From Cheiracanthium punctorium (lineage: Eukaryota; Arthropoda; Arachnida; Araneae; Cheiracanthiidae), in NCBI GenBank assembly GCA_038373885.1, contig JAWZYV010011614.1:143501-207500 (forward strand): 64,000 nt of DNA, given 5' to 3'. Below the pieces are notes generated by a model. That model was not told the DNA's origin. It saw only the letters and a list, made by a program, of their open reading frames with translations, and ran no database searches. Position numbers and translations under genes: made by a program. Shown here piece after piece: positions 1 to 64,000 of this stretch (position 1 is its first letter; every line of letters begins with the position of its first letter).

Positions 1-160
1 TAAAACGAGAGATCTTCCAAAGTTTTTAATTGCACTGATTCCCATGTCATATCGAACTCCAAACTTCTCCTCAGTGTGTATGTGTGGCCTTTTTTTTCTT
101 TTTCTTCTTTTCTTTGTTTTGTTCTCCAGAAAGTTGGAAGCAGACTGCCATGTATATAAG
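1..160 (+). repeat. Recurrent non-coding module, copy A (cut by window start)
   Basis: The core block starts at about base 23 with TTTTTAATTGC, followed by a CATGTCATATCGA stretch that lines up with the cores near 20.49, 26.10, 32.58(-) and 52.37 kb. A pyrimidine-rich stretch follows at about 90-125, as in the other copies. The left half of the module lies outside the window. There is no coding potential. Homology is judged by eye. Confidence 0.5.
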
Positions 161-2570
161 AATGGGCTGTGTGATATGTTATTGAGCGATGGTCAATAAT
201 CTTTGTATGGAAATATGTCTGGAAACACCTAAGGAAAAAGTACCGCTGCTCTTTGCATGTTGATGTGTACTGGTCTTTTGTTATAAGTAGAATGGTGTGA
301 TGATCGATTTGTCGTTAGCCGATAAAAAGTGTCTTCTGTTTTCAGTTGTTCTGACGGGTTTTCGTTGCCCGTTGGAGATTTTAATTTGTTGTCAGTCGTA
401 CGCTGCTGAAGTGTAAGAGAAAAGGGTAGGCTGACACGTTTTTCTTGTTTTTCGGTTGTTAATGAAATGCTGCCCCTGTACATTTATGACTGTTTATTAG
501 TCGTTGTGTTAAAACTAATTTTGCGTGCAATTTCTTCTATTGTTTTCAATCCAATAAATTTTGCTGAGAATAATTATTTGCAGACATATAATAATAATAA
601 TAATATAATAATAATAATAATAAGGAGACGGCTTTTTTTATGTAAATACCGCTCATGTATTAACATAGGATCACTTATCATTGCTTACCACTCCCCTCCT
701 CCCTCCAACACCTCCACAATTTATCTGCTCAAAAAATCCAGCTTCGCATAGCCACTTTATTCACAAAACTCTAAAATTGGGTATATTTTATTATAACAAA
801 TCCGTATTATTTTGCGTAAATGAATTCCTGCTCTTTTCGCATACGGATGATATTTTGATTAAAAGCAACGATTCAAGATGATTCAGTTATTTTTACAAAG
901 GACATTTCTTTCCATTGGTTAAAATCAAGAACTTAAGTGATTTTACGCGGCCAAAAATAGCCAAACACGGCAACCTTGATGCTTTTCTTCAGCTTTTGCT
1001 AATATCTTGTAAAATAATTCAAATTTCGAAATTTAAATCAGATGGCTGACATTTCTAAATTTTCTACCGGTATTTTTATACTTATCGCGCGTTTTGCATT
1101 TTGTCTGGCTTTTGAGTAAATCCCGTGAAAACATTTTTTAAAAAAATAATCTTACAACGATGTTGATTTTTTTTTCTTTACGTAGATGATCCTACATTAA
1201 TATTGTATTTTTTATTTTATTTTATTTAACTTTTTTTTTTGTTTGCAGATTTCTTTCGATATAATAAATATACAGGTAAAATTAACACTAATTTGATTAT
1301 TTATTCACATCGTTTATATCCCTTAAGTGTCTCTCATCAAATCCAAAACAAAATCAATGAATAGAATAATGAATATGCAACTAAAAGTGCGACATATTTT
1401 GTCAGAATACTCTCTGCTATCATTAAGGTGGTATCTTAATGTCAAATGACTTTACATATTATTATTTTACGGGAAAAATAATTTTACTCATAGCACCCTG
1501 GATATTTTGCCTCAGTTTTTTCTCTGACAATTAGATTCTGACACGATGCATCACATGCCTTTTCTGAAATTTCCAAAGTTCTTTTTTTTTTTTTTTTTTT
1601 TGCTCACATTTTTAAACGATGTTTGAAAAAAACGGTTTTTCAAATTCAAATGAATATAAAAATGTCGGTAGGATAGGTATCAAAGTTTTAGAAAAGATAC
1701 ATTATGCATTGTGCCATTGGCTGGACGGTTTGCAGATACGTTAGGTAAAGGAGACTTGGCTGCCATATATGCCTCCCACACTCAGTGAGGTTATTTCAGA
1801 AACTAAGAATCAGCATACGGACCTTTGGAAAGTCCCACGTGTGCATGACTGGTACTTTAGAGGGCTCCCTGGTTGTGCTCTTAATTTTGAGGGTAGTAGA
1901 GGCCACCAAACTTGAATTTCACGTTTAGCTATAGTGGATACTTCAGATTTTTCTAATAGAAACAAGGACAGAAGGTTTTTAAGACTTGCACCAAGTGTAG
2001 AATTTCTCGGGCATCTCCTGCTCATACATGAAACTGCACCGGTTTTACCTCGAACAAGGTTTTTACAAAACCAACTCTCTTTTTAGTTTTCCTGGAGGTC
2101 TATGGTGCTATGGAGGTCTGATTTGGTAGGACCATTAAGAGGATCAGAAAGAACACCAATCACAACAGCTAAACGGTGTAAAAAAAAACAAAGGAAACTC
2201 GGGCAATGTATCAATAAGTGTGTATGGTATGATTGGAATTGTTTTCTCTTAGGTAGCGTGCGACTTTGCAGTTTCGTTTAAGATGTGCGGATATCAAATT
2301 AATGCAAAAACAAAGTTAAATTGTTGTTGACAAATACTTAAGCAAACACAACTTTCGGCGGCCTTTGATGAGACTGCACGGGATTGACTGACGAATAGGA
2401 AAAGAACAACAGTGTAAATTACTGACAGGAGACTTTTATTAAAATTTTCCAGATGTATAGTGCTCTTTGATAAGACTGATCATCAGCACTCCTACATGAG
2501 CATGACAGTTAGATGCCTGGCATATTTCTTTTTAAGGCTCTTGTGTACTAACTTCGGAAGTCGATCGCCA
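160..2570. other. AT-rich DNA, no gene seen
   Basis: This stretch holds an (ATA)n microsatellite at about 587-622 and a poly-T run near 1580-1602. The short reading frames show no recognisable protein. I see nothing else. Confidence 0.6.
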
Positions 2571-2574
2571 CAAT

Positions 2575-2945
2575 GTTATTCTATGGAGAAAACGGCCTTC
2601 ACTGCTACTACATTTCGAAGCGAACTATTGCGTATTTTTCATCCATTCTTTTTTCCCCTTAATCTTAAAATACTGGTCTACATTTATTTTTAAACATAAT
2701 TTATCTAAAGCAATTAGAAGTACATTAATTACATCTGAAAATAACATGAAATTTGTCCAGAAAGAAAACTTTCTTACAAGGTGCAATTAATGTACTTCTA
2801 ATTGCTTTAAATAAATTCTGCTTAAAAATAAATGTAGATCATTGTTTTCAGATTAAGGGGGGGGGGGAAAGAATGAATGAAAAATATGCAATAGTTTGTT
2901 TCGAATTGCGGCAGTAGTGAAGGCCGGTTTCTCTATAGAATACGC
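2575..2945. repeat. Large foldback (arms about 160-170 bp)
   Basis: Bases 2575-2742 and 2786-2945 are near-complementary in opposite orientation, with a loop of about 45 bp. Shared blocks include AAAGCAATTAGAAGTAC in the left arm and its complement GTACTTCTAATTGCTTT in the right arm. The right arm carries a run of G not matched in the left. It ends only a few bases before the TTAA-flanked MITE at 2950. No transposase is present, and its class is unknown. Confidence 0.75.
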
Positions 2946-2949
2946 ATAT

Positions 2950-3391
2950 TTAACGCGCGGTGTCCTCGCCGTGAGGACACCAAACTCTGACGTTTTGACT
3001 GTTGCCAGTCAAGAAGAATAGATTTGATTTCTATAAAAATAGTTGCGAGTGACATAGCTCCACGAGAATCCTTTACTTTTTAGCACGTTCATTTCCCGTA
3101 AAAAAATTGTCACGATTATTTTTAACAGCACTGACATCTGCTGAAATATGGAAGAACGCGAGAACAGCTGGAAAGATTGCCGAATGCTGAAAAAAGGGCA
3201 GCCGTTGCCATCGCTCGACTTAACGACCAGCAAGATGGGGGACGATCGAAACGTTCATCGCGTGCCACAGATCTAGAGACCCTTTTTTCAGGACAGCTGT
3301 GCTCGCACAGCCAGCTGTGCAAAGGCTTTTTTCAATGGCAACGGCTGCCCTTTTTTCAGCATTGGGAAAGGGTTGCGCCTCAAAGGGTTAA
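2950..3391 (-). mobile_element. piggyBac-like foldback MITE, copy 1
   Basis: This copy is flanked by TTAA at 2950-2953 and 3388-3391. Read from the right it begins CCCTTTGAGGCGCA; the left end is the CGCGC-type terminus. From left to right it has a unique tail of about 220 bp and then one full foldback arm. The second arm is shortened by an internal deletion compared with the copy at 33141. TTAA targets and CCC termini are typical of piggyBac. No coding capacity. Confidence 0.8.
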
Positions 3392-3930
3392 AGCCTTTCG
3401 TACTCGGGTAGGGCTGTCGCATAGATCTTCATCTGGAAAACGAGAAAAAAGTTAAATATTTTAGACGTTGAAAAATCCAATAATTTATAAAAGCGTTACC
3501 TATATTAAAATTGAAGGCATCAATAAGGATAATGATAATCAAGAGGTATACTGTCCGTTATCGTGAAAAACGACTTATGCGTACACTCAAGGTATGGTTT
3601 TTGTTTTTATCACTTAGTTTGGAAATTAGTTAGCCTTCCTTAATCATAGAAATTAACACTTACACAGTTACACTTTCTTGGTTTAATATTTGTCATAAGT
3701 TTTTTCGTCTATCTCGTTTTTCAAAGATGTATTTTCTAGACACCACTTCCTTCTCTTTTTTTTATTTTTTCTCGTCAAATTCTCATCTGATGTACTGCAG
3801 CATCTTCACTTCTCTATAGATTTTCTAATTTAATGTTTAGCTTGGGTATCTGGTTGATTAATATAAACTGTCCAAAACGGTCCCCAGGATAAAGTAGCGT
3901 GTAGCGTTTACCATATGTTATGTTTACTAC
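3392..3930. other. AT-rich DNA, no gene seen
   Basis: Ordinary AT-rich sequence between two repeats. I see nothing to annotate. Confidence 0.5.
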
Positions 3931-3934
3931 TACT

Positions 3935-4225
3935 CACTAGGACCTGAATGCGACATCACAGAGCAACCATCTTGAAGGTTGAATATTCTTCCATGGCAAT
4001 GTCACAACGTTAATTTTTTTTAATTGAATAATAGAATAATGACTTTCTGGTAACATTGCGCTACAGATCGTCACAAACAATTCGCAAGGTGACATAGCAG
4101 CGAAATCAGAAGCAAATAGTCACACGAAAGTGTACAACAGATGCTTACATGCAAGTTATTCTGTGACTTCTAGCTGACGGCACATATTGACAAAAATGGG
4201 ATGTGACTGCGATGTGTGTGACACA
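3935..4225. repeat. Degenerate GTCAC-motif repeat, possible relic of the 13491-15105 family
   Basis: GTCAC and GTGAC motifs recur (for example near 4004, 4070, 4090 and 4120). The left part, CTGAATGCGACATCACA, resembles CTGAAATGCGACCACACA just inside the left end of the element at 13491. No clear terminal repeats remain. Confidence 0.35.
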
Positions 4226-4228
4226 CAT

Positions 4229-4342
4229 ATAAAAATTAATACAGGACATACATGCTTTGTCCTACTTACATGGAAAGACACGTGTCAACGTGGCTTTCCA
4301 TGCTAATGGGTCGAGACATGTATGCCCTGTATTAATTTTTAT
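4229..4342. mobile_element. Short palindromic MITE-like hairpin
   Basis: The left arm ATAAAAATTAATACAGG (from 4229) pairs with CCTGTATTAATTTTTAT (to 4342). ACATACATG pairs with CATGTATG, and an inner stem CATGGAAAG pairs with CTTTCCATG. The whole is an imperfect palindrome of about 114 bp with no coding capacity. A target duplication could not be fixed. Confidence 0.6.
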
Positions 4343-4497
4343 ACATCCCTATAGGATAATTCAAACAAAAGAGTATCAATGGGACACATGAATGTTCCAT
4401 TAATTCCTTCTCCTCCAGTTGGTTTATTCTTACTTTTTCAGTTTTTATGGATACTTGTAATCTAAATCATTAACCTGAGTAGTTATTTTATTATTGC

Positions 4498-4524
4498 AAA
4501 AAAAAAAAAAAAAAAAAAAAAAAA
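4498..4524 (+). repeat. Poly-A tract (27 bp)
   Basis: Uninterrupted run of A. Confidence 0.9.
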
Positions 4525-4902
4525 CGGTCAAAAAAGATTGACAAACGAGAAAGTGTGTCGGACTCATCGATTTAAACATGTATAAATCAGAAGGCGTCGA
4601 GCATAGGTTCAAGTAAAAAGTTTTACTGTCTACCTAATGAACTTTGACATTGATAAAAATATAATGCTTAGTATTTTCAGATAAAATAAACAGTTAATAG
4701 ATAAAATACCGCAGACAGCTGTACGAATTAGTCGCTCAATAATACCACATACACTGGCCATCACAATCAAAAGGATATGATTGAAAAAAAAAATGCTCGG
4801 TAAGTTAATGTTGCAACCAATGCCCGATGCTGCAATAATTTATGTTAATTAAATACAATAGAACACAAAATTGCACTTCCATGCAAACGTTAGGCCCAGA
4901 AC

Positions 4903-5758
4903 CCAGACAGCACAGCAAATTTGCATCAAACTTGCAGCAAGCTTGATTTATCAAGTCAATAAGCTTGAATTAAGCTTGAAAATTCCAAGCGTGTAAGCTT
5001 GATGCAAGCTTGAATCAAGTGTTCTAGTTTACACTTGCCCAACTTGCATTAAGCTTGCCATTTCAAGCTTAAAAATTTTTCCAAAAAAAATTTTTTTTAA
5101 ATACACGGGGCAGGGCGCCCGCTGGCTAACGCGCCCCGTTAGCCAGCAACATAATTTATTTTTCCGCGCATTTTCCCCTCTACGCTGAAATTTCAATTTA
5201 ATTTAATCTGTTTCCATCGAGTGTTCATCGCTGGGATAGAACCCGGGCCCTTTGGCTTAATTAGTTAAAATTAATTTATACAAATGTAAATTTGAATTAT
5301 TTTCATTGTTCATACTTTATAATAAAAAAATTATTTAACTTCTGAATTTTTTTTAATCCTTTGTAATTTTATTTTAAAATTACAAAAGTGTAAGATGTAA
5401 GATTTTTGTGCCCTAAAATCTGTAGGCCCTGGGCAGTTGCGCCGTTTGCTCTGCCGGTAACATGACACTGGTAATATAAAATAAAACACATCTTTTACGA
5501 ACTTTCAGCAAATATTAGGACGCTAGACAATTAATGTCCATTCTCTTTCACAGATGGCGCCATCAACGCTCCTTTAAAAAGGAAAAATCACGCGAGTACC
5601 AATTTTCAAGCTTAAATCAAGCTGTATTTAAACTTGACAATTCAACTTGACTCCTGCAAGCTTGCTGCCAGCTTAGAATGAGTTGAACTGTCAAGCTTGT
5701 ATTAATACGTCAAATTCAAAGAAATGTCAAGCTTGATTTAAGCTTATGTGCTGTCTGG
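4903..5758. mobile_element. Inverted-repeat element with CAAGCTTG-amplified interior
   Basis: Perfect 12-bp terminal inverted repeats, CCAGACAGCACA at 4903-4914 and TGTGCTGTCTGG at 5747-5758, bound an 856-bp element. The first and last few hundred bases are packed with variants of CAAGCTTG/AAGCTTGA in both orientations, so each end is itself a field of small palindromes. The middle holds an 11-bp perfect stem (5121-5131 with 5137-5147) and, near 5230-5265, a tRNA box-B-like stretch on the minus strand. No transposase or target duplication was identified. The superfamily is unknown. Confidence 0.7.
5121..5147. repeat. Perfect 11-bp stem-loop inside the CAAGCTTG element
   Basis: GCTGGCTAACG pairs with CGTTAGCCAGC around a CGCCC loop. 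It is GC-rich against an AT-rich background. The role is unknown. Confidence 0.7.
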
Positions 5759-5949
5759 TCGACTTCCATAAGACTTTGGCAATAAAGTTATAAGACAGAA
5801 CTTTATTGCCAAATTTGTTTTGCAGCATTTGTCGGACGCGTGTCCCTGTATACAGGTGGAGAGAGCTACCTTGCATCCATATCTTGTAATAAAATTTGAA
5901 AGTGCTGAGCATTAGTACTTATTGATCACTGCGCTTTGTCTCTCTGAAA

Positions 5950-6420
5950 AGTAATTGGTTGTGTACAATTCTGATCATTGTATGTGATTTAATATTTCAA
6001 TTCGCACCTGGGTGTTTGCAGTCATTTTTCGGTGAATTTCAAAATTCGGTGACTGACAATGTGGAGTGCAATGGGCGCATGCTGGAATTCCGGACTGTAG
6101 AGTTGTTTAAAAGGAATGTGATTTCTGAGAGTGATCAGTATTCATTCAGCGCATTAAATTCCTCTTCGGACCCTCCAGGAGCAGAAAATTGCACTTTTAG
6201 AAGAGTGGAGCGGAATTCTACAAGATATGATCAACACTTTGGTAGAATCTATGAAATCAATATGGGGGTATACATACTTGCCCGAGGGGACCGTACACCC
6301 TATTCAAGGAAAAAGTTTTCCCACAAGAAGTTGCTTAATTTTTCACATCATTTTCCAATTTCCATAAAATGGTTTAATTTCAATATTTTAAGAATAATCA
6401 ACTGCCAAACGTTGTAATTT
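5950..6420 (+). pseudogene. Tc1-like transposase, C-terminal remnant
   Basis: One frame across about 6165-6260 reads RTLQEQKIALLEEW followed by DMINTLVESM. This is the usual C-terminal end of Tc1-like transposases, which cut and paste DNA through a DDE active site. The adjacent frame continues with ILARGDRTPY, equivalent to the family's ...RGDHTPY, so there is a frameshift near 6255. The catalytic core upstream is not recognisable. A 152-codon reading frame from 5959 runs across the remnant in a mixed frame and is not a real gene. Assignment rests on recalled family motifs. Confidence 0.65.
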
Positions 6421-6599
6421 ATGATAGCTAATGCTTTTGTACAAATTTTTACTAATAATTTTTCAATAAGTATCAGCCACGTTTTTTACCCACTTATTAT
6501 TCTTTGATTTTGATGAAAAGTGTAGAGTGCTATTGTTTATGGAACAGGAATTTCATATCCTGTGTCACAAATTTAAATTTTGAGTGTTTACTTGGAGAA

Positions 6600-6790
6600 T
6601 ACAAGCGAGGAGTAAGGGGACTTCCCCCGAAAAACGTTGCATAGTGTAACATTTAGCTTCATAGTGCACCTTGTTTAAGTCAAATGAGCTTTATATTATA
6701 AATTAGCCCTTCCCAAAATAATTTAAAGCGTTTTTTCTTTTTATTTAAATTAGACTCTTCTAAAAAAAATCTGTATCCGCCATTCCTCGG
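6600..6790. mobile_element. hAT-type MITE fragment, left end missing
   Basis: The right part (TCAAATGAGCTTTA, then TTAGCCCTTCC, then CTGTATCCGCC near 6785) matches the right half of the complete element at 46358-46550. The left terminus is not found. Confidence 0.45.
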
Positions 6791-7189
6791 AAGATACCTC
6801 TTGTGAGATATTTATGCTCATATGTAAGACTTTTAAAATATCCAAAATTTTTAAAAACTAGCTAAAACTCATCTCTAACATTAATTTGCCAAAAGGTGGA
6901 TTTCAGAAGAATATATCACACAACACCATAGGGACAAGATTTTAAAATATTACAAATGTCGTTACGTCTCTTTTAAAAAAATATATATATTAAATTACAA
7001 TAAATAAAAATAAAAAATCTGAAATGAGGATAATAAAAAAAGCTGCAGTCATCTTAACAATATCCCATTTCAGGCGCGACTTATGCTAATATAACATTCA
7101 TAAAAACCCCCATTTTCGCAGAAATTCCACCCGAAAGCATTAACAAGCAATTCTTCGCCCGAGTAAAAGTGCCAAAGAAAACAATCTCC

Positions 7190-7573
7190 GAAATATGGTG
7201 CATACTTTATTAAACCGCCCCTTCCGAAGATAAAGTCGTCTTCCCCCAGCGATCGCTGGAAAAGAAAAACCCCGAAACAACCCGAACACCTCTTGTCTCT
7301 CGCAACTCCTTCCTCCACCGCCCCCTCCCCCCAATCCCTTTAGAGCCCCCTTCCCCGCCCCCGCTTCCCACGCAGCCCCTCCGCCCCCGAACCCTTCACC
7401 AATCTAGTCCTCTCTCAGAGAACGCTGCAGAAGCTCCATTTCTCTCGGACTCTTCTCTTTCCAATTTCTCCCTCTTTCTCTCTCTCTCGCTCTCTCCCGT
7501 TTTTACAATCCGATTTTTATGGGGAAAAGTCTGAGGAAATAGAGAGAGAGAGAAATGTTGAGGAGGAAAAGGG

Positions 7574-7611
<38 letters not shown>

Positions 7612-7690
7612 AGCAAAAGCGTTGAGCCTTAAAAGTGTCAGCTATTGCACGCTACCTCATACTTTCTTTGCTTTCCTTTTTTTTTTTTTT
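7190..7690 (+). repeat. Recurrent non-coding module, copy at 7.2 kb
   Basis: The left block CATACTTTATTAAACCG (about 7201) matches TGTACTTTATTAAAGCG in the copy at 20.2 kb. The block GAAGCTCCATTTCTCTCGGA (about 7430) matches the AAAGCTC blocks near 20306 and 52109. TTTTATGGGGAAAAG (about 7515) matches the TTTTATGGAAAG block. A purine-rich stretch with a 33-base poly-A (7577-7609) follows. The core (about 7628-7680) is very degenerate. No coding potential. Confidence 0.5.
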
Positions 7691-8560
7691 CGCCTTATTT
7701 CTTAGGATGGTGTTAAGTCTTTACGGGAGTAGAGTTTTCTCCTTAAAATGAGAGAGAAAAAAAAATTTAAGAGGAAATATCCTTTCCTTTTAGCCTGAAG
7801 GTACATAGATATATCTAAAGAAAGAAAAAAAAAAATGTTGCCTACGGAACATTTTTGCCTTCAAAACTTAACTCTCTTGAAACTTGTAAAGCAAATACTG
7901 CAACGAGCAGGCTGCAAATTAATGTACACATTACTTTTTACGCACCCGAGATAAGTTTTTTAAATTATAAAATTTATACATTAGCGCTTTTTCGGCATCG
8001 CTTAAAGCTGTTCATGACTGTTATTTGCCTGTACATCTGTTTAGCGTATCTGCCTGTGCTCTAACTTTCATAAATTTTGGTGTGAACTTTGACTTTTACT
8101 GGAGTCGCTCCCAGTTATAAACAAGAAAAGTAAACCATGATCATTACCTCGAGGGTAAAACGATGCTTTCCAACGACACCTCATTTTTGCACATGCAGCT
8201 GCATCAGAGAATGATTAACCTATCCGGTCCCGATGTCGCAAACAAGAAGGATCACAAGTGCAGAAAGTCGTTCTCCCTCTGTGTCCACCCTTGTTGTATT
8301 CTCAAGTTTATAAGTCATTCTAAAGTTAGCGTCTTAAAAGTTGAAAAGTAACTAAAACAGCTCTGACGATGCCAATAATCTTCAAAGATTATAGGAATCA
8401 ATATTGGAGAGCTTGTCTGATGAGAACTGGAGAAAGTTGAATTTCAGGTCATTAAAAAGGCAGCTATTTTTTGTCACTTTGCTGACCATCGGTGTATATT
8501 TTAATTCCATTCAAGTGATTTCTTTTCGATCTGGCTATGATGGATGAAACCGATTTGACG
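7691..8560. other. AT-rich DNA, no gene seen
   Basis: Short frames at 7855-8064 and 8163-8351 have no recognisable motifs. I see nothing else. Confidence 0.5.
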
Positions 8561-8717
8561 CAGCTGGCTGTGCGCGGGCACAGCCAGCTGTCGTCAATAA
8601 AGGGTCTCTAGATCTGTGGCACGCGATGAACGTTTCGATCGTCCGCTATCTTGCTGGTACTTAAGTCGAGCTGCCCTTTTTTCAGCATTGGGAAAGGGTT
8701 GCGCCTCAAAGGGTTAA
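8561..8717. mobile_element. piggyBac-like foldback MITE, truncated copy
   Basis: Contains a short CAGCTGGCTG / CAGCCAGCTG palindrome (8561-8590) and one arm of the foldback family, ending GCGCCTCAAAGGG then TTAA at 8714-8717. The other arm and the unique tail are missing. Confidence 0.75.
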
Positions 8718-8899
8718 ATAAAATATTCTGTAACACAGAAAAACTAAGGAAAGAGATAAAGAACGTTCAAATCAAGATTTTAAAAAAAAAAAAAAAGTAT
8801 TTCACAAAAACCTACAACTAGGGTTTTTTTGAGTGGGCTTACTCTTGTTACATTCCTCTGAGAGAACGATATTTGGAAAATACATGCATGCCTACTTTC

Positions 8900-9310
8900 G
8901 CAGCAGCGAAAATAACGTATACAGAGTGTGTGTGGAGGGGAAAGCATGATGCGGGCGCTATACCACGGCCAAGTGAACTTCGTGCATCGATCTATTTGCA
9001 ACATGACGTGAACCTGTTCCACGAGATATTGGAAACGCAAGAGATGGGGTAGCAGAGGAGGGATGATGAGCCCGCCGCTGCCTCCCTTCAATACATTCTC
9101 CGCCTACGCACACGGAAACTGTCGGCGAAGTCCTACTCCGGCAAAACGTGATGTCTTGGGGGAGTGAGTGAGCGAGGGGAAGGGGGGGACGAATTTCGTG
9201 TTTGCGTTGTTTCGGTTCTTATTTTTCCGGTCGGGCGGGACGTACAAAGGGGGGAAAACTTGCGATGGGAGGATGAATTACGCGAATTTCAATGTAATCG
9301 TGATCATTTA
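8900..9310. other. GC-richer unique stretch, unassigned
   Basis: This interval is clearly richer in G and C than its surroundings, with several CpG dinucleotides and G runs. It contains TACAGAGTGTGTG near 8920, which resembles a mariner-type terminus, but I found no partner end or protein. It may be an old DNA-transposon piece or a conserved host segment. Confidence 0.3.
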
Positions 9311-11314
9311 GAAGGGGTTTTGAAAAAAAATTCCAAAAATCGGTTTATTTGTTATTTTATTTTCTTAATGTACATATGTATTTTAAGTACACACACAGAC
9401 AATTTCTATTTCTTTTCAATCCTGCGAATATGCTCATATTTGTATCGAAGTGGCAGAGCAAACGTCAAGTGATTTTGAAACTTTAAATGCATTTTTCTCA
9501 AAACTGTATTTTTAAAGTCGGTGAGCAAGATTTTTCGGAAACGGCTGAACCTATCAGTCTCAAATTTTAACACAGGCCTGTTTAAGTATATTTTTATAGT
9601 AATTAGTCGAAGTTTTTTTTTTCCTCCTCCGATAAATATTTTCCATTTTATGAACAATTTAAGTGCTAAAATCAAAAATCGACAATTTTTTCAGAAGCCA
9701 CCATTTTGTCAAAAATTATTATTTTGCTTATCCCTTCAATTATTTACAAGATAACGCATTATGCTAACGAAAAATGATCAGCTATAGCAGCGCTTTCAAA
9801 ATAAATAATTTTACAAAAAGAAGTAAAAATAAAGTTGAACGTTACTTTAATATGTGTACTAATTTTCACTTTAATAAATTACATGGTCTTCTCAAGAAAA
9901 TTTTTTGAAAAATCGCTTTTTTTGGTCCCCTGACTGTATATAACCTCCCAAAGATGCCAGAGTGATTAATCATATACCCATGGATTAATACTAAGGAAAG
10001 ATATCATCTGCGGCACTAAATATCTCAAAATGGTCCCAAAAAATCCGGCACCAGACAACTCTTATAATTAACAGGGCTGACGGAAGACCGATGTGTGTGG
10101 CTCCAGATGATCTCCGGGCAAAAGAAAATTGCACTTTCACATAGTTTTAGAAGCAGTGCTTGACCATGAACCGCCCTTGCATTCTGCGGGTTGTCTTATT
10201 CAATTTCCTGTATCGTAGCTAAATATTGGTAGTCTTCGATTGTTGAGTTAAAAATACGCATCCCCCAGACTTGATAAATTATCCCCGGCCTTCAAAAATA
10301 GCTCTCCAAAAATTAAAATTTAACCAACACATAGGTTTAAACGGCTCTTTTCTGTGAGATTTAGAACTTGGTAGTAGTTATCCCAATTTTTTTATTTTTA
10401 TTGCTATAAATTTGAGGAATCGAATATGGTACTGATGCGCTAAAAAATTCTTTGATCGTGAAACCAAGTTTGTCTTTCGAATATTTTTTTCGATCTTAGT
10501 ATTCCAAACTTAGTGAACTTTTAACTTTTATTGCTAAGAAAATATTGTTTTGAATAGCTAGGAGGGTAACTTTAGAGGACATTTATTTAAAATTTTATTT
10601 CCAATGACATCTTTGTATATACGTAATTTAAGGGCGTAGTTATTATCCATTGTAAAAACAATGTTCAAAAATGTGACCATTAGTGGGGAATCATAAAAAA
10701 ATTGTCTTCTCTTATTAACTACGCATGCAACGTTTGAATGAACTAAAAGAAATGGTACAAACTAGAAACAAACACTTGCAGGTTAAATTAAAAAGTAACA
10801 TGTTTTTGTACTCAGAACAAAAACATTGAATAGAACAAAACAATTTTCAAAAATTCAGAAAAAATATAGTTTACTAAAACAGCGTCTCTTTTTAAATTTA
10901 AGCAACTTTTACAGTTATTTTGAGGATGAAACTAATGAAAAGAATTTGGAGATGAAATCCCATTAAAAAAAACCAATGGTCAGAATGAATTTTGATGGAA
11001 ATATGTCTCATTCGTTTTTATTATCAACTAGTAGCATACCCATTCTTCGCACGAAAAGAATCAAATATTGTTTATTTATTTCTTTATTTATTTTTACTTG
11101 TTTAGACGAAATTAATTCCATCGATTAAAAAGTGCGAAATTCTTTGACTTGTCACATAAACTTAATGATTTTGAACACTATACAGATAATAACTATTTAC
11201 AGACACTAACTTGAGATGATATGTATCATAGGAATTGATGAAGTATATCGCTAGGTTACAGCAGAATAAAAAAAAAAAAAATATTAAAGTTGCAAAATGT
11301 CAAATTGAAGTCGC
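9310..11314. other. AT-rich DNA, no gene seen
   Basis: No recognisable gene, RNA or repeat. Short frames near 9406-9754 are AT-rich and unsupported. Confidence 0.55.
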
Positions 11315-11322
11315 CTCGTACT

Positions 11323-11642
11323 CAGGGGCGGATCCAGAAATTACTCAAGGAGGGGGCGATTTTGTACCTGAAACAGGGTGGTAGAATGCGCAAAATCATC
11401 TTATAATTAATTAATATAATCAATTATATCAATTAATGTAATTAATTATTTTATTGATAAAATCTATATATGAGCGATGATTAAAAAGGACAGGGAGTAG
11501 TACCCGCCATACACCCCTTAGAAAAAGGCTACATAATTTTCATTATACTTTCATAATATATTTTAACAGAATATAACAGATTTTTGGACTTCTCCCAGGA
11601 GGGGCGATTGCCCCCACCGCCCTCCCCTTGGATCCGCGCCTG
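11323..11642. mobile_element. hAT-type MITE with perfect 8-bp target duplication
   Basis: Ends are CAGGGGCGGATCCAG (from 11323) and CTTGGATCCGCGCCTG (to 11642), near-perfect inverted repeats. The 8-bp target CTCGTACT is duplicated exactly at 11315-11322 and 11643-11650. The 320-bp interior is AT-rich and non-coding. Termini and target length are standard for hAT. Confidence 0.9.
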
Positions 11643-11654
11643 CTCGTACTCTAG

Positions 11655-11750
11655 AGAGAAACTGCTTACAACAACATCCTTTTAAATACAATCGAAAGAA
11701 AATTGTATCCCAATTTTTGTGCTATTTCTTTAATTTCTTGAAATTAATTA
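11655..11750 (+). repeat. Diverged non-coding segment paired with 17025-17110
   Basis: ACAACATCCTTTTAAA and AATCGAAAGAAAA occur in the same order and spacing near 17025-17065. The hAT MITE just to the left interrupted this segment's flank. Confidence 0.45.
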
Positions 11751-12780
11751 ACATTATTAATAACCTAAAGTATTAATATTTTTCATTAATAACCCAATGT
11801 AATCATCTGTCAAATAATACAAAAATAATTCCGAAGTTCTTAAAAAATTAAATCAATATGTGCTTTTACGCTTTCGTATTCCTTTTTCATCTGGTTATAT
11901 TTTACAGTATTATCTTTTGAAATTAGCGCACTTAGACGAAATTAGCGCACGAGTGTAAGTAGATAATAAAAAGAGAAAGTAGAGTAAATAAAAAAAGAGA
12001 AAGAAAGAAATGAAAAACTTTTTATGACATAATCTACCTCTCAGTTGGTTTCTTTTTTATATGTAACGTGTGTCAACTTTTTGTTAAAAATATTTTATTT
12101 TATTTATTTATTAATATATTTATGTATTTTATTAATTATACATATATTTTATTTATTTTTGGGATAACTTTCTTCATTTTTCTATCCCATGGGAAGTAAT
12201 AGTGCGAAATAGGATTTAGCAATTTAATATTTTCGTTGAAAACAACAGGAAAAAAAAATATATAGATGACATTTAAGTATCGAAATCAGGTAGATCCGCT
12301 TAGACTTTCAACTACCTCCGTTTCCAAAAGGGAAAGGGAATATTATTTAATGAACATAATATTAGACACATTTGAAATTGTTGCTTAGGGTTAATGTAAT
12401 CTCAGTTGTGAGCAAATTTTTCTTTAAAAAATAGAAAATAATCCTCTTATAATTTATGATTTAAATTAACTGTATATTAGGACATCGCATTCAAATACCA
12501 AGTAAATGTAGTTTTAGTTTTCTTAATTCATTTGTTTCCGTTTAATTAATTCGTTTGTCAAGGGAGAAAAAATTTAAAAAATCTTTATGAAGTGGCAATT
12601 TTTTGTCACTTAAATAGTTCAGAAAGCTGTTAAAGGAAGTGGCATTTTTACTCTTCAATTTCAGAGACAAAATATCTATTTAGCATTGTAAAGGTTAGAT
12701 ATACACACTAAAAATGTCATTAGGGGGACGAAAAAGTAATTTCGTCATTTTGTAAGTCAATATTTCGCCAAGCAAAAATT
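11751..12780. other. Very AT-rich DNA, no gene seen
   Basis: Long A/T stretches. No recognisable gene or repeat boundary. Confidence 0.5.
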
Positions 12781-12783
12781 ACT

Positions 12784-13490
12784 GAACACTCTCAGAAAAA
12801 TTCGTCCCTGAATTTCCAACGAAAAATTTCCGTACTCTATAAAAACGCAAAATTTCCATGAATTCTTCTCTAAATTTGAAGAAGAGTGAAAAAAAATCGT
12901 TGAATCTGAAGAAGTTTCTTCAATTGGCAGAAGAAACAACGAAACGGATATTCGTCAAGTAACGGAGATATTTCGTCAGCACTGTTGACAGTAAAATTTC
13001 CGTGAAGTGAAGAAATAATTTTGGAGAGTGAAGCTGATACTACGAAATCGGGCATGTACACTCTCAAAAATTATTTTTTCAATTCACGGAAATTCGGCAA
13101 CAGTGCTGCCGGAATATCTCCGTTTCCTTTTTCTCCTGTCAATTGAAGAAACTTCTTGAGATTCATCGAAATTTTATTCCTCTTCTTCAGATTTTCGAGA
13201 AGAATTCACGGAAATATGACGTTTCTATTCAGTACGGAAACTATTCGTTGAAAAATGAGAGATGAATTAGCGCATAAAGACTACAATCTCGTAAATCATT
13301 TCTTCAGTTCACGGAAATGTTTCTGGCAGCAGTTCTGCCGGAATATTTCCATTATTTGACGAATATGCCTTTCGTTTTTTCTCCTGCCAATTGAAGAAAT
13401 TTCTTCAGATTCAACGATTTTTTTCCCTTTTCTTCGCACTTAGGGAACAAGAATTCAGGGAATAGTATGTTCCCATAGAGCACGGGAATT
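12784..13490. repeat. Cluster of three related foldback units in inverted/direct arrangement
   Basis: Unit 1 (about 12785-13029) runs opposite to unit 2 (about 13064-13265) and unit 3 (about 13286-13490). Units 1 and 2 have CACTCTC-type ends. All share blocks such as TTCACGGAAAT, CAATTGAAGAA and TTTCTTCAGATTC or their complements. No protein. Likely non-autonomous transposons of one unclassified family inserted in or beside each other. Confidence 0.6.
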
Positions 13491-15105
13491 TCCTAATAGC
13501 ACAACAGTCCCCTGTGACTGAAATGCGACCACACAATACTGTCACAATAGAGTTACAAACAGTCGCCGCGACTCCGCAGCAAAGTCACGCCAGAGTCGCT
13601 ATGTCCTCTCGCTGTGTATTCACATTGCGAGCGTTTAGAGAAGTCACGATGCGACAGCGAAAAAATTCGGGGAAAAAGAGTTACCAAAAATATACACCAG
13701 ATGGCAGCACAGAATCGAACCCTCGAGCCAATGGTTAGTAGGCCAGCATCTTACCGCAACGCTGTAATTACCTTGCTCGGTATCCTTTAAAAGTAAACTG
13801 ACTGCTGCAAAAGCTAGTTCTGACGGATTCTTTTGGAAATTTAAAATTTTTTGTGACTATTTTATAAATAAATTTTATGTATAAATATATATATCTTTAT
13901 TTTATAAATAAATTTTATATTCTGTGAGTATTTTATAAATAATATAAAAATATCATAATTAATAAATATAAATTAAAAATCTTGGAAATCTTTCTTTTTC
14001 CACATAAATTATTTTCAGGAGATAATGTGCTGTTTTATTTAAGTATTCATCCGAAAAAACTAATGATTTATTGAAATTTTTTATTCGGTTATGAAATAAA
14101 TTTGTAATGTGCGACATGTGGGGTTTGATATATATTAAGGTATGAGGGATAAGATTTATATTTTTGCTATATTTTGCGTAAAAGGGATTTCATATAAAAA
14201 TAAATAAAATTAATTGGAAAAACATGCATTAGATAAAATAAATAAAGTATTTTTGACTTAGACCCATAGTTTTACCTCAAATTTTTCGTAGTGGAACATT
14301 CAAACATACCAGAGACGTAATTAAAGGGGGGGGTCTGAAAACTTAAAGCAATTATTAAAAAACAGCAATTTTGAGTCATTTTATCTACTCTAGTAACAAT
14401 AAGGTTGAAAATACCGGATAGTCCCCTCCCCCCCAATCCGAAATTTAAACCTACATACGCTATCGAAACATATATGCCATGGGGATATGAAAGAAATTGT
14501 TAATTTTACTCACAGATACTTAGTTTTCACCATTGTGATTAGCACTCTCAACTCTAATATTTTTAAGAATAATATTTTTTTTTATAAATAATATTGCCTT
14601 TTTTAAACGAAATAATTTTAAAATTAATAAAGTAAACTAAATTCCATTACTACATAACTGCGAGATTTTATTGAATTACTATTTTCGGATTTATTTATTA
14701 AATGTTTCACGAAAGAAATTGCCACAAAATATTAGAAAAAATGAGTCTATTTCCAAAGTCGCAAAAGCGGCTAGTGTGACGTCGTTTTGAAGTCCAAAAA
14801 AATCAGTAGTCACAAAATAGACACACAGTGACTTCACAGTAGAGTCACTGAGCGACCAATCACATACTAATCACATGGTAACTTCACAGTGGAGTCACTG
14901 AGCGACCGATCACATACTTGTCACATGGTGACTTCACGGCGACGTCACCTGGTGACTGGTCACAAGTAAACTTCACAGTGGCTACACAGTAGAGTCACAT
15001 CACTCACAAGTCACAATGTGAGTAGTATGTGACAGTCCTGTGACAATTGTGACCCTCTGTGACGTCACAGCGACTCTTTTGTGACCATCTGTGCTATTAG
15101 GGTTA
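13491..15105. mobile_element. Inverted-repeat element with GTCAC-amplified ends
   Basis: CCTAATAGCACA at 13491 and TGTGCTATTAGG near 15094-15105 are inverted. For 200-300 bp inside each end the sequence is crowded with GTCAC/GTGAC, TCACAGT and CACTGAG motifs in both orientations (for example 14820-15080). The middle is very AT-rich. The AGCACA inner part of the terminus is shared with the 4903-5758 element. No transposase is recognisable, and a 74-codon frame at 13514 is a by-product of the repeats. Confidence 0.6.
13700..13775 (-). repeat. tRNA-like segment (SINE head or tRNA relic)
   Basis: On the minus strand GGTAAGATGCTGGCC followed by GAGGGTTCGATTCTG resembles tRNA boxes A and B. No complete cloverleaf is claimed. 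It lies inside the 13491-15105 element. Confidence 0.45.
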
Positions 15106-15140
15106 TCTGTAAACCGGCAAACCCAACAGTTTATTGCAAA

Positions 15141-15428
15141 GAAGTATAGTTAGAATAAGCCTGACGAAGATTGTAGAACAGTTTTAGTAGGCAAATTTAA
15201 TATAGATCTCAGTTCAGAAAAGGGTTTTATGAAACAAGAAATACAAACACAGCACGTTCATAGCACGTGCACGTTTGGGAATGTGCACGTTATAGTGCAC
15301 ATTCCAAACAATAAAGGTGAAGTATAGTTAGAATATGCCTGACCAAGGTTGTAAAACAGTTTTAGGAGGTGAATTTAATATAGATTTCAGTTCCAAAGAA
15401 GACTTTTATGGAACAAAAAAGAAAAATA
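15141..15428 (+). repeat. Direct duplication, about 100 bp repeated at 178-bp period
   Basis: 15141-15245 and 15319-15428 share GAAGTATAGTTAGAATA, CAGTTTTAG and AATTTAATATAGAT. The spacer contains several GCACGT/GTGCAC palindromic motifs. No known family. Confidence 0.7.
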
Positions 15429-15570
15429 CCTCACACTCATGAATAAAGATACACTTTCCAACTTAATGAAATGAGGAAGAAAATAACTCATGGATTATGA
15501 TATGCTTTTGATATATAGCACTTAAGTGCATATTTAAACTATAAAAAGTATTTCAGTTTTTTATATATAT

Positions 15571-16592
15571 ACAGGATGGTTATAATTAAAGTTTCACTTT
15601 GAAACGGTCAGAAAAGGTACTGGACCAAATGTTATCAAACTTGGTAATCGTGTAAAGCAGGTCATGGGAATTTATTATCTGCGGAAAAAAAAAGTACAAA
15701 AACTCACCATCAGGGGGAAAATGATAGTATATGCAATATTGGTAAGTGAAATAAGACCATGAAGACATCGGTTTAAAATGTTTGTAATCGTTACTAAAAC
15801 GAAACTGGGTGTGGGGTTATCTTGAAAGCACTGTCTATAGTATAATAATCTAAACAATTTGAAAGTTGCGATACACTGACCTGTCCGTAACATTCCTCCT
15901 GATATGCTAAGAGCTGCTGTTGAGAATGCTGTGATATGATTCAAATTGCTTTCGGACAATGGTGGACGCCACCTGGGCCTGAAAAATCTATTATCCGGCA
16001 TGCCCGGGGCATGTAAAACATTCAGCAGGGCGTGTACTTTTTTTGACATGCCTGATGGGGCATGTAAAAAAAAATCTACTGTAAGAGATTCGATCATTGG
16101 CAATCTTCAGGAAAAGATTTCAGACATATAAATAGCCGCCGTGCTGTTCATGTATCTTAGGTGTCCGTACTGATTTGGTTTGTGGTTGCAACATTTCCTT
16201 TCAATGCAATCAGTCTGAATAATGTAAATTTTACAGAGCAGTAAAATGTAGTAATATTTTTCGGGCATGTATTCTTTAAGGTTACAGGCCTGACTGGGCA
16301 TGCACATTTTCTGAGATTTTTCTGCCCCTGGACACCACACTGAACATGCTTATGCTTTGTAACACGTTACAAAAACGATTACGAACACTTTAAACCAGTG
16401 TCTTCATGTCTTATTTCGTTTACCTATATTATATACTTTTCCCTCTGGTGGTGAAGTTTTGAACTTTTTTCTTCCTCGGGTAATAAATTCCCATGACCAC
16501 CTTTACACGATTACCAAGTCTGCTAACATTTCGTTCAGTAGTTTTTATTTTCTGCTCATTTTTAAAAGGAACTTTAGTGATAACCACCTTGT
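15571..16592. mobile_element. DNA element with long terminal inverted repeats (about 230 bp)
   Basis: The left arm begins ACAGGATGGTTAT at 15571. The right arm ends ATAACCACCTTGT at 16592, complementary over about 230 bp with substitutions. Long shared blocks include CTTGGTAATCGTGTAAAG and CATGGGAATTTATTA. A core of about 560 bp holds recurrent GGGCATG motifs, including CATGCCCGGGGCATG near 16000. A 142-codon minus-strand frame (15675-16103) lies mostly in the left arm and lacks any known motif. The family is shared with 53473-57433, probably Tc1/mariner-like. Confidence 0.75.
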
Positions 16593-17024
16593 GTACATAA
16601 AAATACGACATTGTTTTGCGATCTCCCTAATGGTATTACTTTTTCTTTCTTAAAAACAAAGCTGTTCTAATGACTTCCTTCTTCTACTCAACTGTATTAC
16701 ATGAAATTGAATTACAATGCACCAAGTCGTATTTTCACTCTACATTTTCTTCCTGTTGATATTCCGCTGAGTTTAGCAAATCCAGTTAGTTCACTCTTTG
16801 TGTTTCCGAGAAGAGCTCCCGAGTCCTCTTGAGCTCAATTCCCTCTCTTAATTCTACAAAAACAAGTTTTTCCTTTCCTTTATACCGCATTGCATTGTTT
16901 TAAACCCCATTTATCTAAATATATACTTCAACACCCAATCAAAGCACGTCATAGAACGCATTCATCCGCCGCACAAATCACTTCCACACAGGGAAATTTC
17001 CACCCACCACCCAACCCTCCCCGC
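16593..17024. other. No gene seen
   Basis: AT-rich sequence without recognisable repeats. Confidence 0.5.
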
Positions 17025-17110
17025 AACAACATCCCTTTTAAACCGTAATCGAAAGAAAACATCCGAACCATATTTGCGTTGTTATTTCTCTTATTTATTT
17101 GTTTGTTTTT
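17025..17110 (+). repeat. Diverged non-coding segment paired with 11655-11750
   Basis: ACAACATCCCTTTTAAA and AATCGAAAGAAAA match the order and spacing at 11.66 kb, about 5.4 kb away. Confidence 0.45.
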
Positions 17111-17246
17111 CGTTATGATAACCCACTCGCTTCCCCCTCCCCCCCTCTTCCATCTTGCAAAGCAATAAAAAAAAAAGTTTCCTAAATTCCCAAGAAATGA
17201 AGCCATGAAGTTCTTCTACGCCTTCATCTTTTATCATCTTTTCTGA

Positions 17247-17273
<27 letters not shown>
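17247..17273 (+). repeat. Poly-T tract
   Basis: About 27 uninterrupted T. Confidence 0.9.
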
Positions 17274-17277
<4 letters not shown>

Positions 17278-17560
17278 CCATCAGCTCATTTTTTTTTTCA
17301 TACTTCTTTTTTTTTTTCATTCAAGAAATTAGGGGTGGTTGAATCATTAAAATGAAGATACGAAAGAAAGAGCCGCCCAAAGTCTTTCAAAGGATCTCTT
17401 AAAGAGAAAGAGAGATGGGGGGGGGGAGGAAGTAAGAGATGATAAAAAAAGGAGGGGGGGGGGTAAGAAGAAGAAGAAAAAAAATCTCTGCTCTAAGAAT
17501 CAATTAGAATGTGGCTCGTGTAGCTCGTTTTTGCCTCATTAGCTTATTTGAGAGGAACAG
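17270..17560 (+). repeat. Recurrent non-coding module, degenerate copy
   Basis: CAGCTCATTTTTTTTTTCAT (about 17284) corresponds to the AAAGCTC block of other copies. A purine-rich tract follows (about 17395-17490), then CAATTAGAATG and CTCGTGTAGCTCG (about 17500-17530), which can be aligned loosely to the core. Weakest of the proposed copies. Confidence 0.3.
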
Positions 17561-20170
17561 GCTCAAAGATATAACCGCTTAGTTCGAAGTTGCTATCGAT
17601 TCCTTGAGGTTTTACAGCTCTCGTGAGAAGGGTGATATGCATGCATGTGTGAGGGGTGCTGAGGGTTAGGGGGGAGAAAATTTATGCAAATCAGCGCATA
17701 TTTTTTTTAATGAAAAAGCAAAACAAGTATAAAAGAAGGCCTAGGTATCGGTATCTGTGCTCGTAAACACCGTATTTGTCACACTTGTACGCTCAGTTAT
17801 TGAAATAAGCCTCTGTGTAAGCTTAAAAAATGTTGACGTTTATGAATAAAATTGAGTTTATTCAGTATGTAACGTTGCTAGTTAAAGTAAACAAAAAAAA
17901 AAAAATAGAAAAACAATCGCTGTATCTAATTAATACGGCCCTACTGATATGTATATATATACATGCTACTGTGCATGTATATATGTATATCTATACATAT
18001 TGGCGTCACCTTAATTTCGTTTCACCACTATATACGCATTTTGGAAAGTTTTAAGCACCTAAAAAATTTGTTAATCTAATAATCACCTTTATTAAGGGAC
18101 CAGTTTGCCGTTCTCAAGCGTTTATCAAACATTAGACAGGTTTTACTGTGTCTCGTTCTTCCAGTTGCTTTTAAAGTTGTCAAACATGCATAATAAAATG
18201 TACCTTGCAGTTCTTGATCTTTATATAAATCTGCATCGCATTCAAAAGTACCTCTCCATTACTATTCAAAATGCCCTAAGCATCCATGATAGGCAATATT
18301 TTTTATAATTTTCTCCCACAAAGTAATTTAATAATAAATTCTTTAATTATAGATGCATGTTAAACGATTATTATTTTACACACGTATTAAGCTATAAAAG
18401 TTTTTGACTTATCCAGGGTATCACTATACTGTTAATTAATATCTGATAAGGAACATGTTTTAGTTAACGAACTGAGCACAAATTTGTTCTTAACAACGTA
18501 AGAAAAAATAGTTTTTGTAATCAGATATCAAAATGAGCTTAAAAAGTGAACGGCAATTTCTCTTTAACACAACAAAAAATTTATAGCCGGTCTTTCCGAA
18601 GGATTTTAACAATTTTTTATGCTAATTTTACTAATCACGAAAGCAATCCTTTTTTCCGTATGTTATTATGAATGTTTTATTTAATTCCAAGTTTTTAAAT
18701 ATTAAAAAAATGTACACTTTTTATGGAAAGAAGAAGTTTTAGTTCGAAAGTTTAGATATCGAAAGTTTAGAAAGTTAGATATCGAAAAAAAGAGCTCAAT
18801 ACTTAAAAAGTACAAAATATACTTTGATACAAGGTGTTTGGTACATTTCATTCATTTTGTGTTTTCAAAAATCTGCCGTCGATACTTATATTGCAATTTT
18901 TTCTTAGGAGATCAGTATTTATCTGCGATTTGGTTATTATTGAACTTCCCCTTCAAACAGCATCTTTCAGCTAAAACGGGTAAGGGCATTGCCATCCACT
19001 TTGGTGTATGGACTATACACAAGATTCACTTCAGTACATTTTCTTTTATTTAGTTCAGAAATATCCACTTGGGGACTCTTTGGGTGCAAAAACAGTAGAT
19101 TTAACAAAGAAAATGACCAACTCGTACTGAACGAATACTTTCAACACTTATTCGAAAGTGTTTGATCATTTGTCGAGCAGTTTGCCTCATTTTTAGATGA
19201 ATCCATATGATATGATATGAATCTACCACCTTCTATAAGGGTTGGCTGTCCTCATAGCACAATTTTTGCCATTAATCGTGTGAGGTTTTTTTTTTTTTTT
19301 TTTTTTCTATAGTGGTCATTTCAAATCTTTCATACATCTACCTGATATTCGGAACCACGGATTTTGAGTACACGCGATTCTACAGCTATAGGTCGAAATT
19401 CGACCGTGCAAACTTCCGGTTAATAAGGGAGTTATCTTCCTACACATTAATAAGTGGAGTAGGTAATAGAGCCTTTCAGTACAGGAAATTCCTGTAAAAC
19501 AATGTATTGTTAAATGAGATTCTAATTAGACATGGACGCGACATGCGAGAAGAAATGAGAGAGATTTATAGCTCTAATGCTTGACGAGACAGACGTTTTG
19601 ATCGCTACTGTATTGGGATTGTAAGAGACGGCACAAAGCTTTGCAACTGTTTTGCGAGACGAGACAGGCCAATTTCTCGTCTCGCATTCATTCCTAAAAG
19701 GCCAGTTTCTTCGCTAAACTGCAGAAAACCCTCAAAATTTGTTCACACCATTGTTTCGCGTCCTTGTTTGCATTCGTGCACACCACTTCATACCTAAGAA
19801 AACCTTTTTTTTTCTAAAACATGCAGATTTATTAAACAGAAACGGTTATGGGCTTGTTCCAACCTCAATACTACTTTGCTTAAACTGCATTGATGTTAAG
19901 GGAAGATTCCACCCCACCCCCTACACGCACGCGTCTCCTTCACGATTGGAAACCTTTTCCTCTGAAGAACACTCCGCATTCCAAAAGACAAACAAAAACG
20001 CAGAGAAAATTTTGTGGTTACTTATGCTAATACGAGCCACAAAAACAGATTAGAAATACTTCAGAAGCTTAGCAGTAAATAAAATCGCATATTGAGCAAG
20101 ACGACGATGAAAGAAACTAAAAAAATAAAAAGAGGTAAAACAATATTAAAAAAAAGCATGGAAAACCCCT
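17561..20170. other. AT-rich DNA, no gene seen
   Basis: Only small features appear: an AT-rich hairpin near 17949-17990, an 11-bp perfect stem GCGAGACGAGA / TCTCGTCTCGC at 19654-19664 and 19675-19685, and a poly-T at about 19287. Reading frames at 18838, 19312 and 19739 have no recognisable motif. Confidence 0.5.
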
Positions 20171-20179
20171 CGAAACATA

Positions 20180-20640
20180 GCTTGTACTTTATTAAAGCGA
20201 TTCCCTGAGGTAAAGCTGTCTTTTTAGCATGTGGCGAAAAGAATATTAAAAAAAAGTAAAGAGCTCAGAGGAAAAAAAAAAAAATGTTCGTTCTCTTTCG
20301 AACAGAAAAGCTCATTTTTTCAGTCACCTTCGACACCCCTCCTCTTTTCTCCCCGATTCTTTTTTTCAAATCGAATTCTTTTTGCTGGATTTTATGGAAA
20401 GGAGCGAGACACCAAGAGAAAGAAAGAAAAAAAAAAATGGCGCAGCGGCAGCAGTGTAAGAAACAAAATGAGAAGAGAGAGTCAGAACTTTTTAATTGCC
20501 GGCGTTCGCGCGTCATATCGTTAAATGGGAAAATGAAGCCTGCAGTTTTTTTTTCTTTCTCTCTTTTTTGAGATTATTTTTCTATTTATTTTTTTATTTT
20601 CCCGTACAAAATTTTGTTCTGTCTGACAGGTTGCTATGGC
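20180..20640 (+). repeat. Recurrent non-coding module, best forward copy
   Basis: Ordered blocks are TGTACTTTATTAAAGCG (about 20187), AAAGCTCATTTTTTCAGTC (about 20306), TTTTATGGAAAGGAGCGAGA (about 20392), then a purine-rich tract. The core at 20489-20538 has TTTTTAATTGCC, CGCGCGTCATATCGTTAAA and GAAAATGAAG. A pyrimidine-rich tract follows (20547-20615). The same order is seen at 32.5 kb on the other strand, and parts of it at 7.2, 25.8, 48.4, 49.9 and 52.1 kb. Frames of 95-97 codons across it are low-complexity and differ between copies, so I do not call a protein. Confidence 0.7.
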
Positions 20641-20675
20641 ATACTTTGAATCTCTGGAGCAAGATTTCTTTGGCA

Positions 20676-20680
<5 letters not shown>

Positions 20681-20716
<36 letters not shown>
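20681..20716 (+). repeat. Poly-T tract (36 bp)
   Basis: Uninterrupted run of T. Confidence 0.95.
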
Positions 20717-20717
<1 letters not shown>

Positions 20718-21869
20718 TTTCTGTGCTGAGCTCGGGTTATATTTAAGCGTCAAGTTTTTGAGAGGGGGAGGAAAGCAAAATTTATGTAGAAGGGCTGCCG
20801 CTCCAGTTTTTTCCCCCTATAAATTTATTTTCTTACTAAAGGAAATTTATCTTTAACGTATTAAGTTTAATAAAGATTTATTCATTAAAATATTACTTTT
20901 TGCATTTTTTAAAACTGTGATAATATTTTTAAAGTAATGAGCATTTTCTTAAAAGTAAGCTTGTCTAGCATTCTGAATTTCAAGGAGTTTTACTTTAATT
21001 ATACAGTTTACAAAACAACGCTAAAAAATCCAGGTAATGTATAAAAATGAAAAATTGGGAACAAACCCATGTAAAAAATATTAATAATTAAAAATAAAAT
21101 GGATAATCTCACACACACACATATATATATATATATATCCATTTATACGGTAAAGAAGTAAATGCGTAGTATTTTAATTCAGATATCCATTTTCAACATA
21201 CATTGGAAGAAAAAAAAATGCCTTTTTTAAAAACTTTTAAAGTATTATTGGCTAGAAAACTAATTAATTTAGCAAAATTTTACGAAACTCCTTCATTTCT
21301 TTCAAATGGGAAAATCAATTTTTTGACTAAAAAATGAGCAAATGTTAATGCTGTTATCAGCCATAAAATAAAAAAAAATTAAAGATGCCTGTGTTCATGC
21401 ATATTAATTAGCAGCAATGGCGGCTTGTAACCTATTGCAATAGTGGTGGAGCCTGAAAGCATAGTTCGAGTTCAAATCAGAAAAAATCTATTCATATAAA
21501 GCACCTTATCGGCCGTGCGCACAGTTTAAGTATTTAAAATTTTTCAAAGGGTAAATGATTATAAAATTACTGTACACCTTTCACTGTTTTTTAAATAATT
21601 ATGTTAGCATTAACAGCCTAATTATGTTAATATTAAAAAGTTTGCTCTATTACTAATCGAAAAGCCATTTCACATATTATGTTTAATATTTCAATGTTCT
21701 TTATAGATGCTCGCACATAATTTTCAAACGATCGCTTTATTTCAAAATCAATATAAACGTATACGTTTACATATCATATTTCATAAATAAGGAGAATAAA
21801 CAGTAATATATCTGACTACAAAGAATATAAGATCGTGCAAATTAAAAATTACTTCCTACTGAGAGGAAA
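20717..21869. other. AT-rich DNA, no gene seen
   Basis: Contains an (AC)n/(AT)n microsatellite at about 21111-21138. Nothing else is recognised. Confidence 0.5.
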
Positions 21870-22543
21870 ATTTCGCCAACTTCTTAATTGAGCGATCCAA
21901 CTCGTCCCAAAGGTTTTTTATAGGATTCAAGTCTGAACTCTGGGCAGGCCAGTCCAGTCTTATTATTAACCTGTTTTAACTTATCTGCCGTCAAATTTTG
22001 ACGTCCCTTGCAGCACCCCAATAGAGCAGCGCGGTCGGATTTTGTAATTGAAGGCTTATGGACCGCAGTACGACCATAGAAATCAAGCAAATCTGCTTCT
22101 TTGCGAATGGTATTTATCGAAACAGCAGTCCAGGATGCTTGTTGGAACTCCTGGAGTATGTGGGCCATCGGTTTGGTGCGGTTTTTCCGAACTTAACTGG
22201 ACAGTATTCGTCGGTCTCTATCTCTTAGTTTTGTGGATCTGTCGGGTCTAATCACATTTCGACAGTTACCACTCACCTTCCACTTCTTAATCGCAAAAGC
22301 CACTGTCGATTTTGGAATATTTAAATCACTAGATATATTCCTTAATGATCGACCATTTCTGTGATATCTGACAGCTACGCCTTTCTCGAAGTCAGACAGC
22401 TCTGAATTTCGTGGCCTGTTGCATGCGACTAATGCCGCTGCTGTTTCCTGCACGACATTTAAGTACAGAAGGCGTTACGTTGATCAGAACAGCAGATATC
22501 CTCACTTGCATGGGTGTCCAAATACTTATTGGTAGATAGTGTA
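21870..22543 (-). pseudogene. Tc1-like transposon remnant with transposase pieces
   Basis: On the minus strand 22193-22453 encodes a Tc1-type N-terminal helix-turn-helix: ELSDFEKGVAVRYHRNGRS, then NISSDLNIPKSTV, then IKKWKVSG, ending RDRDRRILSS. After a break, 21960-22168 gives EFQQASWTAVS and GRTAVHKPSITK. A third frame at about 21880-21960 reads DWPAQSSDLNPIKNLWDEL, the conserved C-terminal catalytic segment. The middle of the DDE core is missing, and frames shift at least twice. An outer end with CACTATCTACC (minus strand) stops at 22541 beside TA at 22542-22543. The other end was not found. Non-functional. Confidence 0.85.
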
Positions 22544-23092
22544 CAACATTTAAACAAACAGAGCTGCTCAAACTATTAATTTTTGAAGAGATTGGTGGCT
22601 GAACATGTTAAGGGAGAATTTAATAAAAGTTCAGATAGTAAGTTGTAAGATTACCAGAATGCTCTTTCTTATGATTGTGCATAACATCTTCAACTGAAAA
22701 CCGTCTAGTAAAAGGAACTGCTTGAACCATGAAACCATATGAAGAAGGGAAATGAAGAAAGGGAAAAAATCCAGAAGGGAAAAAATTCGGACGGGTCAAA
22801 ACAATGGAAAAGACAGGATATTTCAGAAAAGATTTCATAATTATCATTTTGTCAATAAAAATCGAAATTTCATTGGGATTGGGCTGACACGCCCTTGAAT
22901 CCGTCCTTGATTGCTGCAACCGGACATCTCCACTTTTTTTTGTTTTTATTTTTTACATGTTACATAACATGTTCAATTTTTGCACTCTGCTGTTCAAACA
23001 GCTCACTCTGTTACCCATTTACATTTATCGTTTACGAATAAAATGAGAGAGTATTATTGTACAAATAATAGTTCACTGTACTCCTCGTAACA
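22544..23092. other. No gene; one hAT-like terminus
   Basis: CCTTGAATCCGTCCTTG at about 22891-22907 looks like the right end of a CAAGGACGGATT-type hAT MITE. The left end could not be found. Confidence 0.35.
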
Positions 23093-23107
23093 AGATTTAA
23101 CCAAAGT

Positions 23108-23640
23108 GGCCTAGTAGCTAAGCTCCGTTCCAGTAAGAACACGGAAAGTTAAGCAGCGCTGGCTTGGCCAGTGGTTGGGAGTGTGAATACCTCTCTCGGC
23201 TGGGTTGTTGTGGAACCGTGTACGCTAATGGGAGCGGGTGCACGTAAAATCTGTTACTGGATCCGATGTCTTCCATGTTCAAATAATACCTCTGGGGGTG
23301 TCGATTTCAGGTGCTAGCTTTCTCATCTGGCACTGGTTCAAAATTAGGAGACCACTGATAGCCGCCCATTGGTTGCCCCCATAATGAAATAGCTAATTTT
23401 TCGGGCCTTAGCAGTGGCGGATTAATGCAAGTTTGAAGGGGGGGGGTGGCTTGTTCGTTGAGGGGGGGGGGTTAGTTAGAAGATTGACATCCATTTTTTG
23501 GAAGTAAAATAGGATCTTTTACATTAATTTCTTTTTTTTTGGGGGGGGGGTCACCCCCTCCGCCCCCCCCCTTTAATCCGCCCTTGGGCCTTAGTAATGG
23601 CAAAGGCTTGTGGCAGCGAGTACCCACCACTAGAAAAAAA
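23108..23640 (+). mobile_element. 5S-rRNA-headed SINE with 15-bp target duplication and nested MITE
   Basis: AAAGTTAAGCAGCGCTGG, then TGGCCAGTGGTTGGGAG and GTGAATACC (about 23147-23190) align with the internal promoter region of 5S rRNA (box A, intermediate element, box C). A SINE body follows, with a tail ending in a short A run. AGATTTAACCAAAGT (23093-23107) and AGATTTAATCAAAGT (23641-23655) form a 14/15 target duplication, showing retroposition. A 175-bp hAT MITE interrupts it. A true 5S gene is excluded because 5S similarity covers only the central region and no 5S-like 3' end follows. Confidence 0.8.
23412..23586. mobile_element. hAT-type MITE nested in the 5S SINE
   Basis: Ends are CAGTGGCGGATTAATGC and TTTAATCCGCCCTTG. 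The exact 8-bp duplication GGCCTTAG occurs at 23404-23411 and 23587-23594. The interior is G-run rich and non-coding. Confidence 0.9.
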
Positions 23641-23655
23641 AGATTTAATCAAAGT

Positions 23656-24810
23656 TCATGAATTTTTATCAACAAATCGATAACAAAGTAAAAAAAAAAC
23701 AATAGATAAAATTTTTAAATCTGCATTTTATTGAAAACACAGGACATGTATTGCACCATTTTTGAGAATGTTCCATATTTCAAAAAAGTCAGTAAAGTAA
23801 GAAGGAGACCACTTTCAAAATTTTTTTAACTTAGTAATTTGAGTTAATTTTTAACTCTTTTCATGATAGGAGAATCATTGTTTTAAGTCAGGTGTTCTTA
23901 AACTCATATAGTCTGAGGACCCCATCCTAACCCTAAGCACTTTATATCGTTCTTGATGCTTAATTTCTAGCTCAATAATGAATAAATATTGTTCTTTTAA
24001 ATACATGGTCTTGCTCATTTATAAAGACGGACACTTTTATTGGGATATAGAAAATAAATAAATAAAATAAAAAATAGAATGAATAAATGTACAATAGTAA
24101 AAAGAAGTTAAGAAATTAAAGAAATTACAAATCGCAGTGTATAACTCATACTAAGATTTTTGGTAAAATATTGGTCAAAATAGTGCTTATTATATTTTTT
24201 TTGTAAGTTTTTTTTTAGTTAATGAGATATGTGCAATTGTTTCCTTGAAGCCAGAACCTCAATTTCGGGCACTATGTTAGAATGGTATTCGCTTCCAGAT
24301 TATGTTTCTATACTTTGGTTTCATTTATAACATAAACTAGCCGAAGAACATGCCGATGACAGGTTCGTATGTAATGCAGGTTTTCAAAAAGCCTGAAATT
24401 TCATCTGCACTGTAGGAGTACAAGGGATGAAAATAGCATATTGGCACAGGGGCTTTGTCAGGGTTTATGATGGGTCTGCAGCCACCCCTCAAATAAGTAA
24501 ACATAAGACATAGAGAAAATTTCATTTTCGTGGATAAATTTGAAAGTTCGCCTCGAGAAATCTGAGTTTCAGCTACGGACCTAAACCAAACAAATTTTTT
24601 TGCCCTCATTAGGTTTTTCCATCTGCAAAGATTTTATACTCAATTTACGATTTTTTAAAAATTCAATTTTATGTGAGAACATGTTTATAAAAAAAGGCCC
24701 ATTCCCGGTTTAGAAGAAAAAAAAAGATTTCTATCGATTTTTAAAAGGTACATTGCATACCAGATTTTGAGTTCTCAGATACCCCCGAAAAAAAATTCCT
24801 GGCTACGCCA
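23656..24810. other. No gene seen
   Basis: AT-rich. A 90-codon minus-strand frame (24337-24609) has no recognised motif. Confidence 0.45.
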
Positions 24811-24826
24811 CTGTATTGGCATAGTA
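24790..24826. mobile_element. hAT-type terminus, partner end not found
   Basis: CTGGCTACGCCACTG (about 24798-24814) matches the inverted end CAGTGGCGTAGC of the element at 31573. No matching left end was located. Confidence 0.4.
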
Positions 24827-25785
24827 TCTACAGTAAAATTATAACGACTGTGTATTGTTAAAAGATTACAGGTTAGAGAGTAATAAAATGCTAAGTAAAA
24901 TTGTCAATGAAGAAAGCATTTTATTTTCAAAACTAACGCTTTATTCTAGTGGAATGAGTTTATGAAGTCAAGGGGTCACTCCTCGCCTGTAACTAAATAT
25001 TGTTTGAGTCATGTCACATTACACACATATTATACCTCAAGAAAATGTTGCACAGTCACAAAAACAAATAAATATTTTTAAAAATTGTTTTTAAGTTGAA
25101 TACCAAGCTATCAAATAGCCCATATTACCTTCAGACGTCTTGAAATTATGCGTCCTAGACTAAGCCAACATAGACCATTGGCCAGCGGGAGACACTTGTC
25201 ATGTGGGCTTCTTTCTTACATACCCATTCAGTTTAAAAAAATTAGAAAGTACGTAAGTACAGACTCACTTAAGTTCCAGGCTTTTTACTCTCATGGATGT
25301 TCAGAGCATTTTTACAACTGGAAAGGGAACTGACCTTTGTTACCGTCCAACATGACTATATTGACCAGACGTTCATTATTTTACTCAAAATATTTCATTA
25401 AAACCTTCCTTCAGTATAGTTTAATAACTTTTTTAGAGAATTCTTTAAGCAGAAAGAGAGAGAGAATTTTTATTGAAACAAAATATTTTTACAAAATACA
25501 GTAGAATCATTTATGATTTGCAAACCCCCCGCCCCCCCTCCTTTTACTGGGAGCCCGGTGTAGACGCCAGGCCTGCCCTGCCTTAATCAGGCTCTGAAAA
25601 CATAAACCATCAAAACAAGAAGGGAAAAAAATTCTTCTTCAGCTTACGGAATCACGCAGTTTTAATTTAGAAGATTAAAAAAGCGTTAAGACAGTGAATA
25701 CGATGCATTCATTTCTTATAAGCATTATATATATCGCTTGAATTAATGAATCCCCCAGATCGCACAACACTGAAAGGAAAATAAA
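24827..25785. other. No gene seen
   Basis: AT-rich DNA with short unsupported frames (for example 25148-25333). Confidence 0.45.
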
Positions 25786-25789
25786 AAGC

Positions 25790-26200
25790 GAGCAGAAGGA
25801 AAAAAAAGTTCTCTTTTTTTTCAGCGAATTTCGATGACGAGGAGAAAAGGAGAAGGGTAAAAAAAAGTTTTGCAAAGAACAATAAGCCTTATTTCTCCTC
25901 CAAAATTCTTCAACCCTTTTTCATGCACGAGGGAAAAAAAAACCGAAAAGACATTTTTTATGGAAAAAAAAAACACTGAAGAACGTTGCACTGAAATAAA
26001 GAAGGGAGAAGGAAAAACAAAGGGAAGAGAGATTTATAATGGAAAAAAAAAAAACAACAGAAAAAGAAAGTGACAAAACTAAAATTCTCTGAGCCGAAAT
26101 TTTTAATTGCCGGTAATCACACGCTGTACTGCTAAACAGCGAAATGCGCTTTTTCTCAATTTTTTCTTTTCAAGGCCTTTTTCTTTTTCTTAATTTTTTT
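25790..26200 (+). repeat. Recurrent non-coding module, copy at 25.8 kb
   Basis: AAAGTTCTCTTTTTTTTCAG (about 25806), TTTTTTATGGAAA (about 25953) and a long purine-rich tract are followed by the core at 26100-26150 (TTTTTAATTGCCGG, then CACACGCTGTACTGCTAAAC, then GCGAAATGCG) and a pyrimidine-rich flank. Confidence 0.6.
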
Positions 26201-26579
26201 TAAGTTGGAGAGCTTAGTTACGAAAGAGGAGAATGGCTTCGGGTTTGCGCAAACAGAATTTTCTGTCCAGAGCAAAAAGATGCTGTGTAATAGATTTTAA
26301 GAGAAAAGAGGATGGGGGAGTTAGTTTTTTCTTTCTCCTGTCAGCTAAGTTTTAAAAATAGCACCCAGAAAATACAGAAAAAAATTTATTATATGACTGG
26401 TGTACCAAGTTTGGAAACGATACGGTATCTAGTAGCGCAATGTTGTGCCAATATGGGTATCAGTAAGTTTGAAATACTCTTTCAACATCGAGGGAGTATT
26501 TTCAATTGATATTCGGTGTTTCCCAATATTGCTGATTCTTTGGAATTATGTATACTACATGAAATTTGGATATATATAT

Positions 26580-26874
26580 ATATATTTGAGACGTCAGATA
26601 TTTCAGTAAAGTTCCAGAGTTAAGGCAGGTAAAACGGTTTATTAAACATTATCTTTAAGTTACAATATAGAGTGATAAGAGGAGAGGGGAGACGGGTACA
26701 AAAATCAGCGTGGACTAATTAACCAGTTCCAGTGGCAGAAGTCTCTCGATTTTCGATGTGCGGTTGTATTTACGCTCACCACACCACGTGGTTTGCGAAG
26801 ACATAACTCCGCCTCTCTCTTATCTCTGATCGAACCACACACATTTACCAACATGACCCGCATCCGGGGTTACA
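26580..26874 (-). mobile_element. Possible solo LTR
   Basis: On the minus strand a GC-richer stretch opens TGTAACCCCGGATGCGGGTC at 26874. It contains an AATAAA signal near 26640 and ends before an (AT)n tract. This resembles a Gypsy- or Pao-type LTR, but the closing CA and target duplication could not be fixed. Confidence 0.35.
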
Positions 26875-27060
26875 AAGGCGTGGGGACACGTGTACACTCT
26901 AAAGAACTCAGAATCGACGGCCTGATGTCTGACAAATAACAAAATAAATAAACATAGCTACAGAGCGCGCGTGGCAAGTATGACAGGAAAGCAAAACTTA
27001 CAGTGAAAGTACCCACTTGAACAATACCCAAACTAGTAAAACCCAAATTATCTTTTTATA

Positions 27061-27066
27061 CATTAC

Positions 27067-27161
<95 letters not shown>
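27061..27161. repeat. (TA)n microsatellite, about 95 bp
   Basis: Near-pure TA dinucleotide repeat. It creates an artefactual reading frame of alternating Tyr and Ile on the minus strand. Confidence 0.95.
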
Positions 27162-27164
<3 letters not shown>

Positions 27165-27406
27165 GCTTACTTACGTAAAGTGAAATCCCAAGATAATCCA
27201 TTGATAGAGTGAAAAAAATATAAAAATAAAAAAGTAGATAGCACATGGTGCCAATTAACGAGCTTATACCGGATAAGTGTTTAAATATAGCCTTTTAAGG
27301 CAATGAAAGAGTGGATAAATTGGATTTAAAGCGCCAAATTAGAACTGGTGGGCTTTTTAAGCCTAATCACATGTATCCACAAATAGACGGAAAATGGAAT
27401 GGAAAG

Positions 27407-27437
<31 letters not shown>

Positions 27438-27439
27438 TA

Positions 27440-27693
27440 TTAATGACTATCATTTGATCTCTCACCCCCTTTATTGAAAATTGTGTCCCAAAAAAGCGGC
27501 ATAATTTTACATATATTTAAATACTATTAGTTCACAACAGCTTTAATCTATTGTTACAATATTTCGTAAGCAGTAGAATATGCATCACATGTATTTTTCT
27601 ATAAATAGGTTACAATCATAAAAATTTCAACAAACTGTTACCAGGCGAAATACATGAAAGATGAGAGATCAAATGACATAGTCATATTAATAT
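27440..27693. mobile_element. Small inverted-repeat element
   Basis: ATTAATGACTATCATTTGAT then CTCTCA at 27440-27465 is inverted at 27663-27693 (TGAGAGATCAAATGACATAG). It is next to an (AT)n tract. The interior is about 190 bp, non-coding, of unknown class. Confidence 0.5.
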
Positions 27694-28955
27694 CGTTTTA
27701 ATATGGTAATAATGAAACTAAAAAATTAGGGGGGTTCAGGGGGGGTCTCCCCCTGACGAGGCTCGAACAGCCGAGTTACACACACATATATATATATATA
27801 TATATATTTATATAATATTACCGGTACAATATTCGCGTTTTATAATGTTTGAGTTATTTGCTAATTGAGGATATATGGAAATATTTATAGTTTAAATTCA
27901 ACATTTTCGTAACATTAAATATACATTGAAATTGTTTATGTGCGAAATCAGTGACGGTTTTTTACAATATGGTCGTAAAGCTGGGTTTATGTTAGAATGA
28001 GGGAGAAATCGTTATCATAGTATAATGGATCTCCAACAGTGAGGAACATATGTGGGTTTAAGAATCACGGAATGTATGTGTGTTTAAATTTACTATTTTT
28101 GGAACTTACAATAAATGAATTTATCAGATTTATGTATGCGTATGTTTCAAGAACAAAAAGTACCACAAATAACATTTTTATAGTGCTGCTTTGCATTGCT
28201 ACAATTGAACATCCTGTACAGCTGAAGCTACTGTATTCAACCTTTATGAGATTTTATCCCAGAGTACAATTAGATTTTGACCTTAAGTTATGGTGCTGAT
28301 AAATTTGTTCCGATGCTAAACTGACTGTTTTTCTTTAGTTTTCTGACAGTTTCATGTTTAGGTGTCGTAAACAGTTTCCATTTTAATTTTTTATGGTATT
28401 TTTTTATTGTTTTTCTTGTCCAATCTCTAGTAATTATAATTTATAAAGTGGAACAGTAAAAATCACTATCTTCTCCCGCCTGTTATATGGCTTATATACA
28501 ATTTTTGAACTTTTTCTACCTTTTATTATTTAATAATTTAAAATAACAGCAGAAAGAGATGGTATTAGGACTCAAGCTTACCCAGAATAAATATTCAAAC
28601 AATTCGAAACTACAGATTATAAAAAAGCAAATTCAAAACTCTCTATTAGAATTTTTCAAAGTATCGAGGTGGTCGACAAACTAATAGTCTACAGTGTATT
28701 TCATTCAAATCTTAATTACATGGCGGCTCAGTGTCTTTTTTTCTGTATATAAACAGCGATAAGCTAATCCAAACTGCCATGTTACGGTTCTGAATTTATA
28801 ACAAAATCATTCATTCTGCAATTATGTCACTATCTATTGGCAGATTTCTTCAAAGTAAAAAAAACACGCAGTCAGTCGATTCCTTCATTGGAACAACATC
28901 TTCTGCAGAGTCCAAGATTAATATATAACCGATACTTTCTAACAAAAATATAAAA
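27694..28955. other. No gene seen
   Basis: AT-rich DNA with a short (AT)n at about 27785-27808. An 86-codon frame at 28039-28299 has no recognised motif. Confidence 0.45.
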
Positions 28956-28959
28956 GGAT

Positions 28960-29570
28960 CAACTTGATTTTATAGACCCCTCCCCTCCGTAATATTCTGA
29001 TATCATTCCTCAGTGGATAGTTTCAGTTAACTTTTAATATACTCTGGGTGACATTGAATTCAATATAAATTTTGCACAATGGAGATTTGCCTTGTATGTC
29101 TGGTCTGGAATGAAAAAGAAGAAGAAAAGAAAGAAGAAGAAAAAAAGAAGAAGAAAAAAGAAGGAAAGAAATCACTATTCTCGAACTGGACCAGGGCGGT
29201 AGATATTATTGAGGTCTATACTCTCCTCAATAGGTGTCACTGACAAATTGCGGCAGTGAAAGCGTCTGTTAAAATGGTTTTAGCACTAAAAAAGGCAAAG
29301 AAAAGAAAATACGGTGTTTACTCGCGTATTAGTCGCACCCCCGTTTTGAAGCAGAAAAAATAGCTTTAGAGTCACAATACAGTGTAGTAAATTTTCCCCG
29401 CATAATAGTCGCACATAGACTTTCACCATGAAAAATTGGAAAAAAGCGAGTAAATGCGGTATTAACAAGCTTTCGAAAGCAGTAGCAGTTTGAAAGGGGA
29501 CCTTACAAGTAATACCGTTCAACTGAAGTGACCATCTTTCGAAAGTTTGAATACAGGACACCCACTTAAG
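28960..29570 (+). repeat. Diverged non-coding duplicate, first copy (partner 39770-40200)
   Basis: ATAGACCCCTCCCC, CTCTGGGTGACATTGAATTC, CAATAGGTGTCACTGACAA and GAAAGTTTGAATACAGGACA recur in the same order near 39788, 39866, 39990 and 40165. A purine tract (about 29109-29168) and a small MITE (29309-29462) were added in this copy. Confidence 0.6.
29309..29462. mobile_element. Small MITE with TACGG ends
   Basis: ATACGGTGTTTACTCGC and GCGAGTAAATGCGGTAT are inverted termini of a 154-bp element. The inner motif TAGTCGCAC occurs near each end. Probable TA target site. Confidence 0.65.
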
Positions 29571-29662
29571 CGCGGGTAGGGTGGAGGTTGTTAAAATTGC
29601 GGAAAATAACAGTGTTCCAACTTTGGTTTCTTTTTTAACCCAAATTTTTTATCAGTAGATTA

Positions 29663-31068
29663 CAGTAAACACCGGTTATAACGTACTCTAACGGGACCTA
29701 AAAAAGTAGTACGCTATAGTCGAAGTATTAGGTTGTAACGAAAGTTTCCCGCCACCGCAAAAATCTTCAGCACATATTTCGCTTTGGCGTATTTGCTCAT
29801 ATTTTGTCAAACGAAAGAAAGGTACTTACTTGAAATCTTGTATTGTGAAATCTGTAAAAAAAAAATATAGTTATCATTAAGTACAACGTGCCTCAAACGA
29901 AACTATCACTCTAGCGGATTAGAACCATCATTTACTTCCAGTTTTGTTGCAAAAAGTCAGATACAGAATATCAACGAATTATATGTACAGCTATAAGTAC
30001 TATTGCTGTATCATGTGACACTGTGCAGGTTTGCTACCGTAAGTTCAGAAACAAGGACTATGACATTCAAGAAACAGAGAGCTCTGGCTAGTCTATTGAT
30101 GTGGATGAGACCAGCCTGCGAGAACTTGTGGAAGATCAGTAATTAACCACTGATCAGCAATTAACCACTGATAACCAGTTCAAACTCCTTAGATAACTCG
30201 TCAGCTATCTAAGGAGTTAGAACTTATTTTTTCAAGCAGATTTGGTGAAAAACTTTCGTTACAACCTGATACGTTATAAGCAGTACCACCGGTAAGATTC
30301 AATATTACACAAAAAAAGAAAGTGGGCTCATAAAGTCATCGTAATATGTGTTTTAAACAGGTCTGATTTTTTTTAATTTTGAATTCAACAAAGAAAATTC
30401 TTTATTATGAAAATAAATAATCTGTCATTTTCTTTTGTGTTGAATGGGCAGATGCTATTTTTAAATACCGTTACGTATACTGAACTGTATTTTTAAATAC
30501 CGTTTTGGATATCCATAATAGACTTTTGTAGAATCTCTGCATCAACACTGCGGCATTCAAAAAATCGTGATAATGTTTTTGCAGCATTTAATGCGTTGGG
30601 TATGCTTGGTATGGGCTCCTGTGTTTCTTCTTCACTACCAACAGAATCATTATAGATAGGGCTTTTCAGGAGGCATTTAGATTGATGAATGACAAATAAA
30701 AAACATGGTCTTGTTCTTAGCCCTACCTAGCAGGTAAAAAAGATAAAAGATCGCTCCCTTCATTCGTACACAATTCATCTCGCTAGAGAATCTGAAAACT
30801 GACGACGAGTGTTTTTGAAGGTATTGAAATTTTCGAGAACATGGAAATAAAATGCCTAAGAAAAGCAAAATTTTATTTTTGGCTTTGGTGTAAAAAGTAC
30901 GTTATAGCCGAAGTATGTACTTTCGTTAAGTACGTTTTAGCCGAAATTAAATAACATTATAAATATAGGACTTCAATTGGGAGCTAGCTTCTAGATATGT
31001 TATAACCGATAGTACTTTTATCCCAGGTATCACGTATATCCCAGGTCCGTTATAACCGGTGCGCACTA
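29663..31068 (-). mobile_element. pogo/Tigger-like element, degraded
   Basis: Ends CAGTAAACACCGGTTATAAC (29663) and, on the other strand, TAGTGCGCACCGGTTATAAC (31068) are inverted and lie beside TA at both sides. Minus-strand DNA at about 30493-30680 encodes a fragment reading PNALNAAKTLSRFFECRSV then IMDIQN and a stop, resembling the C-terminal tail of pogo/Tigger transposases. Many CGTTATA / TATAACG motifs lie near both ends. A perfect 13-bp hairpin is at about 30182-30217. The DDE domain is not recognisable. Confidence 0.65.
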
Positions 31069-31564
31069 TATAACATTACCAAACACACACACAAAGGAGG
31101 TGGTTAGCGTACAAGATTTACTTGTATATTGCTAACGCAAAATACTTCATTTAGACTCTGAATGTTCTGTGAAGAGAGCATGGGGTGGTTTTGAGTTACG
31201 ACAGATACACCAGCGTAGGAGGGCGTTCATTACGTAGAAAGTTTTCACATTTAATTTACAATTATTAGTATTAAGAATATTTTAAATCTTGTGTTGTTCT
31301 TTGCAAATTAAGAAAAAATATATATATTTGAAATTTGTCCCCGAAATCGTATCTTTTAAAAAAGTACGGCTAAATTTTTTGGCGGTAATTACACACGAAT
31401 GATAATATATGGGATCACTTTTAAATGCCTTAACAATACCTAAAATATGGGACTGTCCTGTAAAATAGGGGTTGGTTTTTCGCTTTAGTTAAACACTAAA
31501 GGTCGATGGCCTTGTCCTTAAAAATTTTTCTTTGATTTACGGCAGTCAAGCACAAATGGACGCA
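31069..31564. other. No gene seen
   Basis: AT-rich DNA, nothing recognised. Confidence 0.45.
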
Positions 31565-31572
31565 ACGATATG

Positions 31573-31776
31573 CAGTGGCGTAGCAAACAAAACTGGCACC
31601 CTGGGCACCCTTTAATTACTGGGCATTAATGGCACCTCGATGCCTCTTTGGCACCCCTCCCTCCTACTTTTTGTCAAATTTTCTTTGCCCTAGGGGAAAT
31701 TTGGCGCCCCTTTGCGAGCGGCACCCAGGGTATGATGGACCCCCCCCCCCCTTGCACCCTCCTCACCACGCCACTG
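31573..31776. mobile_element. hAT-type MITE
   Basis: CAGTGGCGTAGC and CACGCCACTG ends. The target copies ACGATATG (31565-31572) and GCGATATG (31777-31784) match 7/8. The interior of about 200 bp is GGCACC-rich and non-coding. Confidence 0.85.
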
Positions 31777-32339
31777 GCGATATGTAGTCATAAAGTTGGC
31801 TGAGCCAGATTGATTAGACATTTGTACTTTGACATCACCTACAAAAAAGGCTCTTTATCCAAAAGCACGAGATATACTTAAAAAATTAACAGGGGAAAAT
31901 ATAATTACACGTGAAAGAAATATCTAAAAGAAACAGTATTGGGACGGCGCGGCGCGGCGCTTCGGTATCACTAAAGCGGACAGACAGACGCACCAACAAA
32001 TCCAAATCACAAGCTCTTTTCAACTCCGTCTGAAACGTGTTAAAAATTTGCGCCTTGTTAGAATACCTTGAATTATTTTTCATTTTCATCCCCCCCCCCT
32101 TTCTATATTCCGAAAACACCTTGCAGGAATAAATTATCCGTATGATGAGTCTCGCGGCCGCAACAGTAAATTCTGTTTTCTTACATTTTTCAACCTAAAA
32201 AAAAGAAAAAAAGTCAATCATTTTGTCACCGCCGTAAGAGGGGGGGAGATTCAAAATCAACACGTGACGTAATCCAGCAACCGCGCGGTGGCTTCCCTAC
32301 GGGGGGGAAAAAATAATAAAAGTCGCTCTCTTTTCCCCC

Positions 32340-32392
32340 TCTGATGATATCGATTCACAACAACACAACTCAGCTCGCTCTCTAGTGACACT

Positions 32393-32430
<38 letters not shown>

Positions 32431-32960
32431 CACTAACGACTCTGGCCGTTATTAAGAGGGCGTACGGGAAGGGGGGGGCTCATCGAGGGGTGGTGGGAGG
32501 AAGTAGGTGATAGCGAGGAGATCCCAAGACCTCATTTTCGCGTTTAACGACATGACGCGCGATCACTGGCAATTAAAAACTTGAGCGCCTCGTGTGACTC
32601 TCATAATTCATATTCTTCGTTTTTTTTTTCCTCCCCCGTTTTCCTTCCATCCTTATATTTTCTGCGCTGGCTTCTTCTTTTTATTTTATATTTTTTTTAA
32701 TTTTTGCTCCCGTTCATAAAAGATACGGTGAAAGTAATTCGATTAAGAACAGAAAAGTGGGAGGTGTTTCCGAGAAAAACGAGTTTTACCTCTCTCTCTC
32801 TTCTCTTGCTCTCTCTCTCTCTGTGTTGTGTGAGAGGAGGAGAGTTGAGATGTTTTCTCTTTTTTTTTTTTTTCGCGATTACATCACGTGAAACGCGGAT
32901 AGCGTTCGGCCGAATCCTTAGAATTCATGAGTGGTTTAATGAAGTGCGTGTCGTTTCCCG
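32340..32960 (-). repeat. Recurrent non-coding module, inverted copy
   Basis: The core is on the minus strand at 32531-32580: TTTTTAATTGCC, CGCGCGTCATGTCGTTAAAC, GCGAAAATGAG. Upstream on that strand are a purine tract, TCTTTTATGAACGGGAGC (about 32720), AAAACTCGTTTTTCTCGGA (about 32780) and CACTTCATTAAACCAC (about 32940), the same order as the forward copy at 20.2 kb. This copy keeps many CpG and is GC-rich. (CT)n at about 32390-32431 lies on its pyrimidine side. Low-complexity frames (for example 32704-33036) are not genes. Confidence 0.7.
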
Positions 32961-33140
32961 TGCAGGAGTCGGAATTTCTTTCTTTTTCTTGTGCGTACTT
33001 TTTCTTTCTTTCTTTCTTGCCGATGTCTATATATAGGAGAGAGAAAGATAGAAATGTTTTCGCGAAGAGAAGGTCTTGATGAGAGAGATTTACGCGCGGA
33101 AGGAAATCGTTTACGTGCGGCGTGTATTATCTTGTGTGCG

Positions 33141-33655
33141 TTAACCCTTTGAGGTGCAACCCTTTCCCAATGCTGAAAAAAGGGCAGCCGTTGCCATCGC
33201 TCGACTTAACTACCAGCAAGATGGCGGACGATCGAAACGTTCATCGCGTGCCACAGATCTAGAGACCCTTTTTTGACGACAGCTGACGGTGACAGCCAGC
33301 TGTCGTCAAAAAAGGGTCTCTAGATCTGTGGCACGCGATGAACGTTTCGATCGTCCGCCATCTTGCTGGTAGTTAAGTCGAGCGATGACAACGGCTGCCC
33401 TTTTTTTCAGCATTGGGCAATCTATGCAGCTGTTCTCGCATTCTTCCATTTTCAGCAGATGTCAGTGCTGTTGAAAAGAATCGTGACCATTTTTTTTACG
33501 GGAAATGACGTGCTAAAAAGTAAAGGATTCTCGTCGAGCTATGTCACCCGCAACTATTTTTATAGAAATCCAATCTATTCTTCGTGACTGGCAACAGTCA
33601 AAACGTCAGAGTTGGGTGTTCCCAGAGCGGGGAACACTGCGCGTTAAAGGGTTAA
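33141..33655 (+). mobile_element. piggyBac-like foldback MITE, fullest copy
   Basis: TTAA is at 33141-33144 and 33652-33655. The termini are CCCTTTGAGG and, inverted, CCCTTTAACGCGCA. About 125-bp arms (33170-33293 and 33297-33420) form a near-perfect palindrome around a CAGCTG core. Each arm has AAGATGGCGGAC, similar to a YY1/Pho site. A unique tail of about 230 bp follows. No protein, so it would need a transposase from elsewhere. Confidence 0.85.
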
Positions 33656-34342
33656 GAACGTATCAATGTGGGATGACGCTCCGATGAAGGCTGGATATGA
33701 TTCACTGAAAAGTCGTGTCTAGGAAGAGATCTTTTCCTTAAAAATGCATGAAAACGCAAGCGCTTGCTTCCCCCCCCCCTCTCAATATAGAACGAAAAAA
33801 ATTAAATGGGGGGAATTAACGCTGAATTAATGAATAATGTTTTAAAAATTGTATTTAAATTATTTCGGAAAAGCTTCAACGCACAAACACGCACGCGCAC
33901 AAATAAATAAATAAATATAGAGTCGGGTGTTAAATACAACTTAAGGAACATCAGTAACATTAATTTCGGTTATAACGTCATTCAGAGGAGCACGCTTTTT
34001 CATGACTCTCTAAATGAGTGATTGTTCTAAGCGAGCTTGTGTTCTACAGAAAAGTGACTGAACAGAAAATACTTCGTGAAAATAGTGCCGCCATAAACGA
34101 GTTCATTGTAATTACGTCCATCTGTTTGACCCCTCTCCCCCCCCCCTCTCATGAATTTGGAGTGCGCTGCTGCATGAAAGTGTAACAGACACGTCCAGTA
34201 TATTTTTAATGTTATATTTTTTCTTTTTACCTGGAATAAATTTCAAGGCAAACGTGGATGCCCACTAATGCTAGGCAGGGTCAATGCAGAGCTGCGTTAA
34301 AGACACTGCTCAAGCTTTTTGTGATCAAGTCCACTGAAATAC
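33656..34342. other. No gene seen
   Basis: Two C-rich runs (about 33770 and 34135) in AT-rich DNA. Nothing else. Confidence 0.45.
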
Positions 34343-34350
34343 GTATAAGA

Positions 34351-34891
34351 TAGAGATGAGTTCGGGCTCATTTTTTGAAGCCCGAGCCCGAGGACTTTTA
34401 ATCCGAGCCCGCCCGAGCCCGAGCAATATTATTTATGTCGGAGCCCGAGCCCGAAAGTTTAACTAAAGATGAAAAAAAAAAACTCAATTACTTCATTGAT
34501 AGAATACAATAAATTTTGCCGTTTGTGCAAATTAAAGACAAATACAGTTGCAAACTCCCAATGCACTTTCTAATTCTTTGTATCCATTCTTTATCAAAAA
34601 ATGTCGGATCTCATGACTAACTAAGGAATATAAACCGCCGTTCTAAAATACCCAAAGAACTTCACGCATCTTCTAGGCGCCCGTGCCTCTATTTTTTTTT
34701 TTTTTTTTATAAGTAGTTTTATTTTCCTCATGAATCGCCTTTTAAAAACTGTTTCAAGCAGTATGTACAATAAAGGAGAAATTTTTCACGAGCCCGAGCC
34801 CGAACACAATTGTGAATTACAGAGCCGAGCCGGTTCGGACCCGGGCTCGGGCTCGGCCTTTCGGGCTCGGGCTGAGCCCGTCTCATCTCTA
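34351..34891. mobile_element. hAT-type element with GAGCCCGA arrays
   Basis: TAGAGATGAG (34351) and CTCATCTCTA (34891) are perfect inverted ends. The exact 8-bp target GTATAAGA is duplicated at 34343-34350 and 34892-34899. Beside each end are repeated GAGCCCGAGCCCGA or complementary CGGGCTCGGGCT units. The AT-rich middle of about 300 bp is non-coding. Confidence 0.9.
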
Positions 34892-34899
34892 GTATAAGA

Positions 34900-36485
34900 A
34901 CGGTGGCGTACTGGTTACAGTAGTGCCCGTGCTATGCAGCAAAACTGCACCTTTGAACGTAAATACATATACACACATTACAACTTATTAGTCACGTAGC
35001 GTACTCCTTGTTCGAATGTCCCCAGCCCAGTTACTTCGCTTGTATGATAAATTGATTTTTAAAATTTTCGTTGGAACAGTACTGTTCGGTCACTGTACTG
35101 ATACTGTTAGGATATTATTCTATACCATGCCTGTACTGTGTGTGACACCCTTGAACACACGATACAAATATTTTGCAATGACCCTCTTATGCAGCAACCC
35201 CTTCATATAAGAGTTTTAGACGGCAAACAGATTCTTTACCAGTTTCGTGAAAATAATCATTTATATGTGTTTTTATCCTGAGGGTTGGCTCTGTGTACAC
35301 ACTAGTGAGTTTTTATTTCTAAAACGAATGCTTTATAAGGTAGTGAAAAAGTACTGTAGAGTATAAAAATAATACTTTATTCGCAATTGTCGACTTAAAT
35401 GCTTCTTTCATTTATATCAACTGCAGAGTTGCTCTGTGTCCATTTTCAAGTGGCGCTATTGTCATCTGCCCTTCTTACCACACCCTAGATGCACTGTGTA
35501 GTGTAGGCATGTACATTAGCATAAATATGCAATATTTTGTTTTAGCTTCATTATTCGTTTTTACGTTTCCCAGCGGCATTAAAAAAAACTCCGCTTCTAT
35601 CAAATAAAAACAAATAGATTAACTATGTTAATCCCTTCAAAATTTTCATACCTCTTTACAAGTTATACTATGTACGATGATAAATGATAAACCTGTACCA
35701 GGTAAAAATTTTTCAGAAAAAAATTCTTAAAAATTGAAAATTTAGCAGCATGTATCACTCTTCGAAAAATTTTGTTGTGGAACTAACTACTCCAATGTTG
35801 AAGAATTTTTTTCAAGTTTCATATAAGTATTTATTGTTTCATTTATTTCTGTGTGTAGTACAGCTTACGAAGAACCATTCTGAATTTTTTCGAGTCCCCG
35901 ATGCAATTAGTTTATTTTTCTTTGTGCATTAAGACCATGGGAGAGATTTCATTTCTTCGAACAACGCCCTTAATGGACTGAGATGAATCAGTTCTCATTC
36001 ATTGCGAAAAAATTGCCCACTGTTCAGCATTAATATAAACACTCGACCATTAAAATGTTTTGAAACTGAAATTTATAAAACATCATAGATGACCCTCCTT
36101 GCTGAATTAATTGTATTGAGTTTTAGAAAAATTAGAAAGTACAAGTTTTTACTTTCAGTGTTGCAGCTTTAACGAACAAGCGAGTAAAATGACATGATTA
36201 GTGCCAGAATGTTTAAATATGTTCTCGATACAAGCAAAATGCATTGTGACGGACTCGTATAATTTAAATTATCATAAAATAATCTGTCATTTTCCTTGGA
36301 GATCACTGTACAAATAAGGCAGTAAGCGCTTGCATCCGTTTAAACAAACAAACAAGCAACAACAACAACAACAAGTTGTTAAAAAGTTAATTGCCCCAAT
36401 TATAAGATATTTAGATGCTTTGAATGACCAATTATTTATACTTCAATAACTAAATTAAATCAAATGTTTCAAGTTGATTATTTTA
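34900..36485. other. AT-rich DNA, no gene seen
   Basis: Only short unsupported frames and a CAACAA repeat near 36357-36373. Confidence 0.5.
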
Positions 36486-36656
36486 TAGGGTGTCCCGTAA
36501 TTTACGTAAGATTTGAGGTAAATAGAAAATTAATTAATTTAATGTTGGCAACCAAAAAATACTATGTACTTTATGCTTCAATAAAAAAAAGTAAAATTAA
36601 AAAAAGACACTGTTTTCTATTTAATTCAAATCTTGCGCAAATTTTGGGACACCCTA
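36486..36656. mobile_element. MITE with TAGGGTGTCCC ends
   Basis: TAGGGTGTCCCGTAATTTAC and, inverted, TAGGGTGTCCCAAAATTTGC bound 171 bp; the homology extends to AAGATTTGA. Target is probably TA. The first 11 bases equal those of the 3-kb element at 53579. Confidence 0.85.
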
Positions 36657-37990
36657 TATAAATCATAACTAAATTATTAAGATCTTTTTACTTGACTGAT
36701 AAATGATCCATGCAACCTTTGAAAATATAAATAGAAAATAAACTTTCAGCTTCACTTAATTATTAAATTATTTCTTTTTTATTAGATTATTAAAGCAGCT
36801 GTATGGAGTTAGAAAGAACTTTTAAGTTGAGAACGTTATCACTATATTTTCTCCCTCGATTGAAAGATTATCCATGCAGCCCTTATAGAATTATGATTTT
36901 CTAAAGAACTTTTAAGTTACACCCAATAAAACCAATGTAGTGGAATTGGGAATTGTCAGGTTATTATCTAATCATCATGTTTATACAGTGCTTCCGCTTC
37001 CTGTTGAAAGGTCAGCAGGCATCAGTCTAATTATTCCCCCTGTAATCTAAATTGTAAAGCGACCAATCAAAGTAAATTAATACAATGGCATTATCTGTTA
37101 ATATCGCTATCAATCAGTTCTGCAATTTATCCGCTGCTCGTGAATGGAAATAACCTTGCATGCTGCTTCAGCGCGTAGAATATTCCTAAATGTAAAGTTT
37201 AAAAATATGTAGTTTGGCAGTGCAAGAAATTCCTAAATTCTAAAAACTATCGCACGATTGCATGTCAGCTGTTTCTTTTCTAATAAAAAATTATAAGTTT
37301 GAAAATAAATCACAAATGTTGGAAAATTTCTGTTTCTTTAAAAAAAGCTGGTTGCTTAGAAATACATATAATAGATCCAAAAATGTGAGCTCATAAAACC
37401 TGCTATCGATTTAATGCTTAATTAGAGCCAACTCGGAAATTATTTTGAAAATATTCCCTGTTTTAAGTCTATATTTAAAGAGGTGGGTTGGTGTTGGAGA
37501 TAACATATTTTCCAATCGTTTTTCTACCTAGTTTACTATGTACCATATCGATACGTCTTTTTAGGTTATTATGTCGTCCATTACGTTGTACTAGTGGCAA
37601 AAATTTAACTACGCTTTCTGAATAAAGCAGCAATTTTTTAATATTGTTGTTCACAGTACTGTTAGAAGCCGAAGGCTGTAGATGGCAAGCAAACTAAACA
37701 AATGTAGAAAAGCGCTTTCCTTATTGTACAAATTTTGGAAGTTAGTCGGTTTCGATCTGCATCCTGCCCATTACGTCAAGCAAGTCAAGGGGACGAAATT
37801 TATTTTGGACTCAGCTGTATGCTGAAACCTCTTTGCACAAAAAACTAATTTTTTGCTCAATTTTCGACAAATCAAGATAAATTTTTGACAGCTAATTTTC
37901 TTTACATTTCCATCTCAAAAATGGAAAGCTCTTGAAAAAATATATTTTACTTTAACGAGATATTGAAATATGACTACATTTTTTAAAAAG
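36657..37990. other. No gene seen
   Basis: AT-rich DNA with no recognised repeat or gene. Confidence 0.5.
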
Positions 37991-37997
37991 AATATTG

Positions 37998-38882
37998 GAG
38001 CGTAGGGAAGGATGGGACATTTTTAATAAAAATATCTCCTACAACTTATTTTCTCCATGTACAACTTTGCAAGTTTCAAAATAGCATCTTCAAACATTTT
38101 AACATATTTCAAAAATACAAATTGGATGGTAATTAGTAAAGTATTAGTTATTAGGTAAGTTAAAATAGCAATAAAAATGTCACATCACTCCCTTATGTGA
38201 GATGTGGGTGGGGCATGTTTTCAAAAGTGGAAATTTATGCAGAATTTTAATAAATATTTGGGGAAAAAACATGACAGAGACAGTGTGTAATTTACTTTCC
38301 TGAGGTTTATTGCATATTATAACATGAATTTTTAAACATATTTTCGAAATCAAATGAAAAATATACCTGTGCATGACTATTTTTGCCGCGATTTCATCCA
38401 TCGTCTTTGGTGGATGCAATTTTGCGGAAGTATCTTCTTTATAAATAATGGAAGTCAGTTTCTTGTGGAAGACAAAATTTCATTTTTTCTCATCTTTTTT
38501 TACTAAGTGTTTTATCCCTCTCTTTACACAACATAACTATAAAATAAATTATTCCTAAAAATATGCCCTACTAAACTGCTAATTTATAAAAGTTACATTC
38601 TTAAGTCTAAAAAAACATTAAGAATTAATTGTAATTTATATTAAGAAATTATTGTAATTTTGTTAGTTACAATAAATGAGACGGAAAAGCTGCATCGAAA
38701 GTATAAGATATATTTACTTTTGATGTTGGAAAACAGCTTCTTTGTCACATAATCTCACAGAAATTTGTAACTGAAATGATTTATAGCAATAGCTATGATG
38801 GTGGAAGAATCAGAAATTAAAAACAATGTTTCCTTAAGGGTAATTGATGGTGTCCCATTCCTCCCACTATCCCACCTCTCCC
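37998..38882. mobile_element. Possible DNA element with GGGACA ends
   Basis: AGGGAAGGATGGGACA (about 38008) and TGTCCCATTCCTCCC (about 38850) are roughly inverted. The interior lacks a protein. Boundaries are weak. Confidence 0.3.
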
Positions 38883-39324
38883 CTAATATATGTCAAGAAA
38901 CATAATTTAAATTATTTTTTAGAACTATTCGTTTAGTTAAACACTGTTGAAGATAATTTGCAAAGATACTAAAAAAGTACATTAAAAATAATCATTTGAG
39001 AATTGTTCTTGTTTTTCACGTCGTCTTTTGTAAAAGTTAAGAATTTTAAATTTAATAATTGAAATTAATATAGCATAAATAAATATTTCACTATTTTTTA
39101 TATTTACTATAAATATTATAAGTTAAAAAATAATAAATCTAGTGTATAAATCACTAGTTATTTTACTAATATCACGCAGTAACGTTAGGGTAGTTGTATA
39201 ACTTAGTTGAGTATAATTAAAGTAAGAAAAATTATTAAAAGAAAGTAAGATGCATAAACAGTCGCATATAATATTTCTCTGTCGTACCTGTAATATATTA
39301 GTAAAAGTAGTAGTATAATTAATT

Positions 39325-39538
39325 TTTTTTCTAAGGGCGGGTACTTGGCCATCATACATTTGCCACTACTAAGGCCTGAAGTGTTTGCCATTTTGTTATG
39401 GGGGCATCCAGTAGATGGCTGATGTTACCTCCACTGAAAGAATGGACAAGTTAGCACCCGAATCCAAGCAGGTAATCGAATCCAGACCCAAAGTGTAATA
39501 GAATGGTTCGTTAGCCACTACAACTGGGGGACGGACGC
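39325..39538 (-). mobile_element. tRNA-headed SINE
   Basis: Read on the minus strand: head AGTTGTAGTGGCTAACG (box A-like), TGGATTCGATTACC (box B-like), body, then CAGGCCTTAGTAGTGGCAAA and AGTACCCGCCC with an A tail. The 3' part matches the end of the 5S-headed SINE at 23.6 kb. Candidate target duplication ATAATTAATT at 39315-39324 and 39539-39548. Confidence 0.7.
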
Positions 39539-39769
39539 ATAATTAATTATAATACTGCATTAAGCATTTCTTCAATACCACACATAAACATATTAGTATT
39601 TGCTCTTGAACTTATCAGAGAGACAACTAAATGACACCAACCTTTTAAACTGGAACAGTTTACAGAGAAAACAAAACGTGTTTTTTTATTAAGTGAACTT
39701 ATTTATTCATGGGCATAATACAATCTAAATAATTTAAGACTTACAAAAATAGTAATTAACTATTCAACA

Positions 39770-40200
39770 AAAATAGAAAATATTATAAACCTCTCCCCAC
39801 TTCACAATATTCTTATTCAGATTCTTTCAAAGTGCAGTTCTATTTAACTTTCAATGCATTCTGGGCTGGGTTGAATTCAGCTTCAATTTTACGCAATGAA
39901 AAGAAAATTAGCCTGATTGCCTGGAGAAAAACAGAAACACTGTCCTCAAACCGGAGCAGGACACTAAATGGTCAAGAATGCTACCACCCCAATAGGTTTC
40001 ACTGACAACTCTGGACAAAAAAAAAAAAAAAAAGCCTCTTTAAAATGTTTTCATCAATAAAAAAATTAAGAAAGAAGAAAAAAAACTTTGAAACCAGTTG
40101 CGGATTCGGAATGAACCATACCAAAACCGCAAATCTCTGAAGGTCTGTGGTCCATTTCTTGGAAATATTGAAACTTGTCCCTGACACGACGAACCAGATA
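39770..40200 (+). repeat. Diverged non-coding duplicate, second copy (partner 28960-29570)
   Basis: Blocks ATAAACCTCTCCCC, TTCTGGGCTGGGTTGAATTC, CCAATAGGTTTCACTGACAA and TGAAACTTGTCCCTGACA parallel the first copy, 10.8 kb away. A 17-base poly-A (40018-40034) replaces part of the first copy. Non-coding. Confidence 0.6.
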
Positions 40201-40439
40201 TCCAAATGCAAAATTACCTTCTTTTCGGTGAGTGGATATTAAGAGAAGGATAGACCTACAATCTGCGTTTATTGACGATTTAAAACTTATTTCAACATGT
40301 AGAGTATTTAAACTCTTTTTCTTAGTACGCTCGTTAAAGCTAGAGGTCAGTGAATGTGTCTGCTTCTGCTCGCTTAGTAAAAGGTAATAAAGAAAGGTAA
40401 TAACAAAATTCTTTCTCCTCCAGTCTTATCTCTAAACCT

Positions 40440-40937
40440 TTAACCCTTTGAGGCGCAACCCTTTCCCAATGCTGAAAAAAGGGCAGCCGTTGACATCGCT
40501 CGACTTAACTACCAGCAAGATGGTGGACGATCGAAACGTTCATCGCGTGCCACAGATCTAGAGACCCTTTTTTGACGACAGCTGGCTATGCTGCGTCGTC
40601 TCTAGATCTGTGGCACGCGATGAACGTTTCGATCGTCCGCCATCTTGCTGGTCGTTAAGTCGAGCGTTGGCAACGGCTTCCCTTTTTTCAGCATTGGGCA
40701 ATCTGTCCAGCTGTTCTCGCCTTTCTTCCATTTTTCAGCAGATGTCAGTTGCTGTTAAAAAGAATCGTGACCATTTTTTGACGGGAAATGACGTGCTAAA
40801 AAGTAAATGATTTTCGTGGAGCTATGTCACCCGCAACTATTTTTATAGAAATCAAATCGATTCTTCGTGACTGGCAACAGTCAAAACGTCAGAGTTGGGT
40901 GTTCCCAGAGCGGGAACACTGCGCGTTAAAGGGTTAA
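40440..40937 (+). mobile_element. piggyBac-like foldback MITE
   Basis: TTAA at 40440-40443 and 40934-40937. Starts CCCTTTGAGGCGCAACCC and ends GCGCGTTAAAGGG. Both arms and the tail are present; the palindrome centre is shortened compared with 33141. Confidence 0.85.
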
Positions 40938-41425
40938 TGCTCGATGTCCTCGCCGTGAGGACACAGCTCAGATGTTTTGACTGTGATTCACGAAGAATAA
41001 ATTTGATTTCAATAAAATACTTAAGGAGGACATAGTTACACGAGAATCCTTTTCCATTTAGCAAAATATTTCGATTATTTTTTTAAATTGATGTCAGAGT
41101 TACTTTTATCAGTACCGGAATCTGCTAAAAAAACAAAAACTAGACTGACTGCCCAATCCCGAAAAAGGTGCAGGCGTTGCCATCGCTCGATTTAACTACC
41201 AGCAATATGGCGGTCGATCGATCCGTCCATCGCGTGTCACAGAGCTGAAGGACATGCGGACATAAGCTGTGCGGCGATGCACAGCCAACTATGTCCTGTA
41301 TGTCCTTTAGGTCTCTGTGGCACGCGATGGACGATTCGATCGAACGCCATATTGCTGGTAGTTAAATCGAGCGATGGCAACGGCTGAATTTTTTTCGGCA
41401 TTTGGAAACTGGTGCGCTAAAACCC
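40934..41425 (-). mobile_element. Diverged relative of the foldback MITE, abutting the previous copy
   Basis: It starts at the same TTAA (40934-40937) that ends the previous element: GATGTCCTCGCCGTGAGGAC, as at 2958. It keeps the CCAGCAATATGGCGG and CACGCGATGGAC arm blocks but with many substitutions. The right boundary is eroded. Confidence 0.6.
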
Positions 41426-41859
41426 AAAATCTCTCTCTCCCAGTTTTCTCATTCTCATATAACCGTCCTTGTATTTTTTTTTTTTTCATTCTACAAAAAG
41501 TATTTTGTGGGAAATCCAATCAAATAAATAAATGTCGAAGTGTGTGTCCGAGGGAAATACGCGCTTTTGTATTCCCTGGTTCAGCGGAAAGAAATTGAGA
41601 AAGAAAAAGGCAAGTTGAGCTGTTCCACTTTCTCCAGTCGAACGAAAATGTACGCCAGGCTCTATTCCAGAAATGTGATTTAATAAAGTTCGCGCCCTAT
41701 TTTGCGGGTATGTTTTATTTGTCTGGATGCCTGTTGATGTCTTGGTTCTTTTTTACTCCCCCCCCTTCCCCCCGCCTCGTCTTTTCCCAAAAGAGGGAGC
41801 TGTTGTTGGTTCAAAGCATTAGCATAAGTGATGAGTCTTTGTAGAATTTTTCTTTTCCA

Positions 41860-41912
<53 letters not shown>

Positions 41913-42245
41913 ATTGTTGTAATTTATTCCAGTGGCAGCAGCATATTCCCGAGGAATATTTTCGAATATGTAGAGTGGAATAGAATTAAGTTTTATGGAG
42001 CGGATGTTTTCTTCCCCTTTGAGACATCATCTGCTATCGAAAATTTCAAAGCAACAATGTGGTATCGATCTGGCTGGTTGTGAAAACTAACCAAGTAAAT
42101 ATGCGTCGATTATAACACCGTTTTTTATATTTTTTCAGGTTTTTTTTTTAATTCAAGGGGCAAAAATTTTAAAGAAATGTCTTTGAGAAATGGCCACAGC
42201 ATAAAAGCAAAACTGGTTGGTGTGCGGCGTTTATATAGTTTTTAT
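41426..42245. other. No gene; (CT)n tract
   Basis: (CT)n at about 41861-41905. A purine/pyrimidine-rich context resembles the module flanks, but no convincing core was found. Confidence 0.45.
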
Positions 42246-42249
42246 ACGT

Positions 42250-43020
42250 TGTATCTATATAAATAAAATTAAACCTTTGTCTGAACAATTGGAAAAAAAA
42301 ATTGCGATTACTAACATTTGGAAACCCTGAACGATCATCATAAAAAAAAGTATGCATGTCTGTCGTTCTGTCATTCTGTCTGTCATGCTTATTTTTTTTT
42401 CTCGTACATCACGTAAAAATGGTTGAAACAAAGGAAATGAAATTCGATGATTGATAGATGATCATTCAACTTTACTTGTAGGAGTCGAATTTTTTTCAAA
42501 TTTTGCGATTTTGCGAAAATTATTCCAAAATGCATAAGATTTTGTTTGTACATCACGTAATAACGACTAAAGCGAATGAAATGGGATTTGGTAACTGATA
42601 GGCGGCCACTCAAAAAATAGACGTTGAATTTCTTTTAAATTTTGATTAGATTTTGAGACCTTGCGAAAATTATTTCACAATGTGTAAATTTTTGTTTACG
42701 CATCACGTAATGACGGGAAAAGCGAATGAAATGAAATTAAGTGTCATAATATGTGAACATGCAACTTAAGCTACAGGAACCAAAACTTTGATATTTCACT
42801 AAAATTTATTCAAAATGGGTAAATTTTTGTTAGTTCATCATGCAATATTGAGTAAAGCGAGTAAAATGAAAGTTAGTGATATGATAGGTAGTCACACCCA
42901 CTCGACTCAAACTATAGCAGTCGAAGTTTTTAGAAATTTAGATTAGATTTTGAGATTTTTCCAAAATTTATTCAAAACGCGAAAACTTTTATTCCCGAAT
43001 CAACAACTTTTTAGTATTTA
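42250..43020 (+). repeat. Tandem repeat, four diverged units of about 140-155 bp (Helitron-like context)
   Basis: CATCACGTAA-type anchors recur near 42405, 42547, 42701 and 42836. Each is followed by AAAGCGAATGAAATG-like and TTTTGCGAAAATTATT-like blocks. Before the array are TCTATATAAATAAAATTAA (about 42251) and GTATGCATGTCTGTC (about 42350), a layout seen at 5' ends of some arthropod Helitrons. No CTRR end or Rep/helicase was found. Confidence 0.6.
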
Positions 43021-43539
43021 GTGACTGGACTAGGTTTCGTGAGTCCTATTCATTGATCAGTTTTGCTTGTAATAATTCTTTTCAATTGACTTTTCAGTTT
43101 AAATAATCAGCGTATAATAATCTATACGTGATTGTTATGTTATCGTACTTCATGCAAATGTTTAACTGATCAAAAAGATATATTAAATTAATTTTAATAA
43201 AATAAAACCATGAAATAGTACAATTACTATATACCTTTTTAAAAGTCAATAAATATGTATTGGAATAATATTTTCTTGTTAACTAAAATGTAAAAGAAAC
43301 TTATGACACGTGTTTCGAGATTTTCTGGAATCAACAACGCTAGGAACATTGATTATTAAATTTTTACTGCGCTATCATTTAATAATTGCTTTATATGTTA
43401 AAGCCAAGAACATTTCTATAGGTGCTTTTCGATCGTGAACTTATGAAACAGTCTCAGTAATTGGGTCTCTAGCTATGGCAGTCGCAGATTTCCGGTTTGA
43501 TCTTTGATGGCGATACCGTGTACGTAAGACGCGTGCACA
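43021..43539. other. No gene seen
   Basis: AT-rich DNA, nothing recognised. Confidence 0.45.
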
Positions 43540-43815
43540 GCCCCAATAGTGGCTGAGTGCATAGAGCTCTGAACTGGGTGACAGAAGGTGCCTGGTTCAA
43601 AACCAGGTCGAGTACGCCAACCTAACCGGAGTTTTTCGTGGATTCTTCCGAAACCTAGTGAAAAAACGGGTTAGAAGACTCCTTAGAAAGACACCCCCCC
43701 CACACACACACACAGACGGTACCCCGCCCCTCGTGCGTGCGCCCCACGTGCAGATAATTGGCCGCAATCCTGCAACAACAACAAGACACGAGCACGCTGA
43801 ATCGGATCTTTGGCA
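43540..43815 (+). mobile_element. tRNA-derived SINE
   Basis: Box A-like TAGTGGCTGAGTGCATAG (43547-43564) and box B-like GGTTCAAAACC (43594-43604) have pol III spacing. A non-tRNA body follows, ending in a CAACAACAACAAG tail at about 43785-43797. Frames of 60-100 codons across it are by-products. Confidence 0.65.
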
Positions 43816-44019
43816 GTCTTTTCGTAGTCGTTGGCATGTTTTAAAAATCAAGAAGTGCCCTACTCTTGTAGCAATGGTACAAATTTTGAAGGGAATCATC
43901 TTATAATGCGCAATAAGGTCTTATGAGTTAAGCTGTCCATTTTATGGTAAATAAACGAAATTATTCATCCGCAATGTGATTGGATTTAACTCTTATTCGA
44001 GAATCCTTTATTTAGAATA

Positions 44020-44560
44020 GTGTTTCAAAATCAATTTTTTTAGTATTTGCGTACACTGAAAGCACACAAATTTGAGAATATAATTACTAGTCTTCTGCAA
44101 CCTTTAATTTACCTCCCGGTTATTTTCAACTCAAATCTCCCTTCAAATCTTGCTGGCGCAAAATTCCTTAAACGTTTAGAAAGAACCCGAATTCTAAGCG
44201 GAGATTAAACAGCGATATTTCTTTCAAAACGTTCTATTTACAAAAGCTGTTCCTTCAGACAAGCACAACGCGATATTGATTCAACGCACTAAGTCAACAA
44301 CACTCTGCATCACTCTGTCGGAGAGTTCAGCTGGAGCTAAAGCACACAGACTCGCAGCAGCGGGGGCTGCTTTGAATTGCAAAAATGCCCCGCGCTTTTC
44401 TTTGCCACCGAATTCCCAATTAGTGTCTGTGCGGCTCGTTTACTAAAATCCAGGAAAATTTCATCAGCAAGAAGCTCTTTCGGCTTTCTGGAAATTTCCT
44501 CAGAATTCGAAGTAATTATATTCTGCGCGAGTTTTGGGGGGTGGGGAGGGGGTTGGCAGC
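44020..44560 (+). repeat. Diverged tandem non-coding duplicate, first copy
   Basis: Matches 45420-45930 at about 1.39 kb offset. Best block is TTTGAATTGCAAAAATGCC, then GCACTTTC/GCGCTTTTC, TTGCCACCGA and TTCCCAATTAG (about 44370-44425 and 45770-45825). Reading frames do not stay aligned between copies. Confidence 0.65.
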
Positions 44561-45419
44561 GAAGAAAATTAAGTGGATCGTTGCTGCGTATAACGTTGGG
44601 GCTTTAAAGCGAACGCGACTTTATTTCACGTGCGTTATGCACTTACGGGGGAATCTTTTTGTGCTTGATCGGGGCATAAGTTGTTTTGAATTAACAGATG
44701 GGGAACACTGTGATGTGCTTTTAATACGATTAGACAAGAGTTATTCAAAGCGTAGAGGAGTCGTGGGAGATGTCTCTGAGAACTGCAATTCTGCCATCAG
44801 TTCAATGTTACGAATGACTAACTCTAGTTCAGGGTAAAATGTACGTCGGGGGATATATATTTCATCTTTGGATCTCGCTGCAACCTAGTATTTCCATGTC
44901 GAGAACTTTTCTGGTTCTCACCATCGTACGAAACATGTGAATTTCTGGAAAAGATGAACTTAACTGCCGCTTAAATACTGGCGATGACTGTCAAACATGC
45001 CAGAACTCTTACGAGAATATTTGGTGTTTATGGTAATGGGACTCTATTTTGTTAGTTAACTCTCTAGTCAGTGAGGAAACGAGATTGAAGCTGGTGAGAG
45101 TATAACTCTCTTCAAAAAGAGTCTAGAAGAAGAAATACAATCTTAAAAGACCCAATCGGAAAAAGATGTAATGTCTCTTGTGCTGAGTCATGGGATATAC
45201 AACTCTGCCATCAGTTCAATTGTTACAACTGACTTTTGGGTGAATACGTCATGGCACTACGAATTTGAATTTCCCTCTTTAGAAGAAAGGAAAGTATTTC
45301 CATTTTTAGTTGACAATAACTAGAATAATTCGTGAAAAGCTGAATTATCAATATCAAGCTGAAGTTATCCAACACACTGATTTTGCAAAACTATATAAGT
45401 AATTTATAGCCAGAAGTCG

Positions 45420-45930
45420 CATATTTAAGAACATGTTTCAAAACCAGTCTGTCAGGCTTGATTCGTTTTTAGTTAGTATAAACATCGAATTTACTTGTTC
45501 AACATTGAAATAAAAATTATTATTCATTCAAAATTTTCCTCACAGCGCTTTTAAAAAACGATTTAAAAAAGCCCTAATTCTATGCAGAGAACGAACAGCG
45601 ACTTTTCTTCCAAAACCTTTTACATACAGAAGCAGTTCTTTAGATAGCACAAAGAGATATTGATTCAGAGCACCAAGTCAACAAACTCTGAACACGCCCT
45701 GAGTTCAGGTGAAGTTGAGCACCCATAATACTTGCGGCAGCCAGGTCATGACTTTCGGCAGCGACTTGCTTTGAATTGCAAAAATGCCTCGCACTTTCAT
45801 TGCCACCGACTTCCCAATTAGCGCCTAAGCAGCTCCTTTACGTATTCGAGGAGAATCTCGCCGGCAAGAATCATCCTCTTTCTGTCTCCGGAAACGACAG
45901 CAGATTAAAGTTTACAATCCTGCGTGAGTT
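45420..45930 (+). repeat. Diverged tandem non-coding duplicate, second copy
   Basis: Partner of 44020-44560. Shared order: AACAGCGA, CAAGCACA/TAGCACA, GATATTGATTCA, CAAGTCAACAA, TTTGAATTGCAAAAATGCC, GAGTTTTGGG. No protein conserved. Confidence 0.65.
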
Positions 45931-46189
45931 TTGGGTCAAATTTAACAGCTTGGAACCGTATGCCATTGATGTATACATGAAATTCTATACATGAGCAGCA
46001 GTAATAGTACTAGTGTGGGCTTTACACTAAATTCACTATTATGGGTTTATATTTATTACATCATTAAGAAAAAACTTCAATAAACAGAACTTCAAATAAC
46101 AGAAAAGGGCAATAAAGCACGATAATCAGTTGATCACATTGATTAAGAAATTACTTTTCAACACGACCTTATTTGATTTTCATCACCGC

Positions 46190-46265
46190 TTAATGTCCAA
46201 GTGGATAAGGCACTGAGTATTTGGATCTGGCTAAAGTGTGCTGTTCCAGGTATCTGGCCAGTCTG
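46190..46265 (+). repeat. tRNA-like relic
   Basis: GTCCAAGTGGATAAGGCAC resembles box A, and CTGTTCCAGGTATCTGG resembles box B at normal spacing. No good acceptor stem, so not a functional tRNA. Confidence 0.35.
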
Positions 46266-46357
46266 TTTTATTTTCTCATCTCTAAACCACAAGGAAGCCA
46301 ATTTATAAGTATAATAACTTTCTGCATTTTTCTCTGTGGATCAAGGCACCATATTTT

Positions 46358-46550
46358 TAGTGACGGATCCTGGGGTAGGGCTAGAGGATTTCATTCCCCT
46401 CCCCTCCCCTCAAAAGAAAAAAAAAGGATAAGACATTGCTTTAGGATACTATTTTGCTTTAGAGTAAATTTTGTTCAGTTCAAATGAGCTTTTAAAAAAA
46501 AAAAAAAAAAACTTAGCCCTTTCCTACTAAAAATTCTGTATCCACCAGTG
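46358..46550. mobile_element. hAT-type MITE
   Basis: TAGTGACGGATCCTGG and, inverted, CACTGGTGGATACAGA. Targets CATATTTT (46350-46357) and CATACTTT (46551-46558) match 7/8. Shares its right half with 6600-6790. Confidence 0.8.
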
Positions 46551-46558
46551 CATACTTT

Positions 46559-47620
46559 ACTGTCTCGAAAAAAAAAGAAAAGCAATATGGACATGTGGTC
46601 GACTTCAGTATTTTAGGCAAAGGCAGTAGCAGGATATTCTTCCCTACTTACGTTACGTTAGTGGTGGAATTTCGCCAGTCGCCATTTCCAGTAGTTTTTG
46701 GAGAAATTCGTCAGGTCTAAAGGAAGTAATTTTCCGTTCGTACGATCGTTTGTTTTAAATCCGATAGTTACCTGCTTTTTTTTTTCTTGATTAACAAACA
46801 TGTGTGTGCGTTAGTGTGTGTTTTTTTCTTTTTCTTCTACTTTTTCTTAAGACAGATTGATTTCCCGTTAAGTACGCAAAGAATATGTCTTAAAATTACA
46901 AAGACATAATGAAAATAATAAAAATGTAAATACCGGAGAAATATAAAATGCGTAGGGGAAAACAGACTTTTTATAATAATAAGACAACTTTTCGAAAATT
47001 ACTATAATTAAAGGGCAAAGGTTGTGAAATATACCTTCGATAATCATTTCCCTTTAGTGTTCCAACGCACCAATGTGCTTTACCAATTTGAACTGGTACT
47101 ACTTTTTTTTTTATCCCTTCCACTTAAACGAGTCGTAATCCGCGACTCCCGGAAGCAACAATAGATACAGTAACGGAATCGCTGCCGTCAAGCCTTTGCA
47201 CGACGAGAGTGAACAGTTTAACGTTAACACAAATAAGATGCTAATGTGATCTTTTATCACTGCCGCTATGAGAATTGCATTCCAATTTTCGATGCATTGA
47301 AGAAAGCCGCACCATGCTAAAACAGTATCGCGGCAAATTCTCAGTATAACAAACCTCAAGAGATAGATGATCAAATTCGTAGTTCGGAGAAGTTCTTTAG
47401 AGTAAAATTTCCTTATAGCAGGAGCTGTGCTTATGATTTTATTTTAAGAGGAAAAGTTTATTCGTTAACCTGGACTATATTTGTAAAAGTGGTGTTCTCG
47501 TCGTTACGGTATTTTAACTGCAAACGTATAGCAAATATTGGTTATTTAGTTAATGCAGTGAAAAATGTTGAGAAATAATAATTAAAAAAAATTTAGTTAT
47601 AATTTCAGAGTGAGGTACAC
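46559..47620. other. No gene seen
   Basis: AT-rich DNA. An 87-codon minus frame (47111-47374) lacks known motifs. Confidence 0.45.
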
Positions 47621-47904
47621 TTAACCCATTTGTGCCTGGATATTTTTGCGACTTTCTTCGATTTTTACTGATAACAGAAATAATAGATAAATTTCTGATG
47701 TCAACTTCTTGAACAAGGGATGGTTTCTTTTAAAATAATTATACATAAAAATCGAAATATCAACATACTACTTGGTCATGTTAAAATATTTTGTAGAGTT
47801 GAGGCTCAATACTCATGAATAAAGGCTAGGAAAAATAAATAACGTTTTCGACTAATAGCGGAAATGCCGTCCCAAAAAAGGGACACTAGGCATAAATGGG
47901 TTAA
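47621..47904. mobile_element. Second TTAA-flanked MITE family
   Basis: TTAA at 47621-47624 and 47901-47904. Inverted ends CCCATTTGTGCCTGG and CCCATTTATGCCTAG. The 284-bp non-coding element has a different interior from the foldback family but similar ends (CCC, TTAA). Confidence 0.85.
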
Positions 47905-48369
47905 CCGAAGAACAGTCGGCTTTAAGACATGAGTGAAATATTTTATTAAAAAGTATTTTTGTATAGAATAAATTAACAAAGAATGTTTTAGAATTTAAAT
48001 ATGGATTTGGGAGGTCCCTTTCAACCGCGGGGGTCTGAATCCTACGCAAAGTCCGAGTTTGCCCATGCGATTCTATGACTCTAGCGAAAGGGGTTGTTAA
48101 GGCAGTCCTGAAGGACAGTTGGACAGTTATGTGCGGTTATTTCTGGGATGTGTATGGCTGACTGTCTATAAGACAGAAATAATTCATACAAAACCATTCA
48201 TATCTTTTTTTATTTTATTTTTTAAGAACTGGAACTTCTTACCGCAGCATGGCGACGAAAAAAAAAAAGTGATTATTATTCTTTTCAGTTTCAGTAATGA
48301 GAAAAAGCTGCCTTTTAACCCATTCTTTTTTTATTCCGAGAGTTAAAAAGAGAAAAAAAAATGGTGTTT

Positions 48370-48960
48370 TTTTTTTAGACGTATGTCAGAGAACGACATA
48401 AAAACAAAAAACGAGCCCGGCGATTCGGAGCTTTCAACGGGAAACCAATCTATCTGGGATTCCGTTCAGCATAATTCTTAAATTGATTTTTTCTCCGTTC
48501 TTTATCATAAATGAAAGAAAGCGAAGGAAGGAGCTAATATGGAAGAGCAGAAGCAAAAACTGAGATCTTGCATGTATAATTTTTAACTCCGAATTTCTCA
48601 GTCTCTAATCGTATTAAACTGTGAAAGAAAGAGGAGGTTTTTTTTTTCTCTTCTCTCTCGTGACTTTCTTATGTGTGATATTATTTCTGCTGAGAATTTT
48701 AGATAGCGCAGACTTAAAAAAAAAAAAAAAAACTGAATAAATGAAATTATATTTTAGCGCTTTCAGAGATTTCCACTTCGGGTCGGATGTGATTTTTTTA
48801 TGAATTATTTTTAGTCGAGGTTGAACTGCTAAGAATATGGTACCGATTTTTACATTCCTTATATCAGATAGGTTATAGTTTTAGTTCTATAATGAAATTA
48901 TGTAATACCGACCTTTGGTAGAACAGTACATGCTAAGCATGTTTAATAGGAAGAAAGAAA
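48370..48960 (+). repeat. Recurrent non-coding module, tandem copy 1
   Basis: Matches 49900-50440 at an offset of about 1.5 kb: TTCTTAAATTGATTTT, CTCCGTTCTTTATCAT, GGAGCTAATATGGAAGAGCAG, core TAATTTTTAACTCC with TAATCGTATTAAACTGTGA (48579-48632), TAGATAGCGCAGACTT. Relative to the 20.2-kb copy the TTGCCGG part of the core is lost. Confidence 0.6.
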
Positions 48961-49064
48961 ATTGTTAATTGCTTTTTTCACCGGAGTAGAAAATTGTGGT
49001 CAAAACTTGCTGCATTTTTGAGAATGTAATAAAATTAATTTTTGATTCGAAATATGCATTCAGT

Positions 49065-49238
49065 CATTGGCGGATTCAGACGAGGAGAACGTCCCCTCTC
49101 CTTCCCACGCACAAATTAATTTACACAATAGAAGATTGACTTATTTTCTGAATTCATATGAATTTATAAGAAAAAGGACAGAAAATATATGTTGTGCCCC
49201 TTCCGCCTCCAGAATTTTTTTTTCTGGATCCAACACTG
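49065..49238. mobile_element. hAT-type MITE with perfect 8-bp target duplication
   Basis: CATTGGCGGATTCAG and CTGGATCCAACACTG ends. CATTCAGT is duplicated at 49057-49064 and 49239-49246. It lies between the two tandem module copies. Confidence 0.85.
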
Positions 49239-49899
49239 CATTCAGTTTCTCGAAAACTCGATTGGCCGCAAACTGTATTGTTCGCCTATCTTTGGTTTAT
49301 CTGATTTTGAAAATATTTAGGATCCAAAATAAATGATAATACAAAATGAAAATTCTCGAGACAAGTTCATTAAGGCTTTTTGTTTTAGAAATCAAGCAAA
49401 TTTCGAAATTTTTTTATTAAAAATTAAATTATATCAGACACTTGAAAAAGTTTTGAATGTTTCTTCACAATCTGTACTATTCACTCTTACAAACAGTTGC
49501 CTTATAAAAGTTTCGAATCATTAGAAAAAAAGTTTTCATGCGATGTTTGATATTTTACTAAATATATCACTCATTTGCCAAATTTGAAAAACGATTATTT
49601 TGCCTTATTTTTTTTCAGCAAATCGCGTAGATTTAAAAGAGTGCATAGTGCAGTTTATATGGAAAAAGATATTTCACAAAATCTGCTGCAATTTGTTTTG
49701 AAACTATTCAAGGGTCATATAGACTAAAATTTTATTTACTTTTCTTTTTTTTTCTAGAGAACAACGTTAAGGTGCCTTACTGCAATATGAAGAGGCAAAA
49801 TACCATAAAAACATGATTTTATTCAGCGAAAGAAAAATGGTTATATTTTTAATTTATTAACGCTGAATGTCTTAAAGCTTTGTTTTAGAAGTATGAAAA

Positions 49900-50440
49900 G
49901 ACGACTCAAAAAGAAAACCAAGCAGTGGCTCTGTGCTCCGAGCGAGAAGCCATTTTTGCAGGTTTCCGTTCTGCGTCATTCTTAAATTGATTTTACTCCG
50001 TTCTTATTATCATGGAAAGAAGCGAGAAAAAGAGCTAAAATAGAAGAACAGAAAAAAAATTAAGATCAGCATGCATAATTTTTAACTTTATCTACAGTTT
50101 AATCGTATTAAATTGTGAGAGAAAGGGATTTTTTTTATTTCATTCCATTCTTTTTTCTCTACGTGTCGTGCGATTTTTCTCAAAAATGTAGATAGCGCTG
50201 ACTTGATGCATTAATAAAATTATATTTGGATGCTGAATCTGTCAGGTGTTTCAATTTTGGAACAAAAAAATATGATTTTTTTTTTTAAATTATGCATAGT
50301 CGAATCTGGACTGTTGAAAATATTACCATTGATTTTTAAATTGTGTAAGATCGGATAGGTTTAATTTTATTAGTTCTTTCATGAAATGAGATTATACAGT
50401 TGGTAAAGCAACACATTCCTGTTGAATGGAGTAAGCCTTT
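49900..50440 (+). repeat. Recurrent non-coding module, tandem copy 2
   Basis: Core TAATTTTTAACTTT with TTTAATCGTATTAAATTGTG at 50079-50125. Homology to 48370-48960 continues to both sides, including TAGATAGCGCTGACTT and the GATCGGATAGGTTTAATTTT stretch. Non-coding. Confidence 0.6.
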
Positions 50441-50566
50441 TATAGAGAGATCTAAAAAATCTTCCAGAACTATAGCATTCTAAGTTACACCAGGTAATTG
50501 GATAGTCATTGCTAAAACTTTCGGAGGTATTCATCACTTGCAAACAAAACTCTAATCAATATACAG

Positions 50567-50715
50567 AGTGTCCCAAAAAGATGATAGCAAGCTTAAATTC
50601 TTTATCTATTAGAGATAAGTGGACAGTTTCAGTCGGAAAAAGGCTCAGAAAAGTTACACTTTTTTAAATTTGTATACGATCCCCGCACAAAAACTCCCAG
50701 TTAGTAAAATGTGCC
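50567..50715 (+). mobile_element. mariner-type terminus, truncated
   Basis: TACAGAGTGTCCCAAAAAG is typical of mariner-like terminal repeats and resembles the ACACTCTGTA end at 59984-59994. No partner end was found; it runs into the integrase fragment. Confidence 0.4.
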
Positions 50716-50719
50716 CCAT

Positions 50720-51130
50720 ACACTAAAGATGTGATATACAAATGGAGAAAGCATAGCAGGATCCCGGTCACAAGTAATAATGCTTTATACCGTGTTGCTC
50801 GAGGAAAAGCAAGAAAACCACTGATTCAGAAACGGCTGCAAGATGTAGATGCGTACACTCAGCACAAACCGGCACGCAAGAAGTTCCCCACAAACCGTGT
50901 GGTTGTATACTCAAAGGATCATCAGTGACAGGCGGATCTCGTAGATCTCTCTAACATAAAACAGTACAACAATGGGTACCGGTACATCCTCTCTTCTGCA
51001 GATATCTTATCTGAGCACGCGTTGGCAGTCTTGTCTTAAAACGGAATGTGCCGGAGATATTGTAAAAACGTTTGAATCTATATTTTTAGAAGGATATCAG
51101 CCTATTTCGCAATCGCTCGACAGTGAAAAT
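50720..51130 (+). pseudogene. Integrase-core fragment (Maverick/Ginger-like), broken
   Basis: The frame from 50731 ends KFPTNRVVVYSKDHQ at a TGA where relatives have Trp. In the same frame it continues QADLVDLSNIKQYNNGYRY then ILSSADILSEHAL, the start of a retroviral-type DDE integrase core (first Asp in ADLVDL). A frameshift near 51030 moves the rest (LKTECAGDIVKTFESIF). This pattern is known from integrases of Maverick/Polinton and related transposons. Only a fragment remains; no partner genes or ends were seen. Confidence 0.6.
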
Positions 51131-51423
51131 TTTCACCGTCTTTTCAACCACTTGATAAGGGCACTTAGAAAAAAAAATTTAAGGATGATTCCAATATGTT
51201 GAACTCTGTAAAATAAAAAATAATTAGAAAATGGAATCCTTTCCACAGCACGCTAGGTTCTATGAATGAAACCAGGACGTAGATTCCTTGACTGCATTAT
51301 CTTATTTTTTTTAGGGGGAATGAGATTCGCCAATAGCCCTATTATACCCCCTGCGCTGGAATATTTAAATTTAAATCGTAGTAATCTATTTTAAAGTGCT
51401 AATTAAATAATGACTATGTGCCA

Positions 51424-51720
51424 AGGGAGAGTCAACTCCCTCTCGGCTCGACTGCTGTGGGACCGTGTACGCTAATGGGAGATGGTGCACGTAAAGACTG
51501 TGGCGGCTCCAATGTCCTCCAAGTTGTTAAACGATACCTCTGGGGTTGCAGATTTCAGGGGATTGGTCCCTCCTCTGGAATTGGTTCAAAATGAGGGGAC
51601 CATGGGGTAAAGTTGGCATTTCCTCCCACTGGGGTCTTAAAAAGGGAAGGCACCTCTGTCCATCGCCTCCCTACCTGGGGGGGGGATATGGCACCTCATG
51701 CGGCAGTCAGGGGGCATAAG
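51424..51720 (+). mobile_element. 5S-family SINE, 5' truncated
   Basis: CTCTCGGCTCGACTG, then GACCGTGTACGCTAATGGGA, GGTGCACGTAAA, CCTCTGGGG and GGTTCAAAATGAGGGGACCA match the body of the 23.1-kb SINE. The 5S box A part is missing. The 3' part differs and ends in AACAACAACATAAT. Confidence 0.7.
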
Positions 51721-52079
51721 TAACAACAACATAATATCTGTTAATACTGCTGATGCTGTTAATGTGTTTGTGACTCGAATAACATACGATTCATATAACA
51801 CGTAACGTATCTACCGTGTTTAGGGGGGGTCTAATGTGAAAGATATTATTGAAAATGTAGGGAGCTTAAATAGACGTTTCCAATCCAGCATAATATGCAT
51901 GTGTCAGAAAGTGCATCAAATGTCTTGAAATTGCAAATATGCTTTGTCAAGCCCCTTTTTTTTCATTAAACAAGAAATGATAATAAATAAAAATAAAGGA
52001 ACGGAAAGTTTAAGACTTTTGTTTGCTCGTGAGCTATAGAGAAAAAGAAAGAAAAATCTTTTCTTACAATCTTTTTTTT

Positions 52080-52440
52080 TTTTTTTTCCCTTTTCTGTGG
52101 AGCTGAAAAGCTCCCATTTCTCCGGACGTCTTCCAGCTTCGCTCATTCCTTCTCTTCATTTTTTTTTCATATATTCTTTTCCTCGCTTTTCCCATTCCTA
52201 TATATATATATATATATTTCTCTCTTTTGAGATTTTCTTTTGCGCTGATCTCTTTTGTCCGTCTCTTCGAAAAAGAGTACGCTGGAGAGAAAAAAAGAGG
52301 GTAGGGTTGTAAAAATAAATAAAAGAAAATATACAGAAATGTAGAAAAGAACGAAGTTCGCCACTGAACTTTTTAATTGCTGACGATTCCGCGTCATCTC
52401 GTTAAACGAGAAATGAAAAGGCTCCGATCCCCTTTATATA
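52080..52440 (+). repeat. Recurrent non-coding module, copy at 52.1 kb
   Basis: AAAAGCTCCCATTTCTCCGG (about 52106), a pyrimidine-rich stretch, a purine-rich stretch, then the core at 52370-52420: TTTTTAATTGCTGACGATTC, CGCGTCATCTCGTTAAACG, GAAATGAAAAGG. A (TA)n/(GATA)n tract follows at about 52434-52465. Confidence 0.65.
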
Positions 52441-52479
52441 TATATATATAGATAGATAGATAGATTTGTCTGCTTCTTC

Positions 52480-52980
52480 GAAGTTCTCTAGTAATGGTCA
52501 AAGTCGTTAGCCGAAAACTGTCGTCTCAAGTCCAGCGATCCTTTTGACCATTTTGGGTACGAGGGAAAACAGAAAAGAGAGGAATGGAGGAAGATGAGGG
52601 TGAGAGGGACAGGGATCGGGGGAGGGACCGTTTGGTGCAATCGATTCTTGTTCGCTGGAGGCGACCCATATTGGTTTATTTTCGTCCGAAGAGATCCTGC
52701 CGGCCAAAGTTTCATTACGTGAGCCGAATGTTGCGAGGTAAACAAAGCGAAATAGAACTTGCGAGAGACCTGGACTTTGCCGAGGGGTACGTTTTGTCTG
52801 CTGATTAAACATAAACCCCTTTTCGTATATGTGTATGTATATATATATAGCAGTAACTTTATGGCACAAATAGTGGACGCTCGAAGGCCAGCAGTGATGT
52901 CGGGGGACGGAGGAGAGAAGTTATTGCCGAATATAATAACCGATGCTGCGCTTCGGCGTGATTGGCTCTAAGTTATAGTA
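52480..52980. other. GC-richer, CpG-bearing unique stretch; exon or promoter candidate
   Basis: Sequence complexity and G+C rise clearly above the surroundings right after the module core. Open frames exist on both strands (52584-52808 plus, 52507-52869 minus), but none has a motif I recognise and none is clearly favoured. GCGAGGTAAAC near 52733 could be a splice donor. It may be a first exon or promoter, or simply conserved DNA. Confidence 0.25.
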
Positions 52981-53578
52981 GTGCGCTTCGGATTTTGATT
53001 AGACGTATGAGGAGACGTGCAGATGCGGAGAGCAAAGGCAAAACACAGCAAAATGAGTTTTGGAAGACTTAACAGGGTGTGAAGGGGATGTTTTAGTGGG
53101 TATTGTTGGTAGAGAAGAGCATGTTGCCGAGCTTCCAGAAAAGAAAAAAAAAATCCAAATAATTCGGCTAACATAAGAGAATTTAACTGCCATTCTGTTA
53201 GTAAAACCTAAAGGATAAAGTTTTGAGAAACACGAAACTTTGAAATGAAAACCTGATAATTTGAAACAATATTGAAGAGTTTTAGTTGGTTTGAAGATTA
53301 TAATAATGCTATTAATAGCTTTTTTCTTTCATTTTAGATAGGCAGTGGATTGTTTCTAAACCGTAAGACTCATCAGATTTTAATTTATGCAATGCAGTAC
53401 AAAGGAAAAAACCTTTATTATTTTTAATTTTAAAGAATATTTTTCTTCTTCTTCTTCATCGAGCCTATACATACAGGATGGTTATAAATTAATGTGAGGG
53501 GTTCAGATCCCTCTATTGAGTAAAGTATTGGGCGAGACATAGCCAAATTGGATGGATGTACATAGTGAACATGTACAT

Positions 53579-56500
53579 TAGGGTGTCCCAAGATGCAATG
53601 GAAAAATTTTTTTTTTTCGAAATCGAATACGCATACCCTCTATTTTTTTTCTATTTCATCTCAGTAACATAAATACAAAGTATTATTGCAATACGATAAC
53701 GGTAACCCGTGCCGACTTTAGGTCAAAGTTGAACGTAAAATCTTGTATGGAGAATACTATGGAAAGATTGTGAAATGCACGTTTCTTTGGTACGTAAGAC
53801 ACCATTTTAGTCAAAGCAAATATTTATATTATAGCAAAAGAAGCATATTATAGTAAAAGAAACATGATACATACTTTCGTTTCAACGTTTGTTTTTTACA
53901 ATCATGATAGATTTTCGTGTGTTCTTGTATACAACGTAGCAAAAATACTCTTTGTTCCTCCTAAACCGTTATTAAACCATAAAAGTCCTGCATCATTTTT
54001 ACCGCTCTTTCAGCTGTATTGTTCACTGCTCTAAGCATTGATATTGTTTTTTTAGTATCTAGAAACGTAGCGTTATTATTCCATGAAGAGGGACTCTAAT
54101 TGAGAAAACTGTCATTAATTTTGAGTCTAGGAAATAATGACGAACAACGATTTTATCTTCGAATACAGACAGATATAAAATCATCGATGCTTTTTTCTGT
54201 GAAAAATAAATCAAAATAACAGGTATCAATTGCGTGATATATATAAATAACTAAATAAAAACTACACAATCAATATATCAGACTCACCATACAATGGAAC
54301 ACGAAGTTTGTCTTTCGATGGAATGTATTTCTTCTCAGGGGCCAAGAAATTTTCTCTATGTAGATTTGCCACCATTTTAAATTTTGTTTCTTCGTCCACA
54401 TCATCATCAAAAAGTGTTAGTATTGCTATTTCATCAGTCAAATACGATAAATGCTGGGGAAATTTTAGTAAAGTAGCTTTCGAGATATTTTCATCCACAT
54501 TTTCGTAAGATTCCAAAGATTTCAAAAAACACAAACCTTTGTAAGGTGCTTTAACTGCCAAAATGCATTGAAGCCATGGTTTAACGTACATTGTCACGAT
54601 AAACAAGCAGACGTCTAACAATGCTTTCCTATCCTTTGTGTTTAATTTCATCTGAAAACTAAATAACAATAGTTTTAGGGAGTAAATCGCTCGGGCCATC
54701 CATCTAGCTTGGTGCATGGCACCCGGAGGTCTCACTTTTTTTCCCCCTGCATCTCCAGCTAAAAATACGATAGAAAGTTCAATCAAGCCCGATAGTCTTC
54801 TCTGGCCATATCAGTTTTAAGTTCAGTCCGGTAAGACAAGCAAATTTTCAAGTTCGGATACAGTTAGGAACGATTCCACTGTATCTCTATAGCATTGCAT
54901 TTTAGCGGTATCGATGTTCTTCCAATTCTCTTTGAGCTTTTTATAGAAAAGGATATCGGGGCTTGTTGTCCCTTGTTTAATTTTTACTTCGAATACAGCC
55001 TCAGTTCGTATACATGATGACTACAAGCGAAAAAAGCATTTTCCTATCAAATTTTTGCTCTAGAAGCGCGCAAGCGCCATTAAAACGACCTGTATTCGAA
55101 GCTGTAGTATCAAACAGAGAATTTGGACTTTTTCTTCGAGATTCCAATCTAAGGCCGCCTGCCAAATAGCCTGCGACTGTCCTTTGCCTGTAGAATTTTC
55201 CAGTTTTGGCACAGCAATGTGTGTTCTTTGAGTCTATATGAAATAACTATGGGCAACGTTCTTCTTTAAATGTTAAAGCACTCAAAGCAGGTAAGAGTTT
55301 GTCGTCCCAATGTAAGGTCACTACATCCAGTACTTCGTTTTGGAAATCAATTTTTATGTTTTCTGTGCGTTCCTTCCGTTTTTATGTTTTCTGCGCGTTC
55401 TTTCCGTTTTTCTGTTCCGATCCTTTGAATTGAAGTCTTACTTATTGGAAATTCGTCAATATTAAGTCCAAGTGCATCAATAGTAGTTCACAGAATCTCG
55501 TATACTTAACTGATACCTGTCTAATGCAGCAACTAACTTTGGAGTAATGAAATCTTTCCTCATTACAGATTTACTTGTCCCAGGTTCTGAGCTTTCGACT
55601 GGTGTTGGGAAATCTTCTAAATCCATATTTTCATTAGAATTCGAAGAGGAATCGTCTTGCAATGATGTCGAAGATATTTGTTTCACCTTCTTTGACATTT
55701 CGAAGTCGTGCCCTTTCCTCTTTTTTGGCCAGTTTTTTGTCCACTCCTTCTAAATGACCGAGCCGGCCCGGCTTTCTTTGGCGCTGCAAGAACATCCTAT
55801 CTTCCTATATTTTCATTAATTTAAGTGCATCAGCATGTGCAATATCGAACAAATTGTCTGAATTACTTAAAAATTCTTGTTGTCACCCCTTGAATACGCC
55901 TTGTGATTTCTTTGAAATTCTTTGTAAGTCTCTCCAAACTTCATTCATATTTACAAGCTTCCTTACACAATTCGGCAACGATTTTGTAGGTATGCGTGCC
56001 TTTTCCCAAAAGATAGTACATTCGCGAATAGCGAGATTTGCACTTTCATTAACAGTTAAATTCACTTCTCGAATATTGTAAAACAAAATCGAGAGAACTT
56101 GCACATTCAACGGAAGTTTTGAACCCTTTATTTTATGTTTTATGTTCCCTAATAAAAAAATATCCTTTTTTTAGAACTACGTAAGTCCACTGCCATGCTC
56201 TGTTCGCTGATTAAAAACTATACAAACATTTATTAACAAAACAGATTAGAATAAGCACATTGATATGTAGACGTACTCTGTCCTGTGTAAACTAACACTG
56301 ATACGTTTCACGAATAGCCCGTTGTCACTATCGAAGCAATCCAAAATCTGTCTTTTCCGTTTTGTTTTATTTTTACCATTTGTAGGTGGAGGGCGCTCCG
56401 CTACAGACGCGCGTCTTCAGCGTTCGCTTGTTTAAGTATACACATGTACTGACTAATGCGTTCAGATGCAAGTCGGCACGGGTTGCCGTTGTTAAAATTA

Positions 56501-56596
56501 CATGAAACTTTATTTACAATTGTTTTGACATAAAAGGAAAAAAATAAGAGGGTATGCGAAAAAAAATAACGACTTTCATTTTTTTGGGACACCCTA
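53579..56596 (-). mobile_element. hAT-like element, 3.0 kb, nested
   Basis: TAGGGTGTCCCAA (53579) and TTGGGACACCCTA (56596) are perfect inverted ends. ATGTACAT flanks both sides (53571-53578, 56597-56604), an 8-bp target duplication, although the site is itself palindromic. It carries a decayed transposase gene on the minus strand. Confidence 0.8.
54262..56110 (-). pseudogene. hAT-like transposase, decayed
   Basis: In order on the minus strand: WEKARIPTKS (frame starting 56110); DNLFDIAHADALKLM (about 55815-55865, followed by an in-frame stop); MRKDFITPKLVAALDR then LSIRDSV (frame 55477-55698); KIDFQNEV and VTLHWDDKLLPAL (about 55290-55365); after a frameshift DTTASNTGRFNGAC (about 55070-55115), which carries a hAT-style Asp; and in a 174-codon frame (54262-54786) GAMHQARWMARAIYSLK then LTDEIAILTLFDDDV. 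I recognise these blocks from widespread uncharacterised transposase-like proteins of arthropods and cnidarians. At least two stops and two frameshifts make it non-functional. Confidence 0.75.
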
Positions 56597-57433
56597 ATGT
56601 ACATAGGATGGATGTACACAGTGAACCATGGGATTTCGATTATTAAAGGAAAAGAAAAATACCAAAAGTTGCTTCCAGAGGAAATGGAGCTGTTTAACCG
56701 CATTAATTTGCATAATTGCATTCCTTGTTGCAATTATGAGTATAAAAGAAAAGGCTGGGCATATTCTTATCATTATCAGGCCAACTGGCTTGAAGCAGTA
56801 GCAATTTTTAACTTTAACAGACAATGCTTTGCATCCCCGGCCTGGTTGCTGTTCTGGAGTTCCTGTAGTTTCAAATCGTTGCATCGTATTTTAAAAGTTG
56901 TTTTAAAGCTTATCGATCCCTTTTGTAACTTCTTTAATTGCCATAATTTATGAAGGGTAGCAAATGCATTCTCGTTCTGCTAGTAAGAGAGTGACTAACG
57001 AAGCACCGTCTTATAAGGTGAGAGACATCAAAAGCCAGTTAATCTAAGAATGATGAGAATTCTTTCTGCCTTTTTTTACGCTTTTAATCGTAACAAAAAA
57101 TGTGATAGCGCAAATTAATGTATTTTATTCTGTAAACAGTACCAACATTTCCCCTCACATGGCGACTTTTGTTACTAATTTTTTTTAATGTATGCATAGA
57201 TATTAAATATAGATATTGATTACATTTATATAATTTTAAATAATATTAATATTTAATACTCATATCTATAAAAATATATTTAAATATACATGTTTATATA
57301 AATTTAAAAAACAGATATTAAAGCGAAATCCCATACTTTACTGTGCACGCCCGTCAAATTTGGTTATGTTTCGTCCAATTCTTTGCTCGTTAGAGGATTT
57401 TGAACTCCTCGCATTATTTTATAACTGTCCTGT

Positions 57434-59299
57434 GTATTAGCACTTTTAAGGATCAAGATATTTTACATCCTTAGGTATTTTGCGGCCCGTTGCGTTGTTG
57501 AAAAGTGATCCTGATTTCTTTAACTACGTCTGCCTAACGACATTGAGTTGCCCTAACCTAAATCTGTCGATGTATAACAACACATGTAAAAATGTAAATT
57601 TTTATAAATAGATAAACTAATTCAAATTATCTCTGAAATTTTCAACACACTGAGAAAGAAAAACAGTTGAATAGTTTTGAATTTTATATCACCCCTATTT
57701 AAATGTATTGGCAGAATTGCAAAATTGCAAATTCTCTGCTCTTCTGTAATGATTGATGTACTATCTCTTCATGCTCTGGCTTGCACTATCCTGAGCTCGT
57801 CCTTTGAAGCATACGTAAATTGTCTATTGAACGATTTCAAACATCATTGGTTCTGAGTTCTCACAAACGTTTTGTTAGGTTAAAAAAGGTATTTGTTGAA
57901 TCAATTTGGGTGAATCAAATAAATTTTTGTTAAATAAACAAAACAAAGCTACCAAACTATTTGACTAAACAAGTTTTGTTAAATTCAACAAAACACTTTT
58001 TAGCATGAATAGTTTTGTTTGTTAAGGATTAGATATATAGGATAATTTGCATTAAAATAGTTAACAATCAATAATTGCCTAATAGTGTTAAAAGCATATG
58101 AAGTATATAAATTTAAGCCACAGGTTCGAATTACTTGTTTGCGATTGTATTTGACTCATTAAAAATTTCCACTAATTCTATTTTAAAACAATGCATTAAT
58201 GCATTTTCTTGTTTTTTAGAAAACAAGAATAAAAAAGTGAACATAAAATTGCTTAATAAACGTTTCGCTATGCAATATTTCACTCTGTCGAAAGAAATCT
58301 AAGCTGGTTTCAAAGAACAAAGACCTTAGAAATGCTGAACGAAGAAAAATGAAAAAAAAAGTGGAACAAAATAATAACAATTGGTTCTGAATCATTTTTA
58401 ATTGCATTTGAAAGCGTTATTTCTTTTGGAAACGAGAAAACAGTACTTTAAATTCTTTTTATAACATCTTTTCTCATTTAACAATGGTTTTGTCTTTGAA
58501 AGGGAACTGCAGTTGCACATAAGGTTTGAGGCCCGAAAAAGAAAAAAAAAAGTGTTTTGAAAACTGTGAAAATTACTAAAAAACGTAAAATAGTGGTAGA
58601 AAACAAGATTATGCATTTATTATGTAATTATACGGTTTTAAATTTTCGGCAAAAATAAAAGGATTTTGTGAGTTAACGTATTTTGATTATGAGTACACCA
58701 TGCAAATACTCGAATATTTGTATCCAGATATCCCTGTTTAAAACATTTTGAACACTATTATGGAAAAACTTTATTGTTATTGTTAATTTTAGTTTTTCTT
58801 AAATTAAAGATACTTTTAATTAATGATCCTTTAATTGTATTATTTGGCTAAATTAACTATACTATTGGTGAACGTTTGAAATTATTTACAATGATATGTA
58901 GATAATTACAAGTATTTAATAGCTATGTTGAGTTATTAGTAAAATAAATGTAAATGGTAATGATAAGATGCTCCGTCGACGATATTTTAGAATGACATTT
59001 ATCGTAATCGTTTTAAATCGTTACAGTTTAAAATAAGAAAAATACAAGCATTCACGTCATCATCAATGGAAGTTTTTTTGCAAGTTATTTCTTTCCGATA
59101 GAAGCATCACATTAGCGTTAAAAACAATGAAGAACTTCGTAAATAATACACACGAAGAAAATATTGTTATAATTTTATAAATGATGTTTCACGAAGGACC
59201 TCGAACTTTGGAAATAAATAACTCAAAAGCGATGATTGAAAGAGGCATGAAACCAGTGGTATGTTTATCAAAAAAGCCTTAAGAATTTGATACAGAATC
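57434..59299. other. AT-rich DNA, no gene seen
   Basis: Contains a stretch with repeated AACAAA / TTTGTTAAA motifs (57890-58020). Nothing else is recognised. Confidence 0.5.
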
Positions 59300-59994
59300 C
59301 ACACAATTTTAGTTACGAATTGCGCTGATATATGTCGCTGCGTGGTAACACGGATCTAAGGAAATCCTAATTTGTCGCATACATGACAGCTCCATTGCAC
59401 AAAGCTTACCATCTGGGCTGCAATCTCTTGCAAAGGTGTCATTAGACAACTTTTCTTTCGAGAAACGATAATGATTATATATATTGCGCTTTTGAAACAT
59501 TTGACGCAACACAACAACTGTTTCGTGATCGACCGGGTACGATGTGATTTATGCAAGATGGGGCTCACCCACACCGTACGCTAGACGTTTTTGGCTTTCT
59601 AGACAAATAATTTGATGACAGATTTATTGCGCTGAACAGCTGGACAGTTATGAGAAAAGGCATGAATTGACTTCCACATTCTCCCGCTCTCACCCCCTTT
59701 CCCAACCCCCGGAAATTTGTCCAGGCTACGGACCTAGTGTGTTGTGCGGGAGATGCGCATATTAAATCGATTTTGATGTGATTGTTCTTGGCGTCTGAGC
59801 TCTCTTTGTGGCATCTGTATTGACGCTTATAGCGCCATCTTTCCGTGAAATTTGTAACTAAAATTTTGTGTTTTCAGTATCAAATTCTTACTGTTTTTTT
59901 TAATCAACATACCACTTGTTTCCTGCTTCTATCTATCTCTTTCTTGGGTCATTCATTTTGCAAAGCTAGGAGTTCTTCTTGAAACACTCTGTAT
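59300..59994 (+). pseudogene. mariner-type transposase remnant
   Basis: About 59407-59465 reads IWAAISCKGVIRQLFFRE. After shifts, about 59548-59600 reads FMQDGAHPHRTLDVFGFLD, holding the second catalytic Asp of IS630/mariner transposases. FDDRFIAL and, after a TGA replacing Trp, LPHSPALTP follow. ACACTCTGTA at about 59984-59994 may be the right end. Several stops and frameshifts; the N-terminal HTH is not found. Confidence 0.7.
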
Positions 59995-60077
59995 TTTATT
60001 TTGACATAGGATTACGATCCTCCATAACAGTCCTCGAAACAAAGAAAACGACAAAAAAAAGTCATTTCGACGTAATC

Positions 60078-60131
60078 GTTAGTTTAAATATTACTCCGTT
60101 AGTTTAAATATTACTCCGTTAGTTTAAATAT
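60078..60131 (+). repeat. 21-bp tandem repeat, about 2.6 copies
   Basis: GTTAGTTTAAATATTACTCC repeats head to tail. Confidence 0.9.
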
Positions 60132-61436
60132 TTATACGTATGAAAATTATATGATATAACAATGAAGTGACTCAACTACCCCGTGTTTATTTCATGGCAG
60201 TACTAATTATGATTTCATAGACTGATAAAGTTTGCCACGAAATTTAAGTTATAATCGCAATCTGTGTGATTCTGAATAGCTTCTCGAGATTGCACAGTTT
60301 GACATTTTTAACGAGATGGACAATTTAAATAAGAAACGGTTTATCAGATGATTTGTTGCTATAACATGGATTAAAACACAATATAATATTTCGTATTAGA
60401 TGTATTTGTTACAATCTTTTTACAAAAGGCGCCTTGCAACTAAACTAAACGATACGTTATCCTACGTTAACAGATCCCCGTGGTAGTTTAAAACGATGAA
60501 CAACTTAAGTTGTTTTTGTATTACTATTAAATGGTATTTACAAAGTTCTTTATTAAATTTAAACTTTAAGCATCAGGAGCGTTCTTATAGTTTGCATTAG
60601 TAGCCGAGTGGTTTTGTACATTATTTAAATTGGAAAATCTTCTTGTAAAATTAGACAGGATCTTCAAAATTTTGGTTCATTACTTGGGGTAGCAGAACAT
60701 GCATATGTTTTGGATTTGCTAAAATTCTAATTTTTTTTTTCAAAATTTCCTGAAAATGTTATAATATTTCAAGAATTATCCTTTATTTCCCTCAAAATTT
60801 AAAAGGACTTTAGTCGAGTGTTTTAAGTACCAGGACATTTTGGGAGAGTTTTTTAATAGCTTTGAATTTTAGGAAACCTAAAAATACCATACCACTTTAA
60901 AATCAAGACTAGCTCACAACTAAACGGTAAAGCTAATAACTTATTTAATTTGCAGTGAAAGTTCAAAGAAACTGATATATCTGTTTTTATTGAAGGTTTG
61001 AGATTTTCTTTCTTTGATTAACTTACATAAGATTTAAAAGTAATTAGTAACTCCATATATTTAAACTAAATGAAGGAAAAGGGACAGAAAATGAAACGAA
61101 TACACAGTGTTTGTTTTGAATTAAATTAAATGATAATTATTAATGATATTAATGTACATTTTTGAGCAGGTGATCGAGTTAATAAAAATTTTCCGGTCAT
61201 CAGGTGTTTGACTGTTAACCATCGTTGTTCCGATTTAGGAAGAGTGGTTAGTCAGAGGAAAAAAATACGGAAGTTCGGAGGGTATTTATGAATTACTTAA
61301 TTTTTCCAGCTATCTGATGATGATTGGTTAGTGGCTTTTTAAACATGGAAAGTTAGTGTACAGTCAATTATATAGGGAGCAAAAGAGGACTGTTTGGAGC
61401 ATACACAGAGATGAGAATGCAATTTGCCAAATTTAT
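60132..61436. other. AT-rich DNA, no gene seen
   Basis: Nothing recognised. Confidence 0.5.
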
Positions 61437-62227
61437 TTAACCCTTTAACGCGCAGTGATCCCGCTCTGGGAACACCAAACTCTGACGTTTTGACTGTTGC
61501 CAGTCACGAAGAATAGATTTGATTTCTATAAAAATAGTTGCGGGTGATATAGCTCCACGAGAATTCTTTACTTTTTAGCACGTCACTTCCCGTAAACCAA
61601 TTGTCACGATTCTTTTTAACAGCACTGACATCTGCTGAAAAATGGAAGAATACGAGAACAGCTGGATAGATTGAAAAATCACTCAAAATACTGGTGTTAA
61701 ACGTAATTAAAAGTAATTAAAAAACTTTGTAAAAAAACACACATAAGAAGTAATAGGTAAGAGGATACGCACGTTTCGTTCAAAAATTGTTGTGAACTTC
61801 ATCAGTCCAAGCCCTTCGTCGTAAAGAACCGTGTGTGTAAAGAATCGTGTGTTCAGTTCCCTGTGTTCTTTACGACGAAGGGCTTGGACTGATGAAGTTC
61901 AAAACAATTTTTGAACGAAACGTGCGTATCCTCTTACTTCTTATGGATGTTTTTTTACAAAGTTTTTTAATTACTTTAGCTGGATAGATTGCCCAATGCT
62001 GAAAAAAGGGCAGCCGTTGCCATCGCTCGACTTAACTACCAGCAAGATGGCGGACGATCGACACGTTCATTGCATGCCACAGATCTAGAGACCCTTTTAT
62101 GACGACAGCTGGCTGTGCACGCGATGAACGCTTCGATCGTCCGCCATCTTGCTGGTAGTTAAGTCGAGCGATGGCAACGGCTGCCCTTTTTTCAGCATTG
62201 GGAAAGGGTTGCGCCTCAAAGGGTTAC
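61437..62227 (-). mobile_element. piggyBac-like foldback MITE interrupted by a nested foldback
   Basis: TTAA at 61437-61440 and TTAC at 62224-62227 (one mutation). The tail end comes first (CCCTTTAACGCGCAGTG). The other end is GCGCCTCAAAGGG. Both arms are present with a shortened centre. A 304-bp insert splits the tail from the arms. Confidence 0.85.
61674..61977. mobile_element. Foldback insertion with 14-bp target duplication
   Basis: AGCTGGATAGATTG is present at 61660-61673 and 61978-61991. The other MITE copy at 2950 has the corresponding site only once. The insert has two arms of about 115 bp (61710-61829 and 61865-61977) that pair almost fully, plus about 36 unpaired bases on the left. 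Shared blocks include AACTTTGTAAAAAAAC and GACTGATGAAGTTC. No coding capacity. Confidence 0.8.
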
Positions 62228-62476
62228 ATATTCATTGAACGGGGTATGATTAGAGAAAAAGATGAGAAGGTTACGATGAATAAGACAAATATACCTTGAG
62301 ACTTTCGGGGAGAATAGGTGTGTAAAGCCTAAGGGGAGAATAGGTGTGTAAGTACTGCCCTTAAGACAAACATTCCATTCTTCCGACAATCACCAGATTT
62401 TACAATGGATATAAACCCACACGAATAATGAAAATGCACAAAAAAACGTAATATTTTTCAAAATGCCTGTCAAAAG

Positions 62477-62690
62477 TTTTTTTTAATAGCGGGTGGCACT
62501 TGCCGGTTAGGCTTTCGTCAAAACTACGGCAGAAGGTATTGGCCATTCTATTATGCGGACACCTAATGGGCGGCCAACATTACCCTATGAAGGGAGGGAC
62601 GAACTAACACCCAAGCCCAAGCCGAAGATCGAGCCCGGTTCCAAGGCTTGATAGAATGGTCCTGTAGCCACTACACCACTTAGGCTGTTC
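62477..62690 (-). mobile_element. tRNA-headed SINE, second copy
   Basis: Minus strand: TGGTGTAGTGGCTACAGG (62661-62678, box A-like), GGGCTCGATC (box B-like), body GGCCGCCCATTAGGTG, and an A tail at the left. GTCAAAAG flanks both ends (62469-62476, 62691-62698). Same family as 39325-39538. Confidence 0.75.
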
Positions 62691-62698
62691 GTCAAAAG

Positions 62699-64000
62699 CT
62701 GAAGTGCGCAAAGAAATTCAGAAAGTTGAACCTTCAATACATCGTTAAAAATTTATTGCTCGAAATAAAAAAAAAGTCGAAGAAGTCTATGGTTTATCAC
62801 TGGCGTAGTTCGACTTGTTAAAAGATATCGAGTCTACCTCCTTCCATGCCCGAATCTTTTATGTAGTTTGCTTATTTTAATTTTGTTTGCACTGCACAAT
62901 GGCACTTTGTTTTTCAAACAACTGTCTTACACTGGATGAATGGTTGGAAGCCAAACTGAAACAAAACCATTAAAAGGGAATGCACAAGTAGTTAATAAAT
63001 AAAGTGAAAAAAGACTATATTCTATAATTTAAAAAATAATTAAAAATAAAAATAATGAAATATTAATATTGTAAAAATATGATAACTGTAATGGGAGATG
63101 ACATTTTCTAAACTGAAACAACAGTACTTCAGCTGTTTCCTTTTGGATTCAATAAGTTCGCAAATTTTAACAAAATTTTACTTACGAAAAGTTTTTTTCT
63201 GGTCGAAGATGTTCTTTTAAAAATCATGCAGTGTTTAAACAGGTTTATAAATAAACAAACTGATGAAATGAAAATGAACTGAATGAAATATTGAATAACT
63301 GACAGATATATAAAAAGTAATTTGATCTTTCTATCTTGCGATTAAAAAAATGATAAGTTGTAAAAGTGGCCATATGCTGGAGATTAATTTAAACTTTATC
63401 TAGGTTTTTCTTATAAATAAAATTAATGCTTTTCAAAGTTTTTAGTAGTGAAATTACTGAAAATAAATATCGCTTTGAATTTAAAATTTGCGTTAATGTA
63501 CAGTAAAGTTTTTTATGGGGATTTCCCCCTTTAAAATTAATTTTTTACAAGTAGTAAAAAATTGTCTTTCTTTTTCACAAAATAGAAAAAAAACTTTTTA
63601 TCTGATCATGTAAAAGTCTTTGCTTGCATCCCGGAAAAAAATTTGTAGTTTATTCCCCCAAAGTTTAGGCAATCTGTTTACTGCAATGGGCTTTTAAAAA
63701 ATGTTTTTTAACGCTGTGATGTAATTTTACTCTGATACTTTCTAAAAAAATGTATTAAAAATGGATAGAAGCGCACGCCTTCTTTTCTCAAGAGAAAAAT
63801 TAATTGTTTATTAAAAAGTGTGCCTTTATTTTAGTTTCTATGCACACAATTTTAGGAACAAAATATTGAATAAATAAAAACTGTCTTTAAAAAATCGGAA
63901 AAAGAAAAACATTATAGCTGAGTACCATCAGAGTTATGAGATTTTACAAAGTTTCATTTCAATTGGACTACTAAAATTCGAAAAAATTAAATTAAATTTT
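62699..64000. other. AT-rich DNA, no gene seen
   Basis: Nothing recognised up to the window end. Confidence 0.5.

What the first reader, a model, noticed from the sequence alone, without database searches (positions are those of the whole stretch)
7190..52440. A non-coding module of ordered blocks recurs up to nine times on both strands
Seen directly: copies near 1, 7190, 17270, 20180, 25790, 32340 (minus), 48370, 49900 and 52080 share some or all of: a CTTTATTAAA block, an AAAGCTC block, a TTTTATGGAAAG block, a purine-rich tract, a core beginning TTTTTAATTGC and running to CGTCAT and TCGTTAAAC, then a pyrimidine-rich tract. Copies differ in many bases, keep block order, and have no visible transposon ends, polyA tail or reading frame. 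Inference: an ancient duplicated regulatory or ncRNA unit, or a very old repeat family. The purine left and pyrimidine right flanks could pair into a long hairpin with the core in the loop.
Basis: partly seen in the sequence, partly recalled or inferred. Interest (0 to 1): 0.8.

Follow-up and report, generated by a model that had tools for sequence, protein, structure and literature searches.

The report
Local array of spider noncoding cores
In a spider genome, a short non-coding DNA element of about 45 bases recurs at least seven or eight times in one gene-poor 65 kb stretch and its consensus was found nowhere else in that assembly, which makes it a candidate array of duplicated gene switches whose target is unknown.

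Summary
The repeat is real but narrower than described. Its solid part is a core of about 45 bp (TTTTTAATTGC...RYGTCATnTCGTTAAAC). Five of the nine claimed copies carry it (window 20, 20486, 26097, 32582 minus, 52367); three more lie left of the window (-2662, -5292, weaker -11875). In leave-one-out tests 7 of 8 cores beat every position in 257 kb of control sequence. Copies at 48.4 and 49.9 kb are a 68%-identical pair with a degenerate core; 7.2 kb is weak; 17.3 kb is unsupported. As module-wide motifs the upstream and downstream blocks equal chance (11 of 25 null sets as good); one downstream box, GTCGTTAGCCGAAAA, is supported in two to four copies. Pattern searches of the 2.53 Gb assembly put every 0- and 1-mismatch hit on this contig: a local array, not a dispersed transposon. 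No host gene, shared reading frame, Rfam family at threshold, or evolved hairpin was found. The host is a spider (20 spidroin domains). Best reading: paralogous cis-regulatory modules from old local duplication, the core kept while flanks decayed. Target and activity are unknown; promoters of unseen transcripts are the main rival.

The parts
20..59 (+). core copy m0 (subgroup II; first ~34 bp conserved)
   Evidence: leave-one-out 25.8 vs control max 14.7; sister of the copy at -2662 (94% over 33 bp)
311..325 (+). downstream box E (GTCGTTAGCCGATAA), about 290 bp after the start of core m0
   Evidence: any-offset p = 0.004 against m52, one of 28 pairs
7205..7214 (+). CTTTATTAAA block of the weak copy m7
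   Evidence: exact match; longer match to the 20 kb copy; leave-one-out p = 0.003
7625..7664 (+). weak core-like stretch of m7
   Evidence: leave-one-out p = 0.007, PWM 11.8; not decisive
20187..20196 (+). CTTTATTAAA block of m20
   Evidence: leave-one-out p = 0.002; block not significant as a set
20307..20313 (+). AAAGCTC block of m20
   Evidence: shared with 52107; not significant as a set
20390..20401 (+). TTTTATGGAAAG block of m20
   Evidence: overlapping ATGGAAAGGAGCGAGA shared with m50 at a similar offset; not significant as a set
20486..20537 (+). core copy m20 (subgroup I)
   Evidence: leave-one-out 49.3 vs control max 16.9
26097..26143 (+). core copy m26 (diverged right half)
   Evidence: leave-one-out 22.5 vs control max 15.8
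32532..32582 (-). core copy m32r (subgroup I, the only inverted core)
   Evidence: leave-one-out 45.3 vs control max 16.9
32433..32454 (-). downstream box E of m32r (TAATAACGGCCAGAGTCGTTAG)
   Evidence: collinear with m52, p = 0.0013, one of 28 pairs
48457..48898 (+). duplicate unit m48 with degenerate core
   Evidence: 68% identity over 462 bp with m50, E = 2e-33
49961..50387 (+). duplicate unit m50 with degenerate core
   Evidence: shares ATGGAAAGrAGCGAGA with m20
52107..52113 (+). AAAGCTC block of m52
52367..52417 (+). core copy m52 (subgroup I)
   Evidence: leave-one-out 37.7 vs control max 16.0
52489..52517 (+). downstream box E of m52 (TAGTAATGGTCAAAGTCGTTAGCCGAAAA)

Best explanation
A local array of paralogous cis-regulatory modules in a gene-poor stretch of a spider chromosome. 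Seven clear copies and one weaker copy of a 45-bp core lie within about 64 kb (contig C6567, roughly 131.6-195.9 kb). They arose by old duplication within the locus, as the 48/50 kb pair still shows. Since then sequence around the core has drifted to background, while the core and, in some copies, a downstream box (GTCGTTAGCCGAAAA, which resembles the right half of the core) were kept. The likely mechanism is binding of sequence-specific factors to double-stranded DNA: a TAATTG homeodomain-type site, a CGTCAT CRE-type half site and a TCGTTA...CGAAAA box (motif names recalled, not tested), several equivalent modules acting together on a gene outside the stretch read. Shown: the copies, their boundaries, no near-exact copy elsewhere in the assembly, no shared frame or fold found. 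Inferred: purifying constraint, factor binding, enhancer-type role, the target.
For: Sharp boundaries: subgroup I ungapped pairwise identity 0.91/0.73/0.82 in the three 15-bp core bins, 0.18-0.51 in all other bins from -120 to +180. Near-exact consensus only here: left pattern, 5 zero-mismatch hits all on C6567 and no 1-mismatch hit; right pattern, 3 zero-mismatch hits and the single 1-mismatch hit all on C6567. A second box downstream, collinear in m32r and m52 with unalignable sequence between (p = 0.0013, one of 28 pairs, about 0.04 after correction), and found again in m0 (p = 0.004) and weakly in -5292 (p = 0.012). Closest relatives are neighbours for -2662/20 and 48/50, as in duplication within a locus. 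No frame open in all copies, no core structure. Both orientations occur. Pfam on 142 of the 158 window ORFs of 66 aa or more: two transposase helix-turn-helix families and three weak single matches (E 0.0045-0.0063).
Against: No expression, chromatin or cross-species data: constraint is inferred from paralogues only, and copying or conversion of the core alone could mimic it. Upstream and downstream regions are not above chance as module-wide motifs (11 of 25 null sets as good each), and 9 non-core collinear matches lie within the null range of 2-12. Only 6 of 66 module pairs exceed z = 3 in gapped alignment, one of them m48/m50. No target gene seen in the 334 kb of 398 kb read. No CpG mark. 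Repeat cover only slightly lower than around it (21% vs 28%). tblastn found one weak m20/m26 match across the purine tract and core (E = 2.5e-6 without composition correction, two stops inside), which I take as low complexity plus the DNA core.
Confidence: 0.5

Rival explanations
1. The modules are promoters or first exons of a tandem family of transcripts (lncRNAs, alternative 5' exons of one large gene, or small genes whose exons were not recognised). The core would be a promoter element and transcription would run rightward in all copies but one.
For: Seven of the eight core copies point the same way; box E lies downstream at +98 to +290 in the same orientation, so the unit is directional. 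Exons shorter than the ORF cut-offs would have been missed.
Against: Nothing beyond box E recurs downstream as a module-wide motif (11 of 25 null sets as good); among the 60-odd best cross-module peptide matches printed, those I read were repeats matching in several frames or the low-complexity m20/m26 match. One copy is inverted.
Confidence: 0.25
2. The array is an architectural element: clustered insulator, tethering or silencer sites binding a chromatin protein, flanked by GA-rich tracts.
For: Repeated near-identical sites in a gene-poor stretch with purine-rich left flanks (55-82% purine); no transcript or frame needed.
Against: No known architectural motif was tested (no motif library on hand); the resemblance is recalled. 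It overlaps with the best explanation and could not be separated from it here.
Confidence: 0.12
3. A short mobile or converting element of about 45 bp spread locally without function; the flanks were never shared.
For: The core ends abruptly, and m0/-2662 share about 33 bp and then diverge.
Against: No near-exact copy elsewhere in 2.53 Gb; box E is shared beyond the core in several copies; m48/m50 show long local duplication. No terminal repeats or target-site duplications seen by eye.
Confidence: 0.1

Closest known systems
Duplicated conserved non-coding elements (dCNEs) of vertebrates (McEwen et al. 2006: seen only as an entry in the reference list of PMC5728398; content recalled)
   Same: Short non-coding stretches whose paralogues stay recognisable while flanks do not; clusters in gene-poor stretches (passage of PMC5728398).
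   Different: dCNEs are found beside paralogous genes (recalled). Here the copies sit together in one locus and no gene copies were seen; cross-species conservation is untested.
Tandem alternative promoters with a shared sequence element, such as clustered protocadherins (recalled)
   Same: Several diverged modules in a row, mostly one orientation, each with a short shared core.
   Different: There each promoter precedes a coding exon; no exon or frame follows the cores here.
Redundant (shadow) enhancers within one regulatory landscape (recalled)
   Same: Several equivalent modules for one gene would give this anatomy.
   Different: Shadow enhancers usually share factors, not an alignable core; eight alignable copies would be unusual (recalled).

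Membership tests
Dispersed transposable element | many copies across the genome | tested here: not met
   all 0- and 1-mismatch hits of two core patterns in 2.53 Gb lie on contig C6567
Dispersed transposable element | defined ends (terminal repeats, target-site duplication, poly-A tail) | tested here: inconclusive
   none seen by eye; no dedicated test
Structured non-coding RNA gene | conserved or covarying secondary structure | tested here: not met
   no consensus pairs in the 63-column alignment of 8; flank folds no better than shuffled flanks. Longer-range structure was not tested by covariation
Known RNA family | Rfam match at gathering threshold | tested here: not met
   0 in the window; 8 sub-threshold matches at E <= 1, two of them overlapping modules
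Protein-coding gene family | reading frame shared by the copies | tested here: not met
   no frame open through all eight copies; Pfam on 142 of 158 window ORFs finds transposase domains and three weak single matches; short exons not excluded
Conserved cis-regulatory module (paralogous CNE) | short conserved island within unconserved flanks among copies | tested here: met
   0.73-0.91 inside the core, 0.18-0.51 outside (subgroup I)
Conserved cis-regulatory module (paralogous CNE) | conservation across species | not testable with these tools
   no relatives of this genome are held (note)
Conserved cis-regulatory module (paralogous CNE) | open chromatin or reporter activity | not testable with these tools
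   no functional data on hand
Conserved cis-regulatory module (paralogous CNE) | linkage to a developmental regulator | tested here: inconclusive
   none of the 139 homeodomain matches listed is on C6567 (150 of 230 candidates scored); other families not searched; 64 kb of the contig not read

The most novel reading that the evidence does not exclude
A spider-specific bank of eight or more interchangeable regulatory cores at one locus, from which individual cells or body regions use different members, a combinatorial or choice-type switch built by duplicating the non-coding module without duplicating the gene.
Probability: 0.07. Interest if true: 0.8.

Novelty: new variant of a known kind. Interest (0 to 1): 0.42.

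Why it matters
Paralogous non-coding elements are usually studied beside duplicated genes. A row of copies in one gene-poor stretch, with only a short core surviving, would be a natural experiment on which bases of a regulatory module selection keeps and on how regulatory landscapes grow by local duplication. The core gives a specific probe for other spiders. Four literature searches (listings) showed no title or abstract start describing such an array in a spider; the papers themselves were not read beyond passages of two.

Tried and rejected
Hairpin between purine and pyrimidine flanks: rejected, 20 folds, mean z -0.11. Core as the C-terminal end of a peptide (FLIA...R-stop in one frame): rejected, since upstream frames are not kept, another frame aligns as well, and the TTT TTA ATT codons are identical in six copies without synonymous change (the last point is read from the alignment). 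Hox or other homeobox cluster: no listed homeodomain match on this contig. CpG islands: contig-wide CpG o/e is 0.97, modules not distinct. Histone 3' stem-loop in the AAAGCTC block of the 52 kb copy: below gathering score, stem not kept in the other copies I read. Dispersed repeat: rejected. A possible relative at C6179:391849 (profile score 24.2) was dismissed because about 12 such scores are expected by chance in 5 Gb of positions (iid background); only 4 of the 10 two-mismatch places were looked at, and the other three of those four scored 10.9-14.4. Viral contigs: no exact match to the core pattern.

Caveats on my own controls: one search prints '2000 random windows' but the script used 600, drawn from the whole contig including the modules, so its p-values have a floor near 0.003; its block training sets were chosen by eye. 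One search gave the modules 400 seeds and the controls 150; one search repeats it with 400 each, and the non-core results became weaker. One search used a core pattern shifted by one base and is discarded; one search is the corrected search.

Full report
What the window is. It lies at 143,501-207,500 of a 398,305-bp contig (C6567) of a 2.53 Gb assembly with 15,171 contigs. Twenty matches to the spidroin N-terminal domain, all over the family's cut-off, mark the genome as a spider's. Of the contig I read 334 kb (13,501-277,500; 1-10,000; 277,501-337,500), including a 5-kb run of N right after the window.

The core. A profile of five window copies scores 40.5-63.9 at window 20, 20486, 26097, 32582 (minus) and 52367, and finds two further copies upstream at -2662 and -5292 and a weaker one at -11875; ten shuffles peak at 20.2 (in that first scan -11875 scored 17.0 and -2662, in its 51-bp form, 8.0, so these two rest on the later tests). 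With a 40-bp profile and leave-one-out scoring, 7 of 8 copies exceed every position on both strands of 257 kb of control sequence from the same contig; -11875 scores 13.5 against a control maximum of 14.2. Motif discovery with equal effort gives 238.8 for the modules against 164.7 +- 9.3 (maximum 190.4) in 25 control sets.

Where it occurs. In the whole assembly the left-half pattern has five zero-mismatch hits, all on this contig, no one-mismatch hit, and seven two-mismatch hits elsewhere, five of them one dispersed repeat; 305 hits in all at up to three mismatches against 203 for the reversed control. The right-half pattern has three zero-mismatch hits and one one-mismatch hit, all on this contig, and three two-mismatch hits elsewhere; 141 in all against 664 for the reversed control. 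Only the first 100 places are listed, but they are ordered by mismatches, so the low-mismatch lists are complete. One outside place, C6179:391849, scores 24.2 with the 48-column profile, comparable to the weaker array members; about 12 such scores are expected by chance in 5 Gb of positions under an iid background, against 0.001 in the control-sized stretch. The strong members score far above that.

The nine claimed copies. Five hold. 48.4 and 49.9 kb are a duplicate pair (462 bp, 68%) whose core is degenerate. 7.2 kb is weak. 17.3 kb is not supported.

The extra blocks. CTTTATTAAA is at 7205 and 20187, AAAGCTC at 20307 and 52107, TTTTATGGAAAG at 20390, with a one-mismatch form at 25956; each also occurs elsewhere in the window. 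As module-wide motifs the upstream and downstream regions are not above chance: 11 of 25 control sets score as high in each. Twenty-four near-collinear ungapped matches between modules compare with 2-12 in eight null sets, but 8 are the core and 7 come from the 48/50 pair; the remaining nine are within the null range. One block stands out: GTCGTTAGCCGAAAA. Its two best matches in 264 kb, at 0 and 1 mismatch, both lie 100-300 bp downstream of a core in the same orientation, and of five other matches at 3 mismatches one is downstream of the -5292 core. m32r and m52 share a longer form of it at nearly the same distance (p = 0.0013, one of 28 pairs). It resembles the right half of the core (read by eye).

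Flanks. Ungapped identity between the three best copies is 0.91, 0.73 and 0.82 in the core bins and 0.18-0.51 outside. In m0 and -2662 the conserved part is shorter, about 33 bp.

What it is not. No reading frame is open through all eight copies. tblastn between modules showed repeats and one weak low-complexity match between the 20 and 26 kb modules with two stops inside (only the best 60-odd matches were printed). Pfam on 142 of 158 window ORFs gives two transposase families and three weak single matches. ORF listings over the rest of the 334 kb showed transposon proteins and no exon that I recognised as a host gene (read by eye, no domain search outside the window). The window has no Rfam match at threshold and no tRNA. 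The purine/pyrimidine hairpin is no stabler than shuffled flanks.

How it most likely works. The anatomy, short constrained DNA sites in both orientations with unconstrained spacing and no shared frame or fold, is that of factor-binding modules. I commit to duplicated cis-regulatory modules at 0.5, with promoters of unseen transcripts next at 0.25. The target gene, the factors and the timing are unknown; none of the 139 listed homeodomain matches is on this contig.

Noticed in passing
window 52074-52119 (minus): Inverted repeat GGAGCT-GAAA-AGCTCC in the AAAGCTC block; sub-threshold match to the histone 3' stem-loop (26.4 bits, gathering 34, E = 0.0033).
   Followed up: partly
window 3138, 8575, 33124, 40423, 41110, 61950: Members of a palindromic short repeat family that is frequent across the contig.
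   Followed up: no
window 44170-44538 and 45556-45935; 23177-23354 and 51425-51602: Two further diverged duplicate pairs, 70% and 78% identical, near the array. The second also matches elsewhere on the contig, so it may be a repeat.
   Followed up: no
contig 97,164-98,204 and 220,044-221,084: Two nearly identical 347-codon Tc1/mariner-like transposase frames in opposite orientation either side of the array.
   Followed up: no
contig about 122,400-127,500: LTR (gypsy-type) retrotransposon with an open frame of 1126 codons and repetitive gag-like frames beside it.
   Followed up: no
contig 207,501-212,500: 5-kb run of N directly after the window; gap or withheld stretch.
   Followed up: no
contigs C5618 and C3877 of the same assembly: Eight and four homeodomain matches in rows, as expected of the two Hox clusters of spiders (identity of the genes not checked).
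   Followed up: no
window 14810-15009: Four tandem copies of a 50-bp unit.
   Followed up: no
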